Shown in pieces: positions 1 through 64,000 of a stretch of DNA of 64,000 nt; the first letter of the stretch is position 1; the number at the start of each line of letters is the position of its first letter. The notes below the pieces were generated by a model. It searched no databases. It worked only from the letters and a program-made list of their open reading frames with translations, and was not told the DNA's origin. A program made the translations under genes and the position numbers. This DNA is from Xiphophorus maculatus (Eukaryota; Chordata; Actinopteri; Cyprinodontiformes; Poeciliidae), in the NCBI RefSeq assembly GCF_002775205.1, contig NC_036443.1:16778373-16842372 (forward strand), in the 5' to 3' direction.

Positions 1-958
1 GAGTTTGAATAACATATACACAAAATATAATTTTTCAAATATCTGACTAAACTAATGTTTAATTTTACTATACTGTAAAGATTTCAAGGACCTGATGAGC
101 TACAATATGGCCTCCTTCAGAATAACCTCATATAAATTGAGGTAGTTTGGCATTTCGTCAACTCCGTCAGACGTCAACTCCGTCAGAGTTTTTAACCGAC
201 GGTGTGACTCTTTCAGTGATAGTGTTGACAAATCTCACTTAAATGTGCAGTTAATTCATTTTAATTTATTTTACATAAATGGCATTACTTCACATGTATC
301 AAGTATTTCTTTTTACTCACTAGTTTGTCACCACCTCCAGTTCTGTGTCAACACTGTCATGCACTGTCAACTCTGTCAGATGGACTTTATGTTGTTTTTT
401 GTTTTAAATAATATTTCTTTTGTTTCTTGAGAAGCATTTGTCTGTAAAACTGAGTAAAAATATCACTAATAGGGTCATTAAACAATAATTTTATATTCAT
501 TTTTGTCAGATGGTGATGACAAAGTTCTAGGTCAGGTCCATTAAAAATGTAATTTTCAAAAAAATGTTGCGACTGGGAGCCTGCACCTTAGCATCTTTAC
601 ATTTCCAAAACATTATTTGTCATATTTGTATATGTAAGCTTGAGGAACAATTAAAACATTTTTGGGGAAAATTTAAACCCATTTTGTCCCTCTTCTCAAG
701 AATCACTGAATTATGTAATTATATCCAAAAGGTTTAAGTAACATGTAAAAGTAATAAGAATCAAAATTTAGACCATAGTGAAACTTAAATATCTATCTAA
801 TACATATTTTTACTTTGTCATACCCAGGAACATGGGTATGTTTATGGTTTATCCTCATGTAAAGTTATAGTTCCCATCATTTCTGAACTGTCATCCTGAC
901 TATTGCTCCATTATGGAAATATCTCTAACTGCTTTAGGCCCAGTGACAGTAAGCGTAC
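1..958. other. AT-rich intronic/left-flank sequence of ube2t
   Basis: On the minus strand this lies downstream of the first ube2t coding exon, so it should be ube2t intron. I looked for the next expected exon (residues around ILGGANTPYEKG) on the minus strand and did not find it. The only structure seen is a short tandem duplication near 158-191, with a related motif near 330-385. Confidence 0.5.
158..191. repeat. Tandem duplication of a 16-bp GTCAACTCCGTCAGA-type unit
   Basis: The unit CGTCAACTCCGTCAGA occurs twice back to back. A diverged form (TGTCAACTCTGTCAGATG) recurs near 366-383, and TGTCAACACTGTCATG lies just before it. These look like decayed copies of one short motif. No coding meaning is visible. 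Confidence 0.6.
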
Positions 959-1068
959 GTGCTCGGAGGTCATCAATCCGCTCCTCGGTCTGCCAGCATG
1001 TTATCCCAGGAGGCGGCTCAGTGCTCAACATCTGAAGTTCACGCTTCAAACGGGAAGCTCTCTGCATT
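959..1068 (-). CDS. ube2t: ube2t, first coding exon (partial gene; E2 ubiquitin-conjugating enzyme T)
   Basis: The minus strand from the ATG at 1067-1065 encodes 36 residues beginning MQRASRLKRELQMLSTEPPP and continuing through GITCWQ to DDLRA. This is the N-terminal helix and first strands of the UBC fold of UBE2T, nearly identical to my memory of the human protein. A pyrimidine-rich tract followed by AAAG precedes the exon, and a GT donor follows after one base of the next codon, so the exon is 959-1068 and ends in phase 1. The active-site Cys and the rest of the protein lie to the left, outside the window. UBE2T is the E2 that works with the FANCL E3 to monoubiquitinate FANCD2/FANCI in the Fanconi anaemia DNA-crosslink repair pathway (family knowledge). 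The exon is short and was recognised by its protein sequence. Confidence 0.87.
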
Positions 1069-1912
1069 CTTTAGAGTGGGGGAAAAAAAGTAAACTCAAA
1101 GCAATTTTCTCACACAATTATAAATGATGTCATATAAACACGAGGGTGCGGCATACCATATGAAAATTGAACCTGACTCCTCATCAAAGCAATATAAAAA
1201 TTGTGAAATTAGATCCTCTCATTCTGATTAGCAACAAACTATGAGACTATTACGGGATATTTTAAAACTGTTTATTGTTGATGAAGACTGAAAAAAACGT
1301 GTTTTTTAAATAAGATTTGGCTATGGTGTCCTTAAATCAAAAAAACTCTTTTAAACTCAATCACTTTTGTTGAGCTTTTGAAATTTTTCAAATCATATAC
1401 AGTGCTTTAACTAGTGCCTGTCATTTTTTGTTGACTTAAAGCAGTTTTTTGTTGTTTTTTAAAAAAAAACTCAGATTACACAAATCACAAACTTTGCTCT
1501 GGTCCGAGGTTATCTACAGAGTGAGTCTTGAAATCATAACAATTCTGTCAATGTCTGACTTAATTGGTTTATTATTTTAAGCCGAATCTCATGTAATATT
1601 AATATTTCTCACAGTTTTTTGTAAATTTAACGAGGATTTGACTAATTTCACAAACTGTGCTTTACATAGTATGTGGCCATTTTAAAATTAATCCAACTCG
1701 GCGTAATTTAAACGCCGAACTAAACGTCATCTTCAGCGTTTAGATATTTATAAGATAATTGGTCATCTCGTCTGTATTTCTGTCGGTTGTTAACCGACCA
1801 TAAATAAACTAACTGCTCAAGTCACGGTACCCTTCTATCAAGGTAATCAAGGTATTTTTTTCCAGATCCTCCACACATAGTATTATCAGCTCATTTCTTT
1901 ACGTTTTCTTAC

Positions 1913-2120
1913 CTGTCACAGACGTTGTACTCACTGATGAAGAATTAAAAACTCGTAAACTCAATGAGGGAAGAAAAAAAAAGCTCAGAGAGGACGGTTT
2001 TCGGATTTCCCTCTTCAGCGTCACACTTCTTCTCGTGCTAATCTTGTTGTGGTTGAAAAAGAGAATAGCGCCATCTACTGTTATGGAGCCGCGATAACGG
2101 AACCAGCCCCCCAAAATATG
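1913..2120 (-). promoter_or_regulatory. ube2t: Probable untranslated first exon and promoter region of ube2t
   Basis: On the minus strand a strong donor, CTGTGACAG followed by GTAAGAAA, ends an exon at 1913. The stretch above it is less AT-rich than its surroundings, with several CpGs and a GATGGCGCT motif resembling a YY1 site. Human UBE2T also begins with an untranslated exon, and the coding exon here has an acceptor just before its ATG, so a 5' exon is required. The transcription start is inferred, not seen. Confidence 0.45.
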
Positions 2121-3221
2121 TGCACTATATTCATATCAGTCGAAGTAAATGGGGAATACAAAAAATATTTTGGTACACCGTATCAAGAGGTGGATGTTCA
2201 TTCTCCTAGGTTTCTCACAAGTAGTCAATAAAAATATTGTCATGCTATGTTGAAGGAGCGTTTTCAAATTGTTGTTTTTTTTTTTTATCTCAGTTTGATA
2301 AATACACATTGCATCATAACACATATGTATTTGGCCAATAAAGCCATTATTTTTCAATCAGACATAAAAAGGAAAATTCTGTATATCCGAAATAATTTGT
2401 TGTATTTACATTTTGTTTTCAGATGTATTTTTGTGCTAAAGCAATCACACTGTAAGTTATCAATTATTTTCTTTAATTGATCTCTCTCTACAGTGTGTTG
2501 TTTATTTATTTGTTTTATTATATTTTCATTTACTTTTTTGATCATCCCATTGAGCTAAACAAATATAATCTTTGCAATTAGCTGCTATGTTTTTTCTTCT
2601 GGTGACATTTCCATTTACCTGTGCTTTGTTCCTCCTTTGCACAACACCCAAGCTGAAAGTGTAGTACTCCTTCCAATTCTCTTCATTTCTCAATTTTCCT
2701 TCAAATTCTATAGAATAATGAGTTTTTTCACATTTTCTATTGCTTTTCCCTTGTCAATAGGTCTAAGTTCAGTGCATTCAATTTGTAAAAGTATTGATCT
2801 AATAATTTATTTGGTCACTGATGTGTTTTTTCCCAAGCAGTACATACCACAATTATTTTCTCACAAAATTATTTCAGGAAAGCTTTATCTTTTATTCTTT
2901 AGAGTTACAAATATGATTTATTGACCGGTTCATTCGTTTTGCAAATGTCTGCAATAATTATAAACTACCTTTGAAACAGTCTCTATTGGCAAGAAGCACA
3001 GTAATTAAAGAAAACAAAGCAGGAGGAGAATATTTCTGATGCCAAAACTGCTTAATCTTCTTGTGTTTACATCATATAAGAGGGTGAAGATTGCAGCTTG
3101 ATCAGAAATTTGCGTCTCAGTGCCCGGTCATAGTTTATCCATTTAAATGGCACACAATGAAAACCTTGTATCTTAATCCTGAGTGCAGCAGTCACAGAGG
3201 CAGAGTGAATTAAACACTGTC
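2121..3221. other. Intergenic, no gene seen
   Basis: AT-rich sequence between the ube2t promoter region and the 3' end of the methyltransferase gene. The open frames here are short and low-complexity, with no conserved protein. The methyltransferase 3' UTR must lie in the right part, but I could not fix its end. Confidence 0.5.
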
Positions 3222-4119
3222 TCACTTTAATGCCGTGGCATAAATAGCCTGAAAGGTTATGTTTCTGTGTTGAGTGTCTTCCATCCTGACGTCAGTGAAG
3301 CCAGAGTCTCTCAAAGCTGCCATGTAGGCCTCAGGGCGCCAGTTCTCCCCCGGCATCACTCGCTTAGCTGCTAAAACAGCTACATGGGAATGCCTCAGTG
3401 TTGTGACAATAAGTCCTCCTAGGGTCAAAATGTATTTTAAAAAAACTGTGTTTAAATTTGACCTTTTTTATATACCTCAAGAACGTAGTGTGTCTTACCT
3501 GGTTTTATTACACGGTGGATTTCTAAGGCTGCTTTCTGGAGGTCGGGCCAAAAGTAGTAGCAGTTGCAGTGAAAAACTTTATCCACACTGTTGTCCTTCA
3601 GAGGCATTGCTGAGACATCACAGAGATGGAGGCTCACTTTGCCACTTTCTAAAAATTCCTTCACTCGTTCTTTGGCCATCTGTCATGGCAGAAAATAAAA
3701 CAATTTGAAGTTTCAAAGGGAAAATATGACCGCTCTTTCCACATGTCTAAAATCTATTTAGTCATTAATTAGTAATAAATGCAGGGATTGTTGTTTTTCA
3801 GACACTTTCTTCATTAAATTTTGGAAAAAACACAGATCTATGTAATAATATGAAAACATCTCACCTGATGCATGTAGTCAGAGTAATCCACTCCTATCAT
3901 GTGACCTGTAGGCGCTGTGAGGAGTTTGGCTGCTACCTCCAGACCCAGACCTGGGCCATGACCAAGCTCCAGCACCGTGTCCCCTGGTTGGATCCCACAC
4001 AGCTGAACAGCACGCTCCTCAAGAACCTTGTTGCGTGTTTTGAACATCTTGCTGACCAACCATCCCCCCACAGATCGAGTTGGCCTGCCCAACTGACTCC
4101 CCAATTTTGTAGCCCACAT
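3222..4119 (-). CDS. Class I SAM-dependent methyltransferase, three coding exons, 210 aa
   Basis: The coding exons are 4119-3865, 3679-3499 and 3418-3222 (633 nt including TGA). All junctions are GT-AG and the frame is kept (phases 0 and 1). The first exon starts two bases before the ATG, after a TTATTTCCCCAG acceptor, so an untranslated 5' exon must exist. The protein has a glycine-rich motif I (VLELGHGPGLG, about residue 48), an acidic motif II (GVDYSDYM, about 75) and a motif IV-like segment (LCDVSAMPLKDNSVDKVF, about 101), which together form the SAM pocket of methyltransferases of the type 11/25 group. The C-terminal half (VTTLRHSHVAVLAAKRVMPG...TALK) is less familiar. No signal peptide or membrane segment is visible. 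Its substrate is not deducible. It lies head to head with etv7, about 2 kb apart. I do not know a firm gene name, so none is given. Confidence 0.85.
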
Positions 4120-4121
4120 GC

Positions 4122-5400
4122 CTGGGGAAATAAGACTCCAGAGATTACACTGAGAATATATGTGGAGCCTTTTTAATGCAAACTGATGGTAACACAAACA
4201 GAGTAGAAAAAATTTATTGTCACCTTATTAACAAAAGTAATGAGCTGTTGTTCATTATTTTTGTCATTATGACCAATAATGAATAGCAAATAACTTCTAT
4301 AAACAACACACAAAAAAATATTTGCAACAATCATTAAGCAATTTCAATTATTTAAATCCAAAGAGTTTTAATACAGTTTTCATGTTCAGATAAAAAAAAA
4401 AATATTCAGCATTATTGAATAATCCTCAACAATGCTGAAATATTATCAGTCAACACTTTTTCTTTTAAAGGATAATGAAAGTAATTATAAAAAATAAAAG
4501 TGAATATAATTTAACAATATAAATTCACAATAGCTGCAATTCACTGAAAGCCCACACGTAAATCTGTCGAGTTCGAGTCTGAGACGCAATTTCTGTTCCT
4601 TTATCAAATGTTGTTCCACTATGCAAACACCTCTTTGTGGGTTTTTGGTTGTACAAAAATACCTTAAAAGACCTGCAGGAAGATTTGTGTGAGAAAAACA
4701 TGTGCTGGAGCTTAAGAAAAACGTAGGCTCCAGCACCGTGTGTTGCTATTTCAGTATTAGGATTATATAAAAATCCTATTAAAAGTTCAAAATTGGCTAA
4801 AACAATATTAGGCACTTTATCACATAAAGTGATATAATTATATATTCATGAACCTGTTGCATTAAGTAAATGTGTTTTGTAATAAATGTGTTTTTTTTCT
4901 GATGTGGGCCCCACTTTATTCACAACAATAGCTAATGGGGATCCTAATAAACAAACAGAATGTATAGCCTTTTTGCTGATTTTTTCTTTACTCCTTCTTC
5001 AGTAATTTCTTTTGTCTACTTCTTACTTTTACTTGAGTGAAAATATGTTGAAGTGCCATGTTGAAATAAATCTGTTGAACTCAGTTTTTGGGTTGTCTAC
5101 CACATTTGTTTACTTCTATCTGAAAAGAGAACTTTGGACCACTGATTAGCCCAGGTTTTAAATCTCGTTCTTCCAGGTTAAATGCCTCTTGTTTTCTTAC
5201 TTTCGCTTTTCTTAAAAACAGAATAACTTAGCTGGATGGATGATGTTGCAGCTAGTTACTCCTAAAAAGACTCGATTTTCGGAGTTTTTTCCTCTCCATA
5301 TTTAAAGGGATTGTCTTGAGCGGTGTTCCATAGGGAGCCCCTTCCAGCTTATTTTTTTTATTTTATTTTAATTTTCCTCAATTTATTGCAAGTAACATCA
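4122..5400. other. Methyltransferase 5' region with a small interspersed repeat tail
   Basis: Mostly AT-rich sequence holding the first intron and untranslated exon(s) of the methyltransferase, which I could not place. At about 4905-4960 the phrase GCTAATGGGGATCCTAATAAA resembles the 3' tail of a common teleost interspersed repeat; this is a recollection, not a search. Nothing else is recognised. Confidence 0.4.
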
Positions 5401-6185
5401 ACATGGCGGCTGTCGTTTTAAGGCTATGTTTAATCCAGCCCGTCCCTCTCGCGTTGCCTTAATATATCACTTACTTTCTCTTGCAGAGAAACTCTCTCAA
5501 GTGTTTGAGGACTTCCTGTATTAGAAGAGGAGGAGCAAAAGGACGAGCTCCTATTCGTGTTTGGTCGACGCAAGCGCGTCTCCTTTCTTTTCCTTTTCAC
5601 ACTCCCACTGCTTTATAGCCACCCTCGTCCTTCTGCTTTTGTCTTCACCCTTCATTTTAGCAGGAAGTTCCTTGAGATGAAATCTTTTGCTTTCTTTCGA
5701 CGGAGAAATGGCCTCGGGGCACACAGACAGTTTACAAAATCAAATGGTTCAAAGGTTTCATACAATTACATGTTTTCTGTCAGTCTCTTCCACTGAAGTT
5801 ATTTTTATTATTTAATACGCAAAAGCACGGGGGAAAATCCCTTTACATGTAACATCTAAGAATTTATTTCTTCCAAAACCGCCCTGTGGAGCTGCAGTCA
5901 GGGTTTTTTGGAAAGGTGCGCGATGCCTTCCACCAATGAGCTTGTTTTGCACACACCCCCTACGGGGATTAGGTTTCTTTCGTTTTCATTTCCCGGAAGG
6001 GTCGAATGTGAAAATAGTGCAGTTTGTTTTATTTGTTCATCGACAACATCGTGTTTTCTTTAAAAAAAAAAAAAATGGAGTTTGGAAAGGTGTGACGCAA
6101 TTTTTTTGGAGTTACTCGAGGAATCAGCTTATGAGAAAAATAGCCCCGTTTTTCTGGTGCAAACTAAAAGATAAGGGACATTTAC
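5401..6185 (+). promoter_or_regulatory. etv7: etv7 promoter and 5' leader region (possibly shared with the methyltransferase)
   Basis: This segment is richer in G+C and CpG than its surroundings. It begins with AACATGGCGGC, which matches the YY1-type element often found at vertebrate start sites. That element also opens a short upstream reading frame of about 18 codons. The composite interferon-type site is described separately. The transcription start could not be fixed. A head-to-head layout with the methyltransferase gene makes a bidirectional promoter possible. Confidence 0.45.
5972..5998. promoter_or_regulatory. etv7: Composite ISRE-GAS-ETS site upstream of etv7
   Basis: The minus strand reads GGAAATGAAAACGAAAGAAA followed by CC: direct GAAA repeats that satisfy the IRF-element rule GAAANNGAAA. 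It is directly followed on the plus strand by TTCCCGGAA (5990-5998), a perfect TTCNNNGAA STAT palindrome, which also contains an ETS core (CCGGAAG). The cluster ends about 190 bp before the etv7 ATG. Human ETV7 is an interferon-stimulated gene, so the site fits. The ETS core would allow autoregulation; that part is inference. Confidence 0.7.
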
Positions 6186-9100
6186 ATGGCGAGCGTTTCC
6201 CCGTCACCTTTGATCAAGGTAAGTAAAAGTCTCTGGGGCTAAACTTCCAACAATCCAAGTCATTCTCTTAAACTTCAATCAGTTTTAATGTTTTATTAAA
6301 CACACATAGTCAATCTTGAACAGAAGCCAGTTTATGTTTTATTAAAAAAAGTTAGTTTTTTTTTTCTGCACTATTCTACTGTTGTTTCCAATATCGTGTG
6401 TATGTTCGTAGCAAGAAACCAGTCCTTCAGCCATAATGCATGGGAGGGAGGTCAACCTTCCTCCAACTGTACATCACCCTCCCTCAAATCAACCTCCTTT
6501 GGTCAGTCTCCACACTCAGGAGGACCTGTGGCATCTACCTGGAAGACTGAGTGAGACCTATTTTTGACCATCTTAAATGAAATTAATACATGTATTCATT
6601 TCCCATAAACAGTTTCACTCCACCTGTTAAAGTCAGTGTTTTCTGATTAGGAATAAATCCATCTCTGTGGGATAAGGAGGATGTTGCCCACTGGCTCCAC
6701 TGGGCGCAGAAGGAGTACTCGTTACGCCGACCAGAAAAGGGACATTTTGAGATGAATGGCAGGGCCCTTTGCCTCTTGACAAAAGAAGACTTTAGACGCC
6801 GCTGTCCGAGCTCAGGTACAATTTAATCTCTTTTTTTGTTATATGTAAAAAATATATATTTCTTTTAATAATCTATGGTGGTTTTCCTCAAGGTGATGTT
6901 CTTTATGAGATCCTTCAATGTGTAAAGCAACAAAGGAGGAGTGTTGTTTGCCAGTCCCCTAATGTTTCTGCTCTGGCGGCGAGTGGACACATTCAGGCTC
7001 CGGTCAGCAGCCAGATACCACCTCACTCTGTCCAAGAGCCACAGTCTCCCATTGTCAGCCCAGGTCAGAACATGGACTTCTAGTCTCTTTTTGTTTTAGC
7101 CACACTACAAATGTCTTTCGATCTTTTTTTTACTAAGTGTATTGCACTTAGTAAGTAACATTTAGTAACATTTGCAAATCAAAACCTGCGTAGTGACATG
7201 AAAAATTTTGTACCCTTCTTTAGACTTTTTCACAATTTTTTACCTTGCAACCACAAACATTCAGTGTATTTCATCTGGGCTTTAAGTGATGGATAAACAC
7301 AACGTAGTGCAGAATTGTCAAACTCAAATAGTTACATATCCAAAACACTATGTTGCAATCATTAAGAAAACAACGCTAACACACCATCTTTACTTTGAAA
7401 CATGGAGGTAGCACAATAATGCCAGGCGCTTCTTTTTGGCAGGAACACAGAAGTTGATTTGAGCTGATGCAAACATGTATGAAGATAAACACAGAACCAT
7501 GTGGGGACAAATCCTACTAAAGGCTGCAAAAAAAAAAATAGATTAGGGTGGTCACATTTAGTAAGGACAACAACCGTAAACATAAAGCAAGACATCCAAG
7601 GTAATGGGTTTGAATGACCAAGTAAAAGCTCAGACATATGTTCAACTGGCGAGGCCATTGTTGTTTACAGATGCTCGTCATCCAATATTAGTTGGAACTA
7701 TTTTGTCCCTTCCACTGAATAGACAAGAATTTTAGCTGGATGTGCAAAGCTGGGAGAGACATTATATTCACTAAAAAGGGTAGTGAATACAAATGCACAT
7801 GACACTTATTAGATACTTATTTGTAAAAAAAAAAAAAAAAAAAGAGTTGAAATGCCATGTTTCACCTTTCTTTTCCTCCAAAAATATGCATTATTTTACA
7901 TAAGTTTAATATCCAATAAAATCCTTTTTTGGGTCATAGCATGGTGAAATGTGAAAAGGCTTGATGCTTATGCAAAGTTTTCCACAGCATTGTAAAGCTA
8001 AATTTGTTCTCCTTATCAGGAATAATGTGTTCAGCTTGGAATTTCTTCAGTTGCATTTTGGCAAGCGCAGACAAGAAAAACTAAATCCAAATTACACCAC
8101 ATAAAAAAAAAGTGTCTTAAGGAGCACTGGGGTGGCATTTTCCAAACAATAATTTTAGAATTAAGGAGATCCAGCTGTATGATCACACCATACTAAAGTC
8201 AGATCAAAATCCGGAAAAGAAACTTAATAGAAACTAATGCAACATGTATAAAAAAAAGAATGCTATGAAGCATTTGCAGAAAGTTGTGGAACCAAGTACA
8301 TATTCTTGTAGAAAGAAAAACAGTATAGAGAAACAAGTACTATAAATTCAGTGTGCTCAAATTCAATATTTGTTTTTGGTTTGGTGCACATCAAATCAGA
8401 CTTGTTTATTCTAGAGAGTGTGTTGGCTAAGAGACTTTCTGATCAACATGTCTTAACACACTGAGGCTACGTTCATGCTCTTTCTTGCTGCATTTCTGAA
8501 GAGTCAAATCAAATTGCCTTATCTCTGCAACTTACCCAGCAATGACCATCACGAGTATTAAGAACCCCTTTTGACTTCCATTTAATGCTTTGTCCTTCGG
8601 CAAGTTATTGACGCAGGTGTTGCAAAATGCCTCCAAATAATGTTAAATGTTACTGTTTTTAATCGTAGTGTAGCCGTGAATTTATTGATTCGTTACAACT
8701 CTTTTGACCATTTTGTTCAAAAAGAAGTGTGAACTCAAATACCAGTAACTTATGAGCTGCCTAATTCATAAAGCTGAACATGAGTGCAGTTGAGCCACAT
8801 GCATTCCTGTTCTTTGACCCAACCACAACAGGGTGATTTCCATTCTAGGAAGACGGATGTGTGCTAATGGGAGGTAGCTGCATGGATTGTGGTATAATCT
8901 CACAACTCCATCGTCTTCCTTTTTGTTTTGGCTTTATTCGATGCCTTACAGAGCCCCATGTAAACTGATGAGAAAATATATTTTTACATTAAACTTTAAA
9001 TTGATGTTTGATAACTCCTGTTTATGCAAAATTTTGAAGTTGTTGCAAGACATTGGTTTTACTTTCTGTTTAGCTTTTCACATTTCCTCATATTTCACTC

Positions 9101-10426
9101 TGACAGTTTTCCTTGCAGTCACTGCGGCAGCGCCTGCAGCTGTTGTAGCTACTGTGAGCAATCAGCCTGAGCCCATTTCTCCTCTCAGAGAGCGTCCGCC
9201 TGTTTTTTACCCTTACTCTGCTCCACTCACTCATAACAGTGAGTATTAAAAAAAACAACTATTCCAGAAATACTTGAATTCTCTGTCCTGCTCTATTGAC
9301 CAAGATGGTTTATTTGTTTTATCTCTTTACTTTGCCTCTCTCATAGTTGGTTCTGCAGCTGTGTCTGCTTTACCTCCAAACCAAATTCAATCGTTTCCTC
9401 TAAAAGAAAGCGTGATACAGGAGCCTCTCAACCTATCCAGCCGAGAGAAGCCAAGGAGCCCACTGCACAAAGCCAATGGACGCATACCAGGTACTGTCAA
9501 CTTGGTTTGAAGAGTTGAACAATGATCTTAAGCTGTTTTTGTGGCCTCCAAACTTCTTGGATCTCAATCTATCATTCATACGTAGGCCATGGCGAATAAT
9601 CAAGTCTGATCCATGCAGGTTTCACCTTTGAACTTGCAATATTTTTGTATCAGATACCACCTCATACATTCAGGGATCCAGTTAAGCCTATGGCCTAAAT
9701 ATATATCTTTTGTGTTCTGGGGATATCTACAATGGGTGAAAGAAGCTTAAACAGACATAATTTGTGTTTGGCCAGAGTGCAGACTGCTGTGGGACTACGT
9801 GTATCAGTTGCTGTGTGACGATCGTTACCAAGACTACATTCGGTGGGAAGATCCCGACACACATGTATTCAGGGTGGTTGACCCCAATGGACTGGCACGC
9901 CTCTGGGGAAACCACAAGGTGAGTCAAGAGATCTTCACCTCATGAGGAATTTGAACAGATTAAGGAAAATCAGGGCACACAGAACTGTCATGTCAAGCAG
10001 TACAGACTTTCTTAGTGGCGTCTTTACTCCATTGACAGAACCGAGACAACATGACCTATGAGAAAATGTCTCGGGCTCTGCGGCACTACTACAAGCTTAA
10101 CATCATCCAAAAGGAACGAGGACAAAAACTCCTGTTCAGGTCTCTGGTGATTTAGCTTTTTTCACCATTATGCTATTTTCTCTTCTCAAAAACCTAGCAA
10201 TATCATGCTTACTGTTTTCCCATTGATTCTCCTCAGGTTTCTGAAACTCCCCCTTGACATCAAGAAACACCAAATTGACACATCTGGGTCCCCTGAACAT
10301 ACACCACCTCAGGATGCGGACTTTGCAGACAGCAGTCCTTTACAGGATCTCAGTGACGACCACTTTGAGGTTTCGCCTGACCGAGCTTCTCCACAGCCTC
10401 CCCCGACTGGTGCTCCAGTGGGATAG
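6186..10426 (+). CDS. etv7: etv7 (TEL2-type ETS transcription factor), nine exons, 401 aa
   Basis: The exons are 6186-6218, 6412-6550, 6651-6815, 6893-7063, 9119-9238, 9347-9490, 9776-9918, 10039-10139 and 10237-10426. All are GT-AG and sum to 1206 nt with an open frame. The N-terminal pointed (PNT/SAM) domain is at about residues 55-125 ([20 protein letters not shown], then [16 protein letters not shown]). It is the self-associating domain of the TEL subfamily. The ETS DNA-binding domain is at about 260-343 ([51 protein letters not shown]) and carries both DNA-contacting Arg residues in recognition helix 3. The linker carries EPLNLSSRE, like the conserved NLSHRE patch of ETV6. I chose etv7 over etv6 because of QKLLFRFLK after the ETS domain and because pnpla1 lies next door as in human 6p21. 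The factor is nuclear and mainly a repressor binding GGAA. A long intron 4 (2.05 kb) contains a Tc1 fossil. Exon 1 encodes only 11 residues, so an alternative start remains possible. Confidence 0.92.
7121..7156. repeat. Short hairpin, 10-bp perfect arms
   Basis: TTACTAAGTG, a 5-nt loop (TATTG), then CACTTAGTAA, at about 7131-7155. It lies just before the Tc1 fossil in etv7 intron 4. Confidence 0.7.
7180..7994 (+). mobile_element. Tc1/mariner fossil in etv7 intron 4 (sense orientation)
   Basis: The DNA follows the 3' half of a common vertebrate Tc1-type transposon. CACAATTTTTTACCTTGCAA sits near the start. Transposase-derived stretches follow (ACATGGAGGTAGCACAATAATG, TGATGCAAACATGTATGAAG, and GGATGTGCAAAGCTGGGAGA near 7740). 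The region ends with the terminal-type AATATCCAATAAAATCC...TGTGAAAAGGCTTGATGCTTATGCAAAG. It is heavily mutated with no open frame, so it is old. A run of 19 A lies inside at 7825-7843. Confidence 0.7.
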
Positions 10427-10904
10427 AGAAGAATAATATACAATTTAAATATTCAGGCAGAACAAATACATGTATATTTATTCATTTTCAAAACCGAAAC
10501 TGTTTTGAAAATGATCCATGCTTGTACAGATTGACTTGAATATTCTAGATGTTTTCTGAGGTTGCGTTATGTGCTGTTCATCATTTTACATGTGAATGAA
10601 CACTAACATTCAGGTAAAAAGAAATATGGAAAAAAATATCTTGATTCATCCATAAAATCATTGTAGCACATATGGATTTGTTAAACACAATCACAATATG
10701 ATTTCTGGGTTTATTTTCACAAACCATTCCAGTCTGGTATATAAGTAATAGCTGAAGCAGGGGCTAACTGTGATCAAACAAAATTTCTGCTGGTTCTGTT
10801 GTTTTAATATTTTTTTTTTATAATGAAGAATTAGTTTTTGTGAGAGTTTTGGATGGTTGCTTTGCTTATGGAAATAAATGTTTTATATGACAGTCAAAAT
10901 TTCT
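10427..10904 (+). other. etv7: etv7 3' UTR with hairpin
   Basis: The sequence after the TAG stop is AT-rich and contains a likely poly(A) signal (GGAAATAAATG near 10871). A perfect 13-bp inverted repeat (TCATTTTCAAAAC / GTTTTGAAAATGA, loop 7 nt) lies at 10482-10514, so the mRNA would carry a stem-loop about 55 nt after the stop. Confidence 0.6.
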
Positions 10905-11622
10905 ATTGCTGTTCATAAAAGTATTCACAACACTCGAACTGCTGCCGCCATGTTTTACAATAAAGTTGGAAACTATTAGCTTTCCACCACATATAACATT
11001 TTGAATGTATCCCAAAAAGTAAAGTTTAGTTGGTCATCTGACAGAAGCCTGATGTTTCACTTGTATATTATGGGAAGCTTTAAATATAACTTCCCATGGC
11101 TTTCTGGAAACAACAAAGGTTGGCTTCCAAAACTATTAGAGCTCTCAATCTCTGTAGCTTCCCCAGATCCACTATGGGACTTCTATTTGATTCTCTGAGT
11201 GGAGTTCACCTAGCTCCAATCAGAGAATGAAGAATGTCCATTCTTCCTGTCAAGAAGGGACATTTCTTGACAGGTTTGCAGTTCAGCCAAACTTTCTACT
11301 TTTTATATTTTCAAAGCTTAGAATAATGTTTTCTAAGCTACGGCTTTATGTAACTTTTCCACAACTTTATTTATGACCTGTCAAATGTTCTCAAACAAAC
11401 TCTTGATGCTTTCATAGACCTGGGTTTCAAAATTAAATTAAACACACGTACTGTTTCATAATGAGGTGACTTCTGAATGTAGCAGGTTGCACATGATTTT
11501 ATGCAGAGATAACAGAATAAAAGGTGTGCATGCCACACTTTCGATTTTTATTCATACCCTTTGCTTTTATCCTTTACAAATTGAAAACATTTCTTGGGGT
11601 ATGAATACTTTTAGAGGGCACC
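10905..11622 (-). mobile_element. Tc1/mariner fossil downstream of etv7 (antisense)
   Basis: Both ends resemble terminal repeats: CATAAAAGTATTCACAAC at the left and GGGGTATGAATACTTTTAGA at the right, in inverted relation. Between them are antisense remnants of Tc1 transposase DNA (CTGCCGCCATGTTTTAC; TTTTCCACAACTTTATTTAT; GAGGTGACTTCTGAATG). No open frame of useful length remains. An internal set of overlapping small hairpins lies at 11230-11275, including 11-bp arms CCTGTCAAGAA / TTCTTGACAGG. Confidence 0.7.
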
Positions 11623-12289
11623 TTATCATACAGCATCTTTTGCTAAAATAAAAATAACAAAATCTGTCTTTGCAGATGGGAAAGAGATCTCCCTTTACAC
11701 TCTGTTGTTTAGGAGTGTGCCAAACTTGTACCTGCAGGGGATGCTGTGGAAGTGCTTTGGTTAAAGCTGTTACCTGACTGCTTGCTTTCTCTCTCTCTTT
11801 TGGTTTATGTGTGTTTTGTGAAGTTGCGCTAATGGTCTTTAAATCCCGTCAAAGCAAAGAAAAAAGCTGTTTGAATTTGGTTTGAAAAAATTAGGAAATT
11901 AAGGAAAATCTAAATGAAATAAATACCACAGGCATTACATGTATTTTTGGGTGTGTTTTGCAGAAATAAACTATTGTAGATATCTTTTAAATTCTCTGGT
12001 GTATATCAGTCATAAGCCTATATTTTCTATGTAACAACATAATAAACTTAAGAACTGAAAGTGCCTTCTGACTTAAACAAGAAGGCCTTGAAATCACATG
12101 GCCATGACCAATACGATGTGTCCAATCAGGATGTATTTAAAAACTCTGCCTGACTAGCCCTCAAACACTTTTGACAGAATGCTTCATAAATGCCTGTTCT
12201 AACTTGGTATTTTTCATTTGCTGTTGACTCTCTAATGTTGATTAGATTAATGCTGATAAATAATTATTAGGTTGTTGACACTTTTCAAG
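11623..12289. other. etv7-pnpla1 intergenic interval
   Basis: AT-rich sequence of about 670 bp before the pnpla1 ATG. A TTTTGCAGATGGGAAAG phrase near 11673 looks like a splice acceptor and could mark an untranslated pnpla1 exon, but nothing else supports it. No repeat or gene is recognised. Confidence 0.4.
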
Positions 12290-15200
12290 ATGCCCCATAG
12301 TATCTCCAGTTCTCACTTTCGTGAGGTTCCTTATGATATTTCCTTCTCTGGGTCTGGATTCCTGGCTACCTATCAGCTCGGGGTTGTTCTGTGCTTCCTG
12401 AAGTATACACCCTGGATCCTGCAATCGGCTCCCCACATCCTTGGTGCATCTGCCGGATCTGTGGTAGCAGCTGCAGTTGTCTGTGAAATAAACCCAGGTA
12501 AGTGAACTTGTTGATTGTTCTGAATTTACTGTGCTATTTGCGTCTATGACTTTAACCTCAGTGTTCTTTCCTGTCACAGCTGTCATTCGGGATGAGATCA
12601 TCCTTTTTGTCAAACAGGTGATGGCTGCCCCACTTGGACCACTGACCCCTTCCGTCAATGTTTTCAAGTGGTTGGAAAGTGTTTTGCACAAGCACCTTCC
12701 TTCGGATGCACACCATTTTGCAAATGGTCGCCTTGGTGTTGCTGTGACACGACTGTCAGATGGGAAGCACCTAATCATGTCAGAATTTCAGTCCAAAGAA
12801 GATGTAGTGAAAGTAAGTTTGTGCTTGTGCAAAATATAATTTTTTTTCTCAAATAATAATATATTATAAACATTAATAATAATAGTGGAACACTGCATTC
12901 TAGTATTTAATGGTTTATTGCGGAAACCATTAAATAGATTGCATTACAGTGCATATATTGCAATCTGTCTTTATAACATGTCTATGTAATGTGTCTCCTT
13001 ATACACCGTATAAGGAGACACATAAGCTAACTACCAACATACCCTCATGTTTTAACTGTCTGATATTCAATCACACTTTAAAAGTGATTTTTATGACATC
13101 AAATGTTTCTTTTATCAGCTAATTCAGAATTGCCAAAATTATTTCTATTTGCTAGCAGTTTAAAAAGGTGAGATTCTTTTTTTTTCTTTTAGAAAAACTT
13201 GTTATTCTTTTCAAAGTCAGAACTTTGTTTTTCCTCTGGCAACAAAATAGTTAGGCTTGTTCATGTCTGAATGTCTGATGCCTGACAGTGTTGATCTTTT
13301 TGAACCTGCCTTTGTTGTAGGTTGGCACCATCACAAATGATGATGTAAAACTGTGCACAGTTTTCCACTGTGAACAGTTTCACAAAATCAAAGTTTTTGA
13401 GCTTAATATCAAGTTATATTGTTATTCTCTCATCAAAATAGCACCTGGAGTATTGCTTTAATTCTTTCATGCATGGTTGAGTACGAATCTCCTGAGAATG
13501 GCTGTAAACGGCATAATGGAAAAGTGTTCTTGTGATGATGTCTTAAGAGACTCAAATTTCTTTTAAGTTATGTATGTTATATATAGTACACACCATTTTT
13601 ATAACTACTGAATGTATCGTAGTTACTTGATTGTGCAATAAAACAAGATACATAACTTTGTCCCTTTAAAGCACAAAATTGATGACATTTATATCCGTGC
13701 TTTGTAATAGTTACTTGTTGTGTGTTGTCTCTAGGCTCTCCTCTGTAGCTGTTTTGTCCCTGGATATTGTGGCTTTCTGCCTCCAGCCTTCAAAGGAGTG
13801 GTGAGCATTTCAGAAGAACATTGCCAACTAATTCCAGGAGTTTGCTAAGTCACAAGGTTTTTATGTTTCAACAGCACTATCTTGATGGTGGCTTGAGTGG
13901 ATTCCAGCCCTTTCTCTCTGAGCCATCCAGCCACACACTAACTGTATGCCCATTCTCTGGAGAAGCTGATATATGTCCAGCTGATCCTCCTTCTATGATG
14001 GACCTGGTAGCTCCTGGAACTTTTCTAAAGTTCAACATGGCTAACACCTTCAGAATCATCAATGGTCTTTACCCTGTGACTTTAGAGGTAAGATTCTGTA
14101 TTGGACTTTTTCATTTTTAGAAAAAAGTTTTATTTTTTGCATTGCTAATGTGTTATACAGTAGTCTTATTGAATGACATTCAGAGAGTTCAGTAGTTAGA
14201 AATCTTACTTGTCTCTGTTTTATTCTAATGAATTGCCAACAACATTTTTCAATTACCCCACTGTAGCAAACAATGCTGGGCAATAATCACATTATCCTAA
14301 CATCCTAACACAGCTGAAAAAAAATGTTTTATTTCCACAAAATCCACTATTTACACATAATTAAAATACTTATACATTTCATTACATTTTCTAAGACTTA
14401 GGAAGATCTAATTAGGGACTATTTTTTCTTATAAGTTATTATGTCGAAATAGTACCTATGTCTTTCAACTTAGTAACTTGGCGTAACTGCATTATTGACA
14501 AGGTATTACACTATTAATTTAATATAAAACACAAAATGGCCAAAAGTATTACAATACTTAGCAGTATTTGCATTACTGACCATCATTACAAAATTAGTTT
14601 TGAGACCCCACTCTCTGCTCATTTAACAAGACTAAGCTACACACACATTTTCACTTCAGGTTAAGCAGGTGAACTTTCCACAATGTCAGCATATATTTGT
14701 GTCGAGCTAAATTCCCTTGATTCAAAACAGTTCAAAACCCCTTATGTATCTAAGCCTAGTAACTATGTTATATAAACATTCATTGTTTTTAAAAGAGAGA
14801 TTTAACTTGGTTTTGGTCTTTGAAAACATATGCAACTACTGACACATGGATTTCATATTGCCCTATAGTTGCACTGTTTGTTTACCCTTGTAGGCTGCAG
14901 AGCAAGCCTTCAATTTTGGCTACAAAGATGCCATCAACTTCCTTCAGCGCAATGGTGAGTCAAGTTAGAAATTAAATGCTTTAAGTTTACAAAGCATTTA
15001 ATTTCTGTATTGATGTATTTATTACACTGATGTATTTATTTTCTTTTTTAGATGTTGCTCTTGCTAAGATAGGGCATAGTGTATCCCACGGGTCCTCAAA
15101 TGGTAACTCCACCAATCCAAAGACATCCAAAGTAGAGGAGCAGAAGATGAAAGGAGGGGAACAAACCGACCTGAAAACATTTTTTAAAGAACACAGATCC

Positions 15201-16797
15201 ATGCAAATGTTCAGCTCCACCGTGCAAGAACCCAGTGAAGATCCTCTTCACCATTTTTACTTAATGAAGAATGGTAAGGTTCTCACTAAGCACAGACAAT
15301 CATCTTTAGCAGCTAATTGATTAATGTTAAAATTTACTGAATTGTTTAGCCAAACAAGAGTTATCTGTAAACCATAGGGTGGTAATCACAATCAGAACAT
15401 CTCTAAGAAAACATGCATTCTCAAAGTCAAAGCAATGAGTCATTCTGTTGACATCTGACATTACTAACCATAGCTTCATGAAGGCAGCTTTAGAGTACTG
15501 AGAGACATGGCTTTCAGTTCAAAGAAATAATGAAACAATGCAACAATGGATTTTTTTCAAATTATTAAGCTGCATTTGGAGTGGCATTTGTCTTTAAAAT
15601 TGAGATCAGTATACTGATTTTTTCCAATAACTGTGTTCTTTTATCTTTCAGTTCTGATGGGGAATGTGACAACTTACCTGAGTATGTTTGGGTTACCAGT
15701 GAGGATCTTCTCTCATCTGCTTCTACCTCTCGTGGTGTCATTCTATGCTGTGCTCCAAAGGAGACAAGGGTAATTAATACACTTAAGGCAACACAAAATG
15801 TTTTGTTTTTTATCAAAACTGGTCTGATGTGAAAGTAGAAATTACCCTTTGTTGAACAAGGAATTGTGATAAATGGTGATCAACCGTATGTTTTGGGGAG
15901 CGTTCAGTTTCATAAGCCACCACCAGGGCTAATTAATGACAGAGCTGATAAATAAAAATATACATTAAAGGAACCCGTCAGGCTAAAAGATCCTGATGCA
16001 TAATCACATCATGCATGGATTTTTGGGTAAATATTCTATGGACTCAGGAGACAAAAGTGGAACATTTTGAACGGTGTGCATGCATACTTTGGCATATAAC
16101 GAACGCATTCACTTAGTGATCTATAAGTAGATCACCAACTGAACATAGATCACCAAGTGAATGAATTCGTTCTATGCCAAAGGATCTATCTATGGTGATG
16201 CACGCAGACCTTTTAAAAAGGTGTGCGTGCATCACCATAGATAGATAGGACATAAATCACCAAGTGAACATAGATCAATGACACAGGGATTAATGTCTTT
16301 AAGCCTTTATATTTGTATATTACAAGCTTAATCATGCTGTCTTTGTCTGGAAAAATGATGAATGTGACTCTAAAGAGGAAACATTTGTTTTTACAGCCAG
16401 ATATACAGTATATGTTAACACAATTTAATCATAAATATGTATTTTTTTTTACTTAGACTGAAGATGCTGCTTAAAGACATCCCTGAGTTTCTTGTTTGGA
16501 ATTGGTATTTCATAGGACATTGTGGGCTTTTCTTCCTGAACATTTTCATCTGTAGCCTCAAGAAACTAATAAAAGACCGGTAAGATGTTCTTCACCTCGA
16601 CCTGGAAATGTTGTTACATGTTATTATATACATATGGAGATATTGTTTTTCCCATGAACACAAGCTTTCCATTTAATTTTAGCAACTCAATTCTGACTTG
16701 ATTTGACTGAAATGAACTGACTTTGTGTTTTAGGTTAACACGGATCATCTTGCTGCTGCAATGGCTAAGGGTTTACACACAGCACAAAGACATGTGA
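12290..16797 (+). CDS. pnpla1: pnpla1-like patatin phospholipase, nine exons, 435 aa
   Basis: The exons are 12290-12497, 12580-12812, 13735-13800, 13875-14087, 14894-14954, 15052-15273, 15652-15769, 16457-16579 and 16734-16797. All are GT-AG, 1308 nt in total, ending in TGA. The patatin domain spans about residues 14-180: the oxyanion loop SFSGSGFLATYQLG (about 18), the nucleophile elbow GASAGS (GxSxG, about 53) and the catalytic Asp in YLDGG (about 172). The Ser-Asp dyad is intact. ALLCSCFVPGYCGFLPPAFKGV is typical of the PNPLA1-5 group. The C-terminal third has hydrophobic stretches (IFSHLLLPLVVSFYAVL; FIGHCGLFFLNIFICSL), suggesting association with membranes or lipid droplets, as in the PNPLA2/3 group. 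PNPLA1 makes omega-O-acylceramide for the skin barrier. That role is not shown for this fish protein. The name rests on the etv7 neighbour. The C-terminus differs from human PNPLA1, so PNPLA3/5-like is the alternative. Confidence 0.85.
12904..12936. repeat. Perfect hairpin in pnpla1 intron 2 (13-bp arms)
   Basis: TATTTAATGGTTT, a 7-nt loop, then AAACCATTAAATA. The arms are exact complements. Confidence 0.85.
12989..13023. repeat. Perfect hairpin in pnpla1 intron 2 (15-bp arms)
   Basis: ATGTGTCTCCTTATA, a 5-nt loop (CACCG), then TATAAGGAGACACAT. It lies 52 bp after the hairpin at 12904 and is unrelated to it in sequence. Confidence 0.9.
13347..13364. repeat. 18-bp perfect palindrome in pnpla1 intron 2
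   Basis: AAAACTGTGCACAGTTTT is self-complementary with no loop. CACTGTGAACAGTTTCAC follows at once. Confidence 0.8.
14967..15006. repeat. Perfect hairpin just inside pnpla1 intron 5 (16-bp arms)
   Basis: AGAAATTAAATGCTTT, an 8-nt loop, then AAAGCATTTAATTTCT. It starts 13 bases after the exon 5 donor site, and the intron is only 97 bp, so the hairpin occupies much of it and could hold donor and acceptor close together. Confidence 0.9.
16087..16249. repeat. Double fold-back structure in pnpla1 intron 7
   Basis: Two hairpins stand side by side. The first pairs 16087-16122 with 16147-16182 (CTTTGGCATATAACGAACGC against its near complement ending CTATGCCAAAG, with several mismatches). The second pairs 16186-16214 (CTATCTATGGTGATGCACGC then AGACCTTTT) with 16215-16244, 29 bp with one mismatch and almost no loop. 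TAGATCACCAAGTGAA-type phrases are reused in both and again just right of 16255. It may be a small fold-back element or serial template switching. Confidence 0.85.
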
Positions 16798-17040
16798 CAG
16801 GAGCAGGATTTATTACTTTCTGATGTACTTTTTGATTTCAAAAGAAATCAGCCGCAGGAGCATTTGAAAAATGATGAGTCTCTTTATCTCAGGTTCATGG
16901 AACCACAGAAAAAAAGTGTATATCGCTTGTGCAATTAGCAGAAATGTAAAGATATATATTCTTTTGGGTAGGATGTTAGAGCTGTTTAGGTTTAACAATA
17001 TAACCAATTATTTCCAATAAGGTTTTAAAGAACAAAAAAT

Positions 17041-17047
<7 letters not shown>

Positions 17048-17075
<28 letters not shown>
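17048..17075. repeat. (TA)n microsatellite
   Basis: About 14 uninterrupted TA units, 250 bp after the pnpla1 stop. Confidence 0.95.
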
Positions 17076-17078
<3 letters not shown>

Positions 17079-17792
17079 ACTCTACTTCTGTTTCATTTAA
17101 ATCCATCATTTACTAAAATTAAAGCCAGAATGACTTACAATATGATGTACTGATGTATTTTTCAGGTGTAAAGCCTGAGAGCCTTTAAACCTGAAAACAA
17201 CATTTAAGTTGTTTTAGATTAGTTGATTGAATTTAGCTATTAAAAATAAATCAATAAAACTAATCAGTCTCCTAATTTTCCTGTTTTCATATTTTTTGAG
17301 CAGCATTTAGGATTAAAAAAGTACAGCGAGCTTAAATTGTAGTTTAATGAGTAAAGATGTACGATTTATCGGCATTAACATTAGTATCAGCCGATGTCAG
17401 CTGTCTTTTTTTTTTTTTCCATATCTATATTGGTCTTTTTTGTTTGTGAACACTGTGGAGACTGTGAGCTTGATTCAGTAAAATTACAGTGTCTGTAGAA
17501 AGTGCACTACTATCCCAGGTTTATTGGCGTAATAAAATTACACCATGATGACCAATTTAAAAACTTTGTTGGCATATGTGACATTTACCTAATTCAGCTT
17601 GACTACAAACATAGATTTGTAAAAGAAAAAATTTAAACCATGTGGCACTAGTGTGAACACTCCTAAACAATTACAAGGTTGAGGCTTTATTGACTTTTGG
17701 TGGTACATCAGCTAGAATTTCTCTTCATCCTCAGCTTTCTGACACACAACTGCAGGATTTTAGTCTAAACCTGCTGGTATATTAAATAGTAA

Positions 17793-17862
17793 ATAGTAAA
17801 TGGCTTGTCCTTGCATTGAGCTTTATGAAGTCCAGAGGACCCCAAAGTGCTTCACACTACAT
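17793..17862 (+). repeat. Teleost interspersed repeat tail (unnamed)
   Basis: AAATGGCTTGTCCTTGCATT leading to GGACCCCAAAGTGCTTCACA matches a phrase I know as widespread in fish intergenic DNA (a small rRNA-like or SINE/LINE tail with GCGCTTT-type wording). The family name is not certain. Confidence 0.4.
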
Positions 17863-19708
17863 TTAGTCTGTCTGTTGCTTTTGCACAATGAGATTATTTT
17901 TTATCCCTTTTCATTGCTCTACAAAATATATATTATTACATTGTTTATACTTTTACCTAACAGATTAGCTTGTTTATCAGTTGCATTATGCTAAGCTAAT
18001 ATTGGTAAGATTCTAAGAAATTTGGGGCTATAGTCATGTGTCAGAAGCAGACAGTAACTGAACACATTTATAACCATTACAGTAATTGAAAATATTAAGC
18101 ACTCTGATCCACTAAAACCACATTTATTACAAAGTATAAAATGCTGACATTTATGAATGTCAGGCTACTGTCACAGACTCTTATTCTCACAGGGAAATAC
18201 AGAGTTACAGTCTGATTTTCTTGTTTGTTTCTGTTTTGTCTGTTTTATTGTGTCCTTGGGTGTTTTTCACATTTAGAGAGAAGGTGTGGAGAAAAAATGC
18301 CTCAGGTCTGTGATAACAGTTACCAGGAACGGGTATGCCTTGTAAAACACTTCTTTTGAATTCAGTGTGTTGTTCACATTTTTATTGCTTGTCTTATCCA
18401 GTCAGTTTCTCTAAATTTTCAATACATTTTTTTTTCTAATTTTTGATTAGTGCTGCTAAGTTTTTCAATAAATGTGTTTGGAGTCTTAGTTTTTTTTTTC
18501 TTTTAAAGTACACTGACATGTTGCTTGAATAGATAAGACAATAGCAGTAGTCAAAGTTAAGTCACTTAAACAGTATTAGTTCCAATAAACTAATACGTAC
18601 ATTTCATGGCTAGTCGAGAAGTTGAATGTTATACTGTTTTATTCATTACAAATCCAGTTCTGATGGATGTACGGGAATATTTTCTGTTTGAAACGTCCAG
18701 TTGAATCCAAGTTTAAACTCGCTGACTGAAACTGGCACTTTGAAATCAAGGCAAATTTGTTAGTACATCCCAAGAACCTAGTTTCTGACGACAGCATCAT
18801 CCAGTGATACACACTTTGTACAAGTTTGGACCAAGTTTGTTGAATAATGAATAGCGAGAACTGCCTATAAGTCATTTAACTTTAACCTGAAATTAACAAC
18901 GTAATAGTCAAACATAATTGGGTAAAACAAGTTTTACATAATGACAGATAATGCTTTGCTATGTGATCAGAGAGACGAGCTTGTTGGCTCCATTAAATCC
19001 AACAAAACCTGTTAAGTGTTCATGGTTCAAACTTGAATAAAAAAAGCGAGCAGAAGTGAAACACTGTATTGTTCTAAATTGGTCTCACAGAGACATTTTA
19101 AAACTTGTGATTAAATTAAATAGCAGCTCTTATGTTGTTATAACCAGAAGATGAGACATACATCTTGTTCCCAGAGTTTTTTTAACCACTTTGCCCAGAG
19201 TAAATGTTCAAATTCTAGAATGTCCTGTTTCCGCTTTGTGCATTTCAACCACAATCAAGTTGAAGCCTCAGATGACTGTAGGGCTTTTGGAAGAGGAGAT
19301 TGTTGACAGCAGCTGCTTTGTCAAAGTGCAGAGTTACTTGTATAATGGTCTTTGTGTGCTTATATGTTTATTATGGTTAGGTCGCTACTTTACCTAATGC
19401 CACTTGCCCAGATTCAGTAATATTTTACAAATATTTGTTGAAATGTGCCCAGTAGCTCTCTGTAATTTAGAACAAATTTACTATTTTAGTCTCACCAACT
19501 ATGATGTTTTCCCTGTTTTATGAATGAAATTAAATAAATGCAACAAAAAAGTGTTTTGTAAGCATTATTTGGCAGTCAGTGATAAATATGTAAAGGACAA
19601 AACATCTCTGTAAGTTTATTTATTTCTGCTGTCACTGAAGTGACCATCTACACACAATACAAACACTGCTTCTGGTGACCTTGTTGTTTTATCTTATAAA
19701 AACGTATT

Positions 19709-19743
19709 TTCCTCTTACTTCCTACACTCGGAAGTAAGAGGAA
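19709..19743. repeat. Perfect hairpin (14-bp arms)
   Basis: TTCCTCTTACTTCC, a 7-nt loop, then GGAAGTAAGAGGAA. Confidence 0.9.
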
Positions 19744-20017
19744 CTCAGGGATTTTTCTGCCCTAACTCAGTGATTACACAAAAGTCTACATGTTTAGAAT
19801 TAAGATTAATGACAATCAAACGGTCAAAATGTATTTAAACATCCAAAAGGTTAGCAAAGCACTTTACAGTGAAAATAAAACATGAAGTCACTGTAAAGCC
19901 AGAACAGTCAGTAACTGAGAACAAAATGAGCATTTTTGCACCACTTTCTATTTTAATAAAATAAAATGTCACAACTATTGTTACATATTGTTCCTTTATT
20001 TGTATTTTACTTTTTCT

Positions 20018-20039
20018 AAAGTTTAAACGTTTAAACTTT
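20018..20039. repeat. 22-bp perfect palindrome
   Basis: AAAGTTTAAACGTTTAAACT ending TT is self-complementary with no loop and carries two GTTTAAAC octamers. Confidence 0.85.
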
Positions 20040-22022
20040 TTGCCTGTTTGAAGTGCCACTTGAAAGCCAAAGTCAAGTTTCTTGGTTTTGCATACAGCTT
20101 TGGCCAATGAAGAGGATTTTGAAAATAAACCAAAACGCACATGTATCCACGCCCCCACACACGCCCCGACACACGTGCACACACGCCCCTCTCCCCCCCC
20201 ACAATAATAATGAACTATAACAAATTAAAAGCATATAAAAGGGTCATATTGCCCTTGTAGATAGTAGGAGCAGAGTGAAAGTGATGATGCAATGATGACA
20301 ACAAACAAGCACAACTACTGTGAGGACAACAGGAGGATCTGACATCGAGTGACTAAACGAGAAGCCCTCACAATGGAGATTTTGATTACTGGATGCAGCA
20401 TAATTAAACATTAAATAATCACTAAATTAAATTAAATAAATGTGTAAATGAGCAGATGAGGAACAGGTGTAAGAAGACCAGGAAACTGAAGCACTGAGTA
20501 AAAGTAACACGAGTAATCTGAAACGCAAGAAAAATGAGACACTCAAAGCTCAACAGATCATGGTGACTGTAAAATCAATTTAAAAATGTGGAAACAAAGA
20601 AACAAAAATCTCCTAAAATGTGCGCCAGGGCATCACAGTGGCGCTAAGTATTAGAAGCCAATTTGACTAAATAAGTCTTAAGTTGTGACATAAAAAGCAC
20701 CAGATCATCAGTTTAGCATAAATTATGGGGAAGTTTTTTCCACATCCTGGAAGCAGCACAGGCAAAAACAACGACCATCCAGTTGTTTATAACTTGACCA
20801 TGGTAAGGTGAATTAATTGGAAGACCTCTCATATGATAAAGAAGAATGAAAATTTCTGAGACTGGGGTGAATATTACTTACATACTGTAACTAATAAAGA
20901 CTAATAACTATTTATTCAAGTCTATTTGTTTAAGAGACCATGCTCCTGTCTGTGAAACAACTACAAATTTCTAGAATTCAGCTGAAACTTGCACCATCAG
21001 CTGATTTAATTATGAATGAAGGGAAATACTTGTGTGAGTGTTTGATATTGAATCTAAATGAGAACAAAAAGAAAAAAAAAACATGGTAATTTATCAGTGC
21101 TTTGATAAATATTGTAGTAGTTCTCCCAATCACAATAGTAATATTTTTTGTAACTCTGCTCTTTGCTTTCCTTCTAACCTCAGCTTTTTTGTGCCGTTCT
21201 AACTTATCTGTAATGTCCCTCACTCCTTGTCCATTATCTCGAAATCGTTGTGGAACTTTCCGTCTTGACGTCTCGTTAATGATGAAGCACTCTCATGCAT
21301 CTTTAAGCACTTGACAGGAATCTTCCACAGTGAAGTCTCAGTTTGTGCAACACAGCAACTCTGAGAGGTATTCTTGTTTCTTGTATTATTTGTCTCCCAA
21401 CTGGACTGGGACTTGTTGCATGTTGCATTCTTTAGGAACTCTATTAGGTCTTCTTACATCTCGATGCAATGAGGCATGGGATCCCCCGTCTTCCTGCATT
21501 TGAATCATTTAGAGAGAGTCTGCGCTTGAAGCTGCTGTAAAGAGACAAGGAAGTTCTGGATGGAAAATGCAGCCTTTTGTGGTATTTTGTCAAAGACATA
21601 TCACAGACATATTAGGAAACAAGGAACTAAATTCAGTTTGAGAAAATATAAAGACTTGACGAAAGTCCATTGTGGGGACCAATTCCATGAAAAAATACAG
21701 TTTTTGTTTTGTATTTGCTTGTTTGACACTGATATAGTTCAGAGCTTTATGCAAATTTTAATATCACACTAGGAAAAAGACTGGAAAAATCCTAAAGGAG
21801 AATGTCCTTCAGTCATTTTGGGACCATAAGCTTGAATAAACCAGTAAGTTCACTTTAGCATGGCTCCAAAAAATAAAAATAAAATAAAAAATCTCGAATA
21901 AAGGTTTTTGGAGTGGTCATAGTCTTGGTCTTAAACATTTATTTTTGTAGACATAAGTGTGGCTGAATTAAAACAATTCCATATAGAAGAGTGAAGCAAA
22001 ACTTCTCCACAGAACTCAAATG

Positions 22023-22286
22023 TGCTGTGGTGGCGCAGGGGGTTAGCACGCCCCACATTTGGAGGCCTTAGAACCGCGGATGTCGCGGGTTCGACTCCCG
22101 GTCCCGACGACCTTTGCCGCATGTCCTCCTTCAAAAATGGCGCCGGCTCAGCTGGCTGCCTGCAGACGCAGCTCCTGTTGTGTGTGTGTGTGTGTTAATC
22201 TGTTTATAAAAAAAATTCTTGCTGTAACTGCGAAATAATTTAATAATTTCCCTGCTGGGATGAATAAAGTAATTCTTCTTCTTCTT
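22023..22286 (+). mobile_element. tRNA-derived SINE, about 264 bp
   Basis: The 5' part is tRNA-like: an A-box region (GTGGCGCAGGGGGTTAGCAC) and a B box (GGTTCGACTCC at 22088-22098) with spacing suited to RNA polymerase III. A central unrelated body includes a (TG)n run. A LINE-type 3' tail follows (CTGCTGGGATGAATAAAGTA), ending in a (CTT)n tail. A 5-bp direct repeat AAATG flanks it (22018-22022 and 22287-22291), the expected target duplication. The cloverleaf is not a working tRNA. The clear ends suggest moderate to young age. Confidence 0.8.
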
Positions 22287-22539
22287 AAATGACTCCTGTG
22301 TTTGCAAACGCTTGAGAGCAGCTACAGCCACTAATGGTGACATAACCAGCCATTGTCTTATAAAATTGACTTTTTTTACATCATGTTTTAATGTTGTGAA
22401 GCTTTAATCATTTAATCTCCCAGGGCAGCCATTATGTAGTGGCTAAATGCTTGCTTATGAAATGCGCTACCTATTTACCCAAAGCTTTGCCTTGGAGCTT
22501 CATTCTCCAGTCAAACATTCAGCCCGCAGAGCACCCCAC

Positions 22540-22640
22540 ACTCACACACACACACGCACAGACCTACCCACCCCTACCCACCCCCAAACACCCCAACACA
22601 CACACACACCCCTACACACACACACACACATGCCCACACA
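22540..22640. repeat. CA/CCCA-rich microsatellite
   Basis: Imperfect CACACA runs mixed with CCCCTACCCACCC units. The open frames across it are artefacts of the repeat. Confidence 0.9.
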
Positions 22641-23962
22641 CAAAAAAAGATAAAAAGAAGATGAAATCTGTGAAGGGGGAAATACTTATAACAGTTAAAT
22701 TTCTAATAAAACTGTAATATAATGTTCAGCATTGGTCCAGTAACCCCACTGACTTTAAAACAACTGAGCTTTGAGTGAAACACATAATTGTGTATACCTA
22801 CTAGTTTTAGGGTCACAGTTCTTCTTTGCAAGGTAAGATGCACGACTGGACAAAAATAACCTAAACATTTCATTTCAGCTGGTGCTAAAACAGCCACTGA
22901 AAAATTCTCATATTTTCTATTGATACTATTTTACACCTACGTAATACGGCAGAGTTTTACTTTTTTTCAAAAATCTGTCCATTGCGATATGCTGCCCTCA
23001 TGTGAAGACGTTATCAGCCGAGACATAAAATAAAATCTTCCATCTCTCAAACCCAATTGCATCTACAGTAGAGAGTTTTTCAACTCTCAACCCCGTTACC
23101 GGGGCTGCTCTTAAGGTATCATTATGTCCAACAGTCCATTATGCAGACTAGGTGGCATGTGACCTCACAGCTCCTGTTTCTTCATAAGCATCAATCACCC
23201 CTCCTTTCCCTCGTTTCATTTACATCTCTGTTTCTCACAATGACCTTGAGGGCTCCATAGTGTCAGTACAGTGTAAAATGTAAAGTCAAACTCTACAACT
23301 GAAGGTTTGATATGTTCTCTGCAGAGTTTACAGCCGACAGTGACTAAAATAACTTGGAAATATTCTAATGAGGAGGTGATTAAAAACACTTACTTGTTCT
23401 ACTTCAGCTTGAAATTTTGGAAACATGTTCACAGTCATTGTTCATAGTCTTGCATAACAGTACAACAGTTGTAATGTGACAACACAATTCAGCTCTAAAG
23501 TTGCATGTGAGTATGTTTTAATCTGCATTTCAAATGAGCAATTTCTTCAAGAAGTTGTTAAGATTGTGTTATTCATTGTGTCGCTCCCTGCTGCTTACTG
23601 AGTTTTTTTTTTCTGCTGGGGCAGGGACAGTATCATGCTTGATGTCAAAAAAACATCACTTTTTTATTTATTCAATATGAAAATGTAGTTTTATGATTAT
23701 CTTGAGCAACTTGATCACATTTAACAATATTAGCAAAGTTTTGTTAAAATGCATTGAAAATATGACTAAAGAATTATTACAGTTGTGAGATAATTCACAA
23801 AGAATGAAAGCAACTGCATAAATACAATAATCAAAATCACATAGCGGTATTAAACTCTATGTATTATCAAATTTGACTACTGTGCTTAACTGCTGTCATG
23901 AAAAAAATAGTCAGCAGCTTGAAACCCACAATAGAACTATTCGAGTCAAACAAAGTTGATCA

Positions 23963-24200
23963 AACTAAATATTTAATTAGCAAGCTAAATATTTAGCTAT
24001 GAGCTCAGTTTTTCATTTGAAGCTAAATATTCAGTTAGCAAGCTAGTTAGCCTCACACTAAATATCTTGCTCCAAAAGAAATATTTAGTTAAATATTTAG
24101 TTCAAAGCCAAACATTTACCAACTACATATTTAGTTCAGAGCTAAATATTCTGTTTGTAGCTTCCAACTAAATGGCTTTCTAGATAAATATTTAGTTTAA
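23963..24200. repeat. Degenerate array of the palindrome CTAAATATTTAG
   Basis: The self-complementary core CTAAATATTTAG, whole or slightly changed, occurs at least eight times, joined by GTT, AGC and AAGC words (for example GCAAGCTAAATATTTAGCTA). Spacing is irregular, about 20-30 bp. It is neither a plain microsatellite nor a clean minisatellite. Confidence 0.75.
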
Positions 24201-24660
24201 ATCTCTAGGTGACCTCTATCGGTGTTGAGGGACTAACAATAGAGTGAAAGTGGAGACATATTCTTACCTGAAAGGGCTCACAAGTTGGAATTCATGAATA
24301 TGAACTATTTTTCTAGTAAACATGATTTAATTGGCTGTATAAAAAAATTGGAATACATGACTTTGAAATCTGTCTGAAATCTCATTTTGGAATTTGATTC
24401 TTCTCTGCAAGATGTTTTTTTTCTTGGATTACCAAATACTTATGCCGAGAACAATTTTACAATATACATTGAGTTTTTTCAGCACAGAGCCAAATAGAGC
24501 CATTCCTCGACCTTTTAGTTAATGACCTGTATAAGTCTATCGTATTTCTGTATTTTGTTACTTTAATGTTTATTTGGCACATTTTCCTTTAGACAGTTCA
24601 ATCACCCAATAGGTTCTTTGACTTATCAAAGTAGGAAGAATCACAGGAATGACCTTCTAG

Positions 24661-24717
24661 AGATGCTTTTGGAAAATGTTAGTCTAGAATCTAGACTAAC
24701 ATTTTCCAAAAGCATCT
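24661..24717. repeat. Perfect 57-bp hairpin (28-bp arms, 1-nt loop)
   Basis: AGATGCTTTTGGAAAATGTT plus AGTCTAGA is followed by a single A and then the exact reverse complement of all 28 bases. No flanking duplication is seen. With no mismatch it must be recent, under repair by gene conversion, or an assembly artefact. Confidence 0.95.
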
Positions 24718-25327
24718 GCATGAGCAATTTAGAAATCTTTGTGAATCATGTTTTGTTGAGTTGTTTTCCTTTGCAATATGTCAATAATCAATTTACTTTT
24801 GTGTTATTCTGAACTAACTGAATACCACATATGAATAATTGTTCATTAAATATTCATCTGATGGCATATTTAGGTTAAGCTTAGCATAAAATAAAAACAT
24901 TGTGCTCTAAAGAGCAACATTAACATAGAAGCAGAGACGAGACAAAAGAATTAAAGCTGTGGTTTATTGCTTTATTAATACATAATGTCTTCGCTACTGT
25001 GAATAAACAAAATCAGTATATGATTATGAAAGAGAAAATGCAACTTATGTTTGGTTTACAAACATTCTGTAAATACACAGTTAGGCCCACTGTGGCCCAT
25101 ATGTGATGGACAGCGGCTGTGTTTGGAATAGCTGTCGGCTATATCTTTGCATATTATGCAAAGACTATTTTAAAACTAAAATATTTAATATTACTATTGA
25201 CTAATTTATAAACCCTTCTATCATTTTATTCAAAACATAGTTGGTAAATTAGTTATTTACAAATTAGGCTCTGCTAAGTTTAAGTCAGTAACAATGACCT
25301 GTCCATTGCAGCATACAGGATGGGAAG

Positions 25328-25330
<3 letters not shown>

Positions 25331-25396
<66 letters not shown>
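25331..25396. repeat. (TA)33 microsatellite
   Basis: Sixty-six bases of uninterrupted TA, the longest simple repeat in the window, able to extrude a cruciform. Confidence 0.98.
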
Positions 25397-25398
<2 letters not shown>

Positions 25399-26089
25399 GG
25401 TCATTGTAATAGATCGTTGTGTTTTTTATTGTTTCATCTATGAAAAAAGATACATTTCTTATGCAAAATTTATTCAATAAGCTAATATTTATATTAACAA
25501 ATAAATGCTATTTTCTCATTAGTTAGCTATACTTGAAATGTATTCAAATATCTTAAAGGAAACAAGGAATAGCTTAGTTATGACTTTTTTTTTTTAGAAT
25601 TTATAAACGAAAAATGAAAAAAAAAGGTTTCTTTTTAGCAACCAACCTGAAATGGAAAACAATGAAGATGAATGCTTTTTAAATATCATTGTTAAGTATG
25701 GCAAATTCAGCAGTACACTAACATTATATAATTTAAGGCACTCCATTGGAATCCATAATGTGGAGTAAGTTAAATTGTAGGTGGGTAGTTTTTTTAAATC
25801 TCAAAGTAAGTGAGAAATTGTTAGGAAAACAATATAAAACATAAGAAAATTTTTCACAAGCAGAATTGAAGGAACTCTGTCAGCTTTTTATTTAAGTTTT
25901 ATTTTAGAACTTTGGTTGTATTGGGTAAGACCTGGCCATACTTCCAATCAAAATAAGTTTATCCTTAGCAACATTTTAGGGTTGACTGAACAAGTAATGT
26001 TTTCAAACCAAAATAATATACCAAAATTTGGACAGATATCTGATAAGATCTTGGTCAGTTTATAAAAGCGTGGGTTTTGCAGTAAAATT

Positions 26090-26890
26090 TTATTGTATAA
26101 TGCCTTGAAAGGCTGTTCAATCATAGTGGTTTTTCAAAGGGGTTTGTTGGGTGGGATTGGAAACACTAATTCTTCAACTCTTGCTACACATTCACAAACA
26201 AATATAGACCTGGGCTTTGATTCAACCCATTCCATCACATAGTATTTAAGCTCACTGTCCTCCTGGATGATGAACCTCCAAGTCTTCTGTTGTCATAATA
26301 GATTTTTATCAAGAATTGCCTGTACGTAGCTCCATCCATTATTCAGTAATCTCTTACCACCTTTCCCGATACTGTGAAGAAAAGCATGTCTACAGCATAA
26401 TGCTGCCAACACTGCAATTGAAATATAGTGGTGTATTTTTTGCATGTAGGTCAAAACGTTACATTCTAACCTGGTCAAAACAACGTATTGTTTGATGTGT
26501 TCCCAATATGGCTTTTGGCATTTTGCAAGCAGGACTCCTAATGGAGTCAATAATGGTTTTCTTTCAGCTACTCTTCCATGAGGATCAGATTTCCAGAGAG
26601 GATGATAGAACAGTCAACCTATCAGCTGACCTGATCTGTGGATTTTTAAGGTTTCCACAGTGTTACCATGGGCTTCTGGCTGCTTTTTAAATGAATGCTC
26701 TCCTTGTATGGTCTGTTGCTGGATCTGGATGACAGTGGTGGGTTTAAAGTCTTGCCATACTACCTCTTCACAATTCTGCATTAGTTTGTTTTAGTTCACC
26801 ATATAGGGTTTTAATAAAAATATACTGAGGCCTGTAGTTGTAACATGACCAAATCTGTAAAAGTTCAAAGAATATGACTACTTTTGTAAA
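26090..26890 (-). mobile_element. Tc1/mariner fossil (antisense) upstream of kcna10's 3' end
   Basis: Antisense transposase-derived phrases appear in the expected order: GCATAATGCTGCCAACACTG, CCCAATATGGCTTTTGGCAT, GGTTTTCTTTCAGCTACTCT, and GTTACCATGGGCTTCTGGCT followed by AATGCTCTCCTTGTATGGTC. These correspond to the common vertebrate Tc1 transposase read backwards. The right part ends with TGTAGTTGTAACATGACCAA, close to the terminal region of the family. Many changes; old. Confidence 0.75.
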
Positions 26891-27446
26891 GCATTATATA
26901 TATTTAATTAGTGGTCATCGTTATGATCATCTTTAGCTACATTTGACATTAAATGTCTGAAAATTGTGTTGTAAATAAAGATATGTGCATAAATATCTTT
27001 TAACCAAAATAAGCTAAGGTTGAGAGAAATAATGGCAAAGTTTATGAAAAAAACAATGTTAAAAATGAAACTGTTTAACACTTAATTTGCATCTTGAATG
27101 ATAGTAATGAAAGATTTACATATCTAAAGCGACAACAAACAGTGAAGTTAACCTAAAATAGTGAAGAATGACAAAAATTCCTAAACAATAAGTGAATTTT
27201 CAGGTAAATCCACAAAGTGCCATTTTCATACAAAAATAAATAAATAAATAAATACAAGAGGTAAGTCTGGTACACCCTGTTTGTTGCTATAAAACATTTT
27301 TTCACCAAAAGAATAAGTATTTATTCAATCTTAAATTCATTCTTTGGATTCATTCTCACTAAAATTTAAGTCGTTTTATGTTTCCACTATTTTTGCTGCT
27401 TGATTGAAAAGTTCTTTCTTAGTCAGCAGTTTTTCTCCTTTTCCTG

Positions 27447-29171
27447 TCAGATACCATTGACCTTATTAACTGAAGGATTGCTACCCTGTTTGGTACTTTC
27501 TTCTGCCTTTATGGCTTGCTCAAGAGCCTCTGTCATGGGAACCTTGTCCTCTGCTTCTGTCTCTCTGTGGTAGAAGTAGTTGAAGTTGGAGACAATGACA
27601 GGAACAGGCAAAGCAATTGTCAACACACCAGCTATTGCACACAGTGTGCCCACCACTTTCCCCCCAAGTGTGATAGGACACATGTCTCCATAACCTACAG
27701 TTGTCATGGTCACCACAGCCCACCAGAACCCATCAGGAATGCTGACAAACTGTGTGTCAGGGTCATCTACTTCAGCAAAGTAGATGGCACTGGAGAAAAG
27801 AATAACTCCAATGAAAAGAAAGAAGATGAGCAAACCAAGCTCCCGCATGCTTGCTTTTAGAGTTTGTCCCAAGATCTGCAGTCCCTTTGAGTGACGTGAC
27901 AGCTTGAAAATACGGAAGACTCTGACCAAGCGGATGATACGCAAAATGGCCAAAGACATGTTCTGTCCTGAGCTCTCCTGAGGGGTTGTGGCCAGTTCTG
28001 TCATCAAAGTTACAAAATAGGGGATAATGGATATAATGTCGATCATGTTCATGAGGTTGTGGAAAAACTCACTTTTGCTCGGGCACACCACAAACCGAAC
28101 AATCAACTCAAAGGCAAACCAAGCTATGCAGACAGTTTCAACAAAAAAGAAAGGATCGGATAATGTTTTGAGCTTTGCACCAGCTAAAGAGCCAGAGTGG
28201 GATACTTTGGACTGGTTGACATGTTGAACCACTCTTGGAAAAAAGAGTTCAGTGTCATCTCTGAACTCTGGCAGTGTCTCCATGCAGAATATGATGATAG
28301 ATATGACAATGACCAAGACAGAAACTAGCGCTACACCCCGTGCTGCATTGGAGCTCTCTGGGTATTCAAACAGGAGCCAAAATTGCCTATGGATTTCATT
28401 TTTAGGGAGAGGTATGTCAACATCTTTTATGAATCCTTCATCTTCTCTGAACTGTTCCATAGCTTCATGTCCGAGCTCATAGAATACAATTTCATCAGCA
28501 AACACATCAAGGGGAACGTTAGCTGGTCTTCTAATTTTGCCGCCAGACTGATAGTAATACAAGATCCCATCAAAACTTGGTCGATTCCGATCGAAGAAGT
28601 ATTCATTCCTCATTGGATCAAAGTACTCTGTCCTCTTAAAGGGGTCTCCAAGAAGTGTTTCAGGGAACTGGTCCAGTGTTTTGAGCTGTGTCTCAAAGCG
28701 AAGACCAGCTATGTTGATGATGACTTTCTGGTCTCCATCATCCAACCCTCTTTTATCTGCAAACAGATCCTCACAGCACTCCTTCGTGAGCCGACTGAAG
28801 ATTGTTTCACTTTCCTTCATGCCTTCACTGTTTAACAGCAGCTTCCAGTTGGAGATAATGCTGGCACAACTACTGCGACCCTTTCTGCTTGGTGATGGCA
28901 TCACTGGTGACTGAGGTACTTCCAGTCTCTGCGTTGGTGGAATGGGTGAAGAGGAGGTGGATTCCCAAATGTAGGAGGGCATTGGGCTGTAATGTGAAGG
29001 GGTGGAGGAGAGTTGATGGGGTCGTTGACGGTTATTGATGTCAGAGCTGTTTTGCTCTGGAGGAACATCCACTGTGAGAGCTGTTGTCTCATCAGCATAG
29101 GTGTCAATCTCATCCTCAAGGGTGCCATTAATGTCCTCCAGGCTCTCAAAGTCAACCAGGGCCACCTCCAT
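27447..29171 (-). CDS. kcna10: kcna10 (Kv1.8), voltage-gated potassium channel, single coding exon, 574 aa
   Basis: One open exon. The start [10 protein letters not shown] matches the MEVALVNFD of human KCNA10, and an in-frame TGA lies four codons before the ATG. The T1 tetramerisation domain is at about residues 148-240 ([15 protein letters not shown]). S1 starts at about 277, and S4 at about 405-428 carries the regular Arg/Lys ladder ([19 protein letters not shown]). The pore filter TVGYGD is at 491-496 and the S6 PVP hinge at 522-524. An NQS sequon at 319 sits in the S1-S2 loop. The N-terminus is longer than in human and is Ser/Pro-rich at about 50-100. The C-terminus KVNGI lacks the TDV PDZ ligand of kcna2. 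A 3' splice site (TCTTTTCTTTTATAG) puts the 5' boundary of this exon at 29355, so untranslated upstream exon(s) exist to the right. KCNA10 channels respond to cyclic nucleotides and act in inner-ear hair cells in other vertebrates. Confidence 0.96.
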
Positions 29172-29355
29172 GGATGGGGTTCAGCCAGTGCAATGCCTTA
29201 AAACTACCAGGATAAGAGAATCTCACACTTTGAGTAACAGAGGGATAACTCAGTTGTCAAAATATGTAGCAGCATCAGCCCACCAGAGTTGAGTCTTTAG
29301 GAAGACTCATAGGACAAACAGGAAGCCATTGCTGTTCTTAGCTTTCCTTCAACAC

Positions 29356-32300
29356 CTATAAAAGAAAAGACAGAGTAAAGAGAATTTGTCAGTTTTGATT
29401 AGTGGTTAGAGACTTTTTATACATTACCTTTCTTAAGGTAAGAATATTACCATATCTAAAAATGCCTTATTTTATCTTTGATTGTTTCATAGAAGATTGC
29501 CTTCTTTTTGGAAATGGCATAATAGAAGAATCAGTAGCAAAGGAAGAAGTCAATCTCAAAGGCATAACTTTGATTACGAATACTTTTCAACATGTTTCTA
29601 CAGCCTTTTGAAGTTGCAATTATGGACCTTAGGAGTGGATGTTGCCGTTATTAGCACTGTTATCATGTGCTCTTTTTCAGTACTCTGGTTTCCTCCTAAA
29701 GTTCATAAACCTGCACATTATGTTACTCAGTCTCTCAAAGTTGTCTTGAGAGAGTGTGTGAAGGTATGAATGATAGTTTTTCCTATGTGTGTGTACTGGC
29801 CTGAAAAAGAATGGCGATTTGTCCAAGTCGTACCCTGCATCATATTCAATAACTACTGTAGATAGGCACCAGTCCCTCTGTGATACTGCAAGAATAAGGA
29901 GATAAAGACAATGGATGGAAAATAATTTTGATCAATTTTAAGAGATGTTTTAAAATTTCTGAACTGAAGAAATACACATATTTTCATGCCATACCAGTGT
30001 TTATTTTAAGTTATCAGGTCAAACATTTGATTTCTTGTAATGTAAAAATCAGTAAATAATCAGACAAATATTTGCTAATTATTTTTCATTTTATCTAAGT
30101 TTGTAGTAGTGTACACCTGAGCACCTGAAAGGAAACATAAGTGTACCCTTTGTAGTGCCCTCACTACAAGCTACACAAGGACAGGGTAGTGCAAGGTAAC
30201 CATGGCTTTGCATAAATTAATGCATAATTAATTGGGGTAAAGTAATAGCATGGGTCTCCCTTCTTCCAGACAAGACATTTAAACTGCACAATGCCTTGTA
30301 ATTTCCAGAGGCCATGATACTGGAAACCTTTGTCATTTGTGATTACACTTAACTACCCTTGATTGCGTACCATTTAACTGGTCTAAAAAAAGGCATAAAA
30401 TAGAAATAGTTGATTGTGTAATAAGATGGCACCATGTCCCTGGAAACACATAATACTGCTCCTTTAAGTGACTAAATATGTGATTGAAATGTCTGCAGAT
30501 GTTTAATTAAAGACTTCAGAGATGAATCAACACCTAAAACCAGCAATGCTGATTCTAGCCCTGCTCTGCAAGAAATAAGCAAAAAGCAAGTGAATGAGGA
30601 GAATGACATGGAAATTGTTGGGAAGATTAATGTGGGTGGAAGAACTGGGTGGGAAGAGAACTGTGCTGCAAAAAAGGGAAAGTGACAATGAGACAAAATG
30701 GGAGCTGTGATGTGGGTGGATGGATAGACGGGATGATGAGAAAGAACCTCTGGCAAGGAAAGAGGAATTATTTATCACAAGGAAGGAAATATATAATGAA
30801 TAGGGCATGAAGGAAGCAAAAAAGATTACTATCACAGGATATAAATCAACCAGTCTGCTGTAAACACAAATACTTTGTTTTAATTTTTCAGTATATTCGT
30901 GATTAACAAACATGTTTGCTCAGTTTCAGAAAATCAAATAGCATTTCATCTTTTGCAGTGTAACATCTTTGAAAATGTATTTGTATTGCCTGCCTTTTCA
31001 ATTCTGCTGTAAAAGATTAAAAGGATAATCAAACCCTCACATTCAGATCCAGTTACATACAATCCTATTTATTTCAAAACCATGCAAATAAACTAATCCC
31101 AATGCCATAAGATCTAGTTTAAAATCCAATTTCAGTCAAATCCAACCCAATAATATTCTGGTACTCTATTCCAATGATGTCATGAATTCAGCAAGTAATA
31201 TTAGAATTAAACAAAAATGGTGTGAATTTATCATCTGTCTATATATAAAACAGTGTGCTCACAATGACTATATAGTCCTATTATTAATAGTTAAATATTA
31301 TACTGACCCCAAGCTCTCCAGGACTCAAAACACTGTACTGAAACAAAGTATACAAAACTATTCAAAAAGATTTGGACAACTACTAAAAAATAACATACAC
31401 TATAAAATGGAAATGCATAAAAATGTTTGAAATTTATCCTAGAATAAACTTAATATACTTTACACATATAAACCCAGTAAAAGCTGACCTCTCTGAGGTC
31501 AGCAAGACTTTGTGAAATGTCCTTTTTTTGAGCATCCATTTCACGGAATAAACCCAATAATAAATCTTTTAAACAGGTTGTAAATCAGAGAAGTGCATAA
31601 ACAACACAGATTTTACCTTCTTTTAAAAGACGCTCTCCAAATCTGGTCTTTGCAATATGGTAGAAAATTTCAACAACTAAAGGAAGATACAAAAATTATC
31701 TGTGAGTTCTACTCCTCCTGCAACTTCCTGCTGCTCTTCTGCTTTAGGCGAGAATGCTTTATCTTTCTTGGACTACACTGGGTAACCTTATGCTGAAGAA
31801 GAAACTGGAGCTGTGGCAAAGGCCAAACAAACCTACACACAGGCACGCATGCATGCACACACTGATAAACACACAAACCCGCACTATTTCTGTGGCGTTT
31901 GTCTATATATATTGACGTTCGTCCACACATGTCAACATACATACACACAGGAACAGATATATACCAGTGGACGGCTTTCTTAGATTTTAAATGGCTAGCA
32001 GTGTTATTTTTCTTATGAAGTGTGAGTGGTATCTTGTTTGGACAGAGGGGGTGTTCATGCGTGGCATATGCTGTCTATCAGTGATCTAAGTGATGTGCTC
32101 AAGACCTTCTAGACTGGAACGAGCCTCAGATTTCTCAATGCTTGACTCACTTACCTTACACACACATGCCCCTGTCGTATCAATATCTGACTTATTTACA
32201 GTATCACAATGAATATTTAATATCTTACTTCACAATGCACTTGTTCAATACTGGAGGGTAAACAGAATGATGGAGCTCCCTTTACACAGCCTTTCACTTT

Positions 32301-32672
32301 CAACACGTCCTTTATTACCACTATCTTTAAGCCTTTTAACTGCCCACTGTGTCTAAGCTGTGTATCTTCGGAGCATAAATCTTTAATGACCATGAGTTTA
32401 AATTACTGTTTAAAATGTTCCAACATTAAATTGGAGAAACTGGATATCTGAACTCTTAAAGGGGTCTCTGGATATTTTTTGGCAGCTAAATGTGAAGGAT
32501 TTGGTATTATAATTCAATCCATTATGATCTTCTGAACATATCTCTGTTCTCTCATTGTAGAAATTATTTGCACAAAATGGTGTGTATGGAAGCTGAGTCT
32601 AAAATTAAAGGGATGATGTGTACACTAAGACACATCACGTTATCGCGCTAATTATATATATATATATATATA
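29356..32672. other. kcna10 5' intron/intergenic DNA
   Basis: No gene is recognised. A degraded copy of a widespread teleost repeat is at about 29800-29925, from GGCGATTTGTCCAAGTCGTA through ATAGGCACCAGTCCCTCTGT to GACAATGGATGGA. A CTGACCTC / GAGGTCAG mini-hairpin lies near 31484, a CA-rich patch at 31830-31870 and a (TA)n tract at 32651-32671, into which the Tc1 element inserted. Confidence 0.5.
29800..29925 (+). repeat. Degraded teleost interspersed repeat
   Basis: The wording GGCGATTTGTCCAAGTCGTA, ATAGGCACCAGTCCCTCTGT and AATGGATGGA is a diverged form of the fish repeat GGCGACCTGTCCAGGGTGTA...GATAGGCACCAGCACCC...AAAATGGATGGA. The match is from memory. A second, poorer copy is at about 38213-38275 (GTGATAGACTGGTACCCTGG). 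Confidence 0.6.
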
Positions 32673-32851
32673 CACTGCTCAAAAAAATAAAGGGAACACT
32701 TAAACAACACAATATAACTCCAAGTAAATCAAACTTCTGTGAAATCAAACTGTCCACTTAGGAAGCAGCACTGATTGACAATCAATGTCACCGGCTGTTG
32801 TGCAAATGGAATAGACAACAGGTGGAAATTATTGGCTATTAGCAAGACACT

Positions 32852-33581
32852 ATTAAGAAGGAAAGTTATTAGGTTAGCTTAAATTTTGGAAAAAAGCATG
32901 GCTCTCTTTTCCTCCTGTTGGCCGGGTCCCGAGCGGATGTCGTCACGGCTGGCAAGGAGACGGCGAGGCACAATGACATCACAGATCACAGAGTTTAATT
33001 CATACAAAGCAATCGACAACAAAGCTGCAGAGAAACAGAGATATACATTTTATACAGACAAGGGGAACAGACAACACGAAACACAAAGACAGACAAAAGG
33101 GCGCCCAACGTGGAGAAAAGATGGAAAAAACTCAAACTCTCGGGTGCGGACTTGGAATTATAAACTAAAAAGGTGTTTCCCTATTTAATATATGCAAAGA
33201 AGGCGGTCCGTCGTTCGACCACTCAGAGGCCTGTTTCGGCCCCCCTTAGAGCTCAGCTTCGAAGGTGCTCTGTTTTTTGTCCAAGCAACCCGGAGGGAAA
33301 CCCCCCAGTCTTGCACGAATATCCCCCGCACCGAAGTCCTGCTATAAATCTCGCCGACTCTCCTGGAGTTCCTTCTCCCCACATTCCAGCTGCCGTTTCC
33401 ATGGAGATGCTAATTTTATGGCTTTTGTATGCTCTTAAACAGACAGTGGAAGGCGTCTGCTTGTCTCCTCCGGGCCTCTTTCGAAGGGTCACACAAAGCC
33501 TGTTTTTTCAAATACGAGTGATTAACACATGTTGGAAGATTAACTGCATTAAACACCAAAATAATCATTTTCCTCTACAAC
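32852..33581 (-). mobile_element. 730-bp insertion nested in the Tc1 element (solo-LTR-like)
   Basis: The block is foreign to Tc1 and is flanked by the 5-bp direct repeat ACACT (32847-32851 and 33582-33586). It has far more G+C and CpG than its surroundings. Read on the minus strand it begins GTTGTAGAGG, has a TATAAAATG TATA-like motif in its second half, and an AATTAAAC poly(A)-like signal about 60 bp later. That layout suits a solitary long terminal repeat of an LTR retroelement. Its ends are not the usual TG...CA, so the assignment is tentative. No coding region is present. It must be younger than the Tc1 copy it interrupts. Confidence 0.5.
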
Positions 33582-33701
33582 ACACTCAATAAAGGAGTGG
33601 TTCTGCAGTTGGGACCACAGACCACTTCTCAGTACCTATGCTGTCTGGCTGATGTTTTGGTCAGTTTTGAATGTTGGTGGTGCTTTCACACTCGTGGTAG
33701 C

Positions 33702-34738
33702 ATGAGATGGACTCCACAACCCACACAAGTGGCTCAGGTAGTGCAGCTCATCCAGGATGGCACATCAATGCGAGCTGTGGCAAGAAGGTTTGCTTTGTCT
33801 GTCAGCGTAGTGTCCAGAGGCTGGAGGCGCTACCAGGAGACAGGCCAGTACACCAGGAGACGTGGAGGAGGCCGTAGGAGGGCAACAACCCAGCAGCAGG
33901 ACCGCTACCTCTGCCTTTGTGCAAGAAGGAACAGGAGGAGCACTGCCAGAGCCCTGCAAAATGACCTCCAGCAGGGCACAAATGTGCATGTGTCTGCACA
34001 AACGGTTGAGTGCTACCTCAACGGTACCTCCATGAGGATGGTATGAGGGCCCGACGTCCACAGATGGGGGTTGTGCTCACAGCCCAACACTGTGCAGGAC
34101 GCTTGGCATTTGCCAGAGAACACCAGGATTGGCAAATTCGCCACTGGTGCCTTGTGCTCTTCACAGATGAAAGCAGGTTCACACTGAGCACATGTGACAG
34201 ACGTGACAGAGTCTGGAGACGCCGTGGAGAGCTGTCTGCTGCCTGCAACATCCTTCAGCATGACCGGTTTGGCAGTGGGTCAGTAATGGTGTGGGGTGGC
34301 ATTTCTTTGGAGGGCCGCACAGCCCTCCATGTGTTCACCAGAGGTAGCCTGACTGCCATTAGGTACCGAGATGAGATCCTCAGACCCCTTGTGAGACCAT
34401 GTGCTGGTGCGGTTGGCCCTGGGTTCCTCCTAATGCAGGACAATGCTAGACCTCATGTGGCTGGAGTGTGTCAGCAGTTCCTGCAAGACGAAGGCATTGA
34501 AGCTATGGACTGGCCAGCCCGTTCCCCAGACCTGAATCCGATTGAGCACATCTGGGACATCATGTCTCGCTCCATCCACCAAAGTCACGTTGCACCACAG
34601 ACTGTCCAGGAGTTGGCGGATGCTTTAGTCCAGGTCTGGGAGGAGATCCCTCAGGAGACCATCCGCCACCTCATCAGGAGAATGCCCAGGCGTTGTAGGG
34701 AGGTCATACAGGCACGTGGAGGCCACACACAATACTGA
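33702..34738 (+). pseudogene. Tc1-like transposase, frameshifted
   Basis: The N-terminal part (from [12 protein letters not shown] at 33702) has the paired-type helix-turn-helix: [20 protein letters not shown], then a [14 protein letters not shown] linker. The C-terminal catalytic part (34022-34738) has FTDESRF (first Asp), LMQDNARPH (second Asp) and SPDLNPIEHIWD (Glu), that is a DD34E triad with all three acids present. The two parts are in different frames. The break falls around 34010-34035, where the DNA reads GAGTGCTACCTCAACGGTAC and is longer than the family norm. Total length, about 345 codons, is normal. No other stop is seen in either part. Confidence 0.9.
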
Positions 34739-34996
34739 GCCTCATTTTGACTTGTTTTAAGGACATTACATTAAAGTTGGATCAGCGTGTAGTGTTATTT
34801 CACTTCAATTTTGTGTGTGGCTCCAAATCCAGGCCTCCATTGGTTAATAAATTTGATTTCCATTGATGATTTTTGTGTGATTTTGTTGTCAGCACATTCA
34901 ACTTTGTACAGAACAAAGTATTCAATGAGAATATTTCTTTCATTCAGATCTAGGATGTGTTATTTGAGTGTTCCCTTTATTTTTTTGAGCAGTGTA

Positions 34997-35263
34997 TATA
35001 TATATTTTTTTAACTTAAAAAATATATATAATTTTTCTAAAAAAATTGTAATGTTCCAAAACCTTCAACATCTTTCTCTAAAGAATGTCAAAAATCCCAA
35101 GCTACTTTGTATCAATGTCAGTTCTTTTAAAGTAAGCTCATAGTCAAAATGTCCTTGCACCTTTCAAAAGCAGTTAAATTATCAATTAAATTACTCATGT
35201 TTAAATTGATTCTACATTAAGATATTTAATTTGAATCCTGAAAGCTCAAAAAGTTGAAGAGTT
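34997..35263. other. Spacer to the right of Tc1
   Basis: The rest of the TA tract and AT-rich DNA; no feature is recognised. Confidence 0.5.
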
Positions 35264-35694
35264 GTTGGGGATTTATGTGGGTGTGTATGTGTAGGGGCTT
35301 TCCCTTTAAGAGGTGCAGCCCAGCTGCATGTCATGTGACTTCGGCCAGGAAGCCAAGCTGAGTTAGATTTCATGTCACCCATGTGTTTAGTCAATCCAGT
35401 TCAATCTGTATCCATCTTTGCCCGGACGTAGCATTGTGGGTAGTTTATGTTTAATGTATTATTATACATCATTATTTCTTACATCATTTCTGGTTGTTGA
35501 GGTGGATGTTAAATATGTTTGAATGTGTATTGTAGGAACAGTATTTAATTTGGTTATACTAAATTTGTATGTACATGCTTGTAAAAAGAATGTAAAGTCA
35601 TGTATCCCCTTTTTGTGTGTTTCAGTTTCACACTTCCTTGAAGTCAATAAACCTGTGGACAAAGGTCAACTTTCCTCAGAGTCTTTATGTCAGG
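35264..35694 (+). mobile_element. 431-bp inserted element flanked by 8-bp repeats (LTR-like or hAT-like)
   Basis: GAAGAGTT occurs immediately left (35256-35263) and right (35695-35702). The interior has CTTTCCCTTTAAGAGGTGCA, GCATGTCATGTGACTTCGGC and GACGTAGCATTGTGGGTAGT, wording I associate with a dispersed fish repeat, and a late AATAAA (about 35645). The poly(A)-type signal suggests a solitary LTR. The 8-bp duplication suggests instead a hAT-type DNA element. The family is unresolved. No coding region is present. Confidence 0.55.
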
Positions 35695-36385
35695 GAAGAG
35701 TTTAGCTGTACTGTCTAGTTGCATTTCATATGGCGAAGGCAGTATAATTGTTGAAAACATTGTGTTGTGTGCTAATATTTATTTGCACGGTAAGCCTTAC
35801 CAGATTACGCATAAACGTCCTAGTACAAATAATAGACACTCAAAAAACTCAAACATTTCAGTAAAGTTTCTCTATGAGAATTTCATCAACAGCATAACTT
35901 CAAAATTATACTATACCCTCAATAAAATTACTCATATTCTGGCAAATGTAGCTTTGAAAACATTTTTATTCACACAAGAAGTGTGGAAAATGAGAAAGAT
36001 AGTCTTCAAAAGTTAATAAATCCAAATGAACTTATCAGTGCTGTTTAGAAAATAAAACCTCGTGAGTTATAAAATCTCTTATGACATCTGATCCACTAAA
36101 ACAGCCCCACTCCCTTTACCCCTTTCTTTCCTCCCAGTGCTGGACAAGGATTAAAAAAACTCCACATTGATAACAATATAGTAATTTAGATTTAAAAAAC
36201 AAAGAAAAAATATGGTGAAGCATGCTGAGCCGAGCTGCGCACTTCAGTAAGCTATTCCCTGTGAATTTATCACATGTGGGTAAACACGAGCAGATGTTCT
36301 GGCAAATCTAGCTTAAGCCAATCCCTTGCTGGCTGGTTTGCTTAAAAATGAATATATTCGGTATTTAACAATGTCAAAAGGTATA

Positions 36386-37054
36386 CAGTTGAAACCGGAT
36401 ATTTACATACACAAAAAAAATGGTCACAAACACATTTTTTTCTCACTTTGCGAAGGAAGTAGTGGCTTCTTCTTCACTGAAAGGCCTTTCAGCCCACATA
36501 GACACAGGACTTGTTTCACAGTGGATAATGAATGTCTCTTACCAGCTTCATCCAGCATCTTCACAAATTCTTTAGCTTTTGTTCTGGGGTCAAACTGCAC
36601 ATTTTGGACCACAATCCATTCATCTCTGAAATTCATCACATTTATTGTGCAGCTGCACAATTCTGTTCCTGATATCTTGGCTGGTATCTTTTGACTGTGT
36701 CAAAAAAGAAAGCATTATATTTAAAGTGTGGCCTTAAAATACATCTACAGGTGTGACTACAATTAACTCAAATGTGTCAAGTTAACCAAACGTTTGTGGA
36801 AGGAAGCCCAAAACGTTTAGCCCAAGTCATGCATTTTAAAATGTATGACTTGGATAACTGAATTCAGAGGAAGTTTTAAAAATAATAATAAAAAGAAATG
36901 TTCTCACTACGTTTTCTGGCATTTAGCAAACACAAATGATTAATTCTAACTGACCTAAACCAATTAAAAATTTGTCAGATTTAGCTTGAGACGGCAAGAA
37001 AAAAATGTGTACATGTCTTTTTATTCAATGCATGCTAATATCTGGTCTCGACTG
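36386..37054 (-). mobile_element. Internally deleted Tc1 element of the salmonid/Sleeping-Beauty-like type
   Basis: The left end CAGTTGAAACCGGATATTTA + CATACAC follows a TA. The right end ...GCATGCTAATATCTGGTCTC + GACTG is its inverse with several changes and is followed by CA instead of TA. The retained antisense DNA (TGGCTTCTTCTTCACTGAAA, GGCCTTTCAGCCCACATAGA, TTCATCCAGCATCTTCACAA) encodes a remnant with VKMLDEAGKRHSLSTVKQVL, the N-terminal DNA-binding region of the transposase. The catalytic part is missing, which explains the 669-bp size. Confidence 0.85.
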
Positions 37055-37291
37055 CATACAGTTAAAATAAACTTTACTGCTTTGCTTGGCTAATTTACTA
37101 ATACCTCTTTCTAACATCAAACACCTTTCAAAAAAACAATACCAGAAGCTGCCAAAATACTTTTTGGTAAGATGTCTTTTGTCTGGGATGTGCAGGGAAA
37201 GATCTTGAGAATAGATTAAAAGGGTGAATGAGAACCAAATTCATGGTTCTGACAGGTCTGATGTTCATCTTAACCTCTTTGTTAAGATACG

Positions 37292-37327
37292 TGTGTGTTA
37301 ATCTCACTTTTGTGAGATTAACACACA
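37292..37327. repeat. Perfect hairpin (16-bp arms, 4-nt loop)
   Basis: TGTGTGTTAATCTCAC, TTTT, GTGAGATTAACACACA. The arm word GTGTTAATCTCAC is then repeated directly at about 37331-37343. Confidence 0.92.
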
Positions 37328-38916
37328 AAAGTGTTAATCTCACTCTCACCTCTGGACAACAACTTAGAAAAATAAAGAACACAACAAATCTCTGTATGCC
37401 ATATTCCCAGTTTCTGTGCATAAAGTTAAAAATAAATAAGTAGGAAATAGAGTTTAAATAATCCTGATTATTTTTCTAATACACATGGTATGCTCTGTTT
37501 AATTAATTTGAATCACTTCTGATATAGCATTGCATGATTTCTAGGTTACAAAAAGGGTTAGACAGAAACAAATGTGTACAATTTACATCAACTTTGACCA
37601 AAGCTATTTAAAAATTATAGGGCAAAATGCAATGTTGCATATCATTTATGCACACACTCACACTAAAGGGCAAGTTTAGTGTTTTTCTGGTGTTTCCTCA
37701 TTTCTCTCCAGAAACCTGAATGTGTTCTTAATTTAAAGTAAAAACATTAAGAAAAACTTGACATACTGCTTTAGTGGATGTTATGATTTTGAGATGGCTA
37801 ATTCCAGTCAATTGCTACAAAACTATACCAACATCTGAACATCTTCTATTGCAATGCCTTTCTTTAAAGAGTCAGTTTTTCATGTTGTAATTGCACAATT
37901 TCAACCTAGCTTAGATATCAATCCAATAAGATTTGTCATTACAACTTTCTGTCAGAGGAATCGGGGATCCTCTATGTTGTTTATGGACAGAGCAAAGGCA
38001 TTTTCCACTCCTGCATTTGAATTAATTGTTGCAGTTTTCCAAAAACCTTCTAAAAACCACTGGAATTGTCTTTGTTGTTCTCTCTGCAAGCTATAATCCA
38101 GTTATTTGTATTAATTCCTAAATTTGCTGTGTGTTGTGATCTCAAACTCCAGACATTTAATTTGGTTTTCAAACACCTAATAATCACAAATCTGTTTCAT
38201 GTGTCTCTGTGCCGGTCCTGTGATAGACTGGTACCCTGGGTGTACAGTGTCTCCTACTCAACGATTGTTGGGACACTAATGCAATGGTGTGTGTGGGACA
38301 GGGGGAGTCCCAAGTTGTAGGAGTGCTTTGGCTGGTTGGGCTGGTATTTTTGGATCAGAATTTTCGCCCTATTAAGCAGATTAATGCAGGATAGGCAGCT
38401 CAGTGCTATAAGCCGAGGAATCTCTTCCACTGGATCATCACAGATACCATTGAGCTGGTGAGCCAGGCAGTTCTGTACTCAGGGAAGAAAGAGATGAAAA
38501 GTAAATAAGCACCGATAGTATAACATGTTGTATTTTATGATTTCAAATGGAAAACTTCCTATTTTCTACTTGTATTTTGCTCTACTACATCTTTTTTTCC
38601 CAAGTGAGAGAAAAAAAAAACATGGCATTTTATACATTGATCACCTGCAGCAATAGCACCAGGCCCATATTGTTCTCCAAAGCTGAGCAGAATAATTAGT
38701 AATTGAACAAACAGCATTAGGTCCTGAGATGTGTCATGCTAGAATGTTAAAAAATGATCCCTTAAACACTGTTTAATTGGAGGATGTGACATCTGACTTC
38801 CCTCTAATGCTTTCAAACCAAATTAGATTAGAATATGGGACATCAGGGGTCAAATGTAACACCCCACACAACAAACATGTTGTGTAGTGCTAGGTGCCCA
38901 TCACCTGGCATTGAGT

Positions 38917-38952
38917 GCCAAGTGCTGGATCAGCACTTGGCTGATCCAGCAC
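38917..38952. repeat. Two overlapping perfect hairpins
   Basis: GCCAAGTGCTG/CAGCACTTGGC (loop 3 nt, 38917-38941) and GTGCTGGATCAG/CTGATCCAGCAC (loop 7 nt, 38922-38952) share bases and are mutually exclusive folds. Confidence 0.9.
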
Positions 38953-39295
38953 AGCACTTAAGTATTAAAATCAAATTAATGTAAATGCAACGTTCACTGC
39001 AATTGTAGTGGATAAAGTGTTAACACTTTGTGCAAAAACATAGCAACAAGTGATCTAACCAACCACAAAGCATTGCATAATTATCTGTTGTTGGAGATGT
39101 ATGAATAAATCAGCTGGTTGATGAAATTGGCGAATTTCTGATCAGAAACATTCAGAAATTTGATCTTTTTTCAATTACTGATTACACTCTAACTTAACAC
39201 TTTTGTACTCTCACAGGTTTAGACACCTTTAACTAAATAGAGAAAGCATATTTTTCTGTAGTAAATACAGTTTAACATGTTTTTTCTATTTATTT

Positions 39296-39350
39296 ATATG
39301 ACCTTTATTTATTCAAACTTATTGAGATCCAAAATCTCATTTACAGAGAC
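39296..39350 (-). repeat. Teleost interspersed repeat tail, minus orientation
   Basis: GACCTTTATTTATTCAAACT + TATTGAGATCCAAAATCTCA + TTTACAGAGAC is the diverged reverse of the element at 44990-45064. Confidence 0.6.
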
Positions 39351-40769
39351 TCCAATGATTTTTTTTTTCTCCATTGTAAAATATTAACACTAGTAAAAAT
39401 CCTGTTTTAAAGCTGCTCCTATTCCACATGCATGCCTGGGGCATAAATAAATAAATGAACAAATAACCAATCACAGCAGGAAGTCTGAAGCAACTTAAAA
39501 TAGCATTTCCTAATCTTCGTTGGCAACTTTTACCAGTGCCAAAAGTTGCTACAGCTTTCGCAAGTGACTCTAGATAAGACACTACAGTAGTTCCCTTACT
39601 CTACCCAGGTGGGGTACTAACAGCTTTGCCTTCAAAAGTGTTATAATTTTCCTCCTTCCTGTACATTCACATAACTAAACTAGATTCAGATTGATCAGTT
39701 ATCCAAACATATGTGTTTTCCACTGTGGGTAGAGCAGGAAGACACTTATGAAACAGAAATGATAGCATTTGGCAGGTTCCCCTGTCAATCAGATTCCCCT
39801 TATCTTAGCTGTGTGTCTGGGAATTCTCTTTATGATCAAACTTTGACTGATCTCTGATCCTTATTTACAATAATTGTAAGGGACAGTAAAACTTTGGGAA
39901 TCCATTTAGCAAATTCAATAGCTTACGACACACTAGTTTAGATGACTGATGCAAGCTGAATTGAAGAAAACGTAACTATTAGAAGACATCTGAAAATTAT
40001 TTTTCTCTCACTGTGGCTTTCCACTCCATATGTCTTTCGAGAACAGCTTGGTTAGTTGATGTGTCATCCCTGCAAGGCATTTATAAGCTTTAAGCTGCTG
40101 ATGTTGACATGGGTGTGTCTACAGGCCGCAGGCCAAGTCTCAGTGCAGAGCAGCTGGGACCAAAATCCTCCCTTGGCTTTCTGACAAGGCATGTACACAC
40201 ACAGACACACACACACGCATTGGAACAAAACATCACAAAAGTAAATCTCTTCTTGATAAATTAAAAGCTTCCTGTGGACAGTTAAAATAGGAAACTAGTA
40301 GATGAACTAATGTATCACTGGAGAAAATTATAAATTATTAGCAACGGGATGGGTGCAGTCAAACATCTCCAAAAATTAAAAGCATATTACTGTTTGTTAC
40401 TGTTTAATTGAGGTACAAATAATCTGATGCAAAATTAAATTAAGTCGCATGAAAGTCTTTTTGTTTAAGATTTGGATGAATGCATATGTAACATAATTTT
40501 AAACAATACTGTAACACAAAGACACAATAAAAACTGATGAAAAAAACCTTTAATATCTTTACATGAAATGTAGTACAAAAAAAAAAAAACGCTATTTATT
40601 TGAACACTAAATTACGACTCGTACTTTTATTCATACTTTTCCCAGATACATAGCATATTAGGTATGCATGCTTAAAACATTCTTACCAAGCAAATTGAAG
40701 GATGCTTCCCCGGTTTAAGCCTCATATATTTAGCATAGTGTTCCCTTGACTGTTGATATGTGAATAAAA

Positions 40770-40945
40770 TAAACATCATGGTGAGGTCAAAAAGATGTCT
40801 GAGATATTCAGAAAGAAAGCTGTGACACTTTATGACACTGGAATAAAAGGTTTAAATAGATGTCTAAAGAATTTGAAATAAATCATTCCACTGTATGGAA
40901 AATACTATAGGTTACAGTGGAGACCATGCAAAGCAACTGCTAACT
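40770..40945 (+). mobile_element. Tc1/mariner fossil, N-terminal transposase region
   Basis: CATGGTGAGGTCAAAAAGAT, TCTGAGATATTCAGAAAGAA and AATCATTCCACTGTATGGAA read like the start of a Tc1 transposase (start codon region and helix-turn-helix: ...AFRKKV..., ...ISHSTVWK...). It is degraded; the rest of the element was not found. The left terminal region may be near 40600. Confidence 0.65.
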
Positions 40946-43900
40946 GCTAAGCAACTGCCTAGCAGGCTAGTTTACACTGATATCTGACAACAAGATGCTA
41001 AAATTAGTTTTCAAAACCATAAAATGTTATCGCAGGGCAGCTATAGCAAGTACTTGTAACTACTGGTATAAGTGCTTGCCTGCATATTCAGAAAGAGACA
41101 ACAAATGTTTATCTTTCATTGGAAATGTGCAAGGAGGAACATGTGTTCAAAAAAATCTGAAGGCAAGTCTTGAGATTTTCTCTTTAAAGAATAATCTACT
41201 AGCAAAATTACGTTTTACGAAGATAGGCCTACAAATGTTTTTACTCCTTCAATGTCAAATAGTTATTATTGAGGAATAATAATTTAACAACTGCACCAAT
41301 AATATGTTTCTCAGGTTGTTTGCATAGAGAGAAAATGCTGTTTCCTATTTGGGTAAAAACACAAATCAGCAATAACATCTCTAACTGTTTTGACAAGGCA
41401 TTTTCCACTGCGGGCACTGACTGATGCACCAGGCTGTTTCTATCTGCTAACACAGCCAACAGAACATGCCCACATATCCACCTAACCGCAGGCCAGCCAT
41501 TATAAAACCATTCCTCCAGCTGCAACTCTGTATCTATGACAGACAAGAGTACTAAAAAGCACTTTTGTACTCTTAGAATGAAATGTATCTTATTCTCTTA
41601 TTTAATGCAAAAAACAAAACTCAAAATGAGCATGGTGATATTATTCACACACACATTTGTGACCCTCTATGATCTTTTATGCCTCTTGTATAATTTCAAA
41701 CATGTTTTTTTTTCCTCGTATGATGTATTTACCAATATACCTTTGAATTTGCTGTGCTCTAACAATGCTCATTTACTCCTATTTGTTAATAAGCACAACC
41801 ACAGGATTACACCGCAGCATTTAATGTTACTTAGAAGCAATGAAGTGTATGCTCTCATCTGTTCTATCATGCACCCAGGTCACCTCATCCTCACCCTCTG
41901 GCATCAGTCTGGCACAGATGGGATTAAGGGTCTCTCATTTCCACAAATATTAAATTATTTTTCAGAAGCCTTTTTAGTGCTAGAACCAGACGGGGAAAAT
42001 ATGGACATCTGGTCTGACTCTATGACATATCACTAATCTCAGGTGGTGCACAAGCTAGCAACAGGCATGCTCACATATATGCGCATAAACTGATACAAAA
42101 CTGCACATGTACACAGGGTGAAGCCACATCTGCTCCTAAAATTACCACATGACACATACTGTACTACTTTATTTGACCCCTAAAGACTTAAATGCATGGA
42201 AACACAGTCTGAGCAAGATCTTTAATAAGTATGTAGTTAATTAGGCAGCAGCTGAATATATCTTTTAGCAGGTGGTCATCACAACATCACAGGTTCATCT
42301 GTTTACTATAGGTCATTTTAGAATTTTGCTGTCTCCATAATAATCCACTTGTCAACACTAGGATTACCTGCAGTGTAATCCGAAATGCAGTAGGTGCCAC
42401 ATTTTTTTTAAGAAAAGGTTTTCTTTTTGTTTGTTTTTCCACACAGTCAAATACAACCAAGAGATGTTGAACTGAGAAACCTGGGGAAATTCTCTCTCTT
42501 ATAGAGCTACACAGGGAACTAATGCCAGCTTACAGAAAATGGCTTGTTGGGAGTATGTAACAGGGTAAAAGGTCCAGTACCTGGCTGGGGATTAAAACAA
42601 GGAAAGACCAACTACACGTGTCCATCTTTTAGAAAAATGTTTGTAACTTGGAAAACAAGGCTGATTATTTAACATTTCCATTGCACATGCACCAAGAGGC
42701 AGTTTGTTTATGTTTTGTCTGAAACTTGGCCAATATCCCTGACTTGATAATCCAGCTGGATGTGCGAACAGACAGCAATTAGATAGCTCCATTACATAAC
42801 CTGAGCATCTTGGCTCGGAAACTCCTTTCTGAGCAGAATAACAAAATGGTGAAATAAGTGGTGAGGATATACTGAAAACTCAGTTCCTGGAACATACATA
42901 ATAACCACAGAGACAGTGGAGCAGACATGTTCACAAGTTTGCTCCCGCCCCGCAAGTCGAATCTACAGTCTCAAATGACAGAAACAAACATTTTCTCATC
43001 AAATGGATGCATCTACTCAGTCTATAACAATGTATTACAGTAGGCTGTGAATTCAGTTTCATCCTTACATTTCATCCTTAGACCTCATTTGAAACAAACA
43101 CATCTTAAAGTTCAAAAGTCAGCATGAGGATCATGGCCTTAACTCAACCCCTTTAGCCCCAGACACGTTAATCAGGTGAATGGCGCAAATTTTAATCCAC
43201 AATCTCAGAGCATCCTGTGTAGGCACACATGGACTGTGATCTTGATAGAGGGTCTTGTATGGTGTGCAAAGACAAAATCATCCATGATGGGGGTTAATTG
43301 AAAATCTATGTTCTGAAAAGATGAACTTAACCATTAAGCCTATTTCACATATTAAACAAAACAATGAACACAAATTAAGTCTTTAGTAGAGGAAACAAGT
43401 AGGACATCCTCCCTAAAATATCTAGTGTTAGCTAGTGAAATATTTGTTGAAGCCATCTAGCAGTCTCAGAAAAAAAGTCTGAGGAAAGCTTCCCTCAGCC
43501 TTCCTTACATTATCAAATATCACTATGCAACATCACAAAAGTTAAAGTTCAAATCAACTTCAGATTTGTTTATCAGAAATATATTAATGCAATAATGTTT
43601 TAGAATAGCTACCCTCTGTTTGTGCATTTTATAATGTTGAGTTAGTCAGGTCCTGCTGTAGCAAAGCCTTCCCAAACTACACTTCCTACTTTAGGTGTTG
43701 CTTTTTCTTTAAGGCTATAATTGCTTTATGCCAAATAGACACATTTTATTTGTATTCAAAGATCCTTAACCCACAAATCTTGATTGGTATCTATATTATA
43801 TCTGGCAAACTGTATCTGGCCTTTTTTGTTTTTTTAAGAAAACCAAGATTTTGTCCTTAACATTTCCCATTAAAATTGTGCAGTCTCTTTATGTTGTGCA

Positions 43901-44989
43901 GTCCTGCACTTTCATATCAACAGCAGTAAGAACCTGACGTAGGTCATCCAATGACATTCTCAGGGTTTTGGAGACTTCTTTTAGCATCTTGCATTTTGAT
44001 CTGTTTGATCCTCAGGACCAGAAATAAGGAAAACTGTAATAATTAGCTTCTCTATTAGTGTTAAGTTGGTTTCCACTGTGAATATGTATAAATATTAAGG
44101 TATATTCAGTCTTTGGATTATTAATAAATGCATTCTTAGAGAGGGTCTCAAGTATTTGTGGATTTTGGCTATTTGTGGGTAGATGTGATTCTTAAACCCA
44201 GTGAATAGCAGGGATTCACTGTACTGTAATTAAAACACTTAGGATATTAAAATAGTCAAATAAACCTTGCACCCAAAAAATAACAGCAATTTTGCAATAA
44301 CAGCAAAATAACAGCAATTAAATTGTTTTTAAATTTCACCCCAAGTGTTTCAAACGAAAAATCTCACAATATCTACTCATAAAAAATATAATTGAGACAG
44401 ACCTAGAACTCAGAGGAGCTTGACACTTTACATTCCAGACCTTTAGAACCAAGTCAGAATATACAGATCTTACTAGAGACAGCTAAATGCTCTCTTTGTA
44501 GATTAAGGGATTAAGCAGCATTTCTCTTATTGAGTAAATCAGTGCATGTCAAGTAATCTAATCCTTGCAGTTTCCAGTCAGGGATTTTACTTGAAAACGG
44601 TCATATGACAATTTAAATTAATAAAACGTGTAGGTTAAATGCAGTCCTGTCTGTGGCATGAAAGTAATTTCATATTTCTTGAAATCTAAAGATGGAAATA
44701 TTATAGTTTCTGATATGTCAATTTATAATTCTTAGAGCATCAATACAATGTTACAATCCAGCAATCAAACTTAGAAATCACTGTTAAATGGAGAAGACAG
44801 TAGTTATTAATAGACTGTTTCTTTTTCCTTTTCATTTTTTATTTTTATTGTTCAGTAATATTAGTAAGGATAACCTCAGTTACAGTCTTTCAAGACTGGT
44901 AAGGAAAGATTAGCAACAACACATGCATAAAAAAGTATTTTATTTTGCTAAAACTGCATAAGACTATCTTAAGAGCCTTCTTGACAAAG

Positions 44990-45064
44990 CAAATTTTTTT
45001 TGCCCAGGTCTCTCTTGAAAATGAGATCTAGATCTCAACGGGGTTTACCTGGTTAAATAAAGGA
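44990..45064 (+). repeat. Teleost interspersed repeat tail, plus orientation
   Basis: GCCCAGGTCTCTCTTGAAAA + TGAGATCTAGATCTCAACGG + GGTTTACCTGGTTAAATAAAGG is a phrase common in fish genomes, ending as a LINE-type 3' tail. It holds the 16-bp palindrome TGAGATCTAGATCTCA. Confidence 0.65.
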
Positions 45065-46430
45065 ATATATATAGGGATATATATATATATATATAAAGCT
45101 CCAAATGAAAAAGCTTGATTTTATCTAGGAAGCTCTAGTAGTTAAGTACTTCCTCAACAAAGCACGTCATTTTCAGAAAATACATTTATGATTCATAGAG
45201 TTTCAAATAGAGATTGGGGTCTTCTATTCTTTTTGAAGGCCAAATACTCACTCCCAAGCAATTTTATTATGCCCCACTGACTGTAAATACAAACTGCAAA
45301 TCAGTCAATTACATGGTGGCAACTCAATCTGTCTATGCATCTGGATATGGTGCACTGCAAACCAAGCATCAGAATGGGTCAGAGTTGTTAGTAACAGACC
45401 TTTTTCAGAACTGCAGATGTACTGCTACGCTCACACAAAACCATCAACAAACTAGGGCTACACATTTATTGAATATTGTGATGTGGGTTTAATGATGTGA
45501 GGAACTTTTCTCGGTCAACTTTAATCTCCCTAATAATAGCTGGGTATAATTTCAATAAATGGGAAATTGACTGAATTTTGACACAGCCTTTCACAAAATA
45601 TGTGAACTCACTCATACACTGATGTGGAGATCATAGGCAAGTTGGGCTAAAGTGTCTCTACCCAGGGGGGCGTTGATATGTAGCTGAAGGAAGCTGGAAT
45701 CAAATCCAGAAATTACAGAATGCAAAACAACTACTCTGTCCATTTCCGGACAACTCAAATTGTCTAATTAGTTTGGTGAACGTGATATAATCTGAGCTTA
45801 CTTTGCTACACAAGGCCTTTATCATCACAGACTCTCATCAGAGATGAGCAGCTGAAAAATCTACTGCGACCGTGTGATGCTATCACATCAATATAGATCA
45901 AAATCTCTGGGGAATGTTGATGACAACTTGTTAAAATTCACAAGCTACAAGAATTGAGGAAGCTGAATTGAGGACTTAAAGCTGTACTTAAAGGGCTACT
46001 TCATATTGTTGCAGTTGAGTATACAGTATATAAACATCTGAACTGGTTCCTATAAAGTTTTGAGCAATATATCACAATTCTCTATCCAAAAATGCAAGCA
46101 ACTGCTGTCATTTTTAAATATCACAAATAACTTCAGATGTAAAGTGTTTCTACATACAGCTTCTACATAGACTATAGAGCTAATCAACAGTCTTTAAAAA
46201 AAAAATCACAAATTAAGAAAGGACGCAAATGCAAAGGCACCTGCAGCACTGGCAAACGACACTCCCTGCTAACAAAAACGTGGGCAAACGTAAGTGATAT
46301 CTGTTCTGTGGTTCTGATTGGATGTTTTTTTTTATGTTTACTTGTTTATTTTTGCTTATCGGAACTAATATTCCCAATATAACAAACCTGTAGAACATAG
46401 TTGGCACATAAAATAAACATAACTGCCTAC

Positions 46431-46825
46431 CTTTAAAAGAGAGGCGGTCCTGTGGACTTCAGGTATCGTTGGGAAAGTTTGCCCGAAGGCATTGTTAGTC
46501 TATGCGCACCGGATCGCCAGACCAAACGGCGCTTCCAGCCCTCCCCGCTACGACAGCTTGAGCTGGCGGGGTCACCGGCCAATCACTCACTGGGAGCAGA
46601 TGTGAGTGATATAACCGCGTCATAATTACCCGGTGTTTAATTTGGCCAATTCCCTTACTTTGTAAAGTCCTTGTTTTTATTCGTCCACCAAATAAGGCTG
46701 CGCGGATTTCATCAGGGAGAGAGCGCGAGAGAGACAGCGAGAGAGAGAGAGAGCGCGAGAGAGAGAGAAAAGAGAGAGTTGTGTCCGAACATCTGTCAGT
46801 CTGCTCACAACACCACACTTGAACG
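46431..46825 (-). promoter_or_regulatory. Isolated GC/CpG-rich island, candidate distal promoter and first exon
   Basis: CpG-rich DNA in an AT-rich desert. It has two CCAAT boxes (46579-46583, 46646-46650), a perfect CArG box CCAAATAAGG (46688-46697, the SRF site) and a GA-rich stretch with GCGC words (46710-46780). On the minus strand the island ends in a good donor, CTTTTAAAG/GTAGGCAG (exon end 46431). kcna10 needs an untranslated exon to its right, so this could be its first exon with a 17-kb intron. That link is inference. Confidence 0.5.
46710..46783. repeat. GA/GAGCGC-rich simple sequence
   Basis: GAGAGA runs interrupted by GCGC and CAGC, inside the GC-rich island. Confidence 0.9.
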
Positions 46826-49800
46826 GCTCAATATGGGTTTGTTTTCTGCAATCTTTTGAAGACTATTGTATTTGATTTGAAGAAATGCAAGCATGTATCC
46901 TGGACAGTTTCTCAAATAACAGTCCTTTGCGCAGCTCTGTTTCTGTAGACAACTTTTTATCGACTTAATAGTTATCGTAAATGTAATGCACAGCTTTCTA
47001 AACTCTATGAAATGCAAAGTACTTAGAAAGCTATAGATCAAACATAAAATTTCCAAGGAGAGTGGAACTATAATTCATTATATTTGTCTGTTAAACAGCT
47101 GACCAGCAGACCATACTGTCCCTGCAATGTGAGTCTGCTTATATGTAGCAGCACCAGAAGAGGGCACCCGTGTGGCCTTGTGTTCATGTAGGCTAGATTT
47201 AAAACAACGCAGACTTTTCTGTTCGTTTTCCTGTTCCTTGCTGTTCCACTAGCACATCATCTCAGATTCTGCTCTGCTGGCCTTTTTTAAATATATATAT
47301 AAAGATGGTTAAAAAGAAACTATTAGTTACAGAACCAACTGTAATGACTTAACCATTAAACATCTTTGATTTGACATGCATTACAGAAATTGGCCTTTGG
47401 ACCTGCAAGCCTCTACACCTGGAGAGGAAAAGCAACTGTTGATATAGCTGCCAGAGTAGTCAGACAGGGAATACTAAAAAGTAAAAGTAAGAATAGGTTT
47501 CCATCTACAGGCAGATAGTGACACTGCTGTTTGTCACACTGGCAAAACATCAAGCGTTTTTAAACCCTTTAATGTGCCACATAATGTATACATTTTAGCT
47601 AACTATCAGATACATTAATGGAAAAAACCTGCAGCATCCTGATTTTGAAGACACTCCTATGTAATGCCAAACATCCCTGATGTTCAAATTTGGATTGGGA
47701 GATTTTACTCAGGCCTAGATAATGTCATGGGGACAAAATCCATTTAACCCTTGTGATTTTTCAATATGTTCCATAACTTAAATAAGGAAAACTGATTTTA
47801 TTTTTATTTTTTCTGATTGTACATAAACCTTAGCTCATCTTTATTTGTTTTTCACTATTATAAATACTTACTTCTAATGCACATTTCATATGTAAATCTA
47901 TTTGTAAGATAATACCAACACTTAACATTCACATCTCAAAGAAGAGGAATTTCTCACAAATAGCCCCACAATACTGGATTTCATCCAGATATTCTTGAGG
48001 ATATCTTTTTTTTTCCTGGAAGCTCTGGTTACATATCCCAGCAGGCCTTCTTTTCTTCTCCCACTCATTTTCTCCCACTGATTTTTCTGTCTTGAGAGCT
48101 GTTCTACTATAACACTCTGTTATTTCCACATTCTCTTAACTGAGTGACACACTTAGAACAAGGTAGAGTGGCAGTAAGGAGAAGAGATAACTTAGAAAAA
48201 GGAAGCTTTTTCTTCATAGGTTTTCTTATGTTTTTGTTTTGTCAGCCACAATAGCTCGTGGGTTATATAATTTGCAAAAAAAATAAAGCATATCAAACAA
48301 GAACATTCATGCCTCTTCCTTTTTAGTAAGTATTAGTTTACAAGAAAACACATGAGCCAAATAGCCAGTAAGTAATAATGTTTTCTAACCACTCACTCAG
48401 TCACATCCCTCTAGATCCAAGAGTAATGCAATATGAGACATTAAGGATAAAAATAAAAATTTGTAAGAGCTTATTTGTGAACGTTTTTCCGAGCGGACTG
48501 TGAGCCATCTTTCTTTTCGTATTAACCTGGAAGTGAAACACACACCCAGGATATCACATAATTCTAGCAATAAAGCAATTTCAAGCTTGTGAATCTAATG
48601 ATCTAAAAACAGACAACATTAGAGAGGGAGGGCGAGAGAAACCAAAAACCAGAAGGGCGATTGTAGAGCATGGTTTTAGTGCATATGAATTATTTATGTG
48701 AGTGGGATATTTTAAGGCCGTCACATTATGTCTGGGAGCGATGAGTTAGTGGGAAGTTCAGAGAGAAGAAGATGAAGTGGATATCATAGCCTTTGTTTTT
48801 ACTGTGGCTACTACGACTGTACTTTGCAAAGCCCTCAGTGACACTTACGCACTCAGCAGCCCTTGATTCCCAGGCCCTTATAAAAATTACAAAGGGCTTA
48901 TAGAAGTGCTGCAAACTGGGCATTTATTAACATATTTCTCCATAAAAGCCTGTGAATGGCTCTTTTGCAGCATGACATACAGTATGTACTCTGTTATTTC
49001 TGTTAATAGATTCTGTACAAATGTATTTAATGATTTCATGTGTATACAAGTTAGTGTTGATTTTATAAAAGTACTTATAGCCACTTATTTGTAAAGTAAC
49101 AGGTGACTATAAAACACAAAAGATTTGAATTGTCCAGCAGGTGGCAGAAATGAAGATGAAGAATTTTCAGCAAACTCCATAGCTGATTAATCTGTTGCTC
49201 ATATTTTTGCTTTTTGTCAAAAATTTGAATATAACCCATAGATGTGTGATCACTTTTATGTTTTCTACATGACAGAGTTGTTTTATTGTATTTGTTCAAG
49301 TTATTTGTAAAATACAGGAGGTTCTCAAGAAGTGACTGTCCTAAACAAGATATGTTTTTGTTTTATATTAATGGGAGGGTTTTTTTTTAGCTTGAAACAT
49401 GTTAATGTTTTCTCCAAGCCACTGTTTTATCTGGCTCGTATGTATGTGCTTTTGTTGCTGGTAAAACTAATACATCAATGGAGAAAATACTAACAGAGGG
49501 AAAAAGTTTGTCACTTGGTAAATAAGCCAGGATAACCTTATTCTTTTAATGCTACTGAAATTAAAGAATAATTAATTTATTCACATCTACAGTGGTAGAT
49601 GCAAATCTCAGCAACATTAATATCATAAAGGGTCTTACATCAAGTTCAGGAAGTGATTCTTCTGGTGAGTGCCATGATTGTTTAGGTCTGAAAGTATTTA
49701 CACCCTCCTAAATGTATCTTTTCATTTCTCAAATTACACTGCTCGTGACTGTAGTCATTTTAACCTTGTTGTAACAATCTACTAACTCCTTTAAAAAAAG

Positions 49801-50862
49801 TCCGTCAAGACTTATATCCTCCATTTACTCACCAAATAACTGCAGTGAGGAACAAAAAGGAACCATGCTTCAGTCAAAAGAGGGGATTAATTAGAGATAA
49901 GAAAAAAGTGTCATCTTATTCCAAGACAAATAGGAACACAAATGCGAGCACCGTAACTGAACAACATTCTCCCTCTGAGAATAATGTGGCACAAAGGAAA
50001 GTTCAGATTTACAGGCCATTAAATGCGTTATGCATAAGGTGGTAAATCAGTTCTCACTGTATTGGGGAAGTGCTGCCCGGCATTCATTTAGCTTATTGCA
50101 TATGGGCTCAAATTACATACAGACACAAGTGCACTTGTGCTGGTCAAGATGATTGAATGGAAGAAACAAGGTAGGAAAATGTATTGGAAATATATGGTTC
50201 AATATATCTTTATTACAACCAATGGGCAATTTTATGCTTGGTTGACAGGGTGAAATGCATTTGTTTTATTATTATCAAATAGCTAATGTAAAAATTTTAT
50301 AGGAATCACAAAAAATAAAGGACAACATAACACACAATGCAAAAAGCCACAAATGTTAGATATATGTTGTATTTTGGTTAAAAGATAACTGAATGAGACC
50401 CTTATGAGGAAAAAAATCTTACTATATTACTGTTTTTCATAACGTATGTAAGACATTTTTTTTATGTACATAATTAGGATAATAAAGCAGTGGAAAAATA
50501 CCCATTAGTTATCATGAAAGATACTAGACTGCCTTCCTCTGCTAACATACCGGAACCCAGTCAACTGAGACGTCCAGGGGGAGTTCTGCACTCCACCTAT
50601 ATGTCTGAGAGGAGAATCAGCTCAACCGCTGAGCATTACCTCAGTGCTTAGAGCTGCTGGAGCTAGAGGGTAATGAACAAGGGAGAAAATTTGTTAGACA
50701 TGAAGTGCCAGAGAAAGCAAAAAGTGGAAAAACTCAAGTAAAAAAAAACACAAAGGCAAGAGCAGGACAAGCAAAGATTATGTCTCAAAAACAGCTGATA
50801 TAAGGAAATATTCATACATTTTCATGAACAGGAATGTCATATTAACTTTAAATAGCTTTCAA

Positions 50863-50893
50863 GGATGCTTTTGAACAATTATTCCAAAAGCAT
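50863..50893. repeat. Hairpin sharing arm ends with the 24661 hairpin
   Basis: GATGCTTTTG, an 11-nt loop, then CAAAAGCATC. The arms repeat the outer 10 bases of the arms of the 24661-24717 hairpin. Confidence 0.8.
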
Positions 50894-52310
50894 CAGTAAA
50901 CAACAATAAACAACTTTAACAAATTATAAGAACAAGATGAAAGTTTTGGTGCCCAAGTTTGAACTTGTTGTGGATTTTCCTTTCAACCAGACCAAATCAA
51001 AGACTCAAATACATAAACACGCCTTCAGCAGTTTATGGACATATGTCCCTTAGCAACTTGCAGGAAGACACATATCAATGATCTGATGGCTGACCCAATA
51101 GGTGTGTTCAAACACAACAACAATCCCACATGCATATTAATATTAGTTTGGGAATAGATAAAGTGGGCTAATAAGCTTCTGGAATTAGCTTAAAAATCAA
51201 TATGGGTGATTGATTCCAAGTCTCAAAACTACCTGAATGTCACATCGTGGCCACCATAAATTTCCCATGTCTAGTGTGTCCTGTCTGTGCTAACTGTGGA
51301 CCTTTGGAAAGCACTTCAGCACAGCCAATAAAAACAACATTTGATGCTCTACATGAAACACTTTTCTGAATTTCTAGTTCTACCAAATTAAGATTAATTC
51401 GAAGTAAGGCCCTAAATATTCAGACCTGACTTGAATGTGCTAGAGAATATGTGGAGGTAACTAAAGATGTGAGGCTTATTATCAAAATTAAGACAGAGGA
51501 AACATCCAAAACTCTGGTCAGCAGCTATGAAACCGAATTCTTATTGCCAAAAATATTTTTCAATTGATTAATAAGAAGCCTATTAACAATTTTCTGTAAG
51601 TAAAATGTAAATGACAATAGATTTTTTTTCCCTCAAAAGTTATATTGCTTTTATATTAATTTATTACCTTTGAATAAAAAAAAAGAGTAGAATAAGCACA
51701 AAAACAAAGCCAAGTAATTTAAGGAGTGCAGGTAAATGTGTGTAAAATATAACATATAGAAGTTTATGATTTATGAAATTTTCTAGTTAAAAATGTAACA
51801 TTATTGGACTCATAAAAAGAAACACAACAGTAACTTGTGTTTATATAGAAGTTTTTTTTTCTTTTTTTCTTTTACTGACATCATTTAGATCATTACATGT
51901 TCCAGTTTTACAATATTTTTAAAATAATGACACTGGAAGATTTTCCTGACTACCGTATTTATGTCCATCAGAAGTCCATGGGTAGCATTCCAACACATAA
52001 TTCTTCTGTAGGCAACAACATACAGTTTGTTTCAAGGGCTTTTCAACACAGTGGTGAAAGACAGCAGCTACACAGAAAATTGAGAAGAACCATAGGATTA
52101 GTTAGGCTTTATGAGTGTCACACAATTGGCTCAAGGTATAGAAAGTAGACAGAGTAAGACACAAAGTATTTAAGCAAGGCCTGTGTGTGTATCTTCAACA
52201 AACCTCATTCACTGCATTTGATTTAATGACATTCAACAAAAAGCAATATTTTGTGGTAGTACACATTTCATTTTTCACTTAAATTGTATTATATATTTAC
52301 TATATGTTCA

Positions 52311-52335
52311 TATATATATATATATATATATATAT
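52311..52335. repeat. (TA)n microsatellite
   Basis: About 12 TA units. Confidence 0.95.
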
Positions 52336-55300
52336 TGTGATTAGATTAGCAGCATAAATTTCAGTTTTGAAACACATGGGAGTCTATACATACTGTAGCA
52401 GTAGCTTTAAGCATTGTTAGACAAAAGACATCATATAAAGCAGCTAGAAACATTAGATAAATTAGCATGGCTACACAAGTGCAATCATCTGTGGGTTTTA
52501 GTCCTTGGTGGCCTTTAGGCTACACAAAGCCACATGTAGGTTTTCCATCCTCAGGCATGTCCATTAAAATAATTTTCCACAGGCAGTGTATGTACACATT
52601 AGTACACAAGCTATATGTTCAAATGGTAGGTGTGGGTTTTTGTGTGTAAATATCCACGAGTTGGAGGAGTTTTCGGCAGTTCACATTCTGTTCTTAGACT
52701 CCTGTTGGATTCTCCAGGAGAACAATTTTGTCTCGGCAGTGTGTCACTTCAGTTGTGTGTTTGGTAACAAGAACTGAAAGAACAGGGCTCAAGGCCAAAC
52801 TTAAAGTGACATAGATGTTCAATAACAGAGAGTTTAGAGAAGCACAAACCACTGTAAAAAAAAAAAAAAACTAAAAGAGAAAGAATAGGAACTTGGGTGT
52901 AGGCAGTGTTTATTTTACATTCTTTATCAGATGTACTGCATCCTAAGACATTTTTTCATGCTTCCTGCAATATAGGCCTTGGCAGACACTATAGCTTATC
53001 CCATAAGCCAACACATCCTTTGTGAAGCACATCTTCTGTGTAACAGGGAATTCTGTCAGCGTCCCATATTAGATGTACTTTATGCATATGTTATGTATAC
53101 AGACTGTAAACAGTACACAGGGATACATTAGAAGACAATGACCGCCCCTGTCATTTGAGCTAGCAGTTAACAGGACTAGCTACAATGTTGTCTCTAAAAG
53201 CTCAACACTCGGCTTGTGTGTGTGTACAAGCTTTCCATTCCTCTCGTCTCTCCCGAACACACACATGCACAGATACGAATGTACGCCACACATCAAGCTT
53301 GATGGAACGATATGTCAGTGAGAGGAGCACTCATACGTTTCCTTGGAGCATTATAATACACTCAGCTGAGCAAAAACTCTAACTATGAATCTCGTTGCAT
53401 CCACTGGGTTCAGCAGGTAGTAGCTGTTGTGCTTTTATTTGGATAATATTCAAGACACTGAACTGTTGGGAGAAAGAATGAGTAGCTAACGTCCAACTGT
53501 AGATTTCCAGGACTATAATCATACTTTCCCTATTTCCTGTCATAAATTACCGTATCTGTCGAATCATAAGGACTCATAGACATACAGCACTCTCTTAAAA
53601 TGGATTGTGACCCAAGTGAGTTTTGGAGCACAGTTAAGTCAGTTTAATACTTAAATGTTATTCATTCTAGGGCATGCTACAACTTTACAGGGCGAGTAGT
53701 TCTACAAAAGCAGAATGATACAAGTTAAGGAGGAACAGTAAATGGCAACCCTGCCTGTTCTACATTACTGCATTTATGCATAATAGATTGATACAACAGC
53801 TGAGCTAACAGGATACTAAACTGAGATACATACAACAATCAGGTATAACATAAAGTGTTTTCACTGTTTTGCTGTTGAAACAGCCCTGACTTTTCCACCA
53901 GATCCCTAAAGGTGTGTTGTGTATCAGCAGTGTTAGCTGTATATCCTTCTAAGGTGCTTACTCAAATGTATAGACCAGGGCGCTTTGATTCTTTCTGGTA
54001 AACTTTCACTCTGTACTTCTGAAAGAAGACCAGACCATCATGCAGCTGAAGCAGCTATGTATTTAAGAAGGTATTGCCAAAATGATTGTTGACCAGGAAG
54101 GAGAAAAAAAAACCCCATAAAGATTTAAAAAACAAACTCATTGATTGACAAGCACCAAAAATGTAAATCTAATCCCAACACCTTTTTCATAAGAGAACAA
54201 ACAATGGAGCAACACAAAATTTATTCAGTCTGGGTGCAGATTTATTTCTTAAGCATAAGAGGCAGGCCACTATGCATATCATACAGGACAGCAAGCTATC
54301 CTCCATGTTCCTGATGTTCTTTCTTTAGTTTGCTGGACACTCTGTTTGTGTTTCCCACTATAAGCAAACTGCACAAGGGTTCCCAGCATAACATTGAGCG
54401 AGCATCACATTGACTCCGCCAGCTTGCTAGTTCTCACAGTGAATCTTGATTCCACTTGTTTTCCATGTGAACAATGCACATGCACCAGTATTAGCTTCTT
54501 CTTCAATTTGAGCTACAGTTGCTCATCTGTTGCATTAGGCCACACGGCACACTTATCGCTGAACACATGGATTAGTCAACCATTGTCCCTTCCTTAAATC
54601 CTCATTGTTGGATACTAACCACCACAGGCTGGCATGCCCCTCAAAAGAAGCAGTTTTGAAGATGATCACAAGTTAGCTCTCGTCAAATTTGCTTCCAACC
54701 ATGACAACCCATTTTCTTCTAACACATTATCTTTGAGGGGAAAATGCACTCTTGCTACCTAGTATATCCTTCCCACAAACAAGATACACAATAACAGAGT
54801 CCAGTGTTATCTACTTCTTCTGTCAGTGATTATGTTATGGGTAATAAGTGCATGTGTTTTCAGCCTATGATACAAGAGGGACCATGGCAGCCTGCATCTA
54901 CAGTACAGGAAAATAGGTGCCTTAATTTGATTTACTCCAGAAGGACGTAGTTTACTAATTTGGATTTATTGGTTGGGAGAAAATGACAGGGGAAAGTAGG
55001 CATGAAGAAGTAAAGCATTACATTAAGCCAATAAGTTAGTATTAATGTTTCTACTGCAGCTACAGTACCGCTTAATGTTGTCAGCAAGTTTCTACATAGA
55101 TTTTAAAATGCTAACAATTATTTCATACCTGAATAACAACCACAAAAAATATGTAACACTCCAGGTAAATGACAGACCTTATAACACTCAGAGTAACTGT
55201 AGTTGAGCTCCTTCTTTGGTTGAATGTGGTTCTAAAAACAATGGACAATGCAGTATAAAGCATAAATAATCAAAATCATACATAAGGTCGGTTTTCTGCA

Positions 55301-56008
55301 ATATATATAAAATGCACCTGACATCAGCTTCAAGATAAAGTACATGACATAATAAAGCTTCTCCTTAATCTCTTCATAACATGGAATGATTTGAAGTCCA
55401 GAACAGCAAAGATTTATGTTGGGCAGTGGTGTTAAAATCTAACTTCACAGACATTTATAGGTTGTGGAGTGTGGGGCATGTCCTAACACGGAGGTTATTT
55501 CAAGCACAGACATTTTACAGAGTTTCTTAGAGTTAAGTAGTGTGTACATCCAGACATTTTGAGATTTTGTCAAAAGAAAATACAGTGCACATTTTCAGAC
55601 AGCTCCCACTTAAATTCATAGAGATTTGCTAAACAATTTACAGCACCTGTGGGGCAGGATGTAAAATGTCTCTGCTGCTACTTTCAGTGATGATTTAGAA
55701 ACCCTGTAGGTTACTAGAACAGGCATTGAGTTTCATTTGCAGCATACCAATTAAAATGGTTGAAATTAAGATTAAAAAATAGAATAAGGAAATCTATGTC
55801 CAATGGTTGTACATGGTTGCAAAAAAAGTGTTAGGTTGTGCCTCGCTCTCCCTTACAGTCAAAGAGAAACAGGCACTGACTCTGAGCAATACAGTGAAAA
55901 TATTCCCTATATCCTTGAGCATTGAAAACATAAATGAGACATGTATTTAACACAATAAAAATATACTACAAAAATATCAAAAATATACAAAGTAAACATT
56001 CTCATCAT

Positions 56009-56043
56009 TCAGTTCAGACAACTCTTCTAGTTGTCTGAACTGA
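56009..56043. repeat. Perfect hairpin (15-bp arms, 5-nt loop) downstream of kcna2
   Basis: TCAGTTCAGACAACT, CTTCT, AGTTGTCTGAACTGA. It lies about 720 bp beyond the kcna2 stop and so could be in the 3' UTR. Confidence 0.92.
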
Positions 56044-56765
56044 TTAGCCCAATAGTTTGGGTTATTAGTAGAGATAATTGCTTGTCCCCACATTGACCTC
56101 TAGTTTATACTAAAAGAAACAGAGCAAAGGGATGAATGCTAAATGCAAGTCTCTGATTGTACTGAAACACCATTATGACTGTCTCAGACTCTCTCTGTTG
56201 CTCCGATGAGTATTCCCCCAACAGAATAGTGTGATTCTGTTTTTCTTTTAATCGGGGCCTCAGTAGTTTGAGTAGCAGGTTAAAGTTGCCCGTGAATTCT
56301 CACACCAGACCTTTTGTCATTACAAGCTAGGTTACAAATTCATAAAAAATGCGAACACTAAAATGATCTTGACTGTCCATTTTTGTCTGGAGCAGTTTAA
56401 GTAATATAATACATACTACTGGTCCCTTTATGTTGCAATAATGAATTATTATTTATTAGGCTACTAGTTGGCTACTGATGCAAGCAGGACAACCACTGTT
56501 ACAAACTATTTCTACTGTATAAGACTAACTCCATGCAGACATGAAAATGTCCTAAACAAGATGGCTGGCAGTTCTGCAAAGTGCACTGTTTATTCTGCGT
56601 GATAGGAGAACTTGAGGTCTTCTCCATCTACCCTTTGTGTGAGTTCATCTTGCTCTCATCTTGTTCTGCTTTCTTATCCTTGGTACTATAATTCATGAGC
56701 AGAGGGAGACATGAATTCACCTTCCTGCAATACTAACAATGTTTGACCTTCCATTGCAAGTCACA

Positions 56766-58268
56766 TTATACATCTGTACGCATTTTAGTGATATTTACGA
56801 AATTAGTATTGACCAGAGTGCAGTTTCCTGTTTTTTTGCCCTCTGGTCGGAAGTCCTCAGTACTGTGGTTAACAGGCTCCTGGATCTCAACATAGTCAGA
56901 CTTACTGAGGGTGGATCCACTCCCACTTCGACCACTCTTCTTCAGATCATCAGCAGAACTGCCTTTAGGCACACTTGGGATATTCAGATACTGTGCTTGT
57001 TCTTCACCCTCTGTCTCTCTGTGGTAGAAATAGTTAAAATTTGATACAATGACAGGCACGGGCAAGGCAATAGTCAGCACACCAGCAATTGCACAGAGAG
57101 AGCCCACAATTTTTCCTCCAATAGTGGTCGGTACCATGTCTCCGTAGCCTACAGTGGTCATGGAAACCACTGCCCACCAAAATGCTTCAGGGATGCTGCT
57201 AAACTGTGAATGTGGCTCATCTGCTTCTGCAAAGTAGACAGCGCTAGAGAAGAGAATTACACCAATAAACAGGAAAAAGATTAGGAGGCCCAGCTCACGC
57301 ATACTGGCCTTCAGTGTCTGTCCTAAGATCTGGAGACCCTTAGAGTGACGTGAGAGTTTGAAGATGCGAAACACCCTTACTAGACGAATGACACGGAGTA
57401 TGGCCAAGGACATGGCCTGCTGGCCAGCCTGGCTATCCTCTGGCCTTTCCGCAAGCTCTGTGCCCAGGGTGATGAAGTATGGAATGATTGCCACAATATC
57501 TATGATGTTCATAATGTTACCAAAAAATCCAGCTTTGCTTGGACAGGCAAAAAATCGAACGAGGAACTCAAAAGAAAACCAGATGATACAGAGGGTCTCC
57601 ACAATGAAGAAAGGATCTGTAAAATATGTTGAGGGGTCATACGTAGAGGTGGAGTTGGACATGGAATGCAGTGGGTAATTGTACATCTCCTCATCTTCAT
57701 TTCGGAAAAGTGGCAGTGTTTCCAGGCAGAAGCTTACAATCGATATAAGAATCACCATGACGGAAATGATGGCAATGATTCGAGCTGGACCCGAGCTCTC
57801 TGGGTATTCAAACAGAAGCCACACTTGTCTCTGAAACTCATTTTCTGGCAGTGGTCTCTCCTCTTCCTTTATAAAACCTTCATCTTCTCTGAAAATTTCC
57901 ATAGCCTCCTCACCCAACTCATAAAATCGAATTTCCTCAGAAAATATGTCCAGAGTCACATTGACAGGCCGGCGAAGCCTCCCACCAGATTGGTAGTAAT
58001 ACAGGATAGCATCAAAACTTGGTCGATTACGGTCAAAGAAGTACTCATTCCGGAGGGGATCAAAATATCTCATCCTTTTCTTGGGATCACCCAGCAGCGT
58101 ATCTGGAAACTGAGACAGGGTCTTCAGCTGAGTCTCAAAGCGCAAGCCTGAAATGTTGATGACAACTCTCTCGCAACACTCATGGTCTGGCTCTGGGTCA
58201 TACTGGTCATGAGGCTGACCTGAATGCGTCGCTGCTTCATCTGCAGGGTCGCTGGTGGCAACCGTCAT
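56766..58268 (-). CDS. kcna2: kcna2 (Kv1.2), voltage-gated potassium channel, single coding exon, 500 aa
   Basis: The intact exon starts [13 protein letters not shown], as in human Kv1.2 (MTVATGDPADEAA). The T1 domain is at about residues 35-125 ([17 protein letters not shown]). S1 is at about 163-183, and an NST sequon at about 205 lies in the S1-S2 loop. S4 ([20 protein letters not shown]) is at about 290-309, filter TVGYGD at 372-377, the PVP hinge at 403-405, and the C-terminal PDZ ligand TDV. Val after the filter (GDMVP) is the Kv1.2-type TEA-site residue. The tail [10 protein letters not shown] keeps the conserved tyrosine region. A 3' splice site (TTTAGCTTTTTGCAG) at 58372 gives about 100 nt of 5' UTR in this exon; untranslated exons lie further right. 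It forms low-threshold delayed-rectifier channels in axons with other Kv1 subunits. Whether it is the a or b teleost duplicate cannot be told. Confidence 0.97.
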
Positions 58269-58413
58269 GGTGGAGGAAGATGGGGCCTGCAGCTTTCAGA
58301 CAGGATGGGGCCACAGTGGGCTGGATGTGAAAGTTCTTTGCACTTGTGGGATGGGGCACAGGCACCTCTGCCTGCAAAAAGCTAAAAGGACAGAAAGGGG
58401 AGAAAAGCTGCAA

Positions 58414-58450
58414 TATTAATGTAACCACTTGTTACATTAATAACAAGTGT
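58414..58450. repeat. Overlapping hairpins 42 bp upstream of the kcna2 exon acceptor
   Basis: TATTAATGTAAC/GTTACATTAATA (12-bp arms, loop 5 nt, 58414-58442) and CACTTGTTA/TAACAAGTG (9-bp arms, 58426-58449) share bases. On the minus strand they lie just before the polypyrimidine tract of the coding exon. Confidence 0.88.
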
Positions 58451-60320
58451 ATTTACTATTAAGTGAAACAAATGCTAAATTCAAACTGAATTTATTTTTT
58501 AAGTTCTAAATCACTACAAAGACAAACTACCTTCAAGTGTGTTGTATAGATTTCTACAAAAGGAGTAGATACTGCCAAGCAAAGCAGAATTAGTGACTGG
58601 GGTTGAACAACAGGAGTCTCCTTGACTCTACTGAGTTTAAATATTAGGTTAGGAGTTCTCTCTCACATAAGCACCCTGCAGGATCAATATTCTCACCATA
58701 ATGCTGTATCCAATTTTACAGGGTGAAATTACAACAAGCAGATCTGATTAAAAGTTGAGTGCTTCTCACATTCTCCAAGGTGGATGCTCAGATTATATAT
58801 GTGACTGGCATTTTTCTAAAAACAAAGAAATTCAAGTTTCTATTGCTTTATATTTCAACTACATTTGGGAGGTAGTTCACATGATCTTTAAGATAATTTA
58901 GCTTTAAGATGTTATGAAGTTTAAATCAGTATGCCTGAATACAATCTGAAACTTGTGCCTATTTGTCTGTTAACAAAAATATACCTTGATGACAATGGCT
59001 CAGGTGATGAGTTTGGTCCAAAGTAAATCCCCTCTGACAGATGAGCTCGTTTTTGAAGGGTTATCAGTCCCCAGATGACTCCGCCTCTGCTTCAAGGCGG
59101 CAGCGGGACTACAGGAGGGGGGAGAAGGTGTGAGGATGCTGGATCAACCCCCCTCCCCTCTGCGTCCTAACAGAAACATGCTGGGCAAAAAGTACTACAG
59201 ACTGAAGCTGCTTGGCTAGGTTATGCTGGGAAAGGCGATTTATCTTAAGATCATTTGAAAATGCTGTCATCAGCAAAAGCGGACCTCTGTTTTCTTCAGA
59301 ATAACATGCGGACGCGACAGGCGGCAACAGCCAAGGTGATCCTCTGCAACCTCTTATCAGCAGAGGCAGTGAGGAAGGGAGGCTGAGCGGGAAACGCTGC
59401 TGGCAGCATTTTTATTCAGACACCCCATGCTTCAGCAAATATGTAAGGCGCAATCACCTGTTTGATTCTCAGACATGTTTCGCCCCGAGGGGCTTTGCAT
59501 CTCTTTTAGTCTTGAATTGTGGTTTTTAAAAGCCAACCCCATGTACATTTCACCATCTTTTTTTTTTTCTAATGGGAAATATCCATGAAAAATAACAAGT
59601 GATGCGCATAACAAGCGGATGCTTATGTTCACAACCCATTCCATGGACACGCAATCCTCCGATTACGTATTTAATCGCTAATATGGACTTATGTTTTCTC
59701 CATGACTTTTAAAATAAAGCAGCCAGCCAGGTTCATGCACTGGGATTATCATACATTTAACGGCATCTTGTTCGGTAAAGTCGGGTTAGTTTGGAACGAC
59801 AGGTGCCAGACATGCTCAAGCCATTTGCAGCCATCCTGTTTGGAAGGACAGCCACAACAGTCTTCATGCACTAAACAAAGCAGCATAGCATTATCTTCGT
59901 ACTATAGGATTGCTTCAGAGGCTAATGGCATGCAGGAATTCACCGGGATTCTCTTGTTGCGCAGACGCATGGATTTTTATCCAGTTTGTTTCTTCTTTTG
60001 AGTTGCCTTCAGGTCGTTCTTCTGCTCCTTGGCATCTGTCCGTCTCAGCATTGGTTTGACTAACAGCGACAGCGGCTATGTTTTTGTCATCACGACTATC
60101 TGTTTTTGAACCGCCGGCTCGTCTTCTAGTTTCTCATATTTCACCGTAATTCACCATAGTTGAGATGAGTGGGCTGCAGTTGGGCATTGCAGCGCATACT
60201 AAAAGCTTCTTGTGCGCCTCGCCCTATCCCTCTGCGCTCCGTCTTCCCCGACTCTCCCGTCCTTAGTGGTTCACATTAAAGAGGAAGCGTCGACCATCAC
60301 AGTGTGGGGGAAACACGCGC
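58451..60320 (-). promoter_or_regulatory. kcna2: Probable kcna2 5' intron, untranslated exon(s) and promoter
   Basis: The coding exon has an upstream splice acceptor, so the start of transcription is to the right. Two stretches are richer in CpG than the rest, 59030-59420 and 60000-60310 (for example CGGCAGCGGGACTAC and TGCGCTCCGTCTTCCCCGAC). On the minus strand a possible donor (AATCAAACAG/GTGATTG) is at about 59455. Exact exons were not proved. Confidence 0.4.
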
Positions 60321-60919
60321 TTCTACAGAGTGAATAAAACACAAGTGTTTCCCAAATGTTGCAAATCGATCGCTTTAACAGATGCAACATAATAACCTGA
60401 TTTGAAGGAATTCAACCTTTTATTTTTGGTGTTATCATAGAAAAAACAACAAGAGCTTGTGTTATATTTCTTTTCGTAGGTATCCATACCTTGTGAACTG
60501 CTTTTAAATGGATAGTTGTTACTTTTTTTTTTTAATGTAATTATTTGAAAAGTGTGGCGTGTATCTTTATTCAGTCCCTCAGATTTATATTGTATTTTCC
60601 ACAATTACTGCTGCTACAAATTATTTCATGAATGTTTTAACCCACAAATCAAAAATGGGGCAGATGGAGAACTTATTAAATGCCAATGACTTCTGCAGAT
60701 TGCACTTTTTTTATTGTTGTTGCATACATTAGAACTGGTTGCTGTTACTTAATTGTGCATTCTGTTTGTTTGTTTTTTTCAGATGGGGCAGGTTCATTAA
60801 TGAAGAGGGAAAAATAAGAAAAATAAAGCTAATGAAAAAAAAAGAACTCTGCCCAATCTTTTCTACATAAGGACTTAAGTCCAATATGATTGAATTGAGC
60901 ATATCTGGCTGCAATATTT

Positions 60920-61060
60920 TGGTAAGTCTGAAGTTGTGCCACTCTCTTTCTGTTTTGAGGTCATGGACTGAACAGTGCTGGAACAAGTTACATGCAGTTT
61001 TGTGGTTACAATGTGACAAATGGGGTATGAATAATTTTGCAAGCCTTTGCTTAAAACTTT
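60920..61060 (-). mobile_element. Short Tc1/mariner fossil
   Basis: GAAGTTGTGCCACTCTCTTT + CTGTTTTGAGGTCATGGACTGAACAGTGCTGG is antisense transposase DNA. It is joined to the terminal-type phrase GTGGTTACAATGTGACAAAT + GGGGTATGAATAATTTTGCA, so internal sequence has been lost. Confidence 0.7.
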
Positions 61061-61744
61061 TAGACACCAGCTGGATAGTAGTGAGCCACTTAAGGTAGAT
61101 GTTTAACGCAAAGGGCTTTATTATCATTTATACAATTAACTTTTTACCTCCTCATCTTCATTCAAAACACACAAAACTAAATAAAAAAAATGCTGCCATG
61201 TTATTAATGTTCTCACGAAGGCAATTACCTGCTCTTTAAATTATTAATCACAGGAATTAGCATGTGAAGTTTTGCTTCTGTTTTCACTTGTTTTTCTTAC
61301 CTATAGTTGTAAAAGTAGGGCAGGCGGGAAACCCAGAGGTCTTCAGGCTTAGACCAGTACCTTCTCCTGATCTATACCACCCAGATTCCACTTTTATTTC
61401 CAATCTCTTTGTGATAAATGTGCAGAAATAATAAACATTAAGACATTTGACAAATCAAACAACTGCAGGTTTCTCTGCTCAGAGCTGGTGACCAGTTTCT
61501 GCACTGCTATCTACCAAGAACAAGAATTTGTTCCATTACAAATGTATTTTATTTTAATTATTTCGACACACTGTGGTTCCATTTCATAGGTCAGTCCCAG
61601 TCCTTATTATTCCAGACCCCTAGAATCAATTAATATCTTAAATGCCATCTGTCTGACAACAAGAAATAGGCTAAAAATGCTAAATAAAAGCAACAGATAA
61701 TTAATTAAACGAATTAATGAAGTTCAAGCACAGTTAAGAAACAA

Positions 61745-62125
61745 AATCATTTTGTATCAACCAGTCTGGAAGGGGTTACAAAGCCATTTCTATGGCTTTG
61801 GGACTCCATGCAACCAAAGTCAGGGCTATTATCTACAAATGGAGAAAACATTAACAGTGGTGATGCTTCTTAGGAGTGGTCAGCCTACCATAATAACACC
61901 AAGAGCCACACTGATGACTCATCTGGGAGGACACAAAAGAACCCTGAACAACATCTAAAGAACTGTGGACCTCGCTTGCGTCAGTTCGGGCCAGCATTTT
62001 CTGATTCAACAATAACAAAGACACTGGAGAACAATGGCATCCAGCTCAGAGTTTGGAGCTAAAAGCTATTGCTAACCAAAAGGAGTAGAAAGGCCTGTCA
62101 TCTTTGATGGTCCCTAGGAAAATCC
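61745..62125 (+). mobile_element. Tc1/mariner fossil, 5' part of the transposase region
   Basis: GGAAGGGGTTACAAAGCCAT, TTTGGGACTCCATGCAACCA, ACAAATGGAGAAAACATTAA, CAGTGGTGATGCTTCTTAGG and CATCTAAAGAACTGTGGACC follow the common vertebrate Tc1 transposase in the plus sense in correct order. Degraded, with no catalytic part seen. A CAAAGCCAT/ATGGCTTTG mini-hairpin lies at 61778-61799. Confidence 0.75.
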
Positions 62126-64000
62126 TCACCTTTTTTCATGCAGTCAGAAAGGCAGTGGTAAATGAGTGGAGGAAGGCAGAGGGGAAGAGACAAAATGAAG
62201 AAATAAGGTTGTGACAGCAGGGGCAGCAGGGGAGGAGCTTTGTCCTGGATGACCTTTGCTGTTTCTGCAGCATGTGATCATTCACTTACGAACTGCAAAA
62301 CCTTCAATTTACTTAGGTAATGCACTGATGTATGAACCCACAGTCAACCAGAGTGCACATCAATACATTTGTTTGAATTTCAAAAGCACACTGAAAAGAA
62401 ATAAGCAGGTGTACAAAATAGATAGATTTTGTAGCTGATATTTTGAGAAAATATTTTCCATGCCTATGGAAAGAAAATTGATTAGAACAATGTTTTAAAG
62501 ATAAATTTTATTGCTTTCTTCAAATTATTACATTCAAATACACAAAGACTACCATGTCTTCATACAATTTTAGAAGCTGATGAACGAGCTAACTTCTTAA
62601 ACGTAACATAAATACTTTATATTTACGTTACAGCTGATCCCAACTTCCTAATGGCTTTGTTTTCAAACCTTCCTTTTTTTTGTCCTGCTACCTAAATTTT
62701 CTCTTCCTGTTCTCCTCAAGGGAATACCTATAAATAGAAACTGACCTTGGACGTTCTTCACCTGCTGACTGCATTCAGCTGGAATTATCACAACCTCTGC
62801 TTCCCTCAGAGGTATGTTCACTCTCAGATGGGAGTACTCTCAGACTGATTTAGTTTCAAATTCTCCAAAGAAGGAGAACAGTGCCATTTTACGATATCTA
62901 ATTTGCTGACCTACAACCAATTATCAAATCATTCCCAGATTTACCTGATCAAGATTAATAGGTCCAACACAACAAGTAGCAATTAAAGGATGTCCAAGCA
63001 ATTGTATTCTAAGGTGTAGAATGTTTAAACTTTATTCTGACAGCCATAATCAAGAGTCAGCTAACTGTGGCATGAAGAGTGTGCGTGTTTTTTGTTTATG
63101 CCTCTTCTAGATACACTGTGTAAAAGACAGCATTCATCCCTAGGGAAGAATAAAGCTACTCCCAGGAGGAATAAGAAGACCAAAGGGAGTGTTTGTGAAA
63201 AAAAAAAAAATCCAAAACATAATCATGAAGAACAGTTATGTATAACCGACTGATCGCATGAAGTGGTAATTAAGGATTGTGACTTCGTCAGCAGGACAGG
63301 AGTTTGCAGAAAATCAAATTGGAAAGGAGTGGATAGAAGAAAAATAAGTAGAGAAGGGTGAACAGATAAAGGTCACGGTGACAGTATGATGAGTCATTCA
63401 GTGTGGAGCACAGCAGCATCTTTCCCAATGTTATACTATCACCCTCTCCACCATCTGTCTACTTGCTATGACAGTAAAAACTGCCATGACTGGCAGCAGA
63501 CCGTCGTTTTCCCATCACCGCTACAAAAATAAAAATACAACCTACGCCACTGAGAACTACAACTGAAATTGAGAGAAAATCTGGAATTGAAGTCACGTCA
63601 GTGTATATCTGAGGGTGTTGTATTTCACATTTTGTGTATGGAGTATCTGTCAGGATTGCCTGGTTGCTGATCAACCAATGAGCTTCCAGAAGTAATTGAA
63701 TTTTTGTGAAACCACTAGCAACAGCATCAACATCCATGGCAACCTATTCTGGTCAACACTGCCAAAGGCTGCTAAAGAGGAAAACACCACACGCAAAGTC
63801 ACTACAACACTCCTAAAAAAAAAACCAATCCCTAAATGATTGTCTTATATAATATTTGTGAAAAACTGAACATTTATGTCTTAATTTTACAGTAGATTCT
63901 AAAGGTTCTAGGAAAGGAAGCACAATATATATTTAAGTATAATATTAGGAGCAATTTTTAATTCTAATTACTTTTAATGACAAAAGATCCCCAATAAATC
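62126..64000. other. Right flank, no gene seen
   Basis: No conserved coding exon is recognised. A 92-codon open frame on the minus strand at 63459-63737 has a hydrophobic stretch (LSISVVVLSGVGCIFIFVAV). Its DNA has the feel of a dispersed repeat and is not called a gene. The interval may contain further kcna2 upstream sequence or reach the next gene of the channel cluster. Confidence 0.4.

Follow-up and report, generated by a model that had tools for sequence, protein, structure and literature searches.

A window of 64,000 nt of Xiphophorus maculatus (contig NC_036443.1, assembly GCF_002775205.1; "the window" is this whole stretch) contained, after masking of simple repeats, 10 inverted repeats that match perfectly over arms of 13 bp or more and enclose loops of at most 10 nt, versus 0.015–0.07 in controls. 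Judged from the DNA sequence itself, most of these hairpins are probably scars of separate local fold-back copying mutations.

Excess of perfect inverted repeats over chance

Masking of simple repeats covered 408 bases, and (AT)n palindromes were left out of the counts. The null models were first-order, local third-order and fifth-order Markov models, a repeat of the local third-order model, and dinucleotide shuffles in 1-kb blocks of the masked and the unmasked window. As shown in Table 1, chance origin was ruled out by Markov orders 1, 3 and 5 and by both sets of shuffles. Microsatellite origin was ruled out by masking together with exclusion of the (AT)n palindromes; (AT)n microsatellites, which the original prediction had not listed, are among the unmasked counts, and the low-complexity match at 34997 is among the ten masked repeats. 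The excess claimed in the original prediction was thus confirmed. The dinucleotide-shuffled control that it proposed gave 0.020 against these ten, which is not a similar count, and its rough expectation of 0.03 per 64 kb for such arms was about right.

Table 1. Perfect inverted repeats with loops of at most 10 nt, by minimum arm length: observed counts and null means
Set	≥10 bp	≥11 bp	≥12 bp	≥13 bp	≥14 bp	≥16 bp
Observed, masked	16	14	11	10	7	4
Markov first-order (200 runs)	1.14	0.31	0.065	0.015	0.005	0
Markov local third-order (200 runs)	1.54	0.45	0.13	0.055	0.015	0
Markov fifth-order (200 runs)	1.46	0.36	0.095	0.015	0.005	0
Markov local third-order, repeat (100 runs)	1.65	0.53	0.11	0.07	0.02	0
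Dinucleotide shuffle, masked (300 runs)	1.33	0.36	0.077	0.020	0.007	0
Observed, unmasked	20	17	14	13	9	5
Dinucleotide shuffle, unmasked (300 runs)	1.26	0.35	0.077	0.017	0.003	0

Hairpins were present at all 12 positions first listed (Table 2). Their arms and loops had been given as 11–29 bp and 0–8 nt; no perfect arm exceeds 28 bp, reached at 24661, and the hairpin placed at 16186 is the palindrome 16184–16246. That list lacked 11246–11274, 7130–7154, which falls in the range first given, and imperfect hairpins such as 36822–36853. Taken alone 7130–7154 is weak, arms of at least 10 bp having a null mean of 1.1–1.7 per window.

Table 2. Hairpins and related structures in the window
Structure	Position	Strand	Arm (bp)	Loop (nt)	Remarks
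Hairpin	7130–7154	.	10	5	
Hairpin	10482–10514	.	13	7	
Hairpin	11246–11274	.	11	7	overlapping 8-bp hairpin 11229–11246 (P 0.02)
Hairpin	12904–12936	.	13	7	overlapping 8-bp hairpin 12936–12966 (P 0.028)
Hairpin	12989–13023	.	16	3	
Hairpin	14967–15006	.	16	8	
Near-perfect 63-nt palindrome	16184–16246	.	31, one mismatch	1	alternative reading: 23-bp perfect arm, 17-nt loop; adjoins imperfect hairpin 16086–16183
Hairpin	19709–19743	.	14	7	
Perfect 22-nt palindrome	20018–20039	.	11	0	
Hairpin	24661–24717	.	28	1	outer end common to 50864
Imperfect palindrome	36822–36853	.	16, one mismatch	0	
Three-copy structure A-A'-A	37292–37343	.	16; 13	4; 6	second, overlapping hairpin at 37312
Two overlapping hairpins	38917–38952	.	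11; 13	3; 5	at 38917 and 38922
Weak hairpin	50864–50894	.	10	11	outer 10 nt of arm common to 24661
Hairpin	56009–56043	.	15	5	
Hairpin	58414–58442 (region to 58449)	.	12	5	overlapping 9-bp hairpin 58426–58449 (P 0.02)
Low-complexity match, not independent	34997				T/A run at edge of Tc1-like element
Low-complexity match, not independent	23965				inside AT-rich tandem array

The two low-complexity matches are included in the set of 14 with arms of at least 11 bp and loops of at most 10 nt; in the scan by loop class a repeat with a longer loop takes the place of 23965, which leaves 13. Both were omitted from the tests of overlap, flanking duplication and shared ends (18 hairpins, arms at least 10 bp, loop at most 20 nt), flank complementarity (12 hairpins) and clustering (13 hairpins, with 16184).

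Imperfect hairpins with a score of at least 12 were also in excess (5 vs 0.15 expected). At this score perfect and imperfect hairpins stood at 11:5, a ratio in which detection drops with mismatches, and the perfect majority may reflect youth, fast loss or upkeep. The imperfect, apparently mutated hairpins are not expected of a recent artefact. Fold-back chimeras are known in sequencing, but the usual ones are far larger than these hairpins, and it is very improbable that a library or assembly artefact introduced the fold-backs into the consensus.

At arms of 12 bp or longer, inverted repeats numbered 11 versus 0.11 in the null, whereas no mirror repeats (0.13 expected) and no same-direction complementary repeats (0.07 expected) were found. 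Direct repeats with spacers of at most 10 nt were in excess as well (18 vs 1.8 for arms of at least 10 bp, 5 vs 0.13 for at least 12 bp and 2 vs 0.02 for at least 13 bp), which ruled out an excess confined to inverted repeats, although at arms of at least 12 bp the direct repeats were fewer (5 vs 11). Part of the signal may therefore reflect a general tendency to local duplication, and the hairpin-making process, or a second one, may also copy in the same direction.

Loop size, arm ends and overlapping hairpins

For inverted repeats whose arms reached 11 bp or more, the loop class 0–10 nt held 13 versus 0.5 expected, and the class 51–300 nt held 10 versus 8.9. The limit on loop size is not strict: for arms of at least 12 bp, loops of 101–200 nt held 5 versus 0.95, one of the five lying inside the AT-rich array. 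The 12 cleanest hairpins had a median arm length of 13.5 bp and loops of 0, 1, 3, 4, 5, 5, 5, 7, 7, 7, 7 and 8 nt; this median of 5 and range of 0–8 agree with the small loop (~6 nt) expected of Pol theta insertions. Complementarity stopped sharply at the arm ends, since 48 of 168 flanking pairs of 12 hairpins were complementary against a background of 0.267. Decay of large ancient inverted repeats was ruled out for the 12 cleanest hairpins, beyond whose arms complementarity was at background.

An overlapping second hairpin occurred at 5 of the 18, each with P ≤ 0.03, and the overlaps at 37292–37343 and 38917–38952 were each reached in 0 of 400 null draws. Overlapping alternative hairpins, of which two cases had been claimed, were thus borne out. 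An attempt to trace the history of 37292 by eye left more than one possible sequence of folds.

Shared ends, target duplications and clustering

Two pairs of hairpins had common outer arm ends, 24661 with 50864 (10 nt) and 4702 with 38922 (8 nt), versus 0.036 pairs expected, and 0 of 1000 null draws reached this number. The pairs had been noticed before testing, and in two other null tests end sharing was weak (P 0.047 and 0.078). The hairpins had been described as unrelated apart from one shared arm end; a second pair exists, both being shared at the outer ends, which is not expected of independent events. Hairpins were also clustered, with 8 of 13 inside a 10-kb stretch (P 0.006, before correction for the four widths tried), a pattern suggestive of uneven rates or of a partly common origin.

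Absence of target duplications held good: one of the 18 hairpins had a flanking direct repeat, a 3-nt match, and 17 had none of 3–10 nt. Self-BLAST (E ≤ 1e-4), which does not register matches of the length of most arms, found no copies of hairpins with their flanks elsewhere in the window, and an interspersed-repeat origin was rejected within that limit. A scan of viral contigs gave no match to 23 nt of the 24661 arm.

Small elements are numerous in teleost genomes, and the common outer ends, together with the compound structure of two adjacent hairpins at 16086–16246, would suit tiny or decayed inverted-repeat (MITE-like) transposons of several families. Against such elements stand the near absence of target duplications, the lack of copied hairpins in the self-BLAST search for all its blindness to short matches, the weakness of end sharing in two of the null tests, the noticing of the pairs ahead of those tests, and loops of 0–8 nt, which leave no room for an internal region. 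A MITE-like origin is quite unlikely.

Possible function of the hairpins

At no hairpin did an Rfam family reach its gathering score; the two gathering-level matches in the whole window were potassium-channel editing signals away from the hairpins. The sub-threshold microRNA matches at 16086–16246 were spread over several families, and one family matched on both strands, the pattern to be expected of a palindrome. One hairpin (14967–15006) lies within an apparent intron of 97 nt (14955–15051, read by eye), which also contains a 13-nt direct repeat (15011–15040), and two hairpins lie less than 1 kb from an open stretch resembling a patatin-like phospholipase (12260–12502). These locations could suit microRNA precursors or processing or regulatory signals kept by selection, but with the microRNA matches scattered and sub-threshold, no family reached in Rfam, and arms mostly of 11–16 bp, short for microRNA precursors, such a role is very improbable.

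Probable local fold-back copying

The original prediction had ascribed the hairpins to local template switching. Local backward copying stands as the simplest cause of hairpins in such excess; fork template switching is not its only form, because break repair by a polymerase can leave a scar identical to that of an error in replication. Both Pol theta stem-loop ("snap-back") synthesis and template switching at forks are compatible with the hairpins. The 3' end at a stalled fork or resected break would fold back onto its own strand, pair through a few bases and copy ~10–30 nt of that strand backwards, after which the copied strand would unfold and rejoin downstream. The backward copy would form the second arm, and the nucleotides left between the fold and the arm would make up the loop. 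Some ends may fold more than once before rejoining, which would give overlapping hairpins, and new hairpins would decay through point mutation. The excess, the concentration at small loops, the sharp arm ends, the overlapping hairpins and the excess of imperfect hairpins were all observed and support this scheme; that a strand folded back, which state came first and in what order the events ran are inferred.

The limit on loop size speaks for a strand that folds onto itself rather than for a switch to the opposite strand. Inter-strand template switching at a replication fork would yield the same single inverted repeat, overlapping structures are also compatible with repeated switching, and the small excess at loops of 101–200 nt (arms of at least 12 bp) would suit a longer reach. 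In great apes many template-switch events are compatible with both the inter-strand and the fold-back form (PMC7954356). Inter-strand switching gives no clear cause for a preferred spacing below ~10 nt, where the main excess falls, and is unlikely; fold-back on one strand is the preferred reading.

Density of hairpins

Fold-back copying as a class of mutation is already in print, and the new element may be the density of hairpins, known from one 64-kb window only. No fish-specific survey of such hairpins was found among the matches listed in a full-text literature search, which is no proof of absence. A genome of ~3 Gb serves as the base for the great-ape event rate. With 4017 template-switch events detected in great apes (PMC7954356), the rough rates are ~0.08 events per 64 kb versus 11 perfect hairpins here (arms at least 12 bp, one of low complexity), a ratio that is indicative only, as time spans and detection rules differ. 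That the fish lineage forms germ-line fold-back hairpins at a rate some two orders of magnitude above that of great apes, perhaps through reliance of the early embryo on polymerase-theta break repair, is an unlikely reading; if true, a genome of assumed ~1 Gb would carry more than 100,000 young hairpins. Should this density prove general, perfect hairpins with small loops would give an alignment-free record, from a single genome, of a mutation type otherwise visible mainly through closely related genomes, and loop sizes and overlaps could point to the germ-line polymerase and to any difference between fish and mammals. The single window offers a known class of mutation at a density worth a genome-wide count.

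Comparison with known systems

In the four-point template-switch model of Loytynoja and Goldman, as given in PMC7954356 and PMC8794818, a local reverse-complement copy and sharp ends of the inverted copy are expected, and both were found here. Short-range template switches resemble these hairpins in being perfect inverted repeats of about equal length (in great apes the inverted stretch has a median of 12, PMC7954356), often single. They are called from aligned relatives, whereas the hairpins here are known from their end products and have loops mainly of at most ~10 nt.

For inverted templated insertions by Pol theta in Drosophila, the most favourable arrangement is pairing sites of 1–3 bp with a 6-nt loop between them; insertions in mammalian cells span 3–30 bp and can be direct or inverted copies, and stem-loop synthesis, given time, tries alternative pairing configurations (PMC11292364). 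The hairpins are alike in loop size, copied length and alternative pairings, and the surplus of short direct repeats would fit too, given that Pol theta can make copies in either orientation. They differ in arms of up to 28 bp, or 31 bp with one mismatch, and a break and its enzyme are invisible in sequence. Zebrafish Pol theta products were read by their authors as snap-back synthesis (PMC12040184). Yeast fold-back inversions at breaks are likewise short inverted duplications made by folding back, most of ~5–34 bp, but in the yeast case described an imperfect 10-bp inverted microhomology was used with a 41-nt loop (PMC11724301), and loops here are far smaller.

Across 118,019 genomes the metazoan mean of perfect inverted repeats is 4.55 per kb (PMC13155455), compared with 9.95 inverted-repeat bp/kb in the X. 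maculatus window, though overlap merging may differ between the counts; when only arms of 10% G+C or more are counted (14 of 19), the density here is 7.2 bp/kb. In eukaryotes, perfect inverted repeats tend to be AT-rich and for the most part have a spacer of zero (PMC13155455), whereas after masking 12 of 15 in the window have spacers of 3–8 nt.

Excess of inverted and direct repeats

Every perfect inverted repeat with a loop of at most 10 nt was listed after masking of simple repeats (408 bases). Ten of these had arms of 13 bp or more, as against 0.015 to 0.07 in controls, and 4 had arms of 16 bp or more, as against 0. Among the ten, 34997 (hairpins are named by their start) is rich in T and A, borders the Tc1-like element and should not be taken as an independent case. 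The original observation of hairpins far beyond chance holds.

Other repeat types of equal spacing were employed as internal controls, and for every type 100 local third-order simulations supplied the null. At lengths of at least 10, 11, 12 and 13, inverted repeats numbered 16, 14, 11 and 10 (null 1.65, 0.53, 0.11 and 0.07) and direct repeats 18, 9, 5 and 2 (null 1.83, 0.54, 0.13 and 0.02), the direct-repeat excess being level with the inverted one at 10 bp and clearly smaller from 12 bp up. Mirror repeats (3, 1, 0 and 0; null 1.49, 0.45, 0.13 and 0.06) and same-direction complementary repeats (2, 0, 0 and 0; null 1.08, 0.31, 0.07 and 0.01), which are biologically meaningless types, had no excess at these lengths. 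The plain summary of these counts is local copying in both directions. Direct repeats with spacers of at most 10 nt occurred across the whole window (e.g. 156–187, 15011–15040 and 20156–20189).

Loop sizes and probable fold-back copying

With arms of at least 11 (40 simulations), 13 hairpins had loops of 0–10 nt (0.5 expected), 2 of 11–20 nt (0.48), 1 of 21–50 nt (1.05) and 10 of 51–300 nt (8.9). One of the two in the 11–20 nt class, 16184, has a 1-nt loop if one mismatch is allowed. Contrary to the small-loop preference, repeats with arms of at least 12 and loops of 101–200 nt numbered 5 against 0.95 expected (Table).

A single strand that folded back on itself and copied itself would leave a small-loop hairpin. 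We prefer such fold-back copying, since a preference for loops under ~10 nt (the median is 5 nt in the 12 cleanest hairpins) is expected of one strand folding back, and a switch to the opposite strand gives no clear reason for loops so short. Template switching at the fork also fits, the window favouring neither it nor insertion by polymerase theta: in the excerpted text of PMC7954356, covering 4017 template switch events in great apes, the majority patterns yield single inverted repeats and the median inverted length is 12 in the gold-standard set. Local template switching, as originally proposed, was right in kind; we would restrict it to fold-back copying but let break repair in as well, with direct copies as its companion. 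The direct repeats could separately be explained by ordinary tandem duplication through slippage.

Arm edges, overlaps and single loci

In the 12 cleanest hairpins, 48 of 168 pairs flanking the arms were complementary (0.286, 0.267 expected), ruling out that these arms were the remaining core of larger repeats. Among 18 hairpins (arms at least 10, loops at most 20), a second hairpin overlapping the first and extending outside it was found at five (11246, 12904, 37292, 38922 and 58414; P ≤ 0.03 each), and by the criterion used at none of the other 13. The overlaps at 37292 (arm, inverted arm, arm) and 38922 were equalled in 0 of 400 null draws.

A mismatch-tolerant search (score at least 12) gave 16 hairpins, 11 perfect, three with one mismatch and two with two; in 20 simulations the expectation was 0.2 overall and 0.15 for the imperfect class. 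Imperfect hairpins above chance are the pattern that continuing formation and decay would give; the larger number of perfect ones may come from youth, loss, upkeep or mismatch-penalising scoring.

In a 97-nt apparent intron (14955–15051), 40 nt were a perfect hairpin beginning 12 nt past the donor site, and the rest included a 13-nt direct repeat. An imperfect hairpin of ~98 nt (16086–16183) exactly adjoined a near-perfect 63-nt palindrome (16184–16246), and the flanks of the two looked like portions of both; the pair could have arisen by serial fold-back or belong to a single compound element.

Shared arm ends and clustering

Some findings go against a simple reading. Hairpins 24661–24717 and 50864–50894 had the outer 10 nt of their arms in common (GATGCTTTTG), and 4702–4736 and 38922–38952 the outer 8 nt (GTGCTGGA), the hairpins being otherwise different. 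These pairs were spotted before testing; two such pairs among 18 hairpins arose in 0 of 1000 null draws (longest outer match, P 0.009), and 4702 and 50864 are weak in themselves (arms 10, loops 15 and 11). Two other tests were weaker: the longest stretch that arms had in common, wherever in them it lay, gave P 0.047, and the number of stretches of at least 8 gave P 0.078. A shared terminal sequence is possible. The spread was also uneven, 8 of 13 hairpins (the 12 cleanest and 16184) lying inside 10 kb (P 0.006; 15 kb, 0.012; 5 kb, 0.10; 2 kb, 0.47; four widths tried, P per single width).

Genes and elements

The 64-kb window has 37% G+C. Its features are listed in the Table.

Features of the window
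Feature	Position	Strand	Remark
Potassium-channel reading frame	27447–29180	minus	long, uninterrupted; presumably kcna10
Potassium-channel reading frame	56766–58295	minus	long, uninterrupted; top match among solved structures, Kv1.2 (KCNA2)
Tc1-like element	~32673–34994		adjoins TA repeats
Repeat, 101–200 nt loop, arms at least 12	start 12682		
Repeat, 101–200 nt loop, arms at least 12	start 16293		
Repeat, 101–200 nt loop, arms at least 12	start 23963		AT-rich array
Repeat, 101–200 nt loop, arms at least 12	start 28520		
Repeat, 101–200 nt loop, arms at least 12	start 55508		

Both channel genes matched, on the minus strand, Rfam family RF00485, a potassium channel RNA editing signal (27585–27698, 106.7 bits; 57039–57152, 101.8 bits). 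The inverted-repeat arms of the Tc1-like element were 57 nt, some flanking TA repeat counted in, and its transposase was broken across two overlapping frames (33522–34043 and 34010–34738). The element and the pair of channel genes together suggest a bony fish. An AT-rich repeat region (23961–24201) had the palindromic building unit CTAAATATTTAG. The open stretch 12260–12502 (plus) resembled a patatin-like phospholipase slightly below the Pfam cut-off (26.5 against 27.7 bits); of eight further stretches in that scan, four (12492–12836, 13749–14117, 14985–15317 and 60732–61127) had no match. Stretch 3455–3682 (minus) matched Methyltransf_11 (methyltransferase domains) with 42.6 bits.

Comparison with known repeats and mutations

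By the limits of PMC13155455 (perfect inverted repeats across 118,019 genomes), the window had 9.95 bp/kb in inverted repeats; masking lowered this to 7.7, and counting just the repeats whose arms have 10% G+C or more (14 of 19) gave 7.2. Spacers were 3–8 nt in 12 of 15 repeats after masking. An inverted-repeat excess in itself is expected; the less usual part is the density with the 3–8 nt spacer preference, both as seen in this one 64-kb window. The mutation class has already been described, so that these hairpins are a dense set of cases of a known kind. In the excerpted text of PMC11292364, templated insertions hold copies of nearby sequence, direct or inverted; inverted ones are most favoured in Drosophila where sites that pair over 1 to 3 bp have a 6-nt loop between them, and in mammalian cells inverted insertions 3 to 30 bp long are common. 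Polymerase theta, given time, takes alternative pairing configurations, according to its abstract. As far as that excerpt describes polymerase theta templated insertions, the window's loops, arm lengths, overlapping hairpins and parallel direct-repeat excess fit them.
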